Shown here: piece by piece, positions 1 to 64,000 of the stretch
Position numbering within the stretch: position 1 is the stretch's first letter
Layout: the number at the start of each line of letters is the position of its first letter
Source of the DNA: Gigantopelta aegis
Lineage: Eukaryota; Mollusca; Gastropoda; Neomphalida; Peltospiridae
Direction: 5' to 3'
NCBI RefSeq assembly: GCF_016097555.1
Contig: NC_054708.1
Location: forward strand, 1,368,382 to 1,432,381
DNA: 64,000 nucleotides
The notes under the pieces: model-generated
Database searches by the model: none
What the model saw: only the letters and a program-made list of their open reading frames with translations
What the model was told of the DNA's origin: nothing
Made by a program: the position numbers and the translations under genes

Positions 1-1390
1 GTGTATTTGATTGGTAACCAGACGAGCCAATTAATTGATGCTGTCTAGACACAAAAATACATACCGGTATTGTGGAATATTACCTGTCACCCCTAAAATT
101 GTAATGGACATGGTTTATTACTGTAAATAGTTCTGTAAAACTATTGATTAAGTAGACTTTTTCCATCTAAAACCATAGAACTGACCAATTACATAGTCCC
201 AAAGAAAAAAAAAAAAATCACTTTGGTATCGTGGGTTGTCATTTTTGCTCCAACGTAGCATATCAGTAGGCCTAATAGTGTACATTTTTCCTTTGGATTA
301 TTAAACAGAGAAAAATACTATAACCCCATTTTGTTCTGTTAATGCAACTTGAAATATATTTAGTTAAATAGTTTATTATATTATTACGTCATTTATGCTG
401 TTTTACAAGTCAGGTTGATCAAAGAAAAGCACCGTGTCGAAAATTACTGCTTTTGTTTACACTGTACATACAGGAGATGGTCAGGAGCTGACGTCACTTT
501 GCCCCAAGCTATCCCACCTGACGTCACAAAAACGAAACAAAATGGTTGCCCCCAGGAATAATCATGTTTTTTTATTAACTCTAAAATTACACGTTTTTCA
601 TTTGCTAAAGTGTCAGTATGTGTTGGTGGTCCAGGTATGCATCTTTCCAACACATAAGGCTCTTGTTTGAGTTGACCCTACCTTTAAGACAAAGGCAGGA
701 ACAATATTATTTCTTTTATTATTGAAGTCCAAACCAAATTATTTGGTCTGAATTTTTTTTTTTTTAATTTAAAATATGATTTTATGTACTGAGTAGTGTT
801 TTCTCATAGAGAGTCATATATATATATATGATAGCTGTCAAACGTGGTGACAATAACATTTGCACCCCAGCACATCAAACAGTAGTGATTAAAGTAAATT
901 TAAAATAATGTAACTGACACTACACTATAGTCCACCTAGCAGAACAGATTTTTATATACCTGTCTTGCATACAAGTACAACTTGGGATGGTGGGGTGTCA
1001 TTTACCATAATTAGGTCACTGTGACCTACTTGTAACAGATTACTTGACTTTAAAGGAAATCTGTGTCTGGCCATACCATCCTTGTTAATTTACATAAGAT
1101 CATCAAATCTTGCATGCAAGTACTACATAAGATGCCAGTGTATTGTATACTATAATTAGGTCATCAAGACCTACTTGTGATGGTTCTAGATAATACACCT
1201 GTTATTGGACCACCTAGACATGCTTTACATTGTAATACATTGTATATCGGACTACTACAAGTAACATAAATTTTCATAACTATTTCAATACATTGTATTA
1301 TTAAATACAAAGTAACATCTGACCATTTTATTATATTATAACACTATTTAAGAAGCAGACATAGTAGGCCCTAATAGTGACCTCATCATA
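1..1390. other. AT-rich non-coding DNA, no gene seen
   Basis: No ORF with coding character, RNA gene or clear element was recognised. Short runs of A (about 205-218) and T (about 752-764) and an (AT)n stretch near 818-828 are present. Two perfect CRE palindromes at 489-526 are listed separately. The two overlapping small ORFs of about 70 codons at 434-670 and 444-653 lie on opposite strands and resemble no protein I know. Confidence 0.6.
489..526. promoter_or_regulatory. Pair of CRE-type palindromes TGACGTCA
   Basis: TGACGTCA occurs at 489-496 and again at 519-526, exactly 30 bp apart. This is the full palindromic binding site of CREB/ATF bZIP factors. No gene start is visible nearby, and the surrounding 200 bp may belong to a dispersed repeat, so regulatory use is inference. 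Confidence 0.3.
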
Positions 1391-1394
1391 AGAG

Positions 1395-1490
1395 AGAAAG
1401 TTATGTTTAATGACACCACTAGAGCACATTGATTTATTAATCATCGGCTACTGGATGTCAAACATTTAGTTATTTTAACATAAATAAGGT
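1395..1490 (-). mobile_element. SINE fragment (molluscan type)
   Basis: The segment carries the conserved words AATGACACCACTAGAGCA and TTATTAATCATCGGCTA followed by GATGTCAAACATTTAG. The same words recur at about 1655, 4340, 13950, 19990 and 31265. On the plus strand this is the reverse of the element's 3' part. It is truncated, with no tRNA-like head. Confidence 0.6.
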
Positions 1491-1639
1491 AAATCGTCAT
1501 GAAAGTCAAACTTGATTTGTAACAGAACATGACAAAGCTATACACAAAATTTCAGCTCAATATGTCAAGGCATTGCAAACAAAATCCAGAAAACAAATTC
1601 TTGTATATATATGTTCAAGGCCATAACTATGTCAAAAAT

Positions 1640-1975
1640 GGGTCAATTGCCTTTTTGTTTAATGACCCCATTAGAGCACTAATTTATTAATCATCGGCTA
1701 TTAGATATCAAACATTTGTTAATTTTGACAGTTTTAGAGAGGAAACCTGCTAAATTTGTCCACTAGTAGCAAGGGATCTTTTATATGCACCATCCCCATG
1801 CCACGACCTTTGATCTACCAGCTGTGATGCACTGGCTGGAGCGAGGAATAGCTCAATGGACCCACCTACGGGATCGATCCGATCACGCCTCAAGTGAGCA
1901 CTTTACCGATGAGTTACATGCCACCTCCATAGGCGCGAGAAATGCATTGATCAATTATAGCCACATCATTGACAC
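1640..1975 (-). mobile_element. SINE copy, near full length, reversed
   Basis: From left to right the copy shows the tail words (TTTAATGACCCCATTAGAGC, ATCATCGGCTATTAGATA), then AGCAAGGGATCTTTTATATG, ACCTTTGATCTACCAG, and finally a degraded tRNA-like head in reverse (GTGAGCACTTTACCGATGAG). The head is the reverse complement of A-box and B-box-like sequence, so the element points to the minus strand. Compare the copies at 56838-57166 and 31255-31445. Confidence 0.65.
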
Positions 1976-2816
1976 AATATAAATAATAGTGACATGTCAC
2001 CATGGGTGTCGGAGGGATATACAAAATGGTAACATTGATGACAGAGAGACCTACGTGTAGATAATGGTGACATGTCAAGGAAGTGTGTGAGAGAGATAAA
2101 GAGAAGCACATGGAGACAGACCGAATAGAGTTATGTCTGGTGTAAGTAATGGTTTAAGTCATATGATGTGATCAGGATGGGAAAGAAACCCACTTGTGTG
2201 ATATAAACCAGTTGTGGAGCTCTGGATTGGTTCTGCTGGGGAGAAATGGTCCTCTGAATGATCACACACTGGGCTACCACTGTATTTATAGGAACATATC
2301 AAGGTTTGAATATTTGCAGGGATTCTAGACTATGGTAGCCCCACTCCCATGGCTAGTGAAAAAAAAGTTGTCTAATGCTGTATTCAAGTCTATTTTGTAA
2401 ATATGAATATCTTGCCCACCAACCCCCCCCCCCCCCCCCCCCCCCACCTTCCCATAATCTAAACTCCATCTCCTTTAGGTGACTATCTCAATTCCTGTTA
2501 GTAAAATTGTATTTACTTAAAGTAGGGCTAGTGGATTTTTAATCATGGCCAGTACATTTTAAAAATCACTGATCCCATGGCTAGTGGATTTGTATAACAA
2601 TTCTAGAAGCGTTGATATTTGATAATTATGACCACAGATTACTATTAATCAATGGGAACACCAGTAAAACAAAAACACATCTGTGTGGTGCTTAACAAAG
2701 TCACTACAAAAACACACCTTTTGACAAGTTACCATCAATTAATCATAACAAAAACAGTTCTATATAGCGCTTCAGAAAGTCACTACAAAAACACACTTTT
2801 TGACATGGAAGTTAAC
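1976..2816. other. Non-coding spacer downstream of FKBPL
   Basis: A poly-C run lies at about 2420-2445. An imperfect duplication repeats GACATGTCA-containing sequence near 1990 and 2065, and the words AAAGTCACTACAAAAACACAC repeat near 2697 and 2777. No coding exon was recognised. Confidence 0.5.
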
Positions 2817-2938
2817 CAGCAATTTATTGCAGTGAAAGATCGTGAAAATCTCTGAAGGAGAAATGTCAAATGAGCAATTTATTGCAGTGAAAGATTGTGA
2901 AAATCTCTGAAGGAGAAATGTCAAATGAGCAATTTCAT
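2817..2938. repeat. 55-bp tandem repeat overlapping the FKBPL stop codon
   Basis: The word AGCAATTT recurs at 2818, 2873 and 2928, a constant 55-bp spacing. The last partial copy runs into the FKBPL stop codon (reverse complement at 2935-2937). On the minus strand each of the two full copies supplies an AATAAA hexamer (TTTATT at 2823 and 2878), so the array lies in the 3'UTR and duplicates the probable polyadenylation signal. Confidence 0.75.
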
Positions 2939-4131
2939 GATGTGAACATTTTACTCAGACTGTCGGCCATTTTACTGTCGTTTTCTGCCTGTTTGCAAAG
3001 CACCTGGTTCTGCAGCAGTAGCACCGCCTTGTTGCTGGGATCCAGTGTGGCTGCCAGTGTGAGATCCGACTTGGCTCCGTCCAAATCATTGAGGTGAAGA
3101 AACGCCTGAGCTCGGCGGTACAGCGCCTTCACCTTCTTGGGATTCAGTGTGAGAGCATTGGAGCAGTTAGTGATCACAAAGTCATAGCGTCTGCTTTTCA
3201 TCTGGCATGCTGCCAAGTTCATGTAGCACCTACACCGGAGTTCACTGTAGTCGTCAAACATCAATTGCGGAATATTTTCTTCTGGAGACATGCATATCAA
3301 ATACTTCAAAGCTTTGCTGAATCTCTTGAAAGCATATTCGATGTTTCCAGTTCTGAAATACTCTGTACCTTTGTTCTTATTAACATGTGCCAATGAGAAC
3401 TTGTCTTCTGGTGACAGCTGCCAGATGGGTATGCCATTTGTGAATGACTTCAAATGAATCTGTAATGTAAACGTTTCAGGCAGTTTGCCCATCATAGCAT
3501 CCTCATTCATGTGATCAAACATTTTAGTTTCACATATTTCACCTGCTTTCATTGTTAATAAGCAAAGGTCTATTTGTTCGGTAGGGACACTATATGATTC
3601 CCCTATTTCAATCTCAATGTCTGTTCCGAACAGATACCCCAAGCACTTTGCACTTTGAGGAACGTCGCACCCAGAAGTTGAGATAAAGAGAGACACAAGA
3701 CATTTAGTACCATCTTGTGGTCTTAATATTCCATGACCATCACAAACAATCTGCTTTGAAAATCGACCACCATAATTGTGAATATTTAGTTTTTCTGAGA
3801 CCATTTCCGTGCAGTCTGTCATCTGACAACAGTCCGAGTTGACAACAACACTTGACGTCAACTTGTCACACGTGGAAAACATGTCACCTTCCCCTGATCT
3901 GTCACCGGTGAATGACGAGAGTGTAGCTTTGTCAACCTCTGTCATGTCTGTTGATAAGCCTGCTGCATCGGACACAAGTGGAAACCTATCTGCGTTCTCC
4001 ATCATGTTGTTGTTGTAGTGTTCTTGTGTAACCGCATGTCTTTCTGCTCCAACTGCCAGCGACATCATGTCACTCGCCATCTGGGCCTCAGTCTCTGTGT
4101 CCATTAACGTGATGTCAGCGTCGACATCCAT
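2935..4131 (-). CDS. FKBPL: FK506-binding protein-like (FKBPL), TPR co-chaperone
   Basis: The uninterrupted 398-codon ORF matches vertebrate FKBPL (WISp39) along its length. Residues 1-115 are acidic and low in conservation. Residues about 123-230 form an FKBP-type fold region with KQIVCDGHGILRP, which aligns with the KIVIRGHGLDKP type of motif. It ends in LKSFTNGIPIWQLSPEDK, and the usual PPIase active-site pattern is not evident. Residues about 244-380 hold a three-TPR block, including GTEYFRTGN, NLAACQ and KALYRRAQA. The C-terminus KMADSLSKMF fits the family's terminal LRKMF motif. Family knowledge: FKBPL binds Hsp90 through the TPRs and acts in the cytoplasm and nucleus, in steroid-receptor complexes and p21 stability. 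Length is slightly above the human 349 aa. Coding sequence in one exon is usual for FKBPL. The ATG at 4129-4131 is chosen because a 3' splice site lies about 50 bp upstream and no better in-frame ATG precedes it. Confidence 0.9.
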   Translation of the reverse strand: MDVDADITLMDTETEAQMASDMMSLAVGAERHAVTQEHYNNNMMENADRFPLVSDAAGLSTDMTEVDKATLSSFTGDRSGEGDMFSTCDKLTSSVVVNSDCCQMTDCTEMVSEKLNIHNYGGRFSKQIVCDGHGILRPQDGTKCLVSLFISTSGCDVPQSAKCLGYLFGTDIEIEIGESYSVPTEQIDLCLLTMKAGEICETKMFDHMNEDAMMGKLPETFTLQIHLKSFTNGIPIWQLSPEDKFSLAHVNKNKGTEYFRTGNIEYAFKRFSKALKYLICMSPEENIPQLMFDDYSELRCRCYMNLAACQMKSRRYDFVITNCSNALTLNPKKVKALYRRAQAFLHLNDLDGAKSDLTLAATLDPSNKAVLLLQNQVLCKQAENDSKMADSLSKMFTS

Positions 4132-4190
4132 TTTTAACTTTAATTTTCTTGTTCACGTGAGACAAGGAGGATAACACTTCTGAAAAAAAA
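4132..4190 (-). promoter_or_regulatory. 5'UTR and 3' splice site of FKBPL
   Basis: On the minus strand a pyrimidine run (ctcttttttttttcag) ends at 4180, so the coding exon probably begins at 4179 with about 48 nt of 5'UTR before the ATG. This implies a non-coding first exon further right that I cannot place. A diverged copy of the whole module (acceptor, UTR and ATG context) lies at 4250-4314. Confidence 0.55.
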
Positions 4191-4249
4191 AGAGTACAGG
4201 ACACATTAATTACCTAAAACACACTGGTGACATTCTATTCTGTTGTCAG

Positions 4250-4314
4250 AATCGACATCCATTTTTAAGTTTCTTTGTATTTTTCAAATGTGACAAGGAG
4301 GATCACTTCTGAAA
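4250..4314 (-). repeat. Duplicated FKBPL start-codon/acceptor module
   Basis: On the plus strand, TCGACATCCATTTTTAA, GACAAGGAGGAT and CACTTCTGAAAA recur in the same order and spacing as at about 4122-4186. The copy keeps an ATGGATGTCGA start context and a ctcttttcag acceptor on the minus strand, but runs into no ORF. Confidence 0.7.
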
Positions 4315-4329
4315 AGAGTTCAAGTCATA

Positions 4330-4470
4330 ATTGAAGTTAAAGTTTGATTTGATTAATGACACCATTAGAGCACACTGCTGTATTAATCATCGACTAAATT
4401 GGATGTCAAAAATTTGGTAATTCTCACATACACACACACACAAAAAACACACACACACACATATATAACA
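4330..4470 (-). mobile_element. SINE fragment plus CA microsatellite
   Basis: TTAATGACACCATTAGAGCA and TTAATCATCGACTAA mark a truncated SINE 3' region, followed from about 4425 to 4460 by a CA/CACACA run. Confidence 0.55.
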
Positions 4471-4519
4471 CAGGCTGGCCAAAAGTATTTGTCCGCTTGC
4501 CCCAGGGGGGTAAATATTT

Positions 4520-5015
4520 GCTCGGACGATTAAAATTTACAATTCAGTCGTTATTTATCTACAGCTCATCTTCGCTTGGGCTGTCATGGTCAGTTCTACA
4601 GGGTTTTCAATTATGTAAAATATACAATTCAGTCGTCTGCCGGGCAACCAAAATTTCCAAACACAAACTGCCTTTTTACCCCTTTTGTACACTTGCGATT
4701 TTTGTAATTCTGTAATCTACAGCAAGTATCCAGGGGTGCACAAATGTGAAATTGTGATGGTTGCCCACCGGGCAACCAGTAGCTGAAGTTTGGTTGCCCA
4801 ACATCATCTCTTGGCTGCCCACATATTTCATAAAAGTTTTATGAATATAATTTTGAACTGTCATTAAAATGAAACTGAAATTTAAATTAAAATATTTTTA
4901 TTATCATTACTTACCAGTTTAGTTTTTTGTTTTTTTTAACATTATTTATCTATGTACAGCTCATCTTCGCTTTGGCTGTCATGGTCAGTTCTACAGGGTT
5001 TTCAATTATTAAAAC
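4520..5015. repeat. Direct repeats and GTTGCCCG palindromes
   Basis: A ~65-bp segment with CAGCTCATCTTCGCTT, GGCTGTCATGGTCAGTTC and GGGTTTTCAATTAT occurs at about 4558 and again at about 4957. Between them are several GGTTGCCC/GGGCAACC words, including a perfect inverted pair with 8-bp arms and a 3-bp loop at about 4759-4777. The same word type recurs near 6015 and 11150, suggesting remnants of one dispersed element. Nothing here looks coding. Confidence 0.5.
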
Positions 5016-6213
5016 AAAGACAAGCTAATCAATTTGGGAAGGGGTAGTTCAACAATTACCTGACAGACACAAATCAGGCTTTTATATCCCCCCCCCCCCC
5101 CATCACAACATCATGTAATGCTGGGGAAAACATGCACACACACTTCACACCCTCCAAAAAAGGGGGCGAACAAACTCTAAAATTATGTAATACTCGTTTC
5201 AACAGCTGCATCATCCATTCCCAAAGATTGTGAAGTAGTTTAGCCAACATTATTCAGCACAAAATTTGAACGACTTCTCAATTTCTATGTATGAGATTGA
5301 ACAAAGTAATATTACAAGATATTGTTTTTAAAAGAATACATAACTGTTAACAAACAATCCCCACCGTTCAATAATGCGTACAATTCCAATGATGCAAAAC
5401 GCCGCAGGAATTGCTTCATTGTTGAACGGCGCGGGAATACTCTGTAAAACAGTGTACACGTGACGATCATGAGTAGCAGGCCTGATCCGCATTTTCAGTG
5501 ATACCAAACATTTTTTCTCTCATGTCAAATCGACCCTACTTAGTACTACTAGTTTGTCCCTATCCAGATTATTTCAAAACCAAATACATATTTTATATTG
5601 ACGATATTACTAAACCATTTAACAAAAGTACAATTTAATTCATGAAAATACGAAGAACTTAAAACAGGAAAAACATGTTTTACAAAATGCAGAACTCGTT
5701 ATGAAGTAAAGTTAACAATGACAACATTTAAGAAATATTTCATTATTAATTAGAATGGCCAGATGGTGTCACAATCACACTCGGTAAGCACAAGTCGTCA
5801 GTATTGAGATGCGTCAACAAGGTTTTTAGGGTGAACTGGAAATATCTGGCATATGGCTTTTCAAAACGCCTGCCAAAATCATGCACGGTGGACCCTGAGT
5901 GAATGGCCGCGTTATGGTGGATATTTATATTGCCTGTCAGTCAAGATGTCAGTGCCCTTGACTGTCCGAGTGTCGTGAAGTTGTGTTTTTCATTTTATTT
6001 GTTTTATGATTTTCTTGGTTGCCCGTCGGGCAACTGTTTGACAAAGAATGGTTGCCTGCAACATATTTTGGTTGTCCCGGGGGTGCGGACAACCAATTTG
6101 CGCACCTCTGAGCTGCATCATCCATCATTTCAAAGCTTGGCCAAGACCACGAAGCCGTTCACAGACTTCGATTGGTTGTGCAAGTAAGAAAACTATAACT
6201 TACCCCCAACCCC
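5016..6213. other. Non-coding spacer with a hairpin and poly-C
   Basis: Poly-C lies at about 5090-5101. An inverted repeat at about 5363-5429 pairs CCGTTCAATAATG with CATTGTTGAACGG, and AATTCC with GGAATT inside it. Another GTTGCCCGTCGGGCAAC palindrome is at about 6020-6036. No exon was recognised. Confidence 0.5.
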
Positions 6214-6296
6214 CCCATCTCTCTCTCTCTCTTTCGTTCTATCCACCCATCCCCTATGTACAGTGTGTGTGTGTGTATGTGTGTGTGTGTGTGTGA
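6214..6296. repeat. CT and GT microsatellites
   Basis: A (CT)n run at about 6219-6233 is followed by a (GT)n run at about 6264-6295, immediately before the left flank of the 41-bp array. Confidence 0.8.
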
Positions 6297-6371
6297 CACT
6301 CCTGGACTCCACGGAAACGATAGTTTTCGGTACCGTATCGGTAAAATTACAAAACCGAACTTTCGTTTCCC

Positions 6372-9300
6372 ATGATTGTTATATCGAGTACTGTATTTGA
6401 CCGGAAGTAGGCCCACGTATTATATAGAGTATTGTATTTGACCGGAAGTAGGCCCACGTATTATACAGAGTATTGTATTTGACCGGAAGTAGGCCCACGT
6501 ATTATACAGAGTAATGTATTTGACCGGAAGTAGGCCCACGTATTATACAGAGTACTGTATTTGACCGGAAGTAGGCCCACGTATTATACAGAGTACTGTA
6601 TTTGACCGGAAGTAGGCCCACGTATCATATCGAGTACTGTATTTGACCGGAAGTAGGCCCACGTATCATATCGAGTACTGTATTTGACCGGAAGTAGGCC
6701 CACGTATCATATAGAGTACTGTATTTGACCGGAAGTAGGCCCACGTATCATATAGAGTACTGTATTTGACCGGAAGTAGGCCCACGTATCATATCGAGTA
6801 CTGTATTTGACCAGAAGTAGGCCCACGTATTATATAGAGTATTGTATTTGACAGGCCCACGTATCATATCGAGTACTGTATTTGACCGGAAGTAGGCCCA
6901 CGTATCATATCGAGTACTGTATTTCACCGGAAGTAGGCCCACGTATCATATCGAGTACTGTATTTCACCGGAAGTAGGCCCACGTATCATATCGAGTACT
7001 GTATTTCACCGGAAGTAGGCCCACGTATCATATCGAGTACTGTATTTCACCGGAAGTAGGCCCACGTATCATATCGAGTACTGTATTTCACCGGAAGTAG
7101 GCCCACGTATCATATCGAGTACTGTATTTCACCGGAAGTAGGCCCACGTATCATATCGAGTACTGTATTTCACCGGAAGTAGGCCCACGTATCATATCGA
7201 GTACTGTATTTCACCGGAAGTAGGCCCACGTATCATATCGAGTACTGTATTTCACCGGAAGTAGGCCCACGTATCATATCGAGTACTGTATTTCACCGGA
7301 AGTAGGCCCACGTATGATATCGAGTACTGTATTTCACCGGAAGTAGGCCCACGTATTATATAGAGTACTGTATTTGACCGGAAGTAGGCCCACGTATCAT
7401 ATCGAGTACTGTATTTGACCGGAAGTAGGCCCACGTATCATATCAAGTACTGTATTTGACCGGAAGTAGGCCCACGTATCATATCGAGTACTGTATTTGA
7501 CCGGAAGTAGGCCCACGTATCATATAGAGTACTGTATTTGACCGGAAGTAGGCCCACGTATCATATCGAGTACTGTATTTGACCGGAAGTAGGCCCACGT
7601 ATCACATCGAGTACTGTATTTGACCGGAAGTAGGCCCACGTATCACATCGAGTACTGTATTTGACCGGAAGTAGGCCCACGTATCACATCGAGTACTGTA
7701 TTTGACCGGAAGTAGGCCCACGTATCACATCGAGTACTGTATTTGACCGGAAGTAGGCCCACGTATCACATCGAGTACTGTATTTGACCGGAAGTAGGCC
7801 CACGTATTATATAGAGTATTGTATTTGACAGGCCCACGTATCATATCGAGTACTGTATTTGACCGGAAGTAGGCCCACATATTATATAGAGTACTGTATT
7901 TGACCGGAAGTAGGCCCACGTATTATATAGAGTACTGTATTTGACCGGAAGTAGGCCCACGTATTATATAGAGTACTGTATTTGACCGGAAGTAGGCCCA
8001 CGTATCATATAGAGTACTGTATTTGACCGGAAGTAGGCCCACGTATCATATCGAGTACTGTATTTGACCGGAAGTAGGCCCACGTATCATATCGAGTACT
8101 GTATTTGACCGGAAGTAGGCCCACGTATCATATCGAGTACTGTATTTGACCGGAAGTAGGCCCACGTATCATATCGAGTACTGTATTTGACCGGAAGTAG
8201 GCCCACGTATCATATCGAGTACTGTATTTGACCGGAAGTAGGCCCACGTATCATATAGAGTACTGTATTTGACCGGAAGTAGGCCCACGTATCATATAGA
8301 GTACTGTATTTGACCGGAACTAGGCCCACGTATCATATCGAGTACTGTATTTGACCGGAAGTAGGCCCACGTATCATATCGAGTACTGTATTTGACCGGA
8401 AGTAGGCCCACGTATCATATCGAGTACTGTATTTGACCGGAAGTAGGCCCACGTATCATATCGAGTACTGTATTTGACCGGAAGTAGGCCCACGTATCAT
8501 ATCGAGTACTGTATTTGACCGGAAGTAGGCCCACGTATCATATCGAGTACTGTATTTGACCGGAAGTAGGCCCACGTATCATATCGAGTACTGTATTTGA
8601 CCGGAAGTAGGCCCACGTATTATATCGAGTACTGTATTTGACCGGAAGTAGGCCCACGTATTATATCGAGTACTGTATTTGACCGGAAGTAGGCCCACGT
8701 ATCATATCGAGTACTGTATTTGACCGGAAGTAGGCCCACGTATCATATCGAGTACTGTATTTGACCGGAAGTAGGCCCACGTATTATATAGAGTACTGTA
8801 TTTGACCGGAAGTAGGCCCACGTATTATATCGAGTACTGTATTTGACCGGAAGTAGGCCCACGTATTATATCGAGTACTGTATTTGACCGGAAGTAGGCC
8901 CACGTATCATATCGAGTACTGTATTTGACCGGAAGTAGGCCCACGTATCATATCGAGTACTGTATTTGACCGGAAGTAGGCCCACGTATCATATCGAGTA
9001 CTGTATTTGACCGGAAGTAGGCCCACGTATCATATCGAGTACTGTATTTGACCGCAAGTAGGCCCACGTATTATATCGAGTACTGTATTTGACCGCAAGT
9101 AGGCCCACGTATCATATCGAGTACTGTATTTGACCGCAAGTAGGCCCACGTATCATATCGAGTACTGTATTTGACCGCAAGTAGGCCCACGTATCATATC
9201 GAGTACTGTATTTGACCGCAAGTAGGCCCACGTATCATATCGAGTACTGTATTTGACCGGAAGTAGGCCCACGTATTATATAGAGTATTGTATTTGACCG

Positions 9301-10341
9301 CAAGTAGGCCCACGTATCATATAGAGTACTGTATTTGACCGGAAGTAGGCCCACGTATCATATCGAGTACTGTATTTGACCGGAAGTAGGCCCACGTATC
9401 ATATCGAGTACTGTATTTCACCGGAAGTAGGCCCACGTATCATATCGAGTACTGTATTTGACCGGAAGTAGGCCCACGTATCATATCGAGTACTGTATTT
9501 GACCGGAAGTAGGCCCACCTATTATATAGAGTACTGTATTTGACCGGAAGTAGGCCCACCTATTATATAGAGTACTGTATTTGACCGGAAGTAGGCACAC
9601 GTATTATATAGAGTACTGTATTTGACCGGAAGTAGGCACACGTATTATATAGAGTACTGTATTTGACCGGAAGTAGGCCCACGTATCATATCGAGTACTG
9701 TATTTGACCGGAAGTAGGCCCACGTATCATATCGAGTACTGTATTTGACCGGAAGTAGGCCCACGTATCATATCGAGTACTGTATTTGACCGGAAGTAGG
9801 CCCACGTATGATATCGAGTACTGTATTTGACCGGAAGTAGGCCCACGTATTATATAGAGTACTGTATTTGACCGGAAGTAGGCCCACGTATTATATAGAG
9901 TACTGTATTTGACCGGAAGTAGGCCCACGTATCATATCGAGTACTGTATTTGACCGGAAGTAGGCCCACGTATTATATAGAGTACTGTATTTGACCGGAA
10001 GTAGGCCCACGTATTATATCGAGTACTGTATTTGACCGGAAGTAGGCCCACGTATCATATAGAGTACTGTATTTGACCGGAAGTAGGCCCACGTATCATA
10101 TCGAGTACTGTATTTGACCGGAAGTAGGCCCACGTATGATATAGAGTACTGTATTTGACCGGAAGTAGGCCCACGTATCATATCGAGTACTGTATTTGAC
10201 CGGAAGTAGGCCCACGTATTATATCGAGTACTGTATTTGACCGGAAGTAGGCCCACATATTATATAGAGTACTGTATTTGACCGGAAGTAGGCCCACGTA
10301 TTATATAGAGTACTGTATTTGACCGGAAGTAGGCCCACGTC
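6372..10341. repeat. Satellite array, 41-bp unit, ~95 copies, ETS-like site in each
   Basis: The unit reads GAGTACTGTATTTGACCGG followed by AAGTAGGCCCACGTATCAT and ATC. Spacing measured at TCGAGTACTG (6951, 6992) is 41 bp, and array length divided by unit gives about 97 units. Nearly every unit has ACCGGAAGT, the ETS-family consensus. Variants cluster: TTTCACC (about 6910-7350 and one near 9417), TCACATCG (about 7600-7790), GACCGCAAG (about 9050-9310), CACCTATTAT (about 9515-9560). A rare shortened unit with TTTGACAGGCCC appears near 6845 and 7825, so a block of the array was itself duplicated. The unit is not a multiple of 3 and ORFs through it are incidental. Confidence 0.95.
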
Positions 10342-10560
10342 TTTGAATAAATGCCCTCCTCCTTTTTGTAGGCATTTAAGAAATTAGGCTTATTCATAAA
10401 TCATGGTATTTCGGTACCGTGTCGATAGCCTGTCGGTAAAATCACTAAACTGAACTTTCGTTTCCCATGATTATTATAACGAGTACTGTATTTGACCGGA
10501 AGTAGGCCCACTTATTATATAGAGTACTGTATTTGACCGGAAGTAGGCCCACGTCTTTGA
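10342..10560. repeat. Right flank of the 41-bp array with repeated flank module
   Basis: Sequence at about 10395-10480 (GGTACCGT, GAACTTTCGTTTCCCATGAT) repeats the left flank at about 6325-6390, followed by one or two more 41-bp units. The word GTCTTTGAATAAATGCCCT occurs at about 10341 and 10553. The array and its flank were therefore duplicated together. Confidence 0.7.
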
Positions 10561-13309
10561 ATAAATGCCCTTCTCCTTTTTGTAGGCATTTAAGCAATGG
10601 TACTTCATGTCGCTGATTGTTCGTTTCCGTGAAGTAAATTGCCAAAATTTTTGAAGCATCGAGAAAAAGCTGTTTAGAATGTTACAATCTAGCATGTTAC
10701 TAAAATGGATAAGTAGACTCTTTGTAAAGTAGTAGTGTTTCATATTACGAAATTAGGTTGTCCATCTGCAAATTTTTGCATTTGTTTCCCAATTAAATTG
10801 ATATATTAAATGTACATGCATTTAACATTTAATTGACTCGATGTTAAAGAATAGTGAGTAGACACGCGTGCAGGAAAATTTGTAATGGGATCTAAGCAGT
10901 GTTTGACTGAGTCTGTGTGTCGAACTCGCATTGAGAGTGCCAAACACCAGAATTTTTAAGGAAAACCAAGGGTATACTCCCCTGAACATTTTGAAAATTA
11001 AATGTCCTGATATGCACTGTCCTGCAATCTACAAATAAAATTCATCCTGAAAAATAGAGTGGTATACTTTCTTTTTTTTTTTTACTGCTTACTTTTTGGA
11101 ACAATTTTTTGTTGCTGTGGGCAAGTGAAATTTGAGTTACTTGTCCGACGGGCAATTGAAAATTTTAGGATAAGGCCAGCTCCGATATATATAGTCTGGC
11201 ATCACTAATATATACATATATAGTCTCAGAGATGAAACCTGCTACATTTTTCCATTAGTAGATAGACCGTTTGACAAAATTAATTACTCTTGTAGAATAT
11301 TCTTAACCGTAACCCATTTTCTTTCTGGGAGAGCTTCCCCCCCCCCCCCCCCCCCCCCAGCTCCTATTGACTGTGGATGCATTCAGCACACACATTGTAA
11401 ATATTCAATTTCATACCGCCATACCCCAAAATTTCTTTTTAGCAGGCTGGCTGGCTGGGGATATTATATACATGATGCATCATCCCACAGATAGGATAAC
11501 ACATACCACGGCCTTTGATATACTTGCTATGGTTCACTGGCCAAGACACATTAATTACCATTAATTGAAGAATATGTTTGCCTAAATAGTTAATGAATGT
11601 TTAAGTATACCCCCAACATAAACAAAAGATATAACATATAATTAAAATAGCAATAATGCTGTTAAATAACAAAACTTTTCGACAGTGTTAAAACCATTTC
11701 ATTTTTTTGTTTACTTTGGTGTCGGATTACATCAATGAGACTTGAGTGTTGCGGCATTTGCAGTGACCAGTCAAGCATTGATAGTTGTTGGCCAGATTAA
11801 TTTTAGTGATGCCAGAAAATACTAATTACTGATACATAAGAGTAGATAAACATAGCTTAAAATGGGAGCTCTTTTTAAAAATAAATCACCATCAGATTTT
11901 TTTCCTGAAATTCAAAGTGAAATTAAGTATTTTTTAGTTTCCATAAGCTCGAAATGGATTAGTGAGGAAATGTAATGATATTCATTATTTTTATCACAAT
12001 TTTGTTCTGAGAAATTTGTCTCGGAGAGGTCACCTTTTTGAGTTGTCTCGATAAACCTTGACGCTTGCACTGAAGGTTTATTTTGATGAACTAGCATAAA
12101 ATAATGAGATGGAATTCCAAAATATCGGTTTTATGCAATTACTTCTACGATTCCAGCTAAATCATACTCCCCTTCCCAATTCAATGCCTGCTTGACAATA
12201 AAATATCAATGTCATCATTAGTATCAAGTATGCACTCTTAAAAACTAAAAATGAAAAAAAACACCCCTAACCACCACAAAAAACATGATATTGTAGTTTG
12301 CATTGTTAAATTTAACACAAACAAAACAACTGGGGTTTTTTTCATACAGCTAAATACGTTCAGAACTATTTATAATAGAATACAAAATACAAAATACAAA
12401 CAACAGTAACGTACACTGCCAACAGAAAGAAGAAATTCTAAACCATTGCTGGAATGTCGAATGTTTTTGTTTATTTTTTAACCAGACAGAGTTGTGTTTC
12501 CTTCCGTTGGCGTCATATAAAACATACATTGTAGTTGGAACACATTTATATATGATTTAATATTTATAATTAAATTTGGATTTCCTTGCAATCTCCCAAT
12601 AATACATTATAAAATATTATTATCAGTTATATTGAAATATTTTTATTTCCTTTTTAAATGATTGTATAATATTGAATTAGAATGTGCATTCGTATACAAA
12701 TTATCATTTCCAATTTTACATGTTAGAAAACTTCCGGTATCATCCGTGTCAGGAAGAGGAATTAGCAAGTTAACTCTCGACAGTGAAAATATCGAGTAAA
12801 TGCGAGTTATGACATTTACCCTTATTTTAGCTGATACAATACATATGTAGCACTGAGTGAATCGAGAAATAAATTAAATATATCAAGAAAAGACCACTTA
12901 CTGAATTCAAATATTGGGAAGATACCACTGGCACTAGGCCTATGTAATATGTTATCCGTCTGACTTGTCATTTTTATGAGATAATGAGTTGAATCATCAA
13001 TATAATTTTTCCAGTAGACAGGTACACCACATTAACTCCACAAATAGAATATTTTTGTTGTTGAACATATCTATTGTATAGAAATTATCAACTGATAAAA
13101 TGTACCCTTGATGTATTATTCCTCCATTTAATGAAAATTGGCAGTCGCCCTTGTCGCCCGTGGTGACCTTTATTGGCTATGAGCAACTAAGAATTTTACA
13201 AAGGTAGTCCATTAGGCGACCATCGATTTTAGGGTTTGGCAAGTATGGTACCAGTTAAAAAACAAAGACACTGAAACAATAAGTACACCGTTATGCTATG
13301 TAATATACG
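10561..13309. other. AT-rich intergenic DNA with SINE debris
   Basis: Poly-C is at about 11338-11358. SINE-derived words (GAAACCTGCTACATTTTTCC, CACAGATAGGATAACACATA, GCCTTTGATATACTTGCTAT) lie at about 11228-11545. A dispersed repeat at about 11700-11830 (TTTACTTTGGTGTCGGA, GCAGTGACCAGTC, TGATGCCAGA) has a same-orientation partner at about 18600-18735. No coding exon was recognised. Confidence 0.5.
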
Positions 13310-13311
13310 GG

Positions 13312-13470
13312 ATGCAGTTGATTCGTCCACTGGACAATTCGTCCATGGATGATTCGTCCACTGAAAATTTGTCCACTGAGGAACTCGAGACGATTCGTCC
13401 ACTACACAAAATCAGTTCCGGACGATTCGTCCACTGGGTTTTTATTTCCCCAGTACATTTTGTCCACGGC
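13312..13470 (+). repeat. Cluster of GATTCGTCCACTGG words (left arm)
   Basis: Variants of TTCGTCCACTGGAC occur about seven times in 150 bp. The reverse-complement cluster (GTGGACGAATTGTC) lies at about 16975-17250. Together they look like the two ends of a ~3.9-kb inverted-repeat element with internally repetitive termini. Confidence 0.5.
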
Positions 13471-16412
13471 CTAAATAATGTGTACTACATGTACGTGGGG
13501 GCTATATATTTTACCCCGTATTTTTTTTGCTGTGTCATAAATTTACAAAGGTGAAAATAAATTATATTGCATTAGATTACGCTTGGTAGATGTTTTTGTA
13601 ACAATGCTCTGCAGACATAATTCTTTGGTGTTTCTATTTATTCGGGTATTATTTGTTTCTATAATGTATGCCTTTCACGCTACATGTCGTAGGATGTTTT
13701 TAGTACAATATGCCCGGTAAAGATAATCTTTAGCCCTTCCCTTTCAACTTGTTTGGTTTCTGTTTGCTTTACCAATTAAGTGTACAGGTGTACTCTATTG
13801 TGATATCGTGAAGTAATTAGCAATGCAGGCTCATTACTGCTTAAGCTTGTTTCACCAAGTTGGATCCAGTAGCGTCTAAAACAACACGCCTTATTTCAAA
13901 GCTGCACCGCTAACTACCTGTATGGACGGAATGAATGAATGAATAAATGAATGAATGTTTAACGACACCCCAGCACGAAAAATACATCGGCTATTGGGTG
14001 TCAAACTATGGTAAGGCGTATCATAAAATATTGTTTGTTTCCGGTTACCCGACCGACCCTAATTTGAACCTGCCGACCCTAAAACTTTTTTTGTATATCC
14101 ATAAATGTTTTTTAATATAACAATGATTTCCTCAAAAACATTCCAAAACTATCACAAGCACTAATTTGGTGTCTTTTAGGGGATAACCCTACTGTGTTTT
14201 CCGATTTGCGGACGTATATCGGTGGTTTTACTGTCGCAAATTTAGTTTTATTGGCGACCCGTTAGCCACGAAATGTTTTCTTCTAACAATTGATTGATGG
14301 AGTTACTTCCCTTCAAATTGAAGTTCGGTAACGTTCGTGAGATATCGGGCGGAGAGTCGGAAAATTGTTTTCACGAATATATGCGATCTTTTCCGATTTA
14401 CTCTACATCTAGCGTAGCGAGGTGTTCCGATTAATAATAATAATAATAACTATATTTAATGATTTACTCCAGCGACAAACTGGCCTTGTAGAAATTTAGT
14501 GACCTTCTGATAAACTAGGGGAGGGAATGTTTACCAATACTGATGGAGTTTACTGCCAAATCAAATGATTAAATATGTCAGTAAGATCTCGATGCGTTTT
14601 GTTATTTTTTGTAAGTGGTCACTGGGAACTTCGCGGGTTTCCGCTAAAAACAGTGTCAGAATGACCATGTGTTTGACGTCAGGTCAGGTCAGGTCATAGG
14701 TTTTAACGTGAAATTCAGAACAAGCTGTTGTAGCGCACGCCTGTCGTGGGCACAAGTGCTTGCGAAGCAAGCTCTTCCGTCCAAGACAGGAGGGGGGGGG
14801 AGGGAGGGGGTGGTTGTCTTCTCGCTTACGACTTGGCACATGTTTGACGTCCAATAGCCGATGATATTAAAGATAAAAATCAATGTGCTCTAGTGGCGTC
14901 TTTAAATAAAACAAACTTTACTTTTCAACATTCACTTGGGCATTCTAAGCATTTGTACTGCATTTCTATTCATTGGACCAATTGACTGCTTCAAACCAAG
15001 TGGGTACTTTAATACTGGATGCATACAGAATAAAACTAACATTGCAAATTATAAAATTGGTAACTCTACCATTTCTTAGATACACTAGGAAAGATAATAT
15101 TCAAATTTGTTTTAAAAATGTTATTGTTGGACAGATAAATATAGAACCCTTCTTTTCAGTTTTCATTAAAAGAAATTGTTATAACTTATTTACTGGTTTC
15201 TATCCAATTAAGGTTCAACCAAGTCTGTCCTGGACCAGTACAGAAGTTAAGTGTTAGTGTGAGAGTAAACCTTCTGCCTGTTATTAAACAGCAAGGGGTC
15301 TTTTGTATGTACTCTCCCACAGATAGGTTAGTACCATGTTGCCCTCAAAATCAAAATGCCTTGCCTTTTATAAATTTATAAGTTGCCCATGTAAAAAGAA
15401 GCCTTTAAACACACCTATGTGGATAGTACTACATATTTCCTTTTTAAAATTAAGTTATGAAATAGATATAGAAAATAAAATGGCCACACGGTTTTTGTTC
15501 TTTTGAAAATTGTATAATGGAAAAAAAACACCTTATATTTAAAACTGCACATAAAATATGCCCCCAAAACGTCTCTTTACCATGCCTTACTTCATTTCTA
15601 GGGTAAACACTGTGATGAATGGTATTGTTGGTTTGCATAATGCATTTCTATACATGCAGAGGTTATTTTGGATACCGGTAAAATTATTTTCCAAAATAAA
15701 ATGTTTTTCCTACCTACCTACCCTATATTTTTCCAGCATGTAATAGGAAACAAGTTAAAAAAAATTCCGGCCTAATGCAAACAAATAAGGTGATGATCAA
15801 CATCAGTATAAAAATTCAAGATTTAAATAAAAACAGTGTAAAGAATTGTGCAAAAATACAAATATGACAGATAGATACCGACTTTTACTCAAAATTTCAA
15901 TGTGTGCTGTATTGGCCATTCTCAAAGAGAATGTTACACCCCTGCACCACGGTGAGGTTACAGCACGCTCAGGGGGAATCCTATATAGCGTCTTGGTATT
16001 AATGCGAATATAAATATACGTTGTGTTCCAGATTCGGACATTTTCGTTTCATTCGGGCAATAAAAATCAACTTGTCCCCATATTCCACCCATACTCCCAA
16101 AAAGGGAGCCTGAATACTTATTGTGACCAAAACTGTCAGGTGTAAAAGTGGTATGAGTAGTTAGTCTGTTTAAAAGTATCTTTGTAAATTGTGTGTGCAT
16201 GTTATTGACAGTATGATAATTGTTCAGGGGTTACTGTTTTGTCTTAGTCGGTGTAGTGGCCCATTGAGCTGCTAAAACCCACTCTTAGTCATTGATATTT
16301 CTATTAATTGATAAACCTTAATGAAAACCATTTAACATAATTTGTTATCGATGGTATGGCTGGTTGGGACTAAGATATCATAGAGCCCAGAGTCTGATAT
16401 GTCATATGTTAG
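13471..16412. other. Intergenic DNA between inverted word clusters
   Basis: A SINE fragment is at about 13948-14010 (TTTAACGACACC, ATCGGCTATTGGGTGTCAAA). A second repeat family at about 14690-14920 (AACGTGAAATTCAGA, GCACGCCTGTCGTGGGCACA) recurs at about 20056-20150 and ends in SINE words in forward orientation. A G-rich run lies at about 14790-14812. Another SINE scrap is at about 15290-15340. No transposase or other coding region was recognised. Confidence 0.45.
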
Positions 16413-16565
16413 ACCAAAGGGGTGTATGGACGGATGCAACGGCTGCAACGGCTGAAGCATAGGACCCGGCAGGGAGAATTCTTTGCCATTTGGAGACGCT
16501 ACACCAATGACGAAATTACTGCCAAAGAATTGATTCGTGCTCTTGCAAGATTATCCATTCATTAG
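16413..16565 (+). CDS. Orphan ORF, possible terminal exon with death-domain-like tail
   Basis: A 50-codon open frame runs from a possible acceptor (catatgttag) at 16412 to a TAG at 16563-16565. It reads like protein: basic QRLQRLKHRTRQGEFF, then AIWRRYTNDEITAKELIRA, then LARLSIH. The pattern of a tryptophan, then a loop, then a T-x-x-x-LI-x-AL helix resembles the last two helices of death domains. That is my pattern reading, not a search result. There is no ATG at the start (an internal ATG is residue 8), the pyrimidine tract before the acceptor is poor, and no companion exons were identified. It may be a last exon, a pseudogene fragment, or chance. Confidence 0.3.
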   Translation, partial: TKGVYGRMQRLQRLKHRTRQGEFFAIWRRYTNDEITAKELIRALARLSIH

Positions 16566-16974
16566 TCGGCTGACTGTTGGACGTTTCTCTTCCAGTGATA
16601 TTTGAATGGATAATCTCCTACAGTGATTTGTGCAGTTAACAACAACGAAATACCATTCATCGATTCTACACTGATTTAATTGACCAAAAACATTCGCTTG
16701 TGCATTTCTACTACTGTCAAATATGTTAACTTTTGAATGACATTTGTTGTTTTGTTGAATTGTTTTTTAATGTACATTTAATTAAATTGGAATTGAAGAC
16801 AACAAGTTTTTATTTTATTTCGAGGTTATTAGGCATATGGGGATAACGTGACGAGGGAGGGTACAGTGGATAGAATTTACGCCATTGAAGGAGAACATGA
16901 CCGGGGGGGGGGGGGGGGGTAATAAAGTCTTCCAACACAGAGGCTTGCATTACCTATTTACCACATCGTGTACG
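16566..16974. other. Non-coding spacer with poly-G
   Basis: AT-rich sequence without a recognised element, with a G run at about 16902-16918. Confidence 0.5.
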
Positions 16975-17255
16975 AGCGAGTGGACAAATCGTCCGTGGAC
17001 GAATCATCCGCATGATAATGAATACAAACAGTTAATAAAAACTGGATAGTAATGTTGAATTCTAACTCTATTTTACTTTTTTGGTTATAGTATACCACAA
17101 AATAATGTTAAGAAACGATTACAATGTCAAAGAAATAACTATTAATATGTTTGAAAAAAATGCAGTCATCGAGTGGATGAATTGTCCAAGGTGAGTGGAC
17201 GAATTGTCTGTGAACGAATTGTCCAGTGGACGAACCGTCTGGAAAGCTAATATAC
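16975..17255 (-). repeat. Cluster of GTGGACGAATNGTC words (right arm)
   Basis: At least six variants of GTGGACGAATTGTC lie at about 16978-17010 and 17170-17245. They are the reverse complement of the 13312-13470 words. The two clusters may be the termini of one element. Confidence 0.5.
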
Positions 17256-17636
17256 ATCGTATATTTTGGTAAAATGTTGGGGTTTTTTTTACAGATTGAT
17301 TTTTCTTTTGATATCTGTTTTATTAGTAGCCTACTACTGTAGCATTTACATATCCAAATTAAACGTCGACATGTGCGTGCTTCATCCATTCCCGAGGAAA
17401 TCCGAGACTGGAGATTGTACCCCTTCTTGCATCGCCACAAAGCGGACTGCCACCCTGAGATTAGGTTTATATACCAAAGCACACACAATTCTACCTTTAT
17501 TCTCTTTGTATTGCATTATTTGTTTTTACTTCAGAGACAATGCAAGTCTAGCTGGATACCTCGGCTGTTCTAGCATTTTGTTTTCACCCCTGTATTAAAA
17601 ATGAGATTTAATCATCATAATTTAATGATAATTTAC
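17256..17636. other. Unassigned sequence, no supported gene
   Basis: Open frames occur on both strands. One plus-strand frame at about 17373-17470 has a plausible composition (contains RDWRLYPFLHRHK), but its opposite strand is also open and no splice sites frame it convincingly. No function is assigned. Confidence 0.3.
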
Positions 17637-18030
17637 CGGCCTCGGTGGCGTCGTGGTTAGGCTATCGGTCTACAGGCTGGTAGGTACTGGGTTCGGATCC
17701 CAGTCGAGGCATGGGATTTTTAATCCAGATACTGACTCCAAACCCTGAGTGAGTGCTCAGCAAGGCTCAATGGGTAGGTGTAAACCACTTGCACCAACCA
17801 GTGATCCATAACTGGTTCAACAAAGGCCATGGTTTGTGCTATCCTGCCTGTGGGAAGTGCAAATAAAAGATCCTTTGCTACTAATCGGAAAGAGTAGCCC
17901 ATGTAATGGCAACAGCGGGTTTCCACTCAAAATCTGTGTGGTCCTTCCTTAACCATATGTCTGATGCCATATAACCGTAAATAAAATGTGTTGAGTGCGT
18001 CATTAAATAAAACATTTCTTTGTTTCTTTT
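17637..18030 (+). mobile_element. Full-length tRNA-headed SINE
   Basis: The head GGCCTCGGTGGCGTCGTGG continues into GGTTAGGCTATCGG (A-box type) and GGGTTCGGATCCC (B-box type), so it is tRNA-derived. The body carries TAAAAGATCCTTTGCTACTA and GAGTAGCCCATGTAATGGC. The 3' part has AAATAAAATGTGTTGAGTGC and ends in TTAAATAAAACATTTC, then T-rich sequence. The head is shared with the element at 39317-39590, and the body and tail with the reversed copy at 56838-57166. Confidence 0.85.
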
Positions 18031-19083
18031 TTTTTAAGGATAATTTGTAAAGAATTATTTTTATTTATACTGGATATTTTTTTTTTTTAAATGTTATTTG
18101 AGTTGGTATGGGTTTAAAACTTAATAACATGTTTTTATATAAATTTTAACTATTCATTATGAAGTTACATGCCAATTCATCGATTTCCTTTTGAAGGAAA
18201 CAGACTATATACAATGAGCACATGATTATTATTCAACAAAGAATATTCTAGTTTTGATTTTGGCTGTGTATGCCATTTAAATTACAATGTGATAATTGGA
18301 GGGCTAGTTGAATTTGAGAAGGACCAGTAAGATTTGTCTTCAGCTGGCGACCATGGTTTTCATGTTAATTTTCAACCCTGGTACAGCCAACGTTTGTTTT
18401 TATTTCCAGGCCCAAATCTGGCCCATTTTTTTTTTTGCTGAAAGTATCCTGAAGTTGCTGAGTTATTGGCATTAGTGAGAAGTCGAAAATCATCATAATC
18501 TTTTGAACCTAGTCCGATTTCAAAAACAAAATCACATAACAGACGTGAAGACACTGATATGTTTAATGTCATAGCAAATAGCTAATTTAACACTGTTGGT
18601 CTGTAACAGTGTTGGTTTACTTTGGTGCCAGACTGTATATCGGTGCATATTGCAGTGACCAGTCTGGCAGTCAAGCGTTGTTTCATTTCTCGGCCAGATC
18701 TATTTCAGTAATGCCAGATATTACTAATTATTACTTTCATTTTAACATAACAACAACACATTAATTATGTTACGTAATACTATTGTTGTTTTAATGAAAA
18801 TATTTTGATGTTTTGTTTAAATTTTATTACCTAAAGTATAGTATTTGATAACGAAATATTACAGTTTGAACTAAGTCTATAATTAATTAATTAATTAATT
18901 AAGAACCTTTCTGAATGAACACAGAATGTGACGAAACATTACAAAATGTTTACTTTGACTTTTTTCTCTCCTTAGAAGGGAGAAGTCACTTTTCCTACTT
19001 TTTCAATTCTAGATTAGGGCCTGTTACGTCAAGGTTCATCTTGATAAACTACTTTCAACTACTAATAGTATTTCTGTTTTCAG
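18031..19083. other. AT-rich DNA upstream of golgin-97 (probably 5'UTR intron)
   Basis: It contains a dispersed repeat (about 18600-18735) shared with 11700-11830, and (TTAA)n-like sequence at about 18880-18902. Because exon 1 of golgin-97 begins at an acceptor, at least the right part is probably intronic. The non-coding first exon and promoter were not located. Confidence 0.4.
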
Positions 19084-19112
19084 AATTGTGATTTGTTCAG
19101 AGACGGCTGAAG

Positions 19113-19218
19113 ATGTTTGCCAAGTTGAAGGAGAAGATTCAGAAAGAAGGCGGCAACGTTAGCGAAGAGAAAAGCTTTCTGTCACTTCCCCAGCCTGGAC
19201 ACGCCAGCCCGGTAAAAG
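19113..19218 (+). CDS. GOLGA1: golgin-97 exon 1 (start), residues 1-35
   Basis: The acceptor tttctgttttcag ends at 19083, leaving 29 nt of 5'UTR before the ATG. The start MFAKLKEKI matches the conserved vertebrate golgin-97 N-terminus, which fixes the start. The donor is AAAG|gtgagt, phase 1. Confidence 0.88.
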
Positions 19219-19271
19219 GTGAGTAGTTATCTCTCAGTATGAATTGTTCAAAACCTTTTTGTCTCTCCAAC

Positions 19272-19310
<39 letters not shown>

Positions 19311-22300
19311 AGCCTGGACACACGATCACACTGAAATGTACTGGGTTTGCAGCCTGGTACCCACCCAGAGTTAGTTTTAACAACTCCGTTGGTAAGTGTA
19401 AGACGAGCACACTGAAATGTACTGGGTTTGCAGCCTGGTACCCACCCAGAGTTAGTTTTAACAACTCAGTTGGTAAGTGTAAGACGAGCACACTGAAATG
19501 TACTGGGTTTGCAACCTGGTACCCACCCAGAGTTAGTTTTAACAACTCCGTTGGTAAGTTAAGACGAGCACTCTGAAATGTACTGGGTTTGCAGCCTGGT
19601 ACCCACCCAGAGTTAGTTTTAACAACTCCGTTGGTAAGTGTAAGACGAGCACACTGAAATGTACTGGGTTTGCAACCTGGTACCCACCCAGAGTTAGTTT
19701 TAACAACTCCGTTGGTAAGTGTAAGACGAGCACACTGAAATGTACTGGGTTTGCAGCCTGGTACCTACCCAGAGTTAGTTTTAACAACTCCGTTGGTAAG
19801 TGTAAGACCACTACACTGACTTTTCTCTCACTAACCATTAACATAACCACTAACATAACAACTAACATAACAACTAACATAACAACTAACCACTATTAAA
19901 CTCTCTGTCCTGGAGAGACAGCCCAGATAGCTGAGGTGTGTGCCCAGGACAGAATGCTTGAACTTTAATTGGATATGAGCAAAAGTTTGTTTTGTTTAAC
20001 AACACCACTAGAGCACATTGATTTATTAATCATCGGCTATTGGATGGTATAGGTATTAACGTGCATATTCAGAGCAAACTGTTTTAGTGCATGCCTGTCA
20101 TGGGCACAGGTGCTGGCCTCGGCTGACTCTTCCGTTGAGGACAAGAAAGTTTGGGGTGGGTAAGAGAAGGGACCGCCTGCACTGGCAGGTGCAAGAGAGC
20201 ACCAGCAGCCTGACCAGGGTCGGCATCAGGTGGAGGGTTGGTTTTGGTGCTATGAAATTTGAAATGTCCTGTAGGATTAATGCCAAAGGGAAAAAGTGTG
20301 CAATTTGAATGATGGAAATTTGGCGCATTTTTTTTTATAGTCCACCGAAAGGAAAAAGGGAGCTATATAAGTTTTGGAATTTAGTTTGCTGAGAGTAGCC
20401 CATTACTAAGACCTAGATTTTAGAGAGTAGCAAGGGATCTTTTTATATGCACTATCCCACATACAGGATAGCAAATACCACAACCTTTGATATAGCAGTC
20501 ATGGTGCACTGGTTAGAATGAGAAATAGCCAAATGGGCTTACCAATTGTGGATATAAGCATGGAAATAAGTTGAATTGAAATAAATTAATACATGTATCA
20601 CAGGGTTGGAAAATTCCCGTGCCTGGATGTTCGGGGCAACCAGTTTCGCCCATGACGTAAACCCGGTGGGCTACTTGGAGAAAAAACCTAACACCCCCCC
20701 CCCCCTCCAAAACAAACACCTATAATATAATTTTAATAACCACCCCAAGCAAAATATTTGAAATTACTATTCAGTTACTTTACTGGCCACTAATCCACAT
20801 CACATGCTCACATGAACTAAGCAAACTCCAATCAGTCGCCAGCCATACGATTCGCACAGACAGCACGAACAAAATGAAAATATCCTACCTGTACAAATGA
20901 CATGCTTGTATTATATAATATATATTCTTTATTAATAAATGAGACAAATGATAACGTTTAGTTGTAGTTTTATTATTCTTGAAAATAATTATCAGAATCG
21001 GAAATATAAAACATAGATAATTCTGTATTAGAATATTTTGGGACTACCAGAATATGATGCTGGGCTACCACAGTTTAGGTACCTGGTAGCCCAGTGGGCT
21101 ACCACTAAATTGAAACATTTTTCCAACCCTTTATCAGTTTGTTGACTCCTCTTGTAAACAGTGTGTGATTGTTTATTTTGCCAGCCAATGTTAGCCCAGT
21201 TCAGAGTCCTCACGGCAAGAATGGAGTGCCGCCGGTTGATGGTGCTAACAGCGGAGCAGATTCTCCTGCCGGGAGTGTCTTTGGTGAAGAGACGTCAGTA
21301 AGTGAAATCTCTTACAAGAGAAAACAAAGAATGTGTATTTCATAATTTAGAAGATAACTTTGTCTTATTTGAACAAGAGAAAAAAAGAATGTGTGTTTCA
21401 TAATTTAGAAGATTACTTTGTCTTATTTGAACAAGAGAAAAGAAACAAATGTGTGTGTGTGAATCTTAATTCTATTACAGTTTATCACATAATATTACAT
21501 TTTGAGTTACGCCCATACTGGATTATGGTTGTTACTGGAGCCAAATTAGAAGAGTAAGTTTTGTTGGTGTTGTGACATCCCCTTGATCTGTTTTAAATCA
21601 TGTTAAATGTAGGCTTCCTCAAACACATTCCTTACAGTGATATATATTATGTAGTACACCTTTTGTTTTAGGAACATTGATAAGAATATATAGAGAGAGA
21701 GAATAACTAGTTATCTGCTTTATCCTGGGAAGGTAAAAATTGGAAATTTCCCATTCAGCCTGAACAGAATAAAGCCAGTATCCTACGTCACTAACTAATT
21801 ATTATTTTTATCTTGTAGTCCATAAAAATTATGGGGAAAACTATTGTTTCTGTTATTTCAGCCACATTGTACAATGACCTAGAGAGGTCAAATGAGCTAT
21901 TTTGTAATGTAGCTATGTATCTGTCAAAAGTCATAATCTGCTGAAATAGTGGTTGCAGAATAAATATAATTATTATTACAAAACGTATACATGTCTGTAT
22001 CTCTAGCAGTGATGTTTGTGATGATCTCTGTTCACAGTTTACAGAAGACTGTTCATCACAGGAGGAGATGGCAACTCTGTTACTGAAGCGAACGGAGCAG
22101 TGTAAGAAGCTGGAAGCCAAAATCAGTGGTGAGCTTATTTACTTCACCTTCAGAATTGATGCTGAAATAAACATTTGTTTCTAAAACTGGTCATAAAACA
22201 TTTGATTCGAATGCTGGTCAACTCGCCCCAAAACAAACTCGCCCCAAAACCAACTCGCCCCAGTGTTTGGACCTTGCCCCAAACTTCACTGTACTTAAAC

Positions 22301-25300
22301 AATTGTGACAAAATGGATGTCTACAACTTTGGTGTCATTTTAGACATATTACAGTGAAACTCTGCTATTACAACCACTTATTAAACAGATAAATAATAAT
22401 CTGTTACAATGAACTGTCAAACCTATTTTAACGACATTTCTGAGTTTGTCCCTTAGTTCCTGAAAGGAATGATCAAGCAAGGCTTTTGGACTGACTGGTG
22501 TGCATATTCAACAATATTTAATGCACATTATTGCTTAAAATATTGGTATATTAATTGATATGAGTTGACTAAATAGTATGAGTGAGTTGGTAGGGTGCGA
22601 GATGGTTTCGGGGCGAGTTGACTTGCTCCCTTTAATACTGACATGCATGCTATTGCTGAAATATGTGTCATAAAGTGATTGTTTGTCTCACTTGTAAATT
22701 TGATTTTGATCCATTGTCAGTGTACCAGGGCTATTATGTTTCAAACATGTGGGGTGCCACTAACATTAGCATGACAATATTTATGCAGAACTAGGCTAGT
22801 CAAGAATGTTTTTTGTCATATCCAAAATGATGAGTGCATTGTCCGATGTTTTGCAATTATATTTAAGGATCCAATGTTACACTATATATATATGTTATAT
22901 TTGTATTTATTATGTAGAATATGCAGCAGTTATTAAGGAGAAAAGCAGGACAATCAACAAATTAGAACGGGTTGCAAAGAAACATGAGTTTGTTTTAATC
23001 TGACTGTATGTATTTATTGTGTAGAATATGCAGCAGTTTGTTTTAATCTGACTGTATGTATTTATTGTGTAGAATATGCAGCAGTTTGTTTGTATTTATT
23101 GTGTAGAATATGCAGCAGTTTGTTTTAATATGACTGTATATATTTATTGTATAGAATATGCAGCAGTTTGTTTTAATATGACTATGTATTTATTGTGTAG
23201 GATACGCAGCAGTTTTTTTTAATCAGACTGTTTGTATTTATTGTATAGAATATGCAGCAGTTTGTTTTAATACGACTCTATATATTTATTGTATAGAATA
23301 TGCAGCAGTTATCAAGGAGAAAAACAAGACAATTGACAAGTTAGAACTGGTAGTGAAGAAACATGGGGAAGGTGAGCATCATTTACATACAAACACTTTT
23401 AATTAATGGAACATCATAATATCTTTGAAAATACGTCAAGTAACTGCAGTGGATATCTAATTACAAAATTAAATGCTATTAATGTTTAAGGATGTGTACA
23501 TTAATTATTTTTTACAGAGTAAGATATTGGAATATGAAAGAGTATTTATCCATTATATTTTAGTCTTCCCTTAATGAAATAAAAAGGGTAGGATATGTGT
23601 TAATATTGGTGTTACCTTTTGGAAGTGACAATGGCATCAGCATCCACCTCTAAATTTAGCTCTACATTAAATATTTTTGCTCTCAGTTTTTCACAAACCA
23701 AGTCCTAGATCAATAAACATGAGCTATATATTCATTACTTCAAAGACAAATGTCATGTTATGTCTGGGGGGTGGGGGGGTGGTGGGGCATAGCCCAGTGG
23801 TAAAATGCTTGGAGCATGTGTAAATAAAAGATCATTTGTAGATGCTCAATAAGAATAGACTACCGGTATATTGTGATAGCAAGTTTGTTCTCGATAGACC
23901 ACATGGAACAGTTACGATATAACAGGCAGAATCATTAAACAATCTATTCTTATTTTTAAAATGTCTGAATTTTGATTTTCAGGCATTTAGATTAAATCCA
24001 ATCAATTGGTTGAGGTTTTTAATTAATATTTTCAGTGACGGCAAAGAAACTGGAAGAACAAAATGAGAAGTTTCAGCGTTTAACAGCGACAATGGTGGAG
24101 AAATTTGAAAACGAGTTAAAGAAAAAACAGCAGGTAGGTAATTAAAGGATAACCATATGGAGTGTTTCGATTTGATGGTGTTACAGTTGTCTTTCCTCAT
24201 GTTACAGTTGTCTTTCCTCATGTTACAGTAATGTCACTGACCAAAGGTATTAGGTATAACCTCATGTTACAGTTGTCTTTCCTCATGTTACAGTAATGTC
24301 ACTGACCAAAGGTATTAGGTATAACCTCATGTTACAGTTGTCTTTCCTCATGTTACAGTAATGTCACTGACCAAAGGTATTAGGTATAACCTCATGTTAC
24401 AGTTGTCTTTCCTCATGTTACAGTTGTCTTTCTGATGCCCAGAAATGTCACTGACCAAAGGTATTAGGTATAACCTCATGTTACAGTTGTCTTTCTGATG
24501 CCCAGAAATGTCATTGACCAAAGGTATTAGGTATAACCTCATGTTACAGTTGTCTTTTTGATGCCCAGAAATGTCACTGACCAAAGGTATTAGGTATAAC
24601 CTCATGTTACAGTTGTCTTTTTGATGCCCAGAAATGTCACTGACCAAAGGTATTAGGTATAACCTCATGTTACAGTTGTCTTTCTGATGCCCAGAAATGT
24701 CATTGACCAAAGGTATTAGGTATAACCTCATGTTACAGTTGTCTTTCTGATGCCCAGAAATGTCACTGACCAAAGGTATTAGGTATAACCTCATGTTACA
24801 GTTGTCTTTCTGATGCCCAGAAATGTCATTGACCAAAGGTATTAGGTATAACCTCATGTTACAGTTGTCTTTTTGATGCCCAGAAATGTCACTGACCAAA
24901 GGTATTAGGTATAACCTCATGTTACAGTTGTCTTTCCTCATGTTAGTTGTCTTTCTGATGCCCAGAAATGTCACTGACCAAAGGTATTAGGTATAACCTC
25001 ATGTTACAGTTGTCTTTCTGATGCCCAGAAATGTCATTGACCAAAGGTATTAGGTATAACCTCATGTTACAGTTGTCTTTTTGATGCCCAGAAATGTCAC
25101 TGACCAAAGGTATTAGGTATAACCTCATGTTACAGTTGTCTTTTTGATGCCCAGAAATGTCACTGACCAAAGGTATTAGGTATAACCTCATGTTACAGTT
25201 GTCTTTCTGATGCCCAGAAATGTCATTGACCAAAGGTATTAGGTATAACCTCATGTTACAGTTGTCTTTCTGATGCCCAGAAATGTCATTGACCAAAGGT

Positions 25301-28300
25301 ATTAGGTATAACCTCATGTTACAGTTGTCTTTTTGATGCCCAGAAATGTCATTGACCAAAGGTATTAGGTATAACCTCATGTTACAGCTGTCTTTCTGAT
25401 GCCCAGAAATGTCATTGACCAAAGGTATTAGGTATAACCTCATGTTACAGTTGTCTTTCTGATGCCCAGAAATGTCACTGACCAAAGGTATTAGGTATAA
25501 CCTCATGTTACAGTTGTCTTTCCTCATGTTACAGTTGTCTTTCCTCATGTTACAGTTGTCTTTCTGATGTCCAGAAATGTCACTGACCAAAGGTATTAGG
25601 TATAACCTCATGTTACAGTTGTCTTTCTGATGCCCAGAAATGTCATTGACCAAAGGTATTAGGTATAACCTCATGTTACAGTTGTCTTTCTGATGCCCAG
25701 AAATGTCATTGACCAAAGGTATTAGGTATAACCTCATGTTACAGTTGTCTTTCTGATGCCCAGAAATGTCATTGACCAAAGGTATTAGGTATAACCTCAT
25801 GTTACAGTTGTCTTTCTGATGCCCAGAAATGTCATTGACCAAAGGTATTAGGTATAACCTCATGTTACAGTTTATAGTATCAGAATTAGTGTTATTCTTA
25901 TTAGTCCCCTACCAGTCCAACCGGAGGTGACTTTAGGTTTTGTCTTTGTCCTTCTGTCTGTGTGTCCATCTATCACTCATATAGTTTTTTGAGACCTTTT
26001 TCACAATGCCTTGAGATATTGAGTTGACATTTTGTGTATAACTTTATTAAATACTGCTACAGATCACATTTGACTTTCATGACTAGTTACCCATTTTGTC
26101 ACAGAGTTATGGCCCTTGAACCATGGCTCTAGTGGTGTCGTTAAACAAAACTAACGTTTAACTGTAAAGCAGTGTATAAAAGTGAAGTATCACTAACTAC
26201 TCAAGTTACTGAGAGTTCTGAGTTTCAGACACATGGTTCAAATTCTCTTACAGGAACTCCAACAAGCGCAAGAGAAAGTAAAAAATGCAGAAATATTTCA
26301 AAAGACGCTTTTTAAGCGTGAAGAAGAAAATGATGAAGTTCAAGGTTTTACAACTCAAGAATTGGCTAAAGTTAAACACTTGGTGAGTTAAATTGGCTAA
26401 AGGTAAATACCTGGTGAGCTGAATTGGCTAAAGTTAAACACCTGGTGAGTTGAATTGGCTAAAGGTAAATACCTGGTGAGTTGAATTGGCCAAAGTTAAA
26501 CACCTGGTGAGTTGAATTGGCTAAAGGTAAATACCTAGTGAGTTGAATTGGCTAAAGTTAAACATCTGTTCAGTCAATTTGGCTACAATTAAACACCTGG
26601 GAGGTAAGTGGACTGAGATTAAACACCTGGGAGGTAAGTGGACTGAGATTAAACACCTGGGAGGTAAGTGGACTGAGATTAAACACCTGGGAGGTAAGTG
26701 GACTGAGATTAAACACCTGGGAGGTAAGTGGACTGAGATTAAACACCTGGGAGGTAAGTGGACTGAGATTAAACACTTAATGAGCAGAACCTAACAGCTG
26801 TGTCAGTTTCTACTTGTATACCTCTGTTCAATGTATTTGTATGTCTGTGTTCAACGTATTTGTGTGTCTGTGTTCAACGTATTTGTATGTCTCTGTTCAA
26901 CATATTTGTATGTCTCTGTTCAACATATTTGTATGTCTCTGTTCAACATATTTGTATGTCTGTGTTCAACGTATTTGTATGTCTGTGTTCAACGTATTTG
27001 TATGTCTGTTCAACGTATTTGTATGTCTCTGTTCAACGTATTTGTATGTGTCTCTGTTCAATGTATTTGTGTGTCTCTGTTCAACATATTTGTGTGTCTG
27101 TGTTCAACGTATTTGTGTGTGCGTGTTCAACGTATATTTGTATGTGTGTTCAATGTATTTGTATGTCTGTGTTCATTGTATTTGTATGTCTGTTCAGGGG
27201 GTTAACACAGGGGGTATAATGTCATTTAGAGTGTTAAAGATTAAAAACTATCATGCTGACAGATAAAGGGTTAACACAGCCGATATAATGTCATTTAGTG
27301 TGTTAAAGATTAAAAACTATCACACTGACAGATAAAGGGTTAACACAGCAGATATAATGTCATTTAGTGTGTTAAAGATTAAAAACTATCATGCTGACAG
27401 ATAAAGGGTTAACACAGCCTATATAATGTCATTTAGTGTGTTAAAGATTAAAAACTATCACACTGACAGATAAAGGGTTAACACAGCCTATGTAATGTCA
27501 TTTAGTGTGTTAAAGATTAAAAACTATCATGCTGACAGATAAAGGGTTAACACAGCTTATGTAATGCCATTTAGTGTGTTAAAGATTAAAAACTATCATG
27601 CTGACAGATAATTAAGGGGTTAACACAGCCGATATAATGTCATTTAGTGTGTTAAGTATTAAAAACTATTATGCTGACAGATAAGGGGTTAATACAGCAA
27701 ATATAATGTTTAGTGTGTTAAAGACTAAAAATTATCACACTGATATACAAGGGGTTAACACAAGCTTGTACAATGTCATTTACTGTGTTAAAGACTGAAA
27801 ACAATGACACTGACAGACAAGGGGTTAACACAACTCTGTATAATGTCATTTACTGTGTTAAAGACTGAAAACAATCACACTGACAGACAAGGGGTTAACA
27901 CAAGTCTGTATAATGTCATTTACTGTGTTAAAGACTGAAAACAATGACACCGACAGACAAGGGTTAACACAACCTTGTATAATGTCATTTACTGTGTTAA
28001 AGACTGAAAACAATCACACTGACAGACATGGGGTTAACACATGTCTGTAGGATGCCCATTAGAGTGGTTTAGAATAAAATTACCACACTAACAGTCAAAG
28101 GGTTAACATTACAGTGTTGAAGAATAAAACCTAACAAAAGATAGACCAGAAGAGACTACAAATCACGAAAAGATCATGCTATTAGCAGGTTGATTTTACT
28201 GTGTGTGCATCAAACTCGGTCATTACGTACTTTGTATTTGTGTAAATATTTGTCTGTTAAGCTTTGTACACTAAGATTGACTTGATGACCTAAATGTTGT

Positions 28301-31300
28301 TTCATATTGTTTTTAATTGCAGAAAATAAATTACATTTCCAAAAGAAACATAGAGTTTGCTGACCTGGAGAATGAACTGAAAGTTCTTCAAAGAAATGCA
28401 GTCTGTGCAATGTATTTGTGTGTCTTGTGTTCAATGTATTTGTATGTCTGTGTTCAATGTATTTGTATGTCTGTTCAATGTATTTGTATGTCTCTGTTAA
28501 TGTATTTGTATGTCTCTGTTCAATGTATTTGTATGTCTGTGTTCAATGTACTTGTATGTCTCTGTTCAATGTATTTGTATGTCTATTTGTATACTTGTGC
28601 TCAATGTATTTGTATGTCTGTGTTCAATGTATTTGTATGTCTGTGTTCAATGTATTTGTATGTCTGTTCAATGTATTTGTATGTCTGTTCAATGTATTTG
28701 TATGTCTGTGTTCAATGTATTTGTATGTCTGTGTTCAATGCATTTGTATATCTGTGTTCAATGTATTTGTATGTCTCTGTTCAATGTATTTGTATGTCTC
28801 TGTTCAATGTATTTGTATATCTCTGTTCAATTTATTTGTAGCTTCTCATTGCGGAAGAAGATTTGATGAAAGGTAAAAGTGACCTTGACTTCAAAACGAA
28901 GCAGTGTGAACTGTTTGAGAAAACAATAAAGGACCAGGAAAGTGATCTAGTCGACATAAAAGAGAAGCTGAAAGATTTAGAGACAGAGAGGTAGTCTTTG
29001 ACTTCATTCTCGTCATCATTAAAATGGGTGTCTGTCTTTGTATCTTAGTCTGTGTGTGTGGTGTGTGTGGTATGTGTGTGTGTGTGTATGTGTGTTAGTG
29101 TGTGTGTGTGTTGTGTTAGTATGTGTGTGTTAGTGTGTCTGTGAGTGTGTGTTAGTGTGTGTGTGTGTCTGTGTGTTTGTTAGTGTGTCTATGTGTTAGT
29201 GTGTGTGTGTGAGATTATGGACATGTATGTTTGTGTGTATTTATATGTAACAAATAAATTAATCTGAAATGAACATAAAATACTTTTAATATATTGATAA
29301 TCTTATTTTATTATTATTATTATTATTATTATTTTTTTTTTCATAACCATACAGTAATACATTATACAATATATGTTTTTTACAGAACATATCCAACAGC
29401 AGAAAACAAATATGTAAATGACGTATGTATATAATAATTGATAATACAAGCCCTGGCAATAAAACAACTTTAAACACCAGGGCTTGAAATTAGCAAGTGG
29501 CAAACAGCAATTGATATTCAAATTACACATCTCAAAGTATTGTATATTCGGATAAGAATTTACTATCAACTGTGTCGACATTAATACTAGTATTAAACTA
29601 ATTTAATTAAATTGTAGATTCTTTGATTGATGAGCACTTCTGTCGGTGAATACTTTGCTATATCTTCCTAGCATGTGTGTACTTTCAGTGAGCGATTAAG
29701 AGAAGAAACCATCCAGCACAGTAAAGTGGTAGATATCATGACCAGGGAAAAGGCTTTGTTTGAAAAGAGACTTGAAGAAGTGAACTCGGAACTAACAGAG
29801 GTATTTATGCATTAACAGCTTGGTAGAATACAAGGGGTTAATGCAAGGTGTTAATGCAGAACTATGTAATGTTATGTATGTGTTAAAGATTAAAAACTAT
29901 CATGCTGACAGATAATTAAGGGGTTAACACAGCCGATATAATGTCATTTAGTGTGTTAAAGATTAAAAATTATCACACTGACAGATAAAGGGTTAACACA
30001 GCCGATATAATGTCATTTAGTGTGTTAAAGATTAAAAACTATCACACTGACAGATAAAGGGTTAACACAGCCTATATAATGTCATTTAGTGTGTTAAAGA
30101 TTAAAAACTATCACACTGACAGATAAAGGGTTAACACAGCCTATGTAATGTCATTTAGTGTGTTAAAGATTAAAAACTATCATGCTGACAGATAAAGGGT
30201 TAACACAGCTTATGTAATGCCATTTAGTGTGTTAAAGATTAAAAACTATCATGCTGACAGATAATTAAGGGGTTAACACAGCCGATATAATGTCATTTAG
30301 TGTGTTAAGTATTAAAAACTATTATGCTGACAGATAAGGGGTTAATACAGCAAATATAATGTTTAGTATGTTAAAGACTAAAAATTATCACACTGATATA
30401 CAAGGGGTTAACACAAGCTTGTACAATGTCATTTACTGTGTTAAAGACTGAAAACAATGACACTGACAGACAAGGGGTTAACACAAGTCTGTATAATGTC
30501 ATTTACTGTGTTAAAGACTGAAAACAATCACACTGACAGACAAGGGGTTAACACAAGTCTGTATAATGTCATTTACTGTGTTAAAGACTGAAAACAATGA
30601 CACTGACAGACAAGGGGTTAACACATGTCTGTAGGATGCCCATTAGAGTGGTTTAGAATAAAATTACCACACTAACAGTCAAAGGGTTAACATTACAGTG
30701 TTGAAGAATAAAACCTAACAAAAGATAGACCAGAAGAGACTACAAATCACGAAAAGATCATGCTATTAGCAGGTTAATTTTACTGTGTGTGCATCAAACT
30801 CGTCATTACGTACTTTGTATTTGTGTAAATATTTGTCTGTTGTTAAGCTTTGTACACTAAGATTGACTTGATGACCTAAATGTTGTTTCATATTGTCTTT
30901 AATTGCAGAAAATAAATTACATTTCCAAAAGAAACATAGAGTTTGCTGACCTGGAGAATGAACTGAAAGTTCTTCAAAGAAATGCAGATGTTTACCAAAA
31001 CAAAGTAAATTTTGTCATTAGTGTTATTTGTTTGAAGTGGTTATAAACAAATCTGAACTATGACAGCCTCTCCATACATTTTTATGTTTGTGCAGAACAT
31101 GTTATGCAAATTTCAATGATTTTACAGATCAGGTAGATGTTATTAAGTTGTTAGAACAGAATATTCATTAAACTATCATCAATGAATTATACAAATACAA
31201 ACTTATAAAATCATCCCAGATCTGTCATCTGTATTTTGAATGTGTTCAAAAGTTAAAGTTTGATTTTGTTTAACGACACCACTAGAGTTCATTGATTTAT

Positions 31301-34300
31301 TAATCATTAGCTATTGGATATAAAATATTTGAAAAAATTTTGCACTACATTTTTCTGTTAGCAGCAAGTGATCTTTTATATGCACTTTCCCACAGACAGG
31401 ACAGCTCATACCACAGTCTTTGATATACTGAATGTATTTATGACACAATTTGGAGAATTGTATAAAATACACATTTGTGTGTGTTTGTTTCTTAACTTTG
31501 ACATCTAACATCCATGCCGTGGAATTCCGTGTGTGTTTTCAGACGACCTTGTTGATATCAGAGAAGGATGACCACATCGAGAACCTGCAGGATCGGGTTA
31601 CGTTGTTGGAGCAGAGAGTTCACGATCAGACTCTGTCAGGTGATGAGAGGCACAAGGCACTGGAAGCAGAGGTTTGTAGGTCAATGACATTCAGCCATGT
31701 TTATTTGAGGTTTGTAGGTCAATGACATGCCACCATGTTTATTTGAGGTTTGTAGGTCAGTGACATGCCACCATGTTTATTTGAGGTTTGTAGGTCGCTG
31801 AGACATTCTGCCATGTTTATTTGAGGTTTGTAGTTTACTGTGACATTCTACCATGTTTATTTGAGGTTTGTAGGTCAATGACATACCACCATGTTTATTT
31901 GAGGTTTGTAGGTCGCTGAGACATTCTGCCATGTTTATTTGAGGTTTGTAGTTTACTGTGACATTCTACCATGTTTATTTGAGGTTTGTAGGTCAATGAC
32001 ATGCCACCATGTTTATTTGAGGGTTGTAGGTCGCTGTGACATTCTGCCATGTGTATTTGAGATTTGTAGTTTACTGTGACATTCTACCATATTTATTTGA
32101 GTTTGTAGGTCACTGTGGCATTCAACCATATTTATTTGAGGTTTGTGGGTCACTGTGGCATTTCTCCTTGTTTATTTGAGGTTTGTGGGTCACTGTGACA
32201 TTCTACCATGTTTATTTGAGGTTTGTAGGTTACTGTGACACACCACCATGTTTATTTGAGGTTTGTGGGTCACTGTGGCATTTCTCCTTGTTTATTTGAG
32301 ATTTGTAGGTCACTGTGGCATTTCTCCTTGTTTATTTGAGGTTTGTATGTCATGGTGACATTTACTATGTTTATTTCAGTACTTTAGGTCATTCTGATAT
32401 TCCTCCCTGTTTATTTGAGGTTTGTAGGTCACTGAAATTTCACCAGTTTATTTGAAGTTTGTAGGTCACTAAGATAGGACTATTTCACCTGGTTTATTTG
32501 ATGTTTGATTTTGCAGGTTTTAATGAAGATAGGATATTAACCTCTTGTGGCAACAGTTTTATTATGACCATGTTATTACTGAATTTATATTATCTATAGG
32601 GCCAAAATATGAAAACATAGACTTCATTGTTTAGTTTGTTTTTAATCACTAAAGTTCAGAAATATTAGGAATATTGTCTTTCTGTGTCTTTCTTAGTATT
32701 CAAATAAGCATGTTCGATTTTCACTCAAAGTGAAGCCCACTGTACTGCACATGCAATACAGAAGTTGGTGGAGTGTGTGAAACAACACAATATTTACATT
32801 ATTTTTATCTTGCGCTCTCCTGTTGATTTGTGAAGGCAAATGGTGTGTAGTGATATTGAATAGCTTGTTTTGTTTTATTCAGAGAGACAACCTCGAACAT
32901 CGGTTATCCGAGTCGAGACAGCAACTGTCGGAGATCAAAGTCAGCTGGAGTTCAAAAATCACACACCTGGAAGAACAGGTAACTCTTTAATAACACCTGT
33001 GTTATTAAGAACAGGTAACTCTTTAATAACACCTGTGTTGTTAACAACAGGTAACTCTTTAATAACACATGAGTTGTTAACAACAGGTAACTCTTTAATA
33101 ACACCTGTGCTGTTAACAACAGGTAACTCTTTAATAACACCTGTGTTATTAACAACAGGTAACTCTTTAATAACACCTGTGTTGTTAACAACAGGTAACT
33201 CTTTAATAACACCTGTGTTGTTAACAACAGGTAACTCTTTAATAACACCTGTGTTGTTAACAACAGGTAACTCTTTAATAACACATGAGTTGTTAACAAC
33301 AGGTAACTCTTTAATAACACCTGTGTTGTCAACAACAGGTAACTCTTTAATAACACCTGTGTTGTCAACAACAGGTAACTCTTTAATAACACATGAGTTG
33401 TTAACAACAGGTAACTCTTTAATAACACATGAGTTGTTAACAACAGGTAACTCTTTAATAACACATGTGTCATTGAGAACAAGTATTGCTGTTTGTTCAG
33501 CCTTGAGGTTTAATGTTTAGATCTGTTCCTCACAAACTAAATTCTACATGAATGAAACATGGTTTATAGTTGCCCCTATGGATGTTCCTAGCATGTGAAA
33601 AGAATTAAAAGATAATTAATTAAACATTTTTAAGTAAAATACTTTTGCATTTAGCTGAACATTAAGGCCCGATTTCATATGTCTAGGTTATCGGTGGGTT
33701 TTGGAAACATATGGTTTAAACCTAGGTTAAACCCTGGGTCATGTTTACTGTGCATTTCACGTCTGGTTTTCAGTAATCCTAGTTAAACACTGGGTTACAA
33801 TTGTATTGCTTGTTTAAACCTGCCCTTGAGGTGGTTTTTCGCTGGGTTTGCTCAAAGTAACTTTTCTTCATGGATAATTTAGGAAGCAAAATCGTGTTTT
33901 ACGTCAGTATTGCAGAGCCATGAAATGTGAACGTATTTTAGAGATCATTTGAAGCCACTATTTCCCCCCCACCAATCCCAGAAAAATTAGGGGTGATCAG
34001 TGGCATACTCAATATCATTGTTTACTTGGCTGCCAGGTGCCCCCCCCCCCCCCCATCCCAAATACAAAATCCTGCCTACACCATTGTACAGAAACAAATA
34101 CAGGGTGGGAGTAGGGGGGTTCTAATCCCCTCCCCCTTTAGACAAGATGCCCTTTTGCCTGTTTTTTTTAGCACAACTGTATAATTAGATCCACTCCTTC
34201 ACCATGTTCATGGCGAATGAACAACAAAGCGCCTGAGATATATAGAGGATAATAAACGAGATACCAGTTACTATCAAAATTGTGTCCTGAATACAATCAT

Positions 34301-37300
34301 TTTTAGTTGTCACGAACTTTAGCAAGTGACAAATGAAAAGTATTTCACTTGGGACATACATTGATAATAACTGGTACTGAGTTTGCTATTCTATTTATTA
34401 CCCCAGCTATGTTTTCTCTAAAGGCCTTTATATTAGGCGCACATGCACGTACATGTAGGCTATAGAAACAATGTAAACTACTTTACACACTGTTCTGGGT
34501 ATTGCTATAACTTTGCATTTTAATCACATTCAAAGATAATTTTCAAAAACAAAAGTTATCGTTATTCTGCTAAAAATATAAATAATGATTTGCGTTAAAA
34601 TGACATTTTGTTATAAAGTTAATATTAAAACAGTTGTGAACACAAACTCATTAAAGTACATGACATCATTTTGTGTGTTTGCCAAATCGCGATGATGTTA
34701 TATTTAGTACCGACAAAGTCATTGGTTTGTAAGCATCAAATCATCCAGTAATATTGTACGTCACAACACTGCATACTATTTCTCATTGAGAAAATACGGA
34801 AAATATTTTCCCTGTTATGAGTGGTCACTGGGGGTAATAAATATAGTTATTTATTAAATTAGTAAAAATAAACATTTTCTTCATGGTGTATGAACTGCTC
34901 GAAAACAGGAAGTACTAGTAATGAAAGTTGATCGGTTACCACCAGTATCAAAGCAATAAACGTCTATCATAGACTGCAGTCTTATAATGACATACTTTCG
35001 TGCTTGTCTTGTCTTAATAAAGGGGGAACAAGGCGGTACAGGCCCACAGTTTTGAAAATTTGACCATACGTTATCTCGGTACCCTCAGGCATACGCGTCC
35101 CATCTTTTGTTTTTTAATATTATGTTAGAATTAATGGGAAATGCCAATAACAAAACGTTTATTCATATTTGCATTATTACCAACAGCTATGTAGGGTTCT
35201 GTAAGCATTTTTACATTATTACCAACAGCTATGTAGGGTTTTGTAAGCATTTGACATGGATTATAACTAATATTGTGAGTAAAATGATGGAAATACATGG
35301 TGAAACGTTTTCAGGCCAGCTAATTTTCCCAAATATGTCCATCATTTTTGACAGAATGTGAAGGTTTGCTCCACATTTGGGGGGTGGGGGGGGTGGGGCG
35401 GCGGAGGGGAGGAGGTAGCTAATCCTCCATCTCGAACGTGAATGCTAATAATATATCGGTAACGAGTTTCAACTTCAAAGTCATGAAGTGTAAGCTATTC
35501 CTCGCTTATGTCCCTTTCCAAATCTGCGGGTAACCCATGTTAAAAGTGTGGTTTTGTAAACACAGGTGAAATACACCACGGGTGTATGTCTTGGTCAGGT
35601 TTTTCAGTGTTTTACGTAAACCAGTGTTAAACCTAGGTTTTGATATAACCCAGTGTTTCGAAACCCAGACATATGAAATCGGCCCTAAATTTTTGCATTT
35701 GGCTCCATTTCATACAAACTGCAAGTCCAAGATTGATGAACTTCTTACATAGTTGTTCCTATGGATTGAACATCCATATGAACACAGTGTATGTGAAAAT
35801 AATTAAAAATTAATGTCAAAAGTTTGTCTACTTTGCACATGGACCCTTTTACGAAAATGAATGTTTTTGTTCATTCGTTCGTTTGTTCGTTTGTTCGTTC
35901 ATTTGTTCATTCATTCATTCATTCATTCATTCATTCACTCACTCACTCACTCACTCACTCACTCACTCACTCACTTCACTCACTCACTCACTCACTCACT
36001 CACTCACTCACTCACTCATTCATTCATTCATTCAAGGTTTTACTGTTTTGTAATACAACAAAATGCACTCAAAATAAAAAGTACAGATTACCTTGGGTGT
36101 TATTTAAATATCCAAAATATTGTTACTATTCCAAAGACAAATGAATTGTCATGCAGAGCAGCTTTTTATTTTACAAAGTGCACCATTCAGTGTAGTTGTT
36201 AGCACTTCACGCTAGAGTTACATTAGATTGTACTCTTTATTTATTTTTGTCACTGTTTTCTCATTTTTATTTATTTTTTACTACCTATTTACGTTCCATA
36301 TTTTACTTATTTCAACAGTATCTTTTTAATTCCATTTACTATTTTTGTGAGCAATGGTTCTGTTTTGATTGTTACAATTTCTGTGAGCAATGGTTCTGTT
36401 TTGATTGTTACAATTTCTGTGAGCAATGGTTCTGTTTTGATTGTTACAATTTGCTTTTTTTTAGCTCTCTTTATCCTTGCTTTTGCTTCCTATATTTGTA
36501 TATGTCGTTTTGTTAAGATATCGCACCTGAATACCAAGATAATGGAGGATAGTGATGAAAAGTCTGGCAATGAGAGAGCAACGGAAGAAATGAGAGAACA
36601 CTTCCAGAAGCAGGTAGGAACTTTCTGAAGCTACAGTGTGCACACCTGCCTCCCCGGTGAAATGCATTTTGACAAATGTCTGGGACTCTAGGGGCCGAAT
36701 TTAAAAAGCCTGTTTTTCTTGTGCGCAGGTGTTTAATCATTGTAAATGTACTTAGTTACACATGTAAGACATAAAGAGGCTCTGTAAATTCGGCCCAAAT
36801 GTTTTTATTGTGGTCAAAGTGCAACATCTTGTTATCATTCCTCAATTTACTTACTTACTTTTCTACATATCTTTTCACCACTCCTGCATGTAGCAGATAG
36901 TTCTCTGGTACGGTACTCTAGTAAGCTGTCTTAATGACAGCTGAGCTACAGAGCTGTGTTAAACTGTTTTGTAGCTGGAAGATCTTCGACACCGCCTGCA
37001 AGATGCAGAAAAACGAGTTTTAGAGAACTTTGAATTGGCCAGTCAGAAGGACCGTCAGTATGAAAAAGAGGTGAAACTTGTTACGTCTAAAATAATACTT
37101 GTTCATTGTTAGATCGGACATAAGATTATCTAACAGTTCACACCAGACAGTATAGTTATGTAATACTTGTTCATTGTTAGATCGGACATAAGATTATCTA
37201 ACAGTTCACACCAGACAATATAGTTAAATAATACTTGTTCATTGTTAGATTGGACATAAGATTACCTAACAGTTCACACCAGACAATATAGTTATGTAAT

Positions 37301-40300
37301 ACTTGTTCATTGTTAGATCGAACATAAGATTATCTAACAGTTCACACCAGACAGTATAGTTATGTAATACTTGTTCATTGTTAGATCGGACATAAGATTA
37401 TCTAACAGTTCACACCAGACAATATAGTTAAATAATACTTGTTCATTGTTAGATCGGACATAAGATTCTTATTATAGTTATGTAATACTTGTTCATAAGA
37501 TTACATAAGATTACTAACAGTTCACACCAGACAATATAGTTATGTAATACTTGTTCATTGTTAGATCGAACATAAGATTATCTAACAGTTCACACCAGAC
37601 AATATAGTTATGTAATACTTGTTCATTGTTAGATCGAACATAAGATTATCTAACAGTTCACACCAGACAATATAGTTAAATAATACTTGTTCATTGTTAG
37701 ATTGGACATAAGATTATCTAACAGTTCACACCAGACAATATAGTTAAATAATACTTGTTCATTGTTAGATTGGACATAAGATTATCTAACAGTTCACACC
37801 AGACAATATAGTTATGTAATACTTGTTCATTGTTAGATCGGACATAAGATTATCTAACAGTTCACACCAGACAATATAGTTATGTAATACTTGTTCATTG
37901 TTAGATCGGACATAAGATTATCTAACAGTTCACACCAGACAATATAGTTAAATAATACTTGTTCATTGTTAGATCGAACATAAGATTATCTAACAGTTCA
38001 CACCAGATAATATAGTTATGTAATACTTGTTCATTGTTAGATCGAACATAAGATTATCTAACAGTTCACACCACACAGTATAGTTATGTAATACTTGTTC
38101 ATTGTTAGATCGAACATAAGATTATCTAACAGTACACACCAGACAATATAGTTAAATAATACTTGTTCATTGTTAGATTGGACATAAGATTACTTAACAA
38201 TACACACCAGACAATATAGTTAAATAATACTTGTTCATTGTTACATTGGACATAAGATTACCTTACAGTTCACACCAGACAATATTGTTAAATAATACTT
38301 GTTCATTGTTAGATCGAACATAAGATTATCTAACAATACACACCAGACAATATAGTTAAATAATACTTGTTCATTGTTAGATCTGACATAAGATTATCTA
38401 ACAATACACACCAGACAATATAGTTAAATAATACTTGTTCATTGTTAGATTGGACATAAGATTATCTAACAGTTCACACCAGACAATATAGTTAAATAAT
38501 ACTTGTTCATTGTTAGATTGGACATAAGATTACCTAACAGTTCACACCAGACAATATAGTTAAATAATACTTGTTCATTGTTAGATCGGACATAAGATTA
38601 TCTAACAATACACACCAGATAATATAGTTAAATAATACTTGTTCATTGTTAGATCGGACATAAGATTACTTAACAATACACACCAGACAATATAGTTATG
38701 TAATACTTGTTCATTGTTAGATCGGACATAAGATTATCTAACAGTTCACACCAGGCAGTATAGTTATGTAATACTTGTTCATTGTTAGATCGGACATAAG
38801 ATTATCTAACAGTTCACACCAGACAGTATAGTTATGTAATACTTGTTCACTGTTAGATCGGACATAAGATTACCTTACAGTTCACCCCAGACAATATAGT
38901 TCATGCAAGATTTACTTTTTTAAGTAAACATTTTATGGATTTTTTTTTATCCATATACCAATATTGGATTTTTGTCATTAATTTTGTAATTATTTATTTA
39001 ATTATATGTTAATTCAAAGTCTTTTTAGACATATGCCTATCTTAACCCCATACAGGTATCAACAACTTGCTTACATAACACATTAAGAGAAATTAATTTT
39101 CACCTTTCACCCTAAAATGTAAGCAAATAATGCATTGTTAAAATATAATAATGAGCTATTTAGTATTATAAAACGTAGTTAAATTGGAACTGTTTTGTTT
39201 TGGCGTACAGATATTCTAGGTGACAAGCTAATTAATATGCATGGACCTATTACTATGTAAAACGGTAACGTATGAAATAAAATGGTTCATTCAATTTATT
39301 TTTTGTATTATGTAACTGGCCTCGGTGGTGTCGTGGTTAAGCCATCAGACTACTGGCTGGTAGGTACCGGGTTTGCAGCCTGGTACCGGCTCCAACCCAG
39401 AGTGAGTTCTTAAGGGCTCGGTGGGTAGGTGAAAGGCCACTAAACCCTTCTCTCTCACACTAACCAACTGACAACTAAGCCACTGTCCTGGACAGACAGC
39501 CCAGATAGCGGAGGTGTGTGCCCAGGACAGCATGCTTGAACCTTAATTGGATATAAGCACGAAAATAAGATGAAATGAAATGAATATATTATTTAGGATT
39601 ACAGGATAAATAAAATAACCAATTACAGGAAAGCACATACCATGACCTTTGATATACCAGTCGTGGCCCACCGTTGAGGATCAATCCTAGTCTGACTGTA
39701 CATCAAGTGAGCGCTTTACCACTGGGTTATGTCCTGCCCTATATTGAGGAAAACAGAAAAAACCCTGTATTTGATTAATCTAATATCTGATATGTTAACC
39801 ATTGATGTTGTCCATTTGGCATTATAACAGTTGTGTTGATGATCGTGTTTTAGAAGAATGAGTTGGAGAGCTTGTTGCAGCAGTCTAAGCTCGACTGGGT
39901 GGTGAAGGAGTCCCAGCTGAGAGGGAAGATCACGTCACTCGAGTCGCAGATATTCGACATTGAGTCGGCGCGTGAACACGAACGCAGCGAAGTCAGCCAG
40001 CAGATTGTACGACATTGTCTAACAGATAACAATAATATATGGGTTTTTTAATGATGAAATTATGTTTTTAACTAATTCTATAACTATATTACTATTTAGT
40101 CTAACAGATAACAATAATATATGGGGTTTTAACGATGAATTCATGAAATTATGTTTTTAACTAATCCTATAATCGTAATATTATTTAGTCTAGTGGATAA
40201 CAAAAATATGTGGGGGTTTTTTTTCTTTTTCGACAGATGAATTTTTAACTAATTCAATAATTGTAACTTTTAAACATTAAGAAGAGTTATTTTGGGGATT

Positions 40301-43300
40301 TATTATATTCAGTAGTAGTGTAGATTTGGTACTTCCTTAACTTTGTTTCTGTAAATAGTGGCAGCTTTTAAAATTTGTTTGATTAAAATTCCTGAGTTTT
40401 ATACTAAAGTTATCTGGATTAAAAATGCTGAAATGGCTTCAAATACACAAAAAAGAATAGTATTTTGAATTTAGAATATTTAAATGAAAACACAACTACA
40501 GTTTGAATAAACTGGAGATTTAAGCTTTTAACAAAGTTAAAATATTGGATCATACATTGATTATCGCTTGGTAATTTCTCTTGTACTGTTAATGTTCTAA
40601 ATGGTTAAATATTAAAAATAAACTAGACATTTCAGTTTTTAACAAAAGCTAAAAAATTAGATTGTACAGTCATTGTCGCATGGTAATTTCTCTTGTGCTG
40701 CCAATGTTCTGAATGCTTAAATATTAAAAATATTAGATTGTACAGTCATTGTCGCATGGTAAGTTCTCTTGTGCTTCCAATGTTCTGAATGCTTAAATAT
40801 TAAAAATATTAGATTGTACAGTCATTGTCGCATGGTAATTTCTCTTGTGCTGCCAATGTTCTGAATGCTTAAATATTAAAAATATTAGATTGTACAGTCA
40901 TTGTCGCATGGTAATTTCTCTTGTGCTGCCAATGTTCTGAATGCTTAAATATTAAAAATATTAGATTGTACAGTCATTGTCGCATGGTAAGTTCTCTTGT
41001 GCTGCCAATGTTCTGAATGCTTAAATATTAAAAATATTAGATTGTACAGTCATTGTCGCATGGTAAGTTCTCTTGTGCTGCCAATGTTCTGAATGCTTAA
41101 ATATTAAAAATATTAGAGTGTACAGTCATTATGGCTGTATAATATTCTCTTGTGCTGACAAGAGAATGAATGCTTAAATGTTAAAAATGTTAGATTGTAC
41201 AGTCATTATTGCTTGGTAAGTTCTCTTGTGCTGCCAATGTTCTGAATGCTTAAATATTAAATATATTAGAGTGTACAGTCATTATTGCTTGGTAATTTCT
41301 CTTGTGCTGCAAATGTTCTAAATGCTTAAGGGTGTATAGTACCAAATCGAATCCCATAGATGACAATAGTAACATATGTGGCTAAAACTCCTACCTGCAA
41401 TGTATCAATCGACATAAATGCCACGGATATAAATACTACCACCCCTCACACTTAAAGTGAATCAGAAAAAAATGGGGGTCAAGCTGCTCGTTTCTGAGAT
41501 AACGGGTAGCGTCTATGACTACCCTAGTTCCGCACAAAATTCGAGTACTTTTTTTCACAGGTACCCCATACATGTTTCAAGCACAAGGCAACTTGACACA
41601 TTGGTACTAGATGAAATAAAATTGCATTTTTTTTTTTACCCAGATAAAACTATTATTTTACCCAGATAAAACTATTATTTTTTACAACCAACACACTCAC
41701 ATTTATAACCAATCACAGGACTTGTGGTATTCACTTCTCTATCAAAAGTTGGGTGCACCTCGAACTTTGACCCAGCCGGAAGTTATTTGGTGTAGTACTA
41801 CCTTAAATATTAAAAATATTAGATTGTACAGTCAATTATTGCTTGGTAAATTCTCTTGTGCTGCCAATGTTCTAAATGCTTAAATATTAAAAATATTAGA
41901 TTGTACAGTCATTATTGCTTGGTAAGTTCTCTTGTGCTGCCAATGTTCTGAATGCTTAAATATTAAAAATATACAAGAATAAAAGAATCATTCATATAGG
42001 TACATAATTTGTTGTCAGGGTTGAGGCTTGCCGAGTCCCTGACATCATATTATGTACCCGAGGGTGGAATAGCCCTGTCCCACATGGATACATAATGGGG
42101 GATTATTTTTCTCCCATCCAGTAGATAAAAAACAAGCATTCTGGGAAAACGTGAAAAACCTACATTTTTTTTTTTTTTTATCTTACAATAAAATTATCAT
42201 AACCATTGAAAATTGAAAACGATAGTATAATTTCATTATGACAGCAGGTTTCCTTGTTTTTATAAAATATAAAAAACATTTCTTGAGTTATTTTTCCATT
42301 TACGTGATGTCACACGTTAATATCAGCTCGAACTATAGAAGTCACGTGGTCATGCAAGACCGATTTATTCTGCATGGGCTGATGTCATGGAATACGCCTG
42401 TCTTGCATGGCTAGGGATGGGAGAAATTTTAGTTTTTAACATTTAGTTAAAATATTAAGATTATAAAAGTATTATTGATGTGTCCCTGCAGGCTCACTTT
42501 GAGAGTCGGGAACAGGAGTACATAGAGAAGCAGCTACTATTTGAGAAGGAGGTGCAGGGGCTGGAGGCGGGGTACAGCGAACTGCAGGCAGAAATCTCAC
42601 ACCGAGCAGCTGAACTCGAGTCTCACAGGAAAAACTTAGAAGCAAAGACCAGGAGCGAAGTGTTCCTCATAGAGAAGGTGAAGATGACAATGATTAAATG
42701 TCCTTTACATTCATTACAGTATAACATCATCCCATTGGTAAGGGACTTTGTTCATTTCTCAATGAACGAACAAATTACGTCGTATGGGAATGTCATATCT
42801 GATGATGTCAAATTATATGGGCAAGTTGTCTTATTGAGTGTTATTGTTTATGGACCAAAAATAATTCAAAATAAAGTATGGCAGTTTAGTGTTATTATTA
42901 GCAAGTATAATTCAGATTTAATTATAAGTATTGTCTGTTATTAATTTTACGTTCATCTGGGTATGAACAAAAAAAATCATCCGCAAACTTATGTGAGAAT
43001 GGTTTTGCCGATTCACACAATTTGTGAATGTGTTTTTTTTTGTTCATACCCTGATGAACATAAAAGAAATAACAGACAATCCTTAAATGGATTTCATTGC
43101 TTTGTTATACTACTGTAGAATACTTTATTTTCGCGTTTTTCGCGTGTGAATGAAATTCGTGAAAATATATTCCACGCGAAAATAAAGGCCAATAAAAAAT
43201 AAAATTAAAAAAATGTAGTCTCGTTCAACTATACCACATTAGTTTCCGATGTACGAGGCTAGTAGTAACAAAGCGGTGCTCCCTTCTGTCACGGAACAAA

Positions 43301-46300
43301 CCACAAAACACAAAAGCTGTTTAAAAATTTAAATCAAGAACACGATAAGTACATACATAATAAAACAATACTAACACTAAAAAGCTTTATGCTGTTTTCC
43401 TTCGCATGTGCTAGCGATCAGTTCATCAGACAGAGTCTACACATTTTCAACGACGGAAGTAAACGTGCATTATCACAGTATATTAAAAATGTGGAAGTGA
43501 AAAAATCCGGACTGGGCTATGTTCAGATGTTTCACAATTTTATTTTTATTTTTCGCAAAGGCCTGCAAGTCTGAAACCTGTGTGTATTAAATCTGTTTTT
43601 CCTTTCATAGCATCATGTGTGCGAATAAGCCACTGGGCATGAATGGGTTTAATCATACTCAGACGTAAATCAACTTGCACTTTCTTGTGCCTTCAAATTT
43701 TGTTTTGTTTGTTTTCGGTTTTTGTGTTTATAACAATTATAAGGATTAAGAAAAACTGCATGCGGTAAGCACCTTCTGTAAGTTTATTAACGTGTAAACA
43801 ATAAAGTCTTGATTGGTTAAAGCAGGAAAACTATTGTTTTATGTGTATAGCACTCGTGTGTACATGTAGGATTAGTTCTACAGCTTAGCGTAACAACCGG
43901 CAAAACTAAGTTCCGTTTTTAAAACAAAATTATTGACATCTGTACTTCGTTTTTTATTGATAATTGATGGGGGTTGGGGGATTCGCGAAAATAAATGTTC
44001 ACGAATTGACCCATTTTCATTAAATCGCGAAAATTTTATCCCGCGAAAATAAAGTATTCTACAGTATCACCTGGTTGTAATTGGAAATTAATTGACATTC
44101 AGTCAATAAGTCTTCATTGGTATAATAATTATTAAAAAACAATTAATTTCTGATCTAGAGATATTAATCTTTGTTTTCTGCAGGTGTCGAGTTATAAGTG
44201 TCTTTATATTTAACCATCAGGTTTCTGATCTAGAGATATTAATCTTTGTTTTCTGCAGGTGTCGAGTTCTAAGTGTCTTTATATTTAACCATCAGGTTTC
44301 TGATCTAGAGATATTAATATTTGTTTTCTGCAGGTATCGAGTTATAAGTGTCTTTATATTTAACCATCAGGTTTCTGATCTAGAGATATTAATATTTGTT
44401 TTCTGCAGGTGTCGAGTTCTAAGTGTCTTTATATTTAACCATCAGGTTTCTGATCTAGAGATATTAATCTTTGTTTTCTGCAGGTGTCGAGTTATAAGTG
44501 TCTTTATATTTAACCATCAGGTTTCTGATCTAGAGATATTAATATTTGTTTTCTGCAGGTGTCGAGTTCTAAGTGTCTTTATATTTAACCATCAGGTTTC
44601 TGATCTGGAGATATTAATCTTTGTTTTCTGCAGGTGTCGTGTTCTAAGTGTCTTTATATTTAACCATCAGGTTTCTGATCTGGAGATATTAATATTTGTT
44701 TTCTGCAGGTGTCGTGTTATAAGTGTCTTTATATTTAACCATCAGGTTTCTGATCTAGAGATATTAATCTTTGTTTTCTGCAGGTATCGTGTTATAAGTG
44801 TCTTTATATTTAACCATCATGTTTCTGATCTAGAGATATTAATATTTGTTTTCTGCAGGTGTCGAGTTATAAGTGTCTTTATATTTAACCATCAGGTTTC
44901 TGATCTAGAGATATTAATATTTGTTTTCTGCAGGTGTCGAGTTATAAGTGTCTTTATATTTAACCATCAGGTTTCTGATCTAGAGATATTAATATTTGTT
45001 TTCTGCAGGTGTCGAGTTATAAGTGTCTTTATATTTAACCATCAGGTTTCTGATCTGGAGATATTAATATTTGTTTTCTGCAGGTGTCGAGTTCTAAGTG
45101 TCTTTATATTTAACCATCAGGTTTCTGATCTGGAGATATTAATATTTGTTTTCTGCAGGTGTCGAGTTCTAAGTGTCTTTATATTTAACCATCAGGTTTC
45201 TGATCTGGAGATATTAATATTTGTTTTCTGCAGGTGTCGTGTTATAAGTGTCTTTATATTTAACCATCAGGTTTCTGATCTAGAGATATTAATCTTTGTT
45301 TTCTGCAGGTGTCGTGTTATAAGTGTCTTTATATTTAACCATCAGGTTTCTGATCTAGAGATATTAATCTTTGTTTTCTGCAGGTGTCGTGTTATAAGTG
45401 TCTTTATATTTAACCATCAGGTTTCTGATCTAGAGATATTAATCTTTGTTTTCTGCAGGTGTCGAGTTCTAAGTGTCTTTATATTTAACCATCGGGTTTC
45501 TGATCTAGAGATATTAATATTTGTTTTCTGCAGGTATCGTGTTATAAGTGTCTTTATATTTAACCATCAGGTTTCTGATCTAGAGATATTAATCTTTGTT
45601 TTCTGCAGGTATCGTGTTATAAGTGTCTTTATATTTAACCATCAGGTTTCTGATCTAGAGATATTAATCTTTGTTTTCTGCAGGTGTCGAGTTCTAAGTG
45701 TCTTTATATTTAACCATCGGGTTTCTGATCTAGAGATATTAATATTTGTTTTCTGCAGGTATCGTGTTATAAGTGTCTTTATATTTAACCATCAGGTTTC
45801 TGATCTGGAGATATTAATATTTGTTTTCTGCAGGTGTCGAGTTATAAGTGTCTTTATATTTAACCATCAGGTTTCTGATCTAGAGATATTAATATTTGTT
45901 TTCTGCAGGTGTCGAGTTCTAAGTGTCTTTATATTTAACCATCAGGTTTCTGATCTGGAGATATTAATCTTTGTTTTCTGCAGGTGTCGTGTTCTAAGTG
46001 TCTTTATATTTAACCATCAGGTTTCTGATCTAGAGATATTAATCTTTGTTTTCTGCAGGTGTCGAGTTCTAAGTGTCTTTATATTTAACCATCGGGTTTC
46101 TGATCTAGAGATATTAATATTTGTTTTCTGCAGGTATCGTGTTATAAGTGTCTTTATATTTAACCATCAGGTTTCTGATCTGGAGATATTAATATTTGTT
46201 TTCTGCAGGTGTCGAGTTATAAGTGTCTTTATATTTAACCATCAGGTTTCTGATCTAGAGATATTAATATTTGTTTTCTGCAGGTGTCGAGTTCTAAGTG

Positions 46301-49300
46301 TCTTTATATTTAACCATCAGGTTTCTGATCTGGAGATATTAATCTTTGTTTTCTGCAGGTGTCGTGTTCTAAGTGTCTTTATATTTAACCATCAGGTTTC
46401 TGATCTGGAGATATTAATATTTGTTTTCTGCAGGTGTCGTGTTATAAGTGTCTTTATATTTAACCATCAGGTTTCTGATCTAGAGATATTAATCTTTGTT
46501 TTCTGCAGGTATCGTGTTATAAGTGTCTTTATATTTAACCATCATGTTTCTGATCTAGAGATATTAATATTTGTTTTCTGCAGGTATCGAGTTATAAGTG
46601 TCTTTATATTTAACCATCAGGTTTCTGATCTAGAGATATTAATATTTGTTTTCTGCAGGTGTCGAGTTATAAGTGTCTTTATATTTAACCATCAGGTTTC
46701 TGATCTGGAGATATTAATATTTGTTTTCTGTAGGTGTCGAGTTCTAAGTGTCTTTATATTTAACCATCAGGTTTCTGATCTGGAGATATTAATATTTGTT
46801 TTCTGCAGGTGTCGTGTTATAAGTGTCTTTATATTTAACCATCAGGTTTCTGATCTAGAGATATTAATCTTTGTTTTCTGCAGGTGTCGTGTTATAAGTG
46901 TCTTTATATTTAACCATCAGGTTTCTGATCTAGAGATATTAATCTTTGTTTTCTGCAGGTGTCGTGTTATAAGTGTCTTTATATTTAACCATCAGGTTTC
47001 TGATCTAGAGATATTAATCTTTGTTTTCTGCAGGTGTCGAGTTCTAAGTGTCTTTATATTTAACCATCGGGTTTCTGATCTAGAGATATTAATCTTTGTT
47101 TTCTGCAGGTGTCGAGTTCTAAGTGTCTTTATATTTAACCATCAGGTTTCTGATCTAGAGATATTAATATTTGTTTTCTGCAGGTATCGTGTTATAAGTG
47201 TCTTTATATTTAACCATCAGGTTTCTGATCTAGAGATATTAATCTTTGTTTTCTGCAGGTATCGTGTTATAAGTGTCTTTATATTTAACCATCAGGTTTC
47301 TGATCTAGAGATATTAATCTTTGTTTTCTGCAGGTATCGAGTTATAAGTGTCTTTATATTTAACCATCAGGTTTCTGATCTAGAGCGACAACTTGAGGAG
47401 TTGAACGAGAAGTTTGAAACTGTTCACAAAGATTCCAGACTCCAGCAAGTGGAGCTCACAGAAAGTGAAAAAGGTCAAACACAAAATACACTATTACTGT
47501 CATTTAAAAAAAAAAAAAAAAAAAATTATATTTAAATATTTTTGTTCATAACCAACCATACAGTAATACAAAATTATATAATAGATTTTGTTTTGATTTT
47601 TTGTTTTTTACAGAACCATAACCAACAATAGAACAATAAATATATATATATATTTTTTTAAATTATTATTTAAATAATTTTGTTCATAACCACTCATGTA
47701 GTAATACAAAATTAGATAATAGATTTTGTTTGGACAGCAATAGAAAAATAAATAAATAAATGTATGTATATAATAATCACTCATGACAATAGGAACATGT
47801 AAATGCCAAGGCAGTAAGTTTCTTTATTTTGATAGCATACTTCATTCAGTTACATATTTTATAATTGTTCTCATTTCTGATTTTAAATATATCAACATAT
47901 TAATGTCATTAATAATATAAATTATGGACAAGGTCTAGTATGTTGAAAAACTTCTGCAGTCTGATGATAGGTTTTGCAAACAGCAAAATATTTCAAACAA
48001 TTAATTAACTCACGGTAGACTGTTTCAGTATTAAAATGTTTGGATAATTAAATAAGCAAATACACAACTGAATTATGTTACGTAAATACAGGCCTGTAAA
48101 CATTACAGTAACAATCGTTTGATTCATGCATTGGTTTTGCAATTTTATTTGGTGTCACTGATTTACCACTTGCGTACAATTTATTGAATGATCAGTCTGA
48201 GGCGTATATCTTTCGGAATGCTGAGTATCTTAACTGGATTATACCACATAGTCTGATTTGTGGAAGGTTTACTGTAAACATTCTAATCTGATGATAATAA
48301 GCTGGTTTGATGAACACACAAAGATTCGTTGTTGGTGTGGAAGCCAAGTATATTAATTAGATTATACTACATAATAATATGTGTGAAATGCTTATTGTAA
48401 ACATTCTAATCTGATGATAATAAGCTGGTTTGATGAACACACAAAGATTCGTTGTTGGTGTGGAAGCCAAGTATATTAATTAGATTATACTACATAATAA
48501 TATGTGTGAAATGCTTATTGTAAACATTCTAATCTGATGATAATAAGCTGATCTAATGAACACACAAAGATTCGTTATTGACATGGAATGCCGAGTTGTG
48601 AATGAGATTTTATAACTTACCAGTGATATGCATGTCATAAACCCATGTGATAATTTAGTGTATTTACCCGGTTAATAATGGTATGCAAATCTGCAAGGTC
48701 TCTTGGTAATGTGTTGCTGTGGATGGGTCATTTGCTTACAAGCCAACAAGACCTGTGTACCTGAGTGTAATGTTTTCAAATATTTAGTTAAAATGCAGAG
48801 CCTCGACAAATACTGATTAACATAGACTCTGTTGATATTTTCCATATTAAAAAATACTTGTGATGAATCCTTTATATACCACATAATAATATTTTTGAAA
48901 TGTTTATTGTAAACATTCTGATCTGATGATGATAATCTGGTTTCAGACAAAGACTCGTTGTTGGTGCGGAATGCCGAATTGTCACAGCAGATGGAGACGC
49001 ATCGTCAGCAGACCGTGGAGAGACAACAAGAGTTACAGGACGAGATCGCCGACAAGTCTCAGACCATTGACAAGCTGAGGCTGTCGGTGTCACAATTTGA
49101 AGAGAAAGTATCAGAGTACAAGTCACAGGTACTGGTGTAGATGGGTCGTAGTAAACATTGACAAACTGAAGCAGTCGGTGTCACAATTTGAAGAGAAAGT
49201 ATCTGAGTACAAGTCACAGGTACTGGTGTAGATGGGTCGTAGTAAACATTGACAAGCTGAGGCTGTCGGTGTCACAATTTGAAGAGAAAGTATCAGAGTA

Positions 49301-52300
49301 CAAGTCACAGTTACTTGTGTAGATGGGTAGTAAATATTGACAAGCTAGAAATGACTATTCAGGACATTTAGTGACATATTTAGTTCATACTTTGTAATGT
49401 TAACTTTTTCTGATGATACACCTGTTCATCAGTATGATGATGTGGTAAATACATGATTTGTGGAAAATTATTATTAGCCAGTTTATTGAGTTGAACAATA
49501 ATGAATGAATTTTAAAAGAAATCCCATTTTGAAAAATATATCGGTATTTGGTTAATTGAATGAGTGTCAGTCATCAATATAATCATGTAATAAATATATG
49601 ATTGACAGTAAATGTTTGTTAAATATCAATATGTCCGACACCTGACACTGGCAGGTTAAACATTGGATTCCTCAATTTTGGATGTATTACATCAGTTTGT
49701 CACTAATAGATTGTCTTTATTTAATGTATTATTTGTCTGTTGTGTGAAAGTCATCCCAGATGATGTGTTCTATTCATCACAGATACAACACTTTGAAAGT
49801 GCCCAGACCCAGTCTATAGAAAAAAACATTGCCCACGATGAACTTGAGAAAACTGTAAGGTCATTGCAAGATCAGATTGCAGAGAAAAATAAGGTGAGCA
49901 TCTATGTAATATTATTGAAATTATTTGACATCTTTGGAAAGTGCCATTGTTCCACATGACAAAGAATCATAGTCTCTAAAAGAAGTTTTATATTTGATGT
50001 GGATTTCCAAGATGTAAAATATGTTATTTGGCAAATCTTTCAAATTACCACTTTAACATGTTGTTAAAAGTCCTTTTGGAAGTTAAAGACCAATAGACAC
50101 AATTGTGTACTTTCTACTGAATTAAAAAAGAGAGTTTTATTTTCATGGTTTCGACAGAGTTTGTATTTTTAGAAATTATTAATGATGTATGTGGCCAGTA
50201 AAACTGAACTGCCATCATGTTAAGACTTCTGTTTTCTTCATTTCAACCTGACACAGAATATGTATTTGTTTAATTACTAATGAAGTATATGGCCAGTAAA
50301 ACTGAACTACCATCACGTCAAGTCCTCTCTTTACTTCATTTCAACCTGACACAGAATATGTATTTGTTTAATTAGTAATGAAGTATGTGGCCAGTAAAAC
50401 TGACCTGCCATCACATTAAGACTTCTCTATACTTCATTTCAACCTTACCCAGATGTTGAAGAAACAGGAGCAGACACTGAAGGATCTCCGGATAACCCTG
50501 CAGCGCGAGTTAAAGGTGCAATCTCTGCCGAACGATGAGTCCTCGGAGCTGAGGGAATCGTCCAACTCCCCAGTCACCAGCAGGAAGTCCGACTCGAACC
50601 GGCGTTCGGACCAGTACAAGCACAACGCGTCTGAGCCGTGGAACAACCCGCATCTCACTCATAAGAACCAGATGGGCGACCAGTCGTATGCACAGGTCTC
50701 GGCCGCCGCCCTCGAGAGTCAGGACGATGCCAAGCTGAAACGCGGCATGGCGGGGATACGGCAGGAGCTCGACAAAGACGTTAACTTCCAGTACCTCAAA
50801 CACGTCATACTCAAGTTCTGTTGTAGCAGGGAGGCGGAGGTAGGTCTTGTTTCATTTTAGTATGCAATGTTATTAGACCCCTACCTGTCAATCTGGAGGG
50901 GACTATAGGTTTATCTCCGTCCTTCTGTCCATCCGTCCATCCATCCATCCATCCGTCCATCTGTTCATCTCACATATAGTTTTCTGGATGTTTTTTCACA
51001 ATGCCTTGAGATATTGAGCTGAAATTTTGTGTATAGTTTTATCATATACTGTGACAGATCAAGTTTGACAGAGTTATGGCCCTTGAACTTAGGAGAAAGA
51101 AAACTTTTTTTTCCAGGATTTGTTTTTGTAATGCCTCAAGATATTGAGCTGAATTTTGTGTATAGCTTTATCATGTTCTGTTACTGGTTAAGTTTGACTT
51201 TTACAGCAATTTACCAATTTTTTTACAGAGTAATGGCCCTTGAACTTAGGAGATATGAAAATTATATTTTAGGATGTTTTTTTTTTTTGGCAGTGCCTGA
51301 AAATATGGAGCTAAAATTTTGTGCACATGTTTACTATGTACTATTACAGATCAAGTCTGACTTTCATGTTCACTATGTACTATTACAGATCAAGTCTGAC
51401 TTTGGTGTTTACTGTGTACTATTACAGATCAAGTCTGACTTTGATGTTCACTATGTACTATTACAGATCAAGTCTGACTTTCATGTTCACTGTGTACTGT
51501 TACAGATCAAGTCTGACTTTGATGTTCACTGTGTACTGTTACAGATCAAGTCTGACTTTGATGTTCACTGTGTACTGTTACAGATCAAGTCTGACTTTGA
51601 TGTTCACTGTGTACTGTTACAGATCAAGTCTGACTTTGATGTTCACTGTGTACTGTTACAGATCAAGTCTGACTTTGATGTTTACTGTGTACTGTTACAG
51701 ATCAAGTCTGACTTTGATGTTTACTGTGTACTGTTACAGATCAAGTCTGACTTTGATGTTTACTGTGTACTGTTACAGATCAAGTCTGACTTTGATGTTT
51801 ACTATGTACTATTACAGATCAAGTCTGACTTTCATGCCGATTTTCACAGAGTTAAATTTAGGAGATATAAACATTTGTTCAGCACAGTAGGGGAGGTGTA
51901 TTGTTTCAGCAGTACTCACAAAATGCTTGTTTTTATTTAAGTACATCTAACAAACATGATTACCAAATCTGAAACTATCCACAACATTTGAACTATTTTC
52001 AGTTTCACTTTTTTATACTGCTCTTTACAATCTTTTTTATTTAACGTTTCATATTTTTATATTGATGATAATCATCGATTATTTCATATATTTAGCATTG
52101 TTTGACACCCAAAAGCCAATGTATTATTTGTGCTGGGTTGATGTGAAACATTCATTCATTCATTAAAGGTCCTATAAAGTTGAAACTGCAATATTTAGTT
52201 GTGTTCACATTTATTTGTAATGAATAACTACAAATTAATTGATCCCACGCATAATCTTTACTCCATAATCAACTCAAGAATAATAAAGGTTTAAAGTTTT

Positions 52301-52877
52301 GTACTGGATGACAAGAGGGGTTTCTCGAATAATTTGTGGCTAAATTATGTGGTCGCCATCTTTGTTTCTTTATCAGTTGTCTGTAAAAATTATTGGGAAA
52401 AGTTAGTGTGTTGATTGTGTACACATAAAACAGTGATGTCACCAGTTAATGTGTGTGATGCACTCATGATTTTGCCCTAAAAAAACATTAATCTAGTAAA
52501 TAGAATTATTTAGTTGTAATTTTTTATAGGCATGTAACTGAAGATACAAACTTTATGTTTTAATGCAAAAATTAATAAATATTTTTGGCGGGAACCACCA
52601 TTATTGCAACTTTGACATTGCACCTATAATTAATTCAGTTGGACAGCTCCACTGCAGTTTCATCTGTATTTCCTAGTTTGGCTTTAACATAATACCTAGT
52701 ATGTTTTTTCACTTTCAGTCACTTCAGCTGATAAAGGCGCTGTCCATGTTACTCCACTTCAGCCGTGACGAGCAGGAGTTGATTAAACAGACTCTACAAT
52801 GGAAAATGTCATGGTTTGGACCGAAACCACGCGTAGGTCAAGGTCAGACGTCTAAAATCATTCCTCCTTCGTACTGA
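19113..52877 (+). CDS. GOLGA1: Golgin-97 (GOLGA1), GRIP-domain trans-Golgi tether; 20 coding exons
   Basis: Coding exons: 19113-19218, 21185-21297, 22038-22128, 23297-23371, 24036-24133, 26254-26382, 28842-28990, 29689-29800, 30909-31004, 31543-31671, 32883-32978, 36518-36613, 36975-37070, 39854-40006, 42492-42677, 47371-47473, 48947-49128, 49783-49893, 50453-50839, 52719-52877. Phases match at every junction and the sum is 2667 nt (888 aa; human is about 767). Seen: N-terminal MFAKLKEKI; coiled coil from about residue 80 to 730; Ser/Asn-rich linker about 730-810; GRIP domain about 816-868 with NFQYLKHVILKF (Tyr821) and terminal WKMSWF. Known: the GRIP domain binds Arl1-GTP at the trans-Golgi through the conserved Tyr, and the N-terminal tip captures endosome-derived vesicles (TBC1D23/FAM91A1 pathway). 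The gene is swollen by intronic arrays. Small exons could have been missed. Confidence 0.9.
19331..19812 (+). repeat. 81-bp tandem array derived from a SINE body
   Basis: The word CTGAAATGTACTGGG recurs at 81-bp spacing (19331, 19412 and onward), six copies. The unit contains GTTTGCAGCCTGGTACC and ACCCAGAGTTAGTT, matching the internal part of the SINE at 39317-39590. Sequence at about 19812-19990 continues into the same SINE's tail (CCAGATAGCTGAGGTGTGTG). Each unit also contains TTG|GTAAGTG, a strong donor-like site. Confidence 0.85.
19990..20540 (-). mobile_element. Composite SINE debris, reversed
   Basis: TTTAACAACACCACTAGAGC and ATTAATCATCGGCTATTGG mark the start. The middle (about 20056-20220) is the second repeat family also seen at 14690. 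The right end has GCAAGGGATCTTTTTATATG, ACAACCTTTGATATAGCA and the degenerate tRNA-side words. This looks like a nested or chimeric insertion. Confidence 0.6.
21185..21297 (+). CDS. GOLGA1: golgin-97 exon 2, residues 36-73
   Basis: Acceptor ttattttgccag, donor TCA|gtaagt, ends in phase 0. It encodes a Pro/Ser/Gly-rich stretch (SPVQSPHGKNGVPPVDG), the flexible region between the N-terminal tip and the coiled coil. Confidence 0.8.
21298..22037 (+). other. golgin-97 intron 2
   Basis: A ~60-bp direct repeat (AACAAGAGAAAA, TTTCATAATTTAGAAGAT, ACTTTGTCTTATTTG) occurs in two to three copies at about 21312-21440. The remainder is AT-rich with no recognised element. Confidence 0.6.
22038..22128 (+). 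CDS. GOLGA1: golgin-97 exon 3, residues 74-103
   Basis: Acceptor gatctctgttcacag, donor AGTG|gtgagc, phase 1. It encodes LLLKRTEQCKKLEAKIS, matching the human SSQLLRRNEQIRKLEARLS-type segment at the start of the coiled coil. Confidence 0.88.
22217..22622. mobile_element. ~406-bp element with TCAACTCGCCCC inverted ends (intron 3)
   Basis: Left end GTCAACTCGCCCCAAAAC, with two further CAACTCGCCCC words just inside. Right end GTTTCGGGGCGAGTTGAC is its inverted partner. The interior is AT-rich and has no ORF. It resembles in style the 13312-17255 element, whose ends are also internally repeated short words. Confidence 0.55.
22903..23296 (+). repeat. Tandem copies of the exon 4 acceptor junction
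   Basis: The module TATTTATTGTGTAG|AATATGCAGCAG repeats with AG at 22917, 23024, 23072, 23106, 23154, 23200 and 23248 before the true acceptor at 23296. Units of about 34-48 bp also contain TTTGTTTTAATNTGACT. Each decoy keeps a pyrimidine-rich tract, the AG and about 12 nt of exon. Confidence 0.88.
22918..22995 (+). pseudogene. Dead duplicate of golgin-97 exon 4
   Basis: It follows an acceptor tatgtag and encodes EYAAVIKEKSRTINKLE, nearly identical to the real exon 4 (EYAAVIKEKNKTIDKLE). The GGGGAAG|gtgagc donor has been lost: after CATGAG the frame runs to a TGA within 20 nt. Confidence 0.8.
23297..23371 (+). CDS. GOLGA1: golgin-97 exon 4, residues 104-128
   Basis: Acceptor ttattgtatag, donor GAAG|gtgagc, phase 1 in and out. 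It encodes EYAAVIKEKNKTIDKLELVV. It is preferred over the upstream copy because it alone has a donor and stays open. Confidence 0.85.
23372..24035 (+). other. golgin-97 intron 4
   Basis: AT-rich. A short G-rich run (about 23766-23786) is followed by a SINE head fragment in forward orientation (GCATAGCCCAGTGGTAAAAT, AATAAAAGATCATTTGTAGA) at about 23786-23905. Confidence 0.6.
24036..24133 (+). CDS. GOLGA1: golgin-97 exon 5, residues 129-161
   Basis: Acceptor attaatattttcag, donor CAGCAG|gtaggt, ends in phase 0. It encodes KKLEEQNEKFQRLTATMVEK, matching the human KFQEQNETFQ region. Confidence 0.88.
24176..25870. repeat. 63-bp tandem array in intron 5, ~26 copies
   Basis: The unit contains ATGTTACAGTTGTCTTTC, TGATGCCCAGAAATGTCA and CTGACCAAAGGTATTAGG, then TATAACCTC. 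Shorter ATGTTACAGTTGTCTTTCCTC sub-units (21 bp) are interspersed at about 24183-24430, 24930 and 25510-25560. Because 63 is a multiple of 3, the minus strand stays open for 208 and 306 codons (repeating MRLYLIPLVSDIS); this is a by-product. Confidence 0.95.
25890..26165 (+). mobile_element. Dispersed repeat copy (CACAATGCCTTGAGATATTGAG family)
   Basis: The words CACAATGCCTTGAGATAT, TTTTGTGTATA and CAGAGTTATGGCCCTTGAAC also occur in the same order at about 50870-51240 (intron 19). The right end here reads into a SINE tail word (CTCTAGTGGTGTCGTTAAAC). Non-coding. Confidence 0.65.
26254..26382 (+). CDS. GOLGA1: golgin-97 exon 6, residues 162-204
   Basis: Acceptor aattctcttacag, donor CACTTG|gtgagt, phase 0 both sides, 43 codons. 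It encodes EEENDEVQGFTTQELAKVKH, matching human DEMDELEGFQQQELSKIKHM. Confidence 0.9.
26361..26577 (+). repeat. 31-bp array of the exon 6 donor junction
   Basis: The last ~22 nt of exon 6 plus the donor (GGCTAAAGTTAAACACYTG|GTGAGTT) are repeated about six more times downstream, with GTAAATACCTG variants. Each copy keeps a CTG|GTGAG donor-like site. Confidence 0.88.
26578..26780 (+). repeat. 30-bp array with GAG|GTAAGT in each unit
   Basis: The unit GAGGTAAGTGGACTGAG plus ATTAAACACCTGG is repeated about seven times. It grades out of the preceding array (shared TTAAACACCTGG) and carries a strong donor consensus in every copy. Confidence 0.9.
26815..27195 (+). repeat. ~23-bp array TGTTCAAYGTATTTGTATGTCTC, left block
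   Basis: About 17 copies of a 21-25-bp unit. The same array reappears at 28408-28840 directly before exon 7, so the segment at 27200-28407 interrupts a formerly continuous array. Confidence 0.9.
27196..28407 (+). repeat. Misplaced copy of intron 8 and 5' exon 9 inside intron 6
   Basis: It contains ~69-bp units (GGGTTAACACAG, ATAATGTCATTTAGTGTG, TTAAAGATTAAAAACTATCA) to about 28050, then single-copy sequence and the exon 9 acceptor tttttaattgcag at 28320. Exon 9 codons (KINYISKRNIEFADLEN) follow up to about 28407. The same order and near-identical sequence lie at about 29870-30987, the authentic place. Confidence 0.88.
28321..28407 (+). pseudogene. Truncated duplicate of golgin-97 exon 9
   Basis: It is identical in protein to exon 9 through VLQRNA, then breaks into the TGTATTTGTATGTCT array without a donor. 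The frame stays open across the array and stops at the TAG of the exon 7 acceptor (28839-28841). Inclusion would end the protein prematurely. Confidence 0.8.
28408..28840 (+). repeat. ~23-bp array TGTTCAATGTATTTGTATGTCTC, right block
   Basis: About 19 copies of a 21-25-bp unit, ending in TTCAATTTATTTGTAG, which is the functional acceptor of exon 7. The unit is therefore a near-copy of that acceptor with GTAT in place of GTAG. Confidence 0.9.
28842..28990 (+). CDS. GOLGA1: golgin-97 exon 7, residues 205-253
   Basis: Acceptor caatttatttgtag, donor GAGAG|gtagtc (weak), phase 2. LLIAEEDLMKGKSDLDFKTK continues exon 6 KVKHL exactly as human KIKHM continues into LLKKEESLGKMEQEL. This shows that the exon 9 copy in between is skipped. 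Confidence 0.87.
28991..29688 (+). other. golgin-97 intron 7
   Basis: A long imperfect (GT)n tract lies at about 29045-29215 and (ATT)n at about 29308-29332. A dispersed repeat at about 29335-29450 has a partner in intron 16 (47545-47790). A small inverted repeat at 29449-29488 pairs CAAGCCCTGG with CCAGGGCTTG. Confidence 0.65.
29689..29800 (+). CDS. GOLGA1: golgin-97 exon 8, residues 254-291
   Basis: Acceptor gtgtgtactttcag, donor ACAGAG|gtattt, ends in phase 0. It encodes coiled coil (REKALFEKRLEEVNSELTE). Confidence 0.85.
29830..30700 (+). repeat. ~69-bp tandem array in intron 8
   Basis: Units GGGTTAACACAG, ATAATGTCATTTAGTGTG and TTAAAGATTAAAAACTATC, about 12 copies, with a diverged second half (TTACTGTGTTAAAGACTG). 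It is duplicated in intron 6 (27196-28060). Confidence 0.92.
30909..31004 (+). CDS. GOLGA1: golgin-97 exon 9, residues 292-323
   Basis: Acceptor gtctttaattgcag, donor AACAAA|gtaaat, 96 nt, phase 0. It encodes KINYISKRNIEFADLEN through YQNK, which aligns with human SKITALEQKEQEL. Only this copy has a donor. Confidence 0.85.
31005..31542 (+). other. golgin-97 intron 9 with reversed SINE
   Basis: A reversed SINE at about 31255-31445 shows AACGACACCACTAGAG, GCAGCAAGTGATCTTTTATA and CACAGTCTTTGATATACTG. The rest is AT-rich with no recognised feature. Confidence 0.65.
31543..31671 (+). CDS. GOLGA1: golgin-97 exon 10, residues 324-366
   Basis: Acceptor cgtgtgtgttttcag, donor GCAGAG|gtttgt, 129 nt, phase 0. 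LISEKDDHIENLQDRVTLLE aligns with human TQEKEDVITHLQEKVASLEK, and TLSGDERH with NLSGEEHL. Confidence 0.9.
31672..32520 (+). repeat. ~38-40-bp array carrying the exon 10 donor
   Basis: The unit TTTGAGGTTTGTAGGTC, with ACTGTGACATTCTACC and ATGTTTAT, is repeated about 20 times with drift. GAG|GTTTGTAGGTC is the exon 10 donor junction (real site at 31672), so each unit is a decoy of it. Confidence 0.85.
32521..32882 (+). other. golgin-97 intron 10, right part
   Basis: AT-rich, no recognised element. It ends in the exon 11 acceptor tgttttgttttattcag. Confidence 0.6.
32883..32978 (+). CDS. GOLGA1: golgin-97 exon 11, residues 367-398
   Basis: Donor GAACAG|gtaact, 96 nt, phase 0. RDNLEHRLSESRQQLSEIK aligns with human EQNLEDTRQQLLAARSS. 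Confidence 0.88.
32979..33482 (+). repeat. 36-bp array of the exon 11 donor junction, 14 donors
   Basis: Units AACAACAGGTAACTCTTT plus AATAACACCTGTGTTGTT follow at exactly 36 bp from the true donor (32979) to 33447. This gives 13 further CAG|GTAACT sites. CCTGTG/CATGAG variants alternate. Both strands are open because 36 is a multiple of 3. Confidence 0.93.
33662..35688. mobile_element. ~2-kb inverted-repeat element in intron 11
   Basis: Left end TTAAGGCCCGATTTCATATG, right end (reverse complement) TTAGGGCCGATTTCATATG. Both ends then carry words of the AACCTAGGTTTAA and CCCAGTGTTT type. The interior (poly-C at about 34040-34054, G-rich near 35380) has no transposase. The flanks share TTTTGCATTT and AGTTGNNCCTATGGAT, suggesting insertion into a local duplication. 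Confidence 0.6.
35870..36036. repeat. Tetranucleotide tract (TTCG/ATTC/ACTC)n
   Basis: The tract shifts from GTTCGTTT to ATTC, then ACTC (about 20 units), then back to ATTC, inside intron 11. Confidence 0.95.
36345..36455 (+). repeat. 36-bp tandem repeat, 3 copies
   Basis: GTGAGCAATGGTTCTG, TTTTGATTGTTACAAT and TTCT, three near-identical copies shortly before exon 12. Confidence 0.9.
36518..36613 (+). CDS. GOLGA1: golgin-97 exon 12, residues 399-430
   Basis: Acceptor tcgttttgttaag (AAG type), donor AAGCAG|gtagga, 96 nt, phase 0. It encodes ISHLNTKIMEDSDEKSGNER, coiled coil and acidic. Confidence 0.8.
36691..36797. mobile_element. ~107-bp MITE with GGGCCGAATTTA ends (intron 12)
   Basis: Left GGGGCCGAATTTAAAAAGCC, right (reverse complement) TGGGCCGAATTTACAGAGCC. 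No ORF. It is the shortest of the inverted-repeat elements here. Confidence 0.65.
36975..37070 (+). CDS. GOLGA1: golgin-97 exon 13, residues 431-462
   Basis: Acceptor aaactgttttgtag, donor AAAGAG|gtgaaa, 96 nt, phase 0. It encodes LEDLRHRLQDAEKRVLENFE. Confidence 0.85.
37085..38905. repeat. 68-bp tandem array in intron 13, ~27 copies
   Basis: Unit TAATACTTGTTCATTG, TTAGATCGGACATAAG, ATTATCTAACAGTTCACAC and CAGACAATATAGTTATG. TTAGAT and ATCTAA flank the centre as a short inverted repeat. One shortened, rearranged unit lies near 37465-37520. The array starts about 15 bp after the exon 13 donor. Confidence 0.95.
38906..39853 (+). other. golgin-97 intron 13, right part, with two SINE pieces
   Basis: AT-rich to 39310. 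A forward tRNA-headed SINE lies at about 39317-39590 and a reversed SINE scrap at about 39640-39745 (CATGACCTTTGATATACCAG, AGTGAGCGCTTTACCACTGG). The intron ends in the exon 14 acceptor gatcgtgttttag. Confidence 0.65.
39317..39590 (+). mobile_element. tRNA-headed SINE, second family (intron 13)
   Basis: The head GGCCTCGGTGGTGTCGTGG is shared with 17637. The body differs: GGTACCGGGTTTGCAGCC, CAACCCAGAGTGAG, ACAGCCCAGATAGCGGAG and CTTAATTGGATATAAGCAC. The same body seeded the 81-bp array in intron 1. Confidence 0.8.
39854..40006 (+). CDS. GOLGA1: golgin-97 exon 14, residues 463-513
   Basis: Donor CAGATT|gtacga (weak), 153 nt, phase 0. LRGKITSLESQIFDIESARE aligns with human TQALEAQIVALERTRAADQ. 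The donor is chosen because it preserves phase and lies where the alignment drops. Confidence 0.78.
40010..40210. repeat. ~90-bp direct repeat after the exon 14 donor
   Basis: Two to three copies of TCTAACAGATAACAATAATA, TATGGG and TTTTTAACTAATNCTATAA. Confidence 0.7.
40640..41990. repeat. 76-bp tandem array in intron 14
   Basis: Unit ATTAGATTGTACAGTCATTG, TCGCATGGTAATTTCTC, TTGTGCTGCCAATGTTCTG and AATGCTTAAATATTAAAAAT; spacing 76 bp (40741, 40817). About 10 units lie left and 2 right of an inserted element at 41330-41802. AGATTGTACAGTCATTGTC resembles the exon 14 donor junction AGATT|GTACGACATTGTC. Confidence 0.9.
41330..41802. mobile_element. 473-bp TTAA-flanked element inside the 76-bp array
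   Basis: TTAA lies at 41326-41329 and 41803-41806. Ends GGGTGTATAGTACCAAAT and (reverse complement) GGTAGTACTACACCAAAT are imperfect inverted repeats. The TTAA duplication is typical of piggyBac-type cut-and-paste elements. No transposase, so a non-autonomous copy. Confidence 0.5.
42112..42425. mobile_element. Possible MITE with TTTCTCCCATCC ends
   Basis: TTTTTCTCCCATCC on the left and its inverted partner GGATGGGAGAAATTT on the right, with TCATGCAAGAC/GTCTTGCATGG inside. It lies just before exon 15. No ORF. Confidence 0.4.
42492..42677 (+). CDS. GOLGA1: golgin-97 exon 15, residues 514-575
   Basis: Acceptor gtgtccctgcag, donor GAGAAG|gtgaag, 186 nt, phase 0. It encodes coiled coil such as EYIEKQLLFEKEVQGLE and ISHRAAELESHRKNLE. 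Confidence 0.86.
42930..43080. mobile_element. ~150-bp foldback element in intron 15
   Basis: ATTGTCTGTTATT, then TTCATCTGGGTATGAACAA on the left, pairs with TTGTTCATACCCTGATGAA, then AATAACAGACAAT on the right, over about 47-nt arms. Confidence 0.65.
43113..44064. mobile_element. 952-bp TA-flanked inverted-repeat element (mariner-like MITE)
   Basis: Ends CTGTAGAATACTTTATTTTC and its exact inverted partner, continuing through CGCG, are flanked by TA at 43111-43112 and 44065-44066. Sub-terminal GCGAAAATAAA words repeat internally. TA duplication fits the Tc1/mariner superfamily. No intact transposase was recognised (the 61-codon ORF at 43389 is unremarkable). Confidence 0.7.
44146..47370 (+). 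repeat. 75-bp array of the exon 16 acceptor, 43 decoy copies
   Basis: GTTTCTGATC sits at 44221 and at the true exon start 47371. The interval, 3150 bp, is exactly 42 units, with one more unit to the left beginning near 44146. Each unit has TTTGTTTTCTGCAG|GTRTCG and TTTAACCATCAG|GTTTCTG, then TGATCTAGAG, the first 15 nt of exon 16 (VSDLE). Sparse SNPs (A/C in AATMTTTG, TAG/TGG, GAG/GTG) recur in shared blocks, a sign of higher-order copying. Confidence 0.96.
47371..47473 (+). CDS. GOLGA1: golgin-97 exon 16, residues 576-609
   Basis: Acceptor TTTAACCATCAG, donor AAAAG|gtcaaa, phase 1 out. VSDLERQLEELNEKFETVHK is clear coiled coil. The alternative CTGCAG acceptor 43 nt upstream would run into TAA in frame. 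Confidence 0.85.
47474..48946 (+). other. golgin-97 intron 16
   Basis: Poly-A is at about 47503-47523. A ~75-bp direct repeat (TTGTTCATAACCA, AGTAATACAAAATTA, TAATAGATTTTGTTT) lies at about 47540 and 47680. The right half consists of 123-bp repeats related to exon 17 (next entry). Confidence 0.65.
48270..48908 (+). repeat. 123-bp repeats: decayed copies of the exon 17 acceptor edge
   Basis: GTAAACATTCTAATCTGATG starts at 48274, 48397 and 48520 (123-bp steps) and once more in front of exon 17 (48909). Each copy continues as AATAAGCTG, then GATTCGTTRTTGG and GGAAGCC/GAATGCC. This mirrors the true junction GATAATCTGGTTTCAG|ACAAAGACTCGTTGTTGG. The AG acceptor is mutated in the copies. Confidence 0.82.
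48947..49128 (+). CDS. GOLGA1: golgin-97 exon 17, residues 610-670
   Basis: Acceptor gataatctggtttcag, donor TCACAG|gtactg, enters phase 1 and ends in phase 0. It encodes ELSQQMETHRQQTVERQQEL and DKLRLSVSQFEEKVSEYKSQ. Confidence 0.88.
49070..49330 (+). repeat. 91-bp triplication of the exon 17 donor edge
   Basis: The last ~60 nt of exon 17 with its donor occurs three times (donors at 49129, 49220 and, mutated to TT, 49311). Copies keep TTTGAAGAGAAAGTATC and TACAAGTCACAG but lack an acceptor. Confidence 0.92.
49331..49782 (+). other. golgin-97 intron 17, right part
   Basis: AT-rich with no recognised element. It ends in the exon 18 acceptor gttctattcatcacag. Confidence 0.6.
49783..49893 (+). 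CDS. GOLGA1: golgin-97 exon 18, residues 671-707
   Basis: Donor AATAAG|gtgagc, 111 nt, phase 0. EKTVRSLQDQIAEKNK aligns with human KQDLEQQLLEKNK just before the linker. Confidence 0.88.
50160..50452 (+). repeat. 98-bp triplicate ending in the exon 19 acceptor
   Basis: TTCATTTCAACCTGACACAG ends at 50256 and 50354, and as TTCATTTCAACCTTACCCAG at the true acceptor 50452, steps of exactly 98 bp. The unit also has GAAGTATGTGGCCAGTAAAA and CTGNCATCACRT. Confidence 0.9.
50453..50839 (+). CDS. GOLGA1: golgin-97 exon 19, residues 708-836: linker and first half of GRIP
   Basis: Donor GCGGAG|gtaggt, 387 nt, phase 0. LKDLRITLQRELK aligns with human LELRKTLQKELK. A Ser/Asn-rich linker follows, then DVNFQYLKHVILKFCCSRE with the conserved GRIP tyrosine (residue 821) required for Arl1 binding in the family. 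GC content is higher than the surrounding introns. Confidence 0.93.
50870..51330 (+). mobile_element. Dispersed repeat copy in intron 19
   Basis: TCACAATGCCTTGAGATATT, TTTTGTGTATAG and GAGTTATGGCCCTTGAACT in the order seen at 25890-26165, here with an internal repeat of the same words (about 51000 and 51130). A (CCAT)n run is at about 50930-50955. Confidence 0.65.
51331..51835. repeat. 39-bp tandem array in intron 19, 13 copies
   Basis: Unit GTGTACTGTTACAGATCAAG plus TCTGACTTTGATGTTCACT. It evidently expanded from the adjoining dispersed repeat (ACTGTGACAGATCAAGTTTG at about 51046). Multiple of 3, so repetitive ORFs are open. Confidence 0.95.
51836..52718 (+). other. golgin-97 intron 19, right part
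   Basis: A reversed SINE scrap is at about 52085-52170 (TTTGACACCCAAAAGCCAAT). The rest is AT-rich with no recognised element. It ends in the exon 20 acceptor tttttcactttcag. Confidence 0.6.
52719..52877 (+). CDS. GOLGA1: golgin-97 exon 20, residues 837-888 and stop: second half of GRIP
   Basis: SLQLIKALSMLLHFSRDEQE, then LIKQTLQWKMSWFGPKP, matches human LIKAVSVLLNFSQEEE and LEYKMSWFGSKPAP. TGA at 52875-52877. Confidence 0.94.
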   Translation, partial: SLQLIKALSMLLHFSRDEQELIKQTLQWKMSWFGPKPRVGQGQTSKIIPPSY

Positions 52878-54145
52878 CGTGGAGAGAACTACCGACCACC
52901 AGTGTCTTTCATACAACAGTGTCATCTCCAAAAAGTGCTGAAAAAACATCATCATTTATTTATTGCTATTGTGTCCATGTATTCAGTGTCTTCATAATGT
53001 GGAAATTACAGTGTATTTGACAGTATGGTATCCATATACTGACATTGATTCATAATGTGGAAACTACAGTGTATTTGACAGTATGGTATCCATATACTGA
53101 CATTGATTCATAATGTGGAAATCACAGTGTATTTGACAGTATGGTATCCATATACTGACATTGATTCATAATGTGGAAATTACAGTGTATTTGACAGTAT
53201 GGTATCCATATACTGACATTGATTCATAATGTGGAAATCACAGTGTATTTGACAGTATGGTATCCATATATTGACAATTTCTTCAAAATATATAAATTAG
53301 TATATCACATGATATGATATCCATATATTGACTGATTTCATAATGTAGAAATGACAAAGTGTATTTGATGATATGGTATCCATATATTGACATTGTCTTC
53401 ATAATGTGGAAATCACAGCATATCTGATATTGTATCCAAGTATTGACATTGATTAATAATGTGGAAATTACCCTGTATCTGATGGTATGGTATACATATA
53501 TTGACGCTGTCTTCATAATGTGGAATTTACACTGTATTTGATAGTATGGTATCCACATATTGACACTGTCTACATAATGTGAAATTTACACTGTATTTGA
53601 TGGTATGGTATCTGTGTACTGAAAGTTTCCTCATAAAATGGAGAGTCAGTGTATCCGATAAATGTTTGACACAAACTTACAATTCACCGAGGCCTAGTGT
53701 GTCTTCATACGGTGGAGAAATAGTCGGTGAACCTGACAATAGTGTGTTTGAAGTGTGTGGTTGTGACGGTCTTGTATTAATATATTGAAACTGTCTTCTA
53801 GCAGAAAATATACCAAGGATGCATTTACAAGACATTTCAATGGTGCCAGTGTCTTCATGTGTGGAAAACAAACAAACCAAGTTTTATGTCATTGTTAAGA
53901 AGAAGACAAACAATCAGCAAATATTGTTGTATAGGTGAAATATTGTTCAGTAATCATCAAGACGGAAAGAGTGTTCTCACTGAAGTTGGAAAGTGTTGGT
54001 GTTAGTTGGATCGCTATGAGACTGATGTTTTAGAACACTGTTTCTAGGACTTATGCATATTACTAGTTTTGTATTTAGGGGCAAGATTCACATAGTGAAT
54101 TCATTTTATTATGTTTAAATGAATAAAGCTGTGAATATGTATAAA
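52878..54145 (+). other. golgin-97 3'UTR (probable)
   Basis: Non-coding sequence from the stop to a candidate AATAAA at 54122-54127. A second AATAAA is near 54576. The first third is a 58-bp array. The real cleavage site needs transcript data. Confidence 0.55.
52991..53640. repeat. 58-bp tandem array in the 3'UTR
   Basis: TTCATAATGTGG recurs at 52991 and 53049, then every 58 bp with increasing drift after 53280. About 10-11 units with CAGTGTATTTGACAGTATGG and TATCCATATACTGACATTG. Confidence 0.93.
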
Positions 54146-56837
54146 AGATGTACTGTACCAAGTACTGGTTGGCCATTTACATATCTAACTAAAGCTATGT
54201 TGTATTTTGATGATGTAATTCTATCATTTTGACAACATAGCTACTGATACTATAAAAGAAATGAATATATGTTGAGATGATTTGTAGGATCACAACAATA
54301 GTAAATATATATAGAGATTATTATACGAGCTTGTGTGTCGTACTGATTTTACAAAACAAGTGTCAGAATTTTTGCATTGCCCAAGCAAAAGCGAGGGTAA
54401 TACATAAATCCTGACAAGATTTTCGTAAAATCAGTATGAATAACAAGGACCGTCTCAAAATGTTTTAATCACAACTAGAAGGAGACGACAAAATGACGCC
54501 ATATTTCACATGCAAAGTTATTACACGTGTGCTTCGTATGATTATTATTAACTCGGTTATGTTGAACCATGTGAATAATAAAGCTGTATATGACCAATTT
54601 CAGAAAATATTATGAACCATATCCTGCCAAAAGACTTGACACAGTTTTTAATTGGGAAGTTTTTCCCCCAAAAATGGCAGAAATGTTTTATAAATTGAAT
54701 GAAAGAAATAAGAAAGAAAGAAATGTTTTATTTAATAATGCACTCAATACATTTTAATTATAGTTATATGGTGTGAGGTTTTATAAATTGAAGTTATAAG
54801 ATGGTATCACACAAGACATAATAATATCACCTGTTTGCTTCAGAGCTGGTATTCATTTATATGTTACCGGTGCAAACATTCACATGTAAGTGATTTTAGT
54901 CATTAGTGTGATTACTGCATTTTAAGCAAAATAAAAGATATATTTTATTGATAATCATTGATAAGAGTATTTTTGATACTTGTTAAAGTGACTTTTAGAA
55001 CATTTAATGATTGACAAGATGACTAATTGGTGGTTCAGCTGAATTTAAAGTTGCATAACTTGACATGCAAACAGAATGATGGCAGATTTCGCCATTTAAG
55101 GGGAGCTGAATCTCTTGCTCCCTATCACTGCCCTGATATTAGTTCAAGGAGTAATTTTTAGCTCTCCTTAAGCAGTGTTCTCATGCGATTACTCATACCA
55201 ACTTGTTGTATGCAATTGAATCATTTTTGTAGGGCTGACAAATCGCATGTGACAAGTCAATGCAAATAATGGCCGCTTTAGCACGTGGATTTATATGGTA
55301 TCGGTAATATCTTAAATGGCTCCCCATAATCACTCCCCTCACTTGTTTTTCATGGAATTTCATAGAATTTTACTGCCACTTTCTCTCCTTTGACTTCCAT
55401 CTAATTTCTTTCCAATCTGGCAGCTTCTCCAATCTTTCAACTTCTTTTACTGTTCACATCCCAGTCTTTGTCTTTCCAACCACAAAATAATTATAGGATA
55501 TTAAACAAGCTTCCATTTTGTATCATGTTTATGTCCTTAGTGAAATAAATTTCACTTGTCACGAGTTTTAGCAAGTGATAATAAAAATTATTTCAAGAGG
55601 GACATCAACATGATACAATATGGTAGCGAGTTTAATATTCTATTTATTATTACCCATAATCGATCTTAATTTATATCACTCATTCCTGTAATGTTGTAGT
55701 ACGCCAATTGGTGACATCACAAAGTATTATGTCCCAACTGGTGTTCTAGTGGGATGTATCACTTTGATATGTACCAAGATATTTTTAACCATATGGGTAA
55801 GCAATATTTCATATGTAACTGGGAGAGGAATAATTTTTGGAGGTTTAAATGTTTTTTAAATACCACATCCATTCTCAGTCCTGTTAGGCATCAAACAGGT
55901 TAATATCAAACTACTGAGCTTTGTCTCCTTGTCAGCATTAATATAACATTCATTCATCTGTTTGTTCATTCATCCATATACTTTCATTCATTCATTCATT
56001 CATTCATTCATTCATTCATTCATTCATTTATACAATGACATTCATTCATTCATTTATATTGATTCTCTTACATCCATTTCTTCACATGCATCCATTTATA
56101 TTCATTGATTAAAATGTGTTAAACTTGTTGTGTGTTATCTCCGGAGAGGTTATTAATCTCTTCAGCTGGTCTTGGTTTACCATCAATTCCAATATGGTCA
56201 ACCTTTTTATTGACCTGTACTTCTGTCCATGATTTCAAATAACAGAAATACCTTCTTTTTATTCTACTAAATTTTTCTCAGTACACTATGTACATTTACC
56301 AAATGAAAATCATGTTACTTGTGATTTTTATTTTCCTACCAATATATATGTATGCAAACTATTACTACAGATATACAATTACCAAATGACAACCATGCAA
56401 TTGGCGATCTCTATATTCACAATATAGACTTTTGTACATATACGTGTACTTATTATTATATATTATTATGTATGAACTATTACTGTGTAGCCATACAATT
56501 AAAGGCCTAATTACACAGGAGGGCTGATATGGAAAGGGTCGAACGAAAAGCAATAAATTGTGTGGTTGATGTAATTAGACACAGCATGGAAAACCTGTCA
56601 ATAAGTTTTTTTTACTATTATATGATGAGAAAGCTGATAGAAAGAAATTTCTGTTGGGTCTACTTGAAAGAAAGTTGTACCAAATAAAGAGAGTGATTGT
56701 ACAATGTATTGGACCAAAGAAACAATAACTTGTATTTACCCATGGAATACGCCACGAAATATAAAGATAATCATGTTATAAAGTATGTGTATGTCTTTGC
56801 ATGTTTATAGCAATATACAGGTATGTACACACATTAG
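54146..56837. other. Intergenic DNA downstream of golgin-97
   Basis: A reversed SINE end is at about 54725-54790 (TTATTTAATAATGCACTC). A segment at about 55094-55325 has partly inverted ends (CCATTTAAGGGGAGC and TCTTAAATGGCTCCCC), whose right-end word recurs at about 63838. (ATTC)n lies at about 55983-56030. No exon was recognised. Confidence 0.5.
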
Positions 56838-57166
56838 AGGAGGAAGAAGGAAATGGTTTAACGACACACTCGACACATTTTATTGACGGTTATATGGCGT
56901 CGGACATATCATTAAAGACCACACAGATATTGAGGATGGAAAGCAGCTGTTGCTACTTTGTGGGCTACTCTTTTCGATTAGCAGCAAGGGATCTTTTATA
57001 TGCACCATCACATAGACAGGATACCACATACCATGGTCTTTGATGTACCAGTTGCGGTGCATTGGCTGGAGCGAGAAATAGCCCAGTTGGCCCACTGACG
57101 GGGATCGATCTAAAACCGACCATGCATCAAGCGAGTGCTTTACCACTGGGCTATGTCTAGCCCCTA
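56838..57166 (-). mobile_element. Full-length tRNA-headed SINE, reversed
   Basis: From left: GGTTTAACGACACACTCGAC (tail), TATGGCGTCGGACATATC, AGCAAGGGATCTTTTATATG, GGTCTTTGATGTACCAG, then the tRNA-like head in reverse, GCGAGTGCTTTACCACTGGG and CTATGTCTAGCCCC. Body matches 17637-18030. Confidence 0.82.
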
Positions 57167-57245
57167 TCAGGGGAGGATGCAGACTTTTTCAAGGGAGAGA
57201 GTGCAATGTTTAAAAAGAGCACCAACAATACTCAAAAATAGGCTT

Positions 57246-57442
57246 AGCATATCCATATGGCAATCTTCCACAGATACACCAAACTGACCACATATATATA
57301 CACATGTGTATCCATAGGGCAATATTCCACAGATACACCAAGATACACCAAACTGACCACATATATATATATACATGTGTATCCAATCTGGCAATCTTCC
57401 ACAGATACACAAAACTGACCACATATATATACATGTGTATCC
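57246..57442. repeat. ~60-bp tandem repeat, 4 copies
   Basis: TCCACAGATACACCAAACTG, ACCACATATATATA and CATGTGTATCCA recur with small indels. Confidence 0.85.
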
Positions 57443-57450
57443 AATCTGGG

Positions 57451-57563
57451 CAAGTGCCGTTGTATTAGAATACTAGAAATTTGTTTTGTTTGTTTATGTA
57501 TAGTATATATAAAAACATAAACAAACAAAACAAATTTCTAGTGTTCTAATACAACAGCACTTG
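57451..57563. other. Near-perfect hairpin, 49-nt arms, 15-nt loop
   Basis: The left arm (57451-57499) starts CAAGTGCCGTTGTATTAG. The right arm (57515-57563) is its reverse complement with 2 differences in 49 by my reading. The loop is AT-rich. It could be a tiny foldback transposon or a small-RNA precursor. Confidence 0.8.
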
Positions 57564-58769
57564 CACAGGTTGGGTGAAATCTTAATTTTTCTGTGTAACA
57601 TTTTGTAAAAATCTCTTCGTGTTCTATTCATAGCAGTTTTGTGCTTTTTTGCTGGATTGTTCCTCACTCATAATAATTGGATCTATTGAACAGCACTAGT
57701 TTTTCCTTCCTGCTCTTCAGTGAAATTAGGCCTTAACAAACGTTAACAATGTTACCTGTGATCTCTGTCTTCATAATACAATTTTACACATGTATATTAC
57801 ATACATGTATATTAGGAACATCCAAAAAGACCATTGCCGTACCTGTTTTCATATGAACAAGGTCATTTGTTTCATCAGCATGTTTTCATTATGGTCACAT
57901 TGTACCTTAGTGCATTTAGTATGGCCCTTGGAACCAAATCTATCCCCTCACTGCAACATAACTTTTAGTTTAAGAAGTAGATAAACGTTTGAGTGCAAGG
58001 TCATGTCCATAACAAGGGTGGGGTACCAACTTGAAGCCAACTTCAGTAGCTGGTGAAACAAAAACATGAGCTGTGTAAGCTGACACATTGTCGAGCAGAC
58101 TTTTTCAGCTCATCTGAAAAGCTCAAGCTTGTAATTCCCACTTATGGTGATACCTTTATAAAAAATATTTAATTATCACAATTCCTTTAAAATCCAATAC
58201 AACTGAAACCATAAGTTTCCCCACAAAAAAAACCTCTTTTGATTTGCTTTGGATGACGTGAGCTAGTGCTGTAGTCACACTGGAAAGAAATCTGTTTTAA
58301 CCAATTTTAGATATGAAGTGTATTTATTTGAAAACTATTAAAAAGTGGCTAATTTAAACAACAATTTATCAGCCAAATACTAAATTTTGTAGCCACTGTG
58401 TATAAAAGTTAGCAATTTTCAAATTTGGCGATGGGCAGAGTGAGCCCTGCTAGTGTGCTTTCTTGTTTGGTTTCTCTATCAACAGAACGAAATCTGGTCT
58501 GGTGCTTATAAAACGTTGAGTCTAGACTCGAGACTAATATATTAAGAGTCCAACATGTGAATGTCATGGCAGCGCCATACAAATTATATGTGTGTGACGT
58601 CATTAGAGATTGAGTCTGGACTCTAAAAGTTTTTAAAACATGGGGCCCAGGTTTTATCTTGTATAATTAAAAACAAAATCTGAGTTTTTAATTTTAATTT
58701 GTTTTTAAGACGTCACAAATCTATAACACGGAGACAAAAACATATTTTCAAGGCAGCCCAAACATACAT
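57564..58769. other. Intergenic DNA with a possible MITE
   Basis: At about 58508-58645 GAGTCTAGACTCGAGACT and GATTGAGTCTGGACTC, with TTATAAAACG and TTTTTAAAAC outside, form an imperfect inverted pair. Otherwise nothing was recognised. Confidence 0.4.
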
Positions 58770-59385
58770 GGATGATGTATTTCCATTTCAGTATGGGACT
58801 ACGTGACAACCCAAACATACATGGATGATGTATTTCCATTTCAGTATGGGACTACGTGACAACCCAAACATACATGGATGATGTATTTCCATTTCAGTAT
58901 GGGACTACGTGACAACCCAAACATACATGGATGATGTATTTCCATTTTAGTATGGGACTACGTGACAACCCAAACATACATGGATGATGTATTCCCATTT
59001 CAGTATGGGACTACGTGACAACCCAAACATACATGGATGATGTATTCCCATTTCAGTATGGGACTACGTGACAACCCAAACATACATGGATGATGTATTC
59101 CCATTTCAGTATGGGACTACGTGACAACCCAAACATACATGGATGATGTATTTCCATTTCAGTATGGGACTACGTGACAACCCAAACATACATGGATGAT
59201 GTATTTCCATTTCAGTATGGGACTACGTGACAACCCAAACATACATGGATGATGTATTTCCATTTCAGTATGGGACTATGTGACAACCCAAACATACATG
59301 GATGATGTATTCCCATTTCAGTATGGGACTACGTGACAACCCAAACATACATGGATGATGTATTTCCATTTTAGTATGGGACTAC
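58770..59385. repeat. 53-bp tandem array, ~11 copies
   Basis: Unit ACCCAAACATACATGGATGA, TGTATTTCCATTTCAG and TATGGGACTACGTGACA; ACATAC at 58815 and 58868. Few substitutions (TTTCC/TTCCC; TTTCAG/TTTTAG), so young. Confidence 0.95.
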
Positions 59386-59834
59386 ATGACAAGGCTTTGC
59401 TACAAGCTTGCTCATTGCTGTCAGTTGAACTATCTCGGTATCATTCAAGCCTGGGGTACACGAAACCTGCAGTGTATGCCGGGTAATCATTCCCCCATGT
59501 GGGATCATACACTCGGGAGACACACACATAATCGAACCTGTGAAGTGGGTGAAACTCAGTGTATGTGGCCTTACATTGAGCCTATCTGTGTACCCACTCT
59601 TGGTTGGAATTGGTACGGGAATTTTAAAAAATCACCCTTTTCATCTTGCATAATGATTTGACTTATAAATTATAATTGGTCTTCCAGAAAATGCATCAAA
59701 AGAGAAGTTAAAATATCGAGTCTGCATCGTGGTACAAAACTGTCTAAACTGGACCTTGAACAAACCAGAATACTGTCAAAACCAACCAAGTTTCTTGGTA
59801 CCAAATTTTCTAAATTCTAAAATACGACCCTCTA
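59386..59834. other. Unassigned sequence
   Basis: A 91-codon plus-strand ORF (59386-59661) starts inside the last repeat unit and has no recognisable domain. Not supported as a gene. Confidence 0.35.
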
Positions 59835-60180
59835 AACACCGGATCCTGTCTAACTAGGATAAATATTAGAACCTAGCGTGATCTGGTTTAGACATGTTTC
59901 ACTGTAGTAGTAACTGAACACAGTGTAACTACACACACCGGATCCTGTCTAACTAGGATAAATATTAGAACCTAGCGTGATCTGGTTTAGACATGTTTCA
60001 CTGTAGTAGTAACTGAACACAGTGTAACTACACATAACTTATTTATAATGTGTTTCACTGTAGTAGTAACTGAACACAGTGTAACTACACATAACTTATT
60101 TATAATGTGTTTCACTGTAATAACTGAACACAGTGTAACTACACATAACCTATTTATAATGTGCTCAGTGGTAATATTAT
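59835..60180. repeat. ~97-bp duplication followed by ~57-bp repeats
   Basis: CACACCGGATCCTGTC, GAACCTAGCGTGATCTGG and TTTCACTGTAGTAGTAACTG occur twice about 97 bp apart. The right half (TTTCACTGTAGTAGTAACTG, ACACAGTGTAACTACACA) then continues with TAACTTATTTATAATGTG for two more units. Confidence 0.85.
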
Positions 60181-60539
60181 AAATTACCATGTCATCAATA
60201 TTTGATAGTTTTTATCAGTTGATGTTTGGATGTCCTGACTATTAATTATTACATACATGCAGTTAACAGATGCCCATCATGTTATTTGTGATTTCACTGT
60301 TGTGTTTGTATACCGGTATTATATTTATTTTTGGTTGTTGTTTTTTATGATATATGCAAATCCATGATATAAATTGATTGTACTTGGTGTTGTATATGAT
60401 CCCTTTGATATATTTTAAGTACTGGAAATGAATTCTTCTGACATGAATCTATGTTGAGAGGGCTCAAGATGTAACCATCTTCAGTGTTAATAAAACATCA
60501 CCACCTGTTGTACTTTTTCTGTTATTTCTTATGAACTTG
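60181..60539. other. AT-rich spacer
   Basis: No recognised feature. Confidence 0.5.
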
Positions 60540-63275
60540 GATTTGTAAATGTGTCCATATATTCCCTGGAATAGGTGATTGTGTGACAGTGTAATCCCTT
60601 GGATAGGTGATTGTGTGTCAGTATATTTCCTTGGATATGTGATTGTTTGTCAGTGTATAAACTCAGATAGGTGATTGTGTGTCCCATGTATTCCCTCAGA
60701 TAGGTGATTGTGTGTCCATGTATTCCCTCAGATAGGTGATTGTGTGTCCCATGTATTCCCTCAGATAGGTGATTGTGTGTCCCATGTATTCCCTCAGATA
60801 GGTGATTGTGTGTCCCATGTATTCCCTCAGATATGTGATTGTGTGTCCCATGTATTCCCTCAGATATGTGATTGTATGTCCATGTATTCATTCAGATATG
60901 TGATTGTATGTTTATTCACTCAGATATGTGATTGTGTGTCCGTGTATTCCCTCAGATATGTGATTGTGTCCGTGTATACACTCAGATATGTGATTGTGTG
61001 TTCATGTATTCCCTCATATATGTGATTGTGTGTCCATGTATTCCCTCATATGTGATTGTGTGTTCATGTATTCCCTCATATATGTGATTGTGTGTTCATG
61101 TATTCCCTCAGATATGTGATTGTGTGTTCATGTATTCCCTCATATATGTGATTGTGTGTTCGTGTATACACTCATAGGTGATTGTGTGTCCATGTATTCC
61201 CTCAGATAGGTGATTCTGTGTCCCATGTATCCTCTCAGATATGTGATTGTGTGTCCGTGTATACACTCATATAGGTGATTGTGTGTCTGTGTATTCCCTC
61301 AGATACGTGATTGTGTGTCTGTGTATTCCCTCAAATAGGTGATTGTGTCCATGTTTTCCCTCAGATATGTGATTGTGTGTCCGTGTATATACACAGATAT
61401 GTGATTGTGTGTCTGTGTATTCATTCAGATATGTCATTGTATGTCTGTGTATACACTCAGATATGCGATTGTGTTTCCATGTATTCCCTCAGATATGTGA
61501 TTGTGTGTCCCATGTATTCCCTCAGATATGTGATTGTATGTCCGTGTATTCCCTCAGATATGTGATTGTGTGTCCAATGTATTCCCTCAGATATGTGATT
61601 GTATATCCCATGTATTCCCTCAGATATGTGATTGTGTGTCCCATGTATTCCCTCAGATATGTGATTGTATGTCCATGTATTCCCTCAGATATGTGATTGT
61701 ATGTCCGTGTATTCCCTCTGATATGTGATTGTATGTCCGTGTATTCATTCAGATATGTGATTGTGTGTTCATGTATTCCCTCATATATGTGATTGTGTGT
61801 CCATGTATTCCCTCAGATATGTGATTGTGTGTCCATGTATATACTCAGATATGTGATTGTGTGTCCGTGTATACACTCACATATGTGACTGTGTGTCCAT
61901 GTATTCCCTCAGATAGGTGGGTGATTGTCCATGTATTCCCTCAGATAGGTGAATGTGTGTCTGTATACACTCAGATATGTGATTGTGTGTCCATGTATTC
62001 CCTCAGATAGGTGACTGTGTCCGTGTATTCCCTCAGATAGGTGATTGTGTGTCCATGTATTCCCTCAGATAGGTGATTGTGTGTTCATGTATTCCCTCAG
62101 ATAGGTGATTGTGTGTCCATGATTCCCTCAGATATGTGATTGTGTGTCCATGTATATATTCAGATATGTGATTGTGTGTCCATGTATTCCCTGAGATATG
62201 TGACTGTGTGTATATTCCCTCAGATAGGTGATTGTGTGTCCATGTATTCCCTCAGATAGGTGATTGTGTGTCCATGTATTCCCTCAAATATGTGATTGTG
62301 TGTCCATGTATACACTCAGATATGTGACTGTGTGTCTGTGTATACACTCAGATATGTGATTGTGTGTCCATGTATTCCCTGAGATATGTGGCTGTGTGTC
62401 CGTGTATTCCCTCAGATAGGTGATTGTGTGTCCATGTATTCCCTCAGATAGGTGAGTGTGTGTCCATGTATTCCCTCAGATAGGTGATTGTGTGTCCATG
62501 TATATACTCAGATATGTGATTGTGTCCGTGTATACTCAGATAGGTGATTGTTTGTCCCATGTATTCCCTCATATAGGTGACTGTATGTCTGTGTATACAC
62601 TAAGATAGGTGATTGTGTGTCCCAAGTATTCCCTCAGATAGGTGATTTTGTGTCTGTGTATTCCCACAGATAGGTGAATGTGTGTCCCATGTATTCCCTC
62701 AGATAGGTGATTGTGTGTCCATGTATTCCCTCAGATAGGTGATTGTGTGTTCATGTATTCCCTCGGATAGGTGATTGTATCCCATGTATTCCCTCATATA
62801 GGTGATTGTGTCCGTGTATACACTCAGATAGGTGATTGTGTGTCCCAAGTATTCCCTCAGGTAAGTGTGTGTTCGTGTATTCCCTCAGGTAGGTGATTAT
62901 GTCCAATGTATTCCCTCAGATAGGTGATTGTGTGTCCGTGTATTCCCTCAGATAGGTGATTGTGTGTCCCATGTATTCCCTCAGATAGGTGGTTGTGTGT
63001 CCATGTATACACTTAGATAGATGATTATGTGTCCATGTATACACTCAGATAGGTGATTATGTGTCCCATTTATTCCCTCAGATAGGTGATTGTGTATCCC
63101 ATGTATTCTCTCATATAGGTGATTGTGTCCATGTATACACTCAGATAGGTGATTGTGTGTGTGTATTTCCTTGAATAGGTGATTATGTGACAGTGTATTC
63201 CCTCAGATAGGTGATTGTGTGACTGTATACACTGATAGGTGATTGTGTGACATTGTATATACTTGAATAGGTGAT
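60540..63275. repeat. 32-bp tandem array, ~85 copies
   Basis: Unit GATAGGTGATTGTGTGTCC plus ATGTATTCCCTCA, with frequent GATATGTG, GTGTATACACTCA and length variants. More diverged than the 75-bp and 41-bp arrays. ORFs through it (repeating HVFPQIGDCV) are incidental. Confidence 0.93.
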
Positions 63276-63752
63276 TGTGTGGCTATACACTGATGGGTGA
63301 TTGTGTGACAGTGTATACACTGATGGGTGATTGTGTGACAGTATACACCGATGGGTGATTTGTGACAGTGTATACACTGATGGGTGATTATGTGACAGTG
63401 TATACACTGATGGGTGATTGTGTGACAGTGTATACACTGATGGGTGATTGTGTGACAGTGTATACTGATGGGTGATTGTGTGACAACGTATACACCGATG
63501 GAAGATTGTGTGACAGTGTATACACTGATGGGTGATTGTGTGACAGTGTTTACACTGATGGGTGATTGTGTGACACTGTATACACTGATGGGTGATTGTG
63601 TGACAGTGTTTACACTGATGGGTGATTGTGTGACAGTGTATACACTGATGGGTGATTGTGTGACAGTATACACTGATGGGTGATTGTGCGAGTGTGTAGA
63701 CACTGATGGGTGATTGTGTGACAGTGTATACACTGATGGGTGATTGTGTGAT
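63276..63752. repeat. 30-bp tandem array, ~16 copies, derivative of the 32-bp array
   Basis: Unit GATGGGTGATTGTGTGACAG plus TGTATACACT, much more uniform than its 32-bp neighbour and joined to it without a break. Confidence 0.93.
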
Positions 63753-64000
63753 ATAACAAGTTGAACATGGGGCTGCAGACCCTGCAGTGAAAATAAATGA
63801 AGGGAGTGATCAATTGCTCCTCCAGCTTAGTTATGAGGAGCCATTTAAGATATTATGCTAAGGTCTCACTACACAGATCACTTCCGGGTGAGAGTTCATT
63901 GATCACGGTCCACTATAGTTCCTAATTGTGACACATGTTACATTTCACATATTCACTTCTAGGAAATGGTGAAGAATTAAAACAATATGTCTGTTTAATG
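63753..64000. other. Window end, no gene seen
   Basis: GGAGCCATTTAAGATATTA at about 63838 matches the inverted right end of the segment near 55310. Nothing else was recognised. Confidence 0.45.

Follow-up and report, generated by a model that had tools for sequence, protein, structure and literature searches.

Mirage-type tandem arrays at exon edges of the golgin-97 gene in the snail Gigantopelta aegis, a probable by-product of repeat turnover

In the gastropod Gigantopelta aegis, an inhabitant of deep-sea vents, the tandem arrays at the exon edges of the gene for golgin-97 are probably mirage-type minisatellites, i.e. by-products of a dense turnover of tandem repeats past which splicing proceeds at the exon-proximal site. 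The gene lies in the window, the whole stretch of 64,000 nucleotides that was analysed. High array density largely accounts for the striking pattern in this single gene, and a weak bias of arrays near exon edges is possible in addition. According to the proposed mechanism, the snail genome would give rise, within its gene regions, to a high density of short tandem duplications. Where the segment being duplicated (about 30-120 bp) spans an exon border, presumably by chance, the structure shows that the exon stays intact with its own splice site at one end of the array, while the extra copies, mostly with a decoy splice site, end up in the intron. Growth and homogenisation of the arrays may then occur via slippage, unequal exchange or break repair. 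The exon-proximal site is predicted to be still used in splicing, consistent with the NCBI isoform; this choice would probably be made by exon definition, which should favour the exon-proximal copy because, of all copies, it has the shortest distance to the real splice site on the exon's other side.

Gene model and array structure

The golgin-97 model comprises 20 coding exons with an open reading frame and consistent phases throughout, and the NCBI protein golgin subfamily A member 1-like isoform X2 (Gigantopelta aegis; P0001) equals this model minus exactly exon 12. Exon numbers in the earlier note are those of the 20-exon model, and its statement that coding sequence makes up less than 8% of the gene agrees with the computed 7.9%. 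Judged from the NCBI protein, isoform X2 fits the use of the exon-proximal site at every edge present in it. When isoform X2 was searched against the genome, 20 of the 20 matches listed (the best candidates scored) lay on the contig of golgin-97, C10, and a second golgin-97 haplotype, sought for length polymorphism, was not among them.

Table of array features at exon edges (positions in the window unless a contig is named; L numbers denote loci of the comparison sample)
Feature	Position	Strand	Remarks
golgin-97 (GOLGA1) coding region	19113..52877	+	20 exons; phase-consistent model; GRIP domain
Decayed copy of exon 4, upstream	22904..22986	+	from alignment; 69/75 nt; acceptor kept, no donor at the matching place
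~48-bp array	22987..23310	+	exon 4 acceptor plus initial 14 nt of the exon
31/30-bp array	26359..26776	+	exon 6 donor plus 24 nt of the exon's 3' end
Copy of intron 8 array	27266..28401	+	with exon 9 acceptor and 79 exon nt; copied from 29845-30987
23-bp array	28402..28840	+	adjoins exon 7 acceptor, without exon sequence
40-bp array	31669..32476	+	exon 10 donor and only 3 exon nt
36-bp array	32971..33485	+	donor of exon 11 plus 8 exon nt
75-bp array, 43 copies	44147..47385	+	exon 16 acceptor plus initial 15 nt of the exon; its reading frame stays open over 44110-47532
123-bp array	48215..48612	+	from alignments; homologous to exon 17 acceptor region and 26-37 exon nt
91-bp array	49065..49346	+	exon 17 donor plus 64 nt of the exon's 3' end
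98-bp array	50154..50453	+	adjoins exon 19 acceptor; 1 exon nt
Overlapped donors, sample	L036 at C1:27055465 and C1:27053116; L010; L042; L045
Overlapped acceptors, sample	L049; L037

At nine junctions, the exon border had been described as part of the array unit. This was borne out at seven of them, i.e. at four donors (E6d, E10d, E11d, E17d) and three acceptors (E4a, E16a, E17a), while the arrays at E7a and E19a are flush only, stopping a single base before the exon (E7a) or a single base within it (E19a). The two weaker cases named for exons 1 and 14 had to be dropped, as no exon edge lies inside the array (distances of ~103 and ~10 bp, respectively). AG/GT signals are found in many, though not all, of the array copies. 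The acceptor-type array of exon 17 sits 334 bp away from this exon and was detected by homology; in three aligned copies its acceptor AG is gone. The copy of the intron 8 array and exon 9 edge lies within intron 6, flanked by two blocks of the 23-bp unit. Over its last 362 bp it differs from its source by 2 substitutions and 2 indels, with the 79 exon nucleotides being identical, and it also turns up as an extra match in the genome search with isoform X2. Its position inside the unit of another array is a sign of ongoing duplication and is counted in favour of the by-product reading.

Array density near exon edges

Golgin-97 is exceptional because it is array-rich, arrays taking up 45% of its length versus 12.5% across the sampled loci, and because these arrays are clustered near exon edges. 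In a Monte Carlo analysis of 25 arrays (unit of at least 20 bp; shorter periods and an array downstream of the stop codon excluded), six contiguous edge overlaps compared with 2.7 expected (P 0.043), or seven if E17a is counted (P 0.012), and 14 of the 25 arrays lay within 50 bp of an exon versus 5.4 expected (P 1.3e-4). All of these P values are post hoc, since the gene was picked for its pattern. In the zone from -30 to +25 bp, which was chosen after the golgin-97 data had been seen, nine array ends were counted at a minimum period of 15 bp versus 2.5 expected (3.7-fold, P 0.001).

For comparison, 83 exons with 150 edges (74 acceptors, 76 donors) from 63 loci of myosin and kinesin genes were assembled, three neighbouring pairs of which overlap. 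Edges were located not from annotation but with a splice score that had been trained on golgin-97's own 19 introns, and the minimum array period was 15 bp. From 80 Myosin_head matches (best candidates scored), 70 were entered; three were dropped for more than two stops and two for lack of a usable edge, leaving 65 exons. Among the ten left out, seven carry internal stops (C644:96920, both C782, C1061:48507, both remaining C1254 and C8:45231078) and three are stop-free (C644:97760, C1061:46389 and C2:4148699). As 70 of 80 were entered, selection bias should be small though not nil, the first 30 loci having been viewed before later regions were chosen. The kinesin part uses 18 of 124 matches (best candidates scored) with 35 edges. 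Arrays overlap seven of the 150 edges, five donors and two acceptors, near the 8.9 expected from deep-intron array density, which speaks for the by-product reading. Clean many-copy arrays are present in three of the seven (L010, L049 and L036 at C1:27053116), while two are degenerate (L037, 76% match; L036 at C1:27055465, 67-72% match) and two are of low copy number (L042 and L045, 2.0-2.4 copies). The assertion that exon edges are captured more often than chance would allow thus retains a modest, post hoc excess in golgin-97, with none overall in the other genes.

In the same sample, ten array ends fell into the -30 to +25 bp zone versus 4.7 expected (2.1-fold, P 0.02, uncorrected and for a zone picked after the golgin-97 data), and the excess ranged from 2.1- to 2.7-fold across thresholds (P 0.007-0.026). 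Together with that in golgin-97, this excess is a point against the by-product reading, as uniform placement does not predict it. Near ends of arrays at 30-100 bp inside exons numbered two in 10,477 bp versus 6.2 at the deep-intron rate (P 0.054); suggestively only, arrays reaching far into an exon would probably be removed by selection.

Competing explanations

The most serious rival holds that exon edges are real hot spots of tandem duplication, owing for example to nucleosome or methylation boundaries, R-loops or polymerase pausing. The excess of array ends in the -30 to +25 bp zone, in the sample as well as in golgin-97, and the crowding of golgin-97 arrays within 50 bp of exons argue for it. 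However, exon-overlapping arrays in total show no excess, the 35 kinesin edges alone show none either (1 vs 1.05 expected), the zone was defined with the golgin-97 data in view, and array ends piling up at a selected barrier would partly mimic the pattern. The seeding of duplications at exon-intron boundaries, as put forward in the earlier note, finds support in the enrichment of this zone only, with no excess in total overlaps or in the kinesin part. Deep arrays, moreover, lack splice-motif enrichment: 85 deep-intron array units showed no motif excess over 1,700 random segments, acceptor scores being if anything lower. This also counts for the by-product reading, and duplication seeded by AG/GT motifs, suggested earlier in the form of microhomology, was rejected on these grounds. 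Altogether, the hot-spot explanation is rather unlikely. In a more specific form, which may tentatively be entertained with slightly less doubt, the final 30 bp of exons together with the first 25 bp of introns would be a true hot spot at which duplications begin or end about 2-4 times oftener than elsewhere, perhaps in other mirage lineages as well, golgin-97 recording many of these events.

A further proposal, that arrays survive selection only where their decoy copies act as a shield or buffer for the true splice site, is very improbable. In its favour, E4, E6, E10, E11 and E16 each have several decoys whose score equals or exceeds that of the true site (4, 13, 12, 13 and 80, respectively), but recent homogenisation explains these equally well, only 0-1 such decoys are present at each of E17a, E17d, E19 and E7, and equally strong decoys are a hazard rather than an obvious shield. 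In addition, the share of non-consensus letters in the splice-site columns was compared with the array mean, missing copies being counted as change. The values were 11 and 7% versus 4.4% for the AG columns of E16, 12% versus 19.5% for AG of E4, 0% versus 8.5% for GT of E11, 14 and 10% versus 12.6% for GT of E10, and 14 and 50% versus 16.4% for GT of E6. Across these five arrays, splice-site columns are neither consistently more nor less variable than other columns; decay of decoys under selection was rejected accordingly, and no sign was found of a selection that retains shielding copies. Comparably improbable is an assembly artefact, with arrays expanded or misjoined during assembly. Passages of the papers on the published G. 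aegis assemblies name PacBio data with wtdbg2 (PMC7895826) and short reads (PMC7736800); against an artefact stand the many unrelated units at many exons of several genes and the intact exons that match the NCBI protein. Least credible of all is a derivation of the exon edges from the arrays, by exonisation or tandem-array intron gain, even though tandem arrays can yield introns according to a model in part of PMC3087553 and to part of PMC2812944, and the E17d edge is weakly conserved (21%). In 14 of 14 chosen orthologues, the captured exon-edge residues align without an all-gap block, and eight of the nine golgin-97 edges reach 43-86% mean identity versus 41% for the whole protein. Since the captured edges align to orthologue coding sequence, the exon is the source of the array unit, and the making of exons from arrays was rejected; by this sequence comparison, the exon edges predate the arrays.

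Relation to known boundary repeats

Canestro 2002 is said to be the original Adh report on mirages, and Gao and Lynch as well as Zhuo et al. have reportedly dealt with tandem genomic duplication and intron gain. The earlier note was wrong in that it knew of no described family of splice-junction satellites: passages of two papers describe such mirages in amphioxus (lancelets) as minisatellite-like tandem repeats across the exon-intron boundary of Adh3, the globins BflGb6/BflGb9, troponin C and PGBD5, whose units measure 10-72 bp for Adh3 and ~150-160 bp for the globins, affecting donors or acceptors, with AG/GT in many copies and normal splicing undisturbed (PMC3087553, PMC3902484). The snail arrays resemble them in units that span the boundary, in golgin-97 and at the sample edges described above, in affecting donor as well as acceptor boundaries, and in carrying AG/GT in many, not all, units. 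In contrast, the host is a gastropod, seven junctions are affected in one gene, the largest array holds 43 copies over 3.2 kb, and the arrays are known here from genome and protein sequence. Minisatellites at exon-intron boundaries are also common to the snail and to human segmental-duplication genes, whose variable internal tandem repeats, as far as the passages of PMC2812944 go, can give rise to novel introns and to alternative transcripts, whereas the one snail isoform seen would be spliced past the copies. Tandem-duplication intron gain, for which Rogers is named in a passage of PMC3087553, likewise involves intragenic duplication of a segment bearing splice signals; unlike there, no new intron is indicated in golgin-97 and the captured coding edges are ancestral (14 orthologues). 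Among the papers listed in a literature search for other splice-junction tandem repeats, those recognised as relevant were the lancelet papers, the human study PMC2812944 and the intron-gain papers, PMC4974935 among the latter; two passages of a Conus paper concern microsatellites and a reference. As far as the literature was searched, splice-junction minisatellites thus occur beyond lancelets, in a mollusc rich in repeats where several genes carry them. This offers a natural setting in which to study how the splicing machinery selects a single site from dozens of near-identical decoys, and whether intron gain draws on tandem arrays. Overall, the snail arrays resemble the known mirages and mostly look like a side effect of the abundance of tandem repeats in the genome, not like a new system.

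Arrays at the exon borders of golgin-97

The window corresponds to G000:C10:1368382-1432381 (genome, contig and span in our numbering) of a 1.149-Gb genome. Its golgin-97 (GOLGA1) model comprises 20 phase-consistent, stop-free coding exons and includes a GRIP domain. The top protein match is the NCBI golgin subfamily A member 1-like isoform X2 of Gigantopelta aegis, which is identical to the model apart from exon 12, exactly that exon being missing; among the best-scored candidates, all 20 genome matches listed for the isoform X2 protein lie on the window's contig.

Many unrelated repeat units were found among the arrays in the window using Tandem Repeats Finder. Array extents were lengthened by wrap-around alignment and set against the exon model, giving six arrays which include intron together with at least three exon bases at a true border. 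A seventh case is a 123-bp array separated from exon 17 by 334 bp, whose copies carry an insertion and lack the AG. Seven of the nine golgin-97 junctions which the earlier note had described as built into arrays strictly hold, while the exon 7 and exon 19 arrays adjoin the acceptor with at most one exon base; at exons 1 and 14, suggested as weaker cases, no edge lies within an array. The splice-junction array pattern in golgin-97 is real and striking.

Features of the window, with exon content of arrays and number of decoys (extra splice-site copies) whose score equals or exceeds that of the true site
Feature	Position	Exon nt inside array	Decoys	Remark
Upstream array	6381-10340			41-bp unit, ~97 copies
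Stretch	~17636-17725			possible tRNA-derived SINE head
Exon 4 acceptor		14	4	
Exon 6 donor		24	13	
Ectopic copy	27266-28401			in intron 6
Its source	29845-30987			in intron 8 / exon 9
Exon 7 acceptor		at most 1	0 or 1	
Exon 10 donor		3	12	
Exon 11 donor		8	13	
Exon 12	36518-36613			in-frame cassette, 32 residues; sole exon absent from isoform X2
Exon 16 acceptor		15	80	
75-bp array	44147-47385			43 copies, at exon 16 acceptor; open in exon 16 frame over 44110-47532, 1,141 codons
123-bp array	48215-48612	26-37		homologous to exon 17 acceptor region
Exon 17 acceptor			0 or 1	
Exon 17 donor		64	0 or 1	
Exon 19 acceptor		at most 1	0 or 1	
39-bp array	51327-51836			last intron; acceptor-like motif (TGTTACAG) matching no known exon edge
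Downstream array	60550-63751			large; units ~30-32 bp

Chance expectation in golgin-97 and in other genes

Leaving out shorter-period arrays and the array 3' of the stop codon, 25 arrays with units of at least 20 bp make up 44.8% of the golgin-97 gene. When every array was reduced to one unit and seeded at random, 6 edge-spanning arrays were observed versus 2.7 expected (P 0.043), or 7 versus 2.7 with the exon 17 acceptor counted (P 0.012), and 14 arrays lay at most 50 bp from an exon versus 5.4 expected (P 1.3e-4), though these P values overstate the case because the gene had been picked for its pattern.

The check proposed genome-wide in the earlier note was addressed in a sample of 150 splice edges of other genes, using exons from Myosin_head and kinesin profile matches plus surrounding sequence (63 loci, 83 exons, 250 kb with 12.5% of its length in arrays). 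Seven edges were spanned, every one in the myosin set; three of these arrays are clean and many-copy (sampled loci L010, L049 and L036), the remaining four being degenerate or limited to 2-2.5 copies. Array density in intron sequence beyond 50 bp from the exon predicts 8.9 array ends within the outer 100 bp of exons versus the 7 edge-spanning arrays, and an overall excess is therefore absent. A narrow zone, however, is enriched: array ends clustered from -30 to +25 bp of the edges (10 versus 4.7 expected, P 0.02; 2.1-2.7 fold with P 0.007-0.026 across thresholds), and between 30 and 100 bp into exons they were rare, at 2 per 10,477 bp versus 6.2 expected (P 0.054). By the same method, golgin-97 gave 7 versus 4.8 expected in the outer 100 bp (P 0.21) and 9 versus 2.5 in the -30 to +25 bp zone (P 0.001). 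The kinesin subset by itself showed no enrichment (1 versus 1.05 expected in 35 edges). Overall, the pattern is largely ordinary at this genome's minisatellite density, with a possible narrow exon-edge enrichment as the remainder.

Origin of the arrays and splice-site choice

In all 14 orthologues selected from 120 listed, the residues encoded at the captured edges could be aligned with no block made up solely of gaps; mean identities are 43-86% at eight of the nine edges and just 21% at the exon 17 donor. The exon edge is thus the source and the array its product, the exon 17 donor being least sure. Seeding of the duplications by AG/GT microhomology, one possibility raised in the earlier note, is disfavoured by deep-intron array units, in which donor- or acceptor-like motifs are not in excess. 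Neither decoy scores nor the variability of GT/AG columns, which is not consistently higher or lower than that of other columns, pointed to selection favouring or removing decoys; both fit young, homogenised arrays. Isoform X2 is consistent with use of the exon-proximal splice site, probably by reason of exon definition. As the 75-bp array stays open in the exon 16 frame, use of same-type decoy acceptors would insert in-frame blocks of 25 residues.

Additionally, intron 6 contains an ectopic copy of a roughly 1.1-kb piece of intron 8 together with the acceptor of exon 9 and 79 nt of that exon. Blocks of one 23-bp unit flank this copy on both sides, as judged by eye from Tandem Repeats Finder output. 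Copy and source share 92% identity overall, the final 362 bp differing by 2 substitutions and 2 indels. While the position of the copy is observed, an array in intron 6 may have been broken and then repaired off a template 2.6 kb distant. Exon 4 is preceded upstream by an older copy of most of itself.

Relation to known boundary repeats

Tandem repeats spanning exon-intron boundaries have been called mirages in amphioxus, where they are known from Adh3, globin, troponin C and PGBD5 genes and reportedly cause no aberrant splicing (PMC3087553, PMC3902484). For human genes, too, minisatellites have been reported at the borders between exons and introns (PMC2812944). Among the matches listed in the literature searched, no molluscan case was found. 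The golgin-97 arrays share the structural features of the amphioxus mirages and, on these features, are therefore filed with them.
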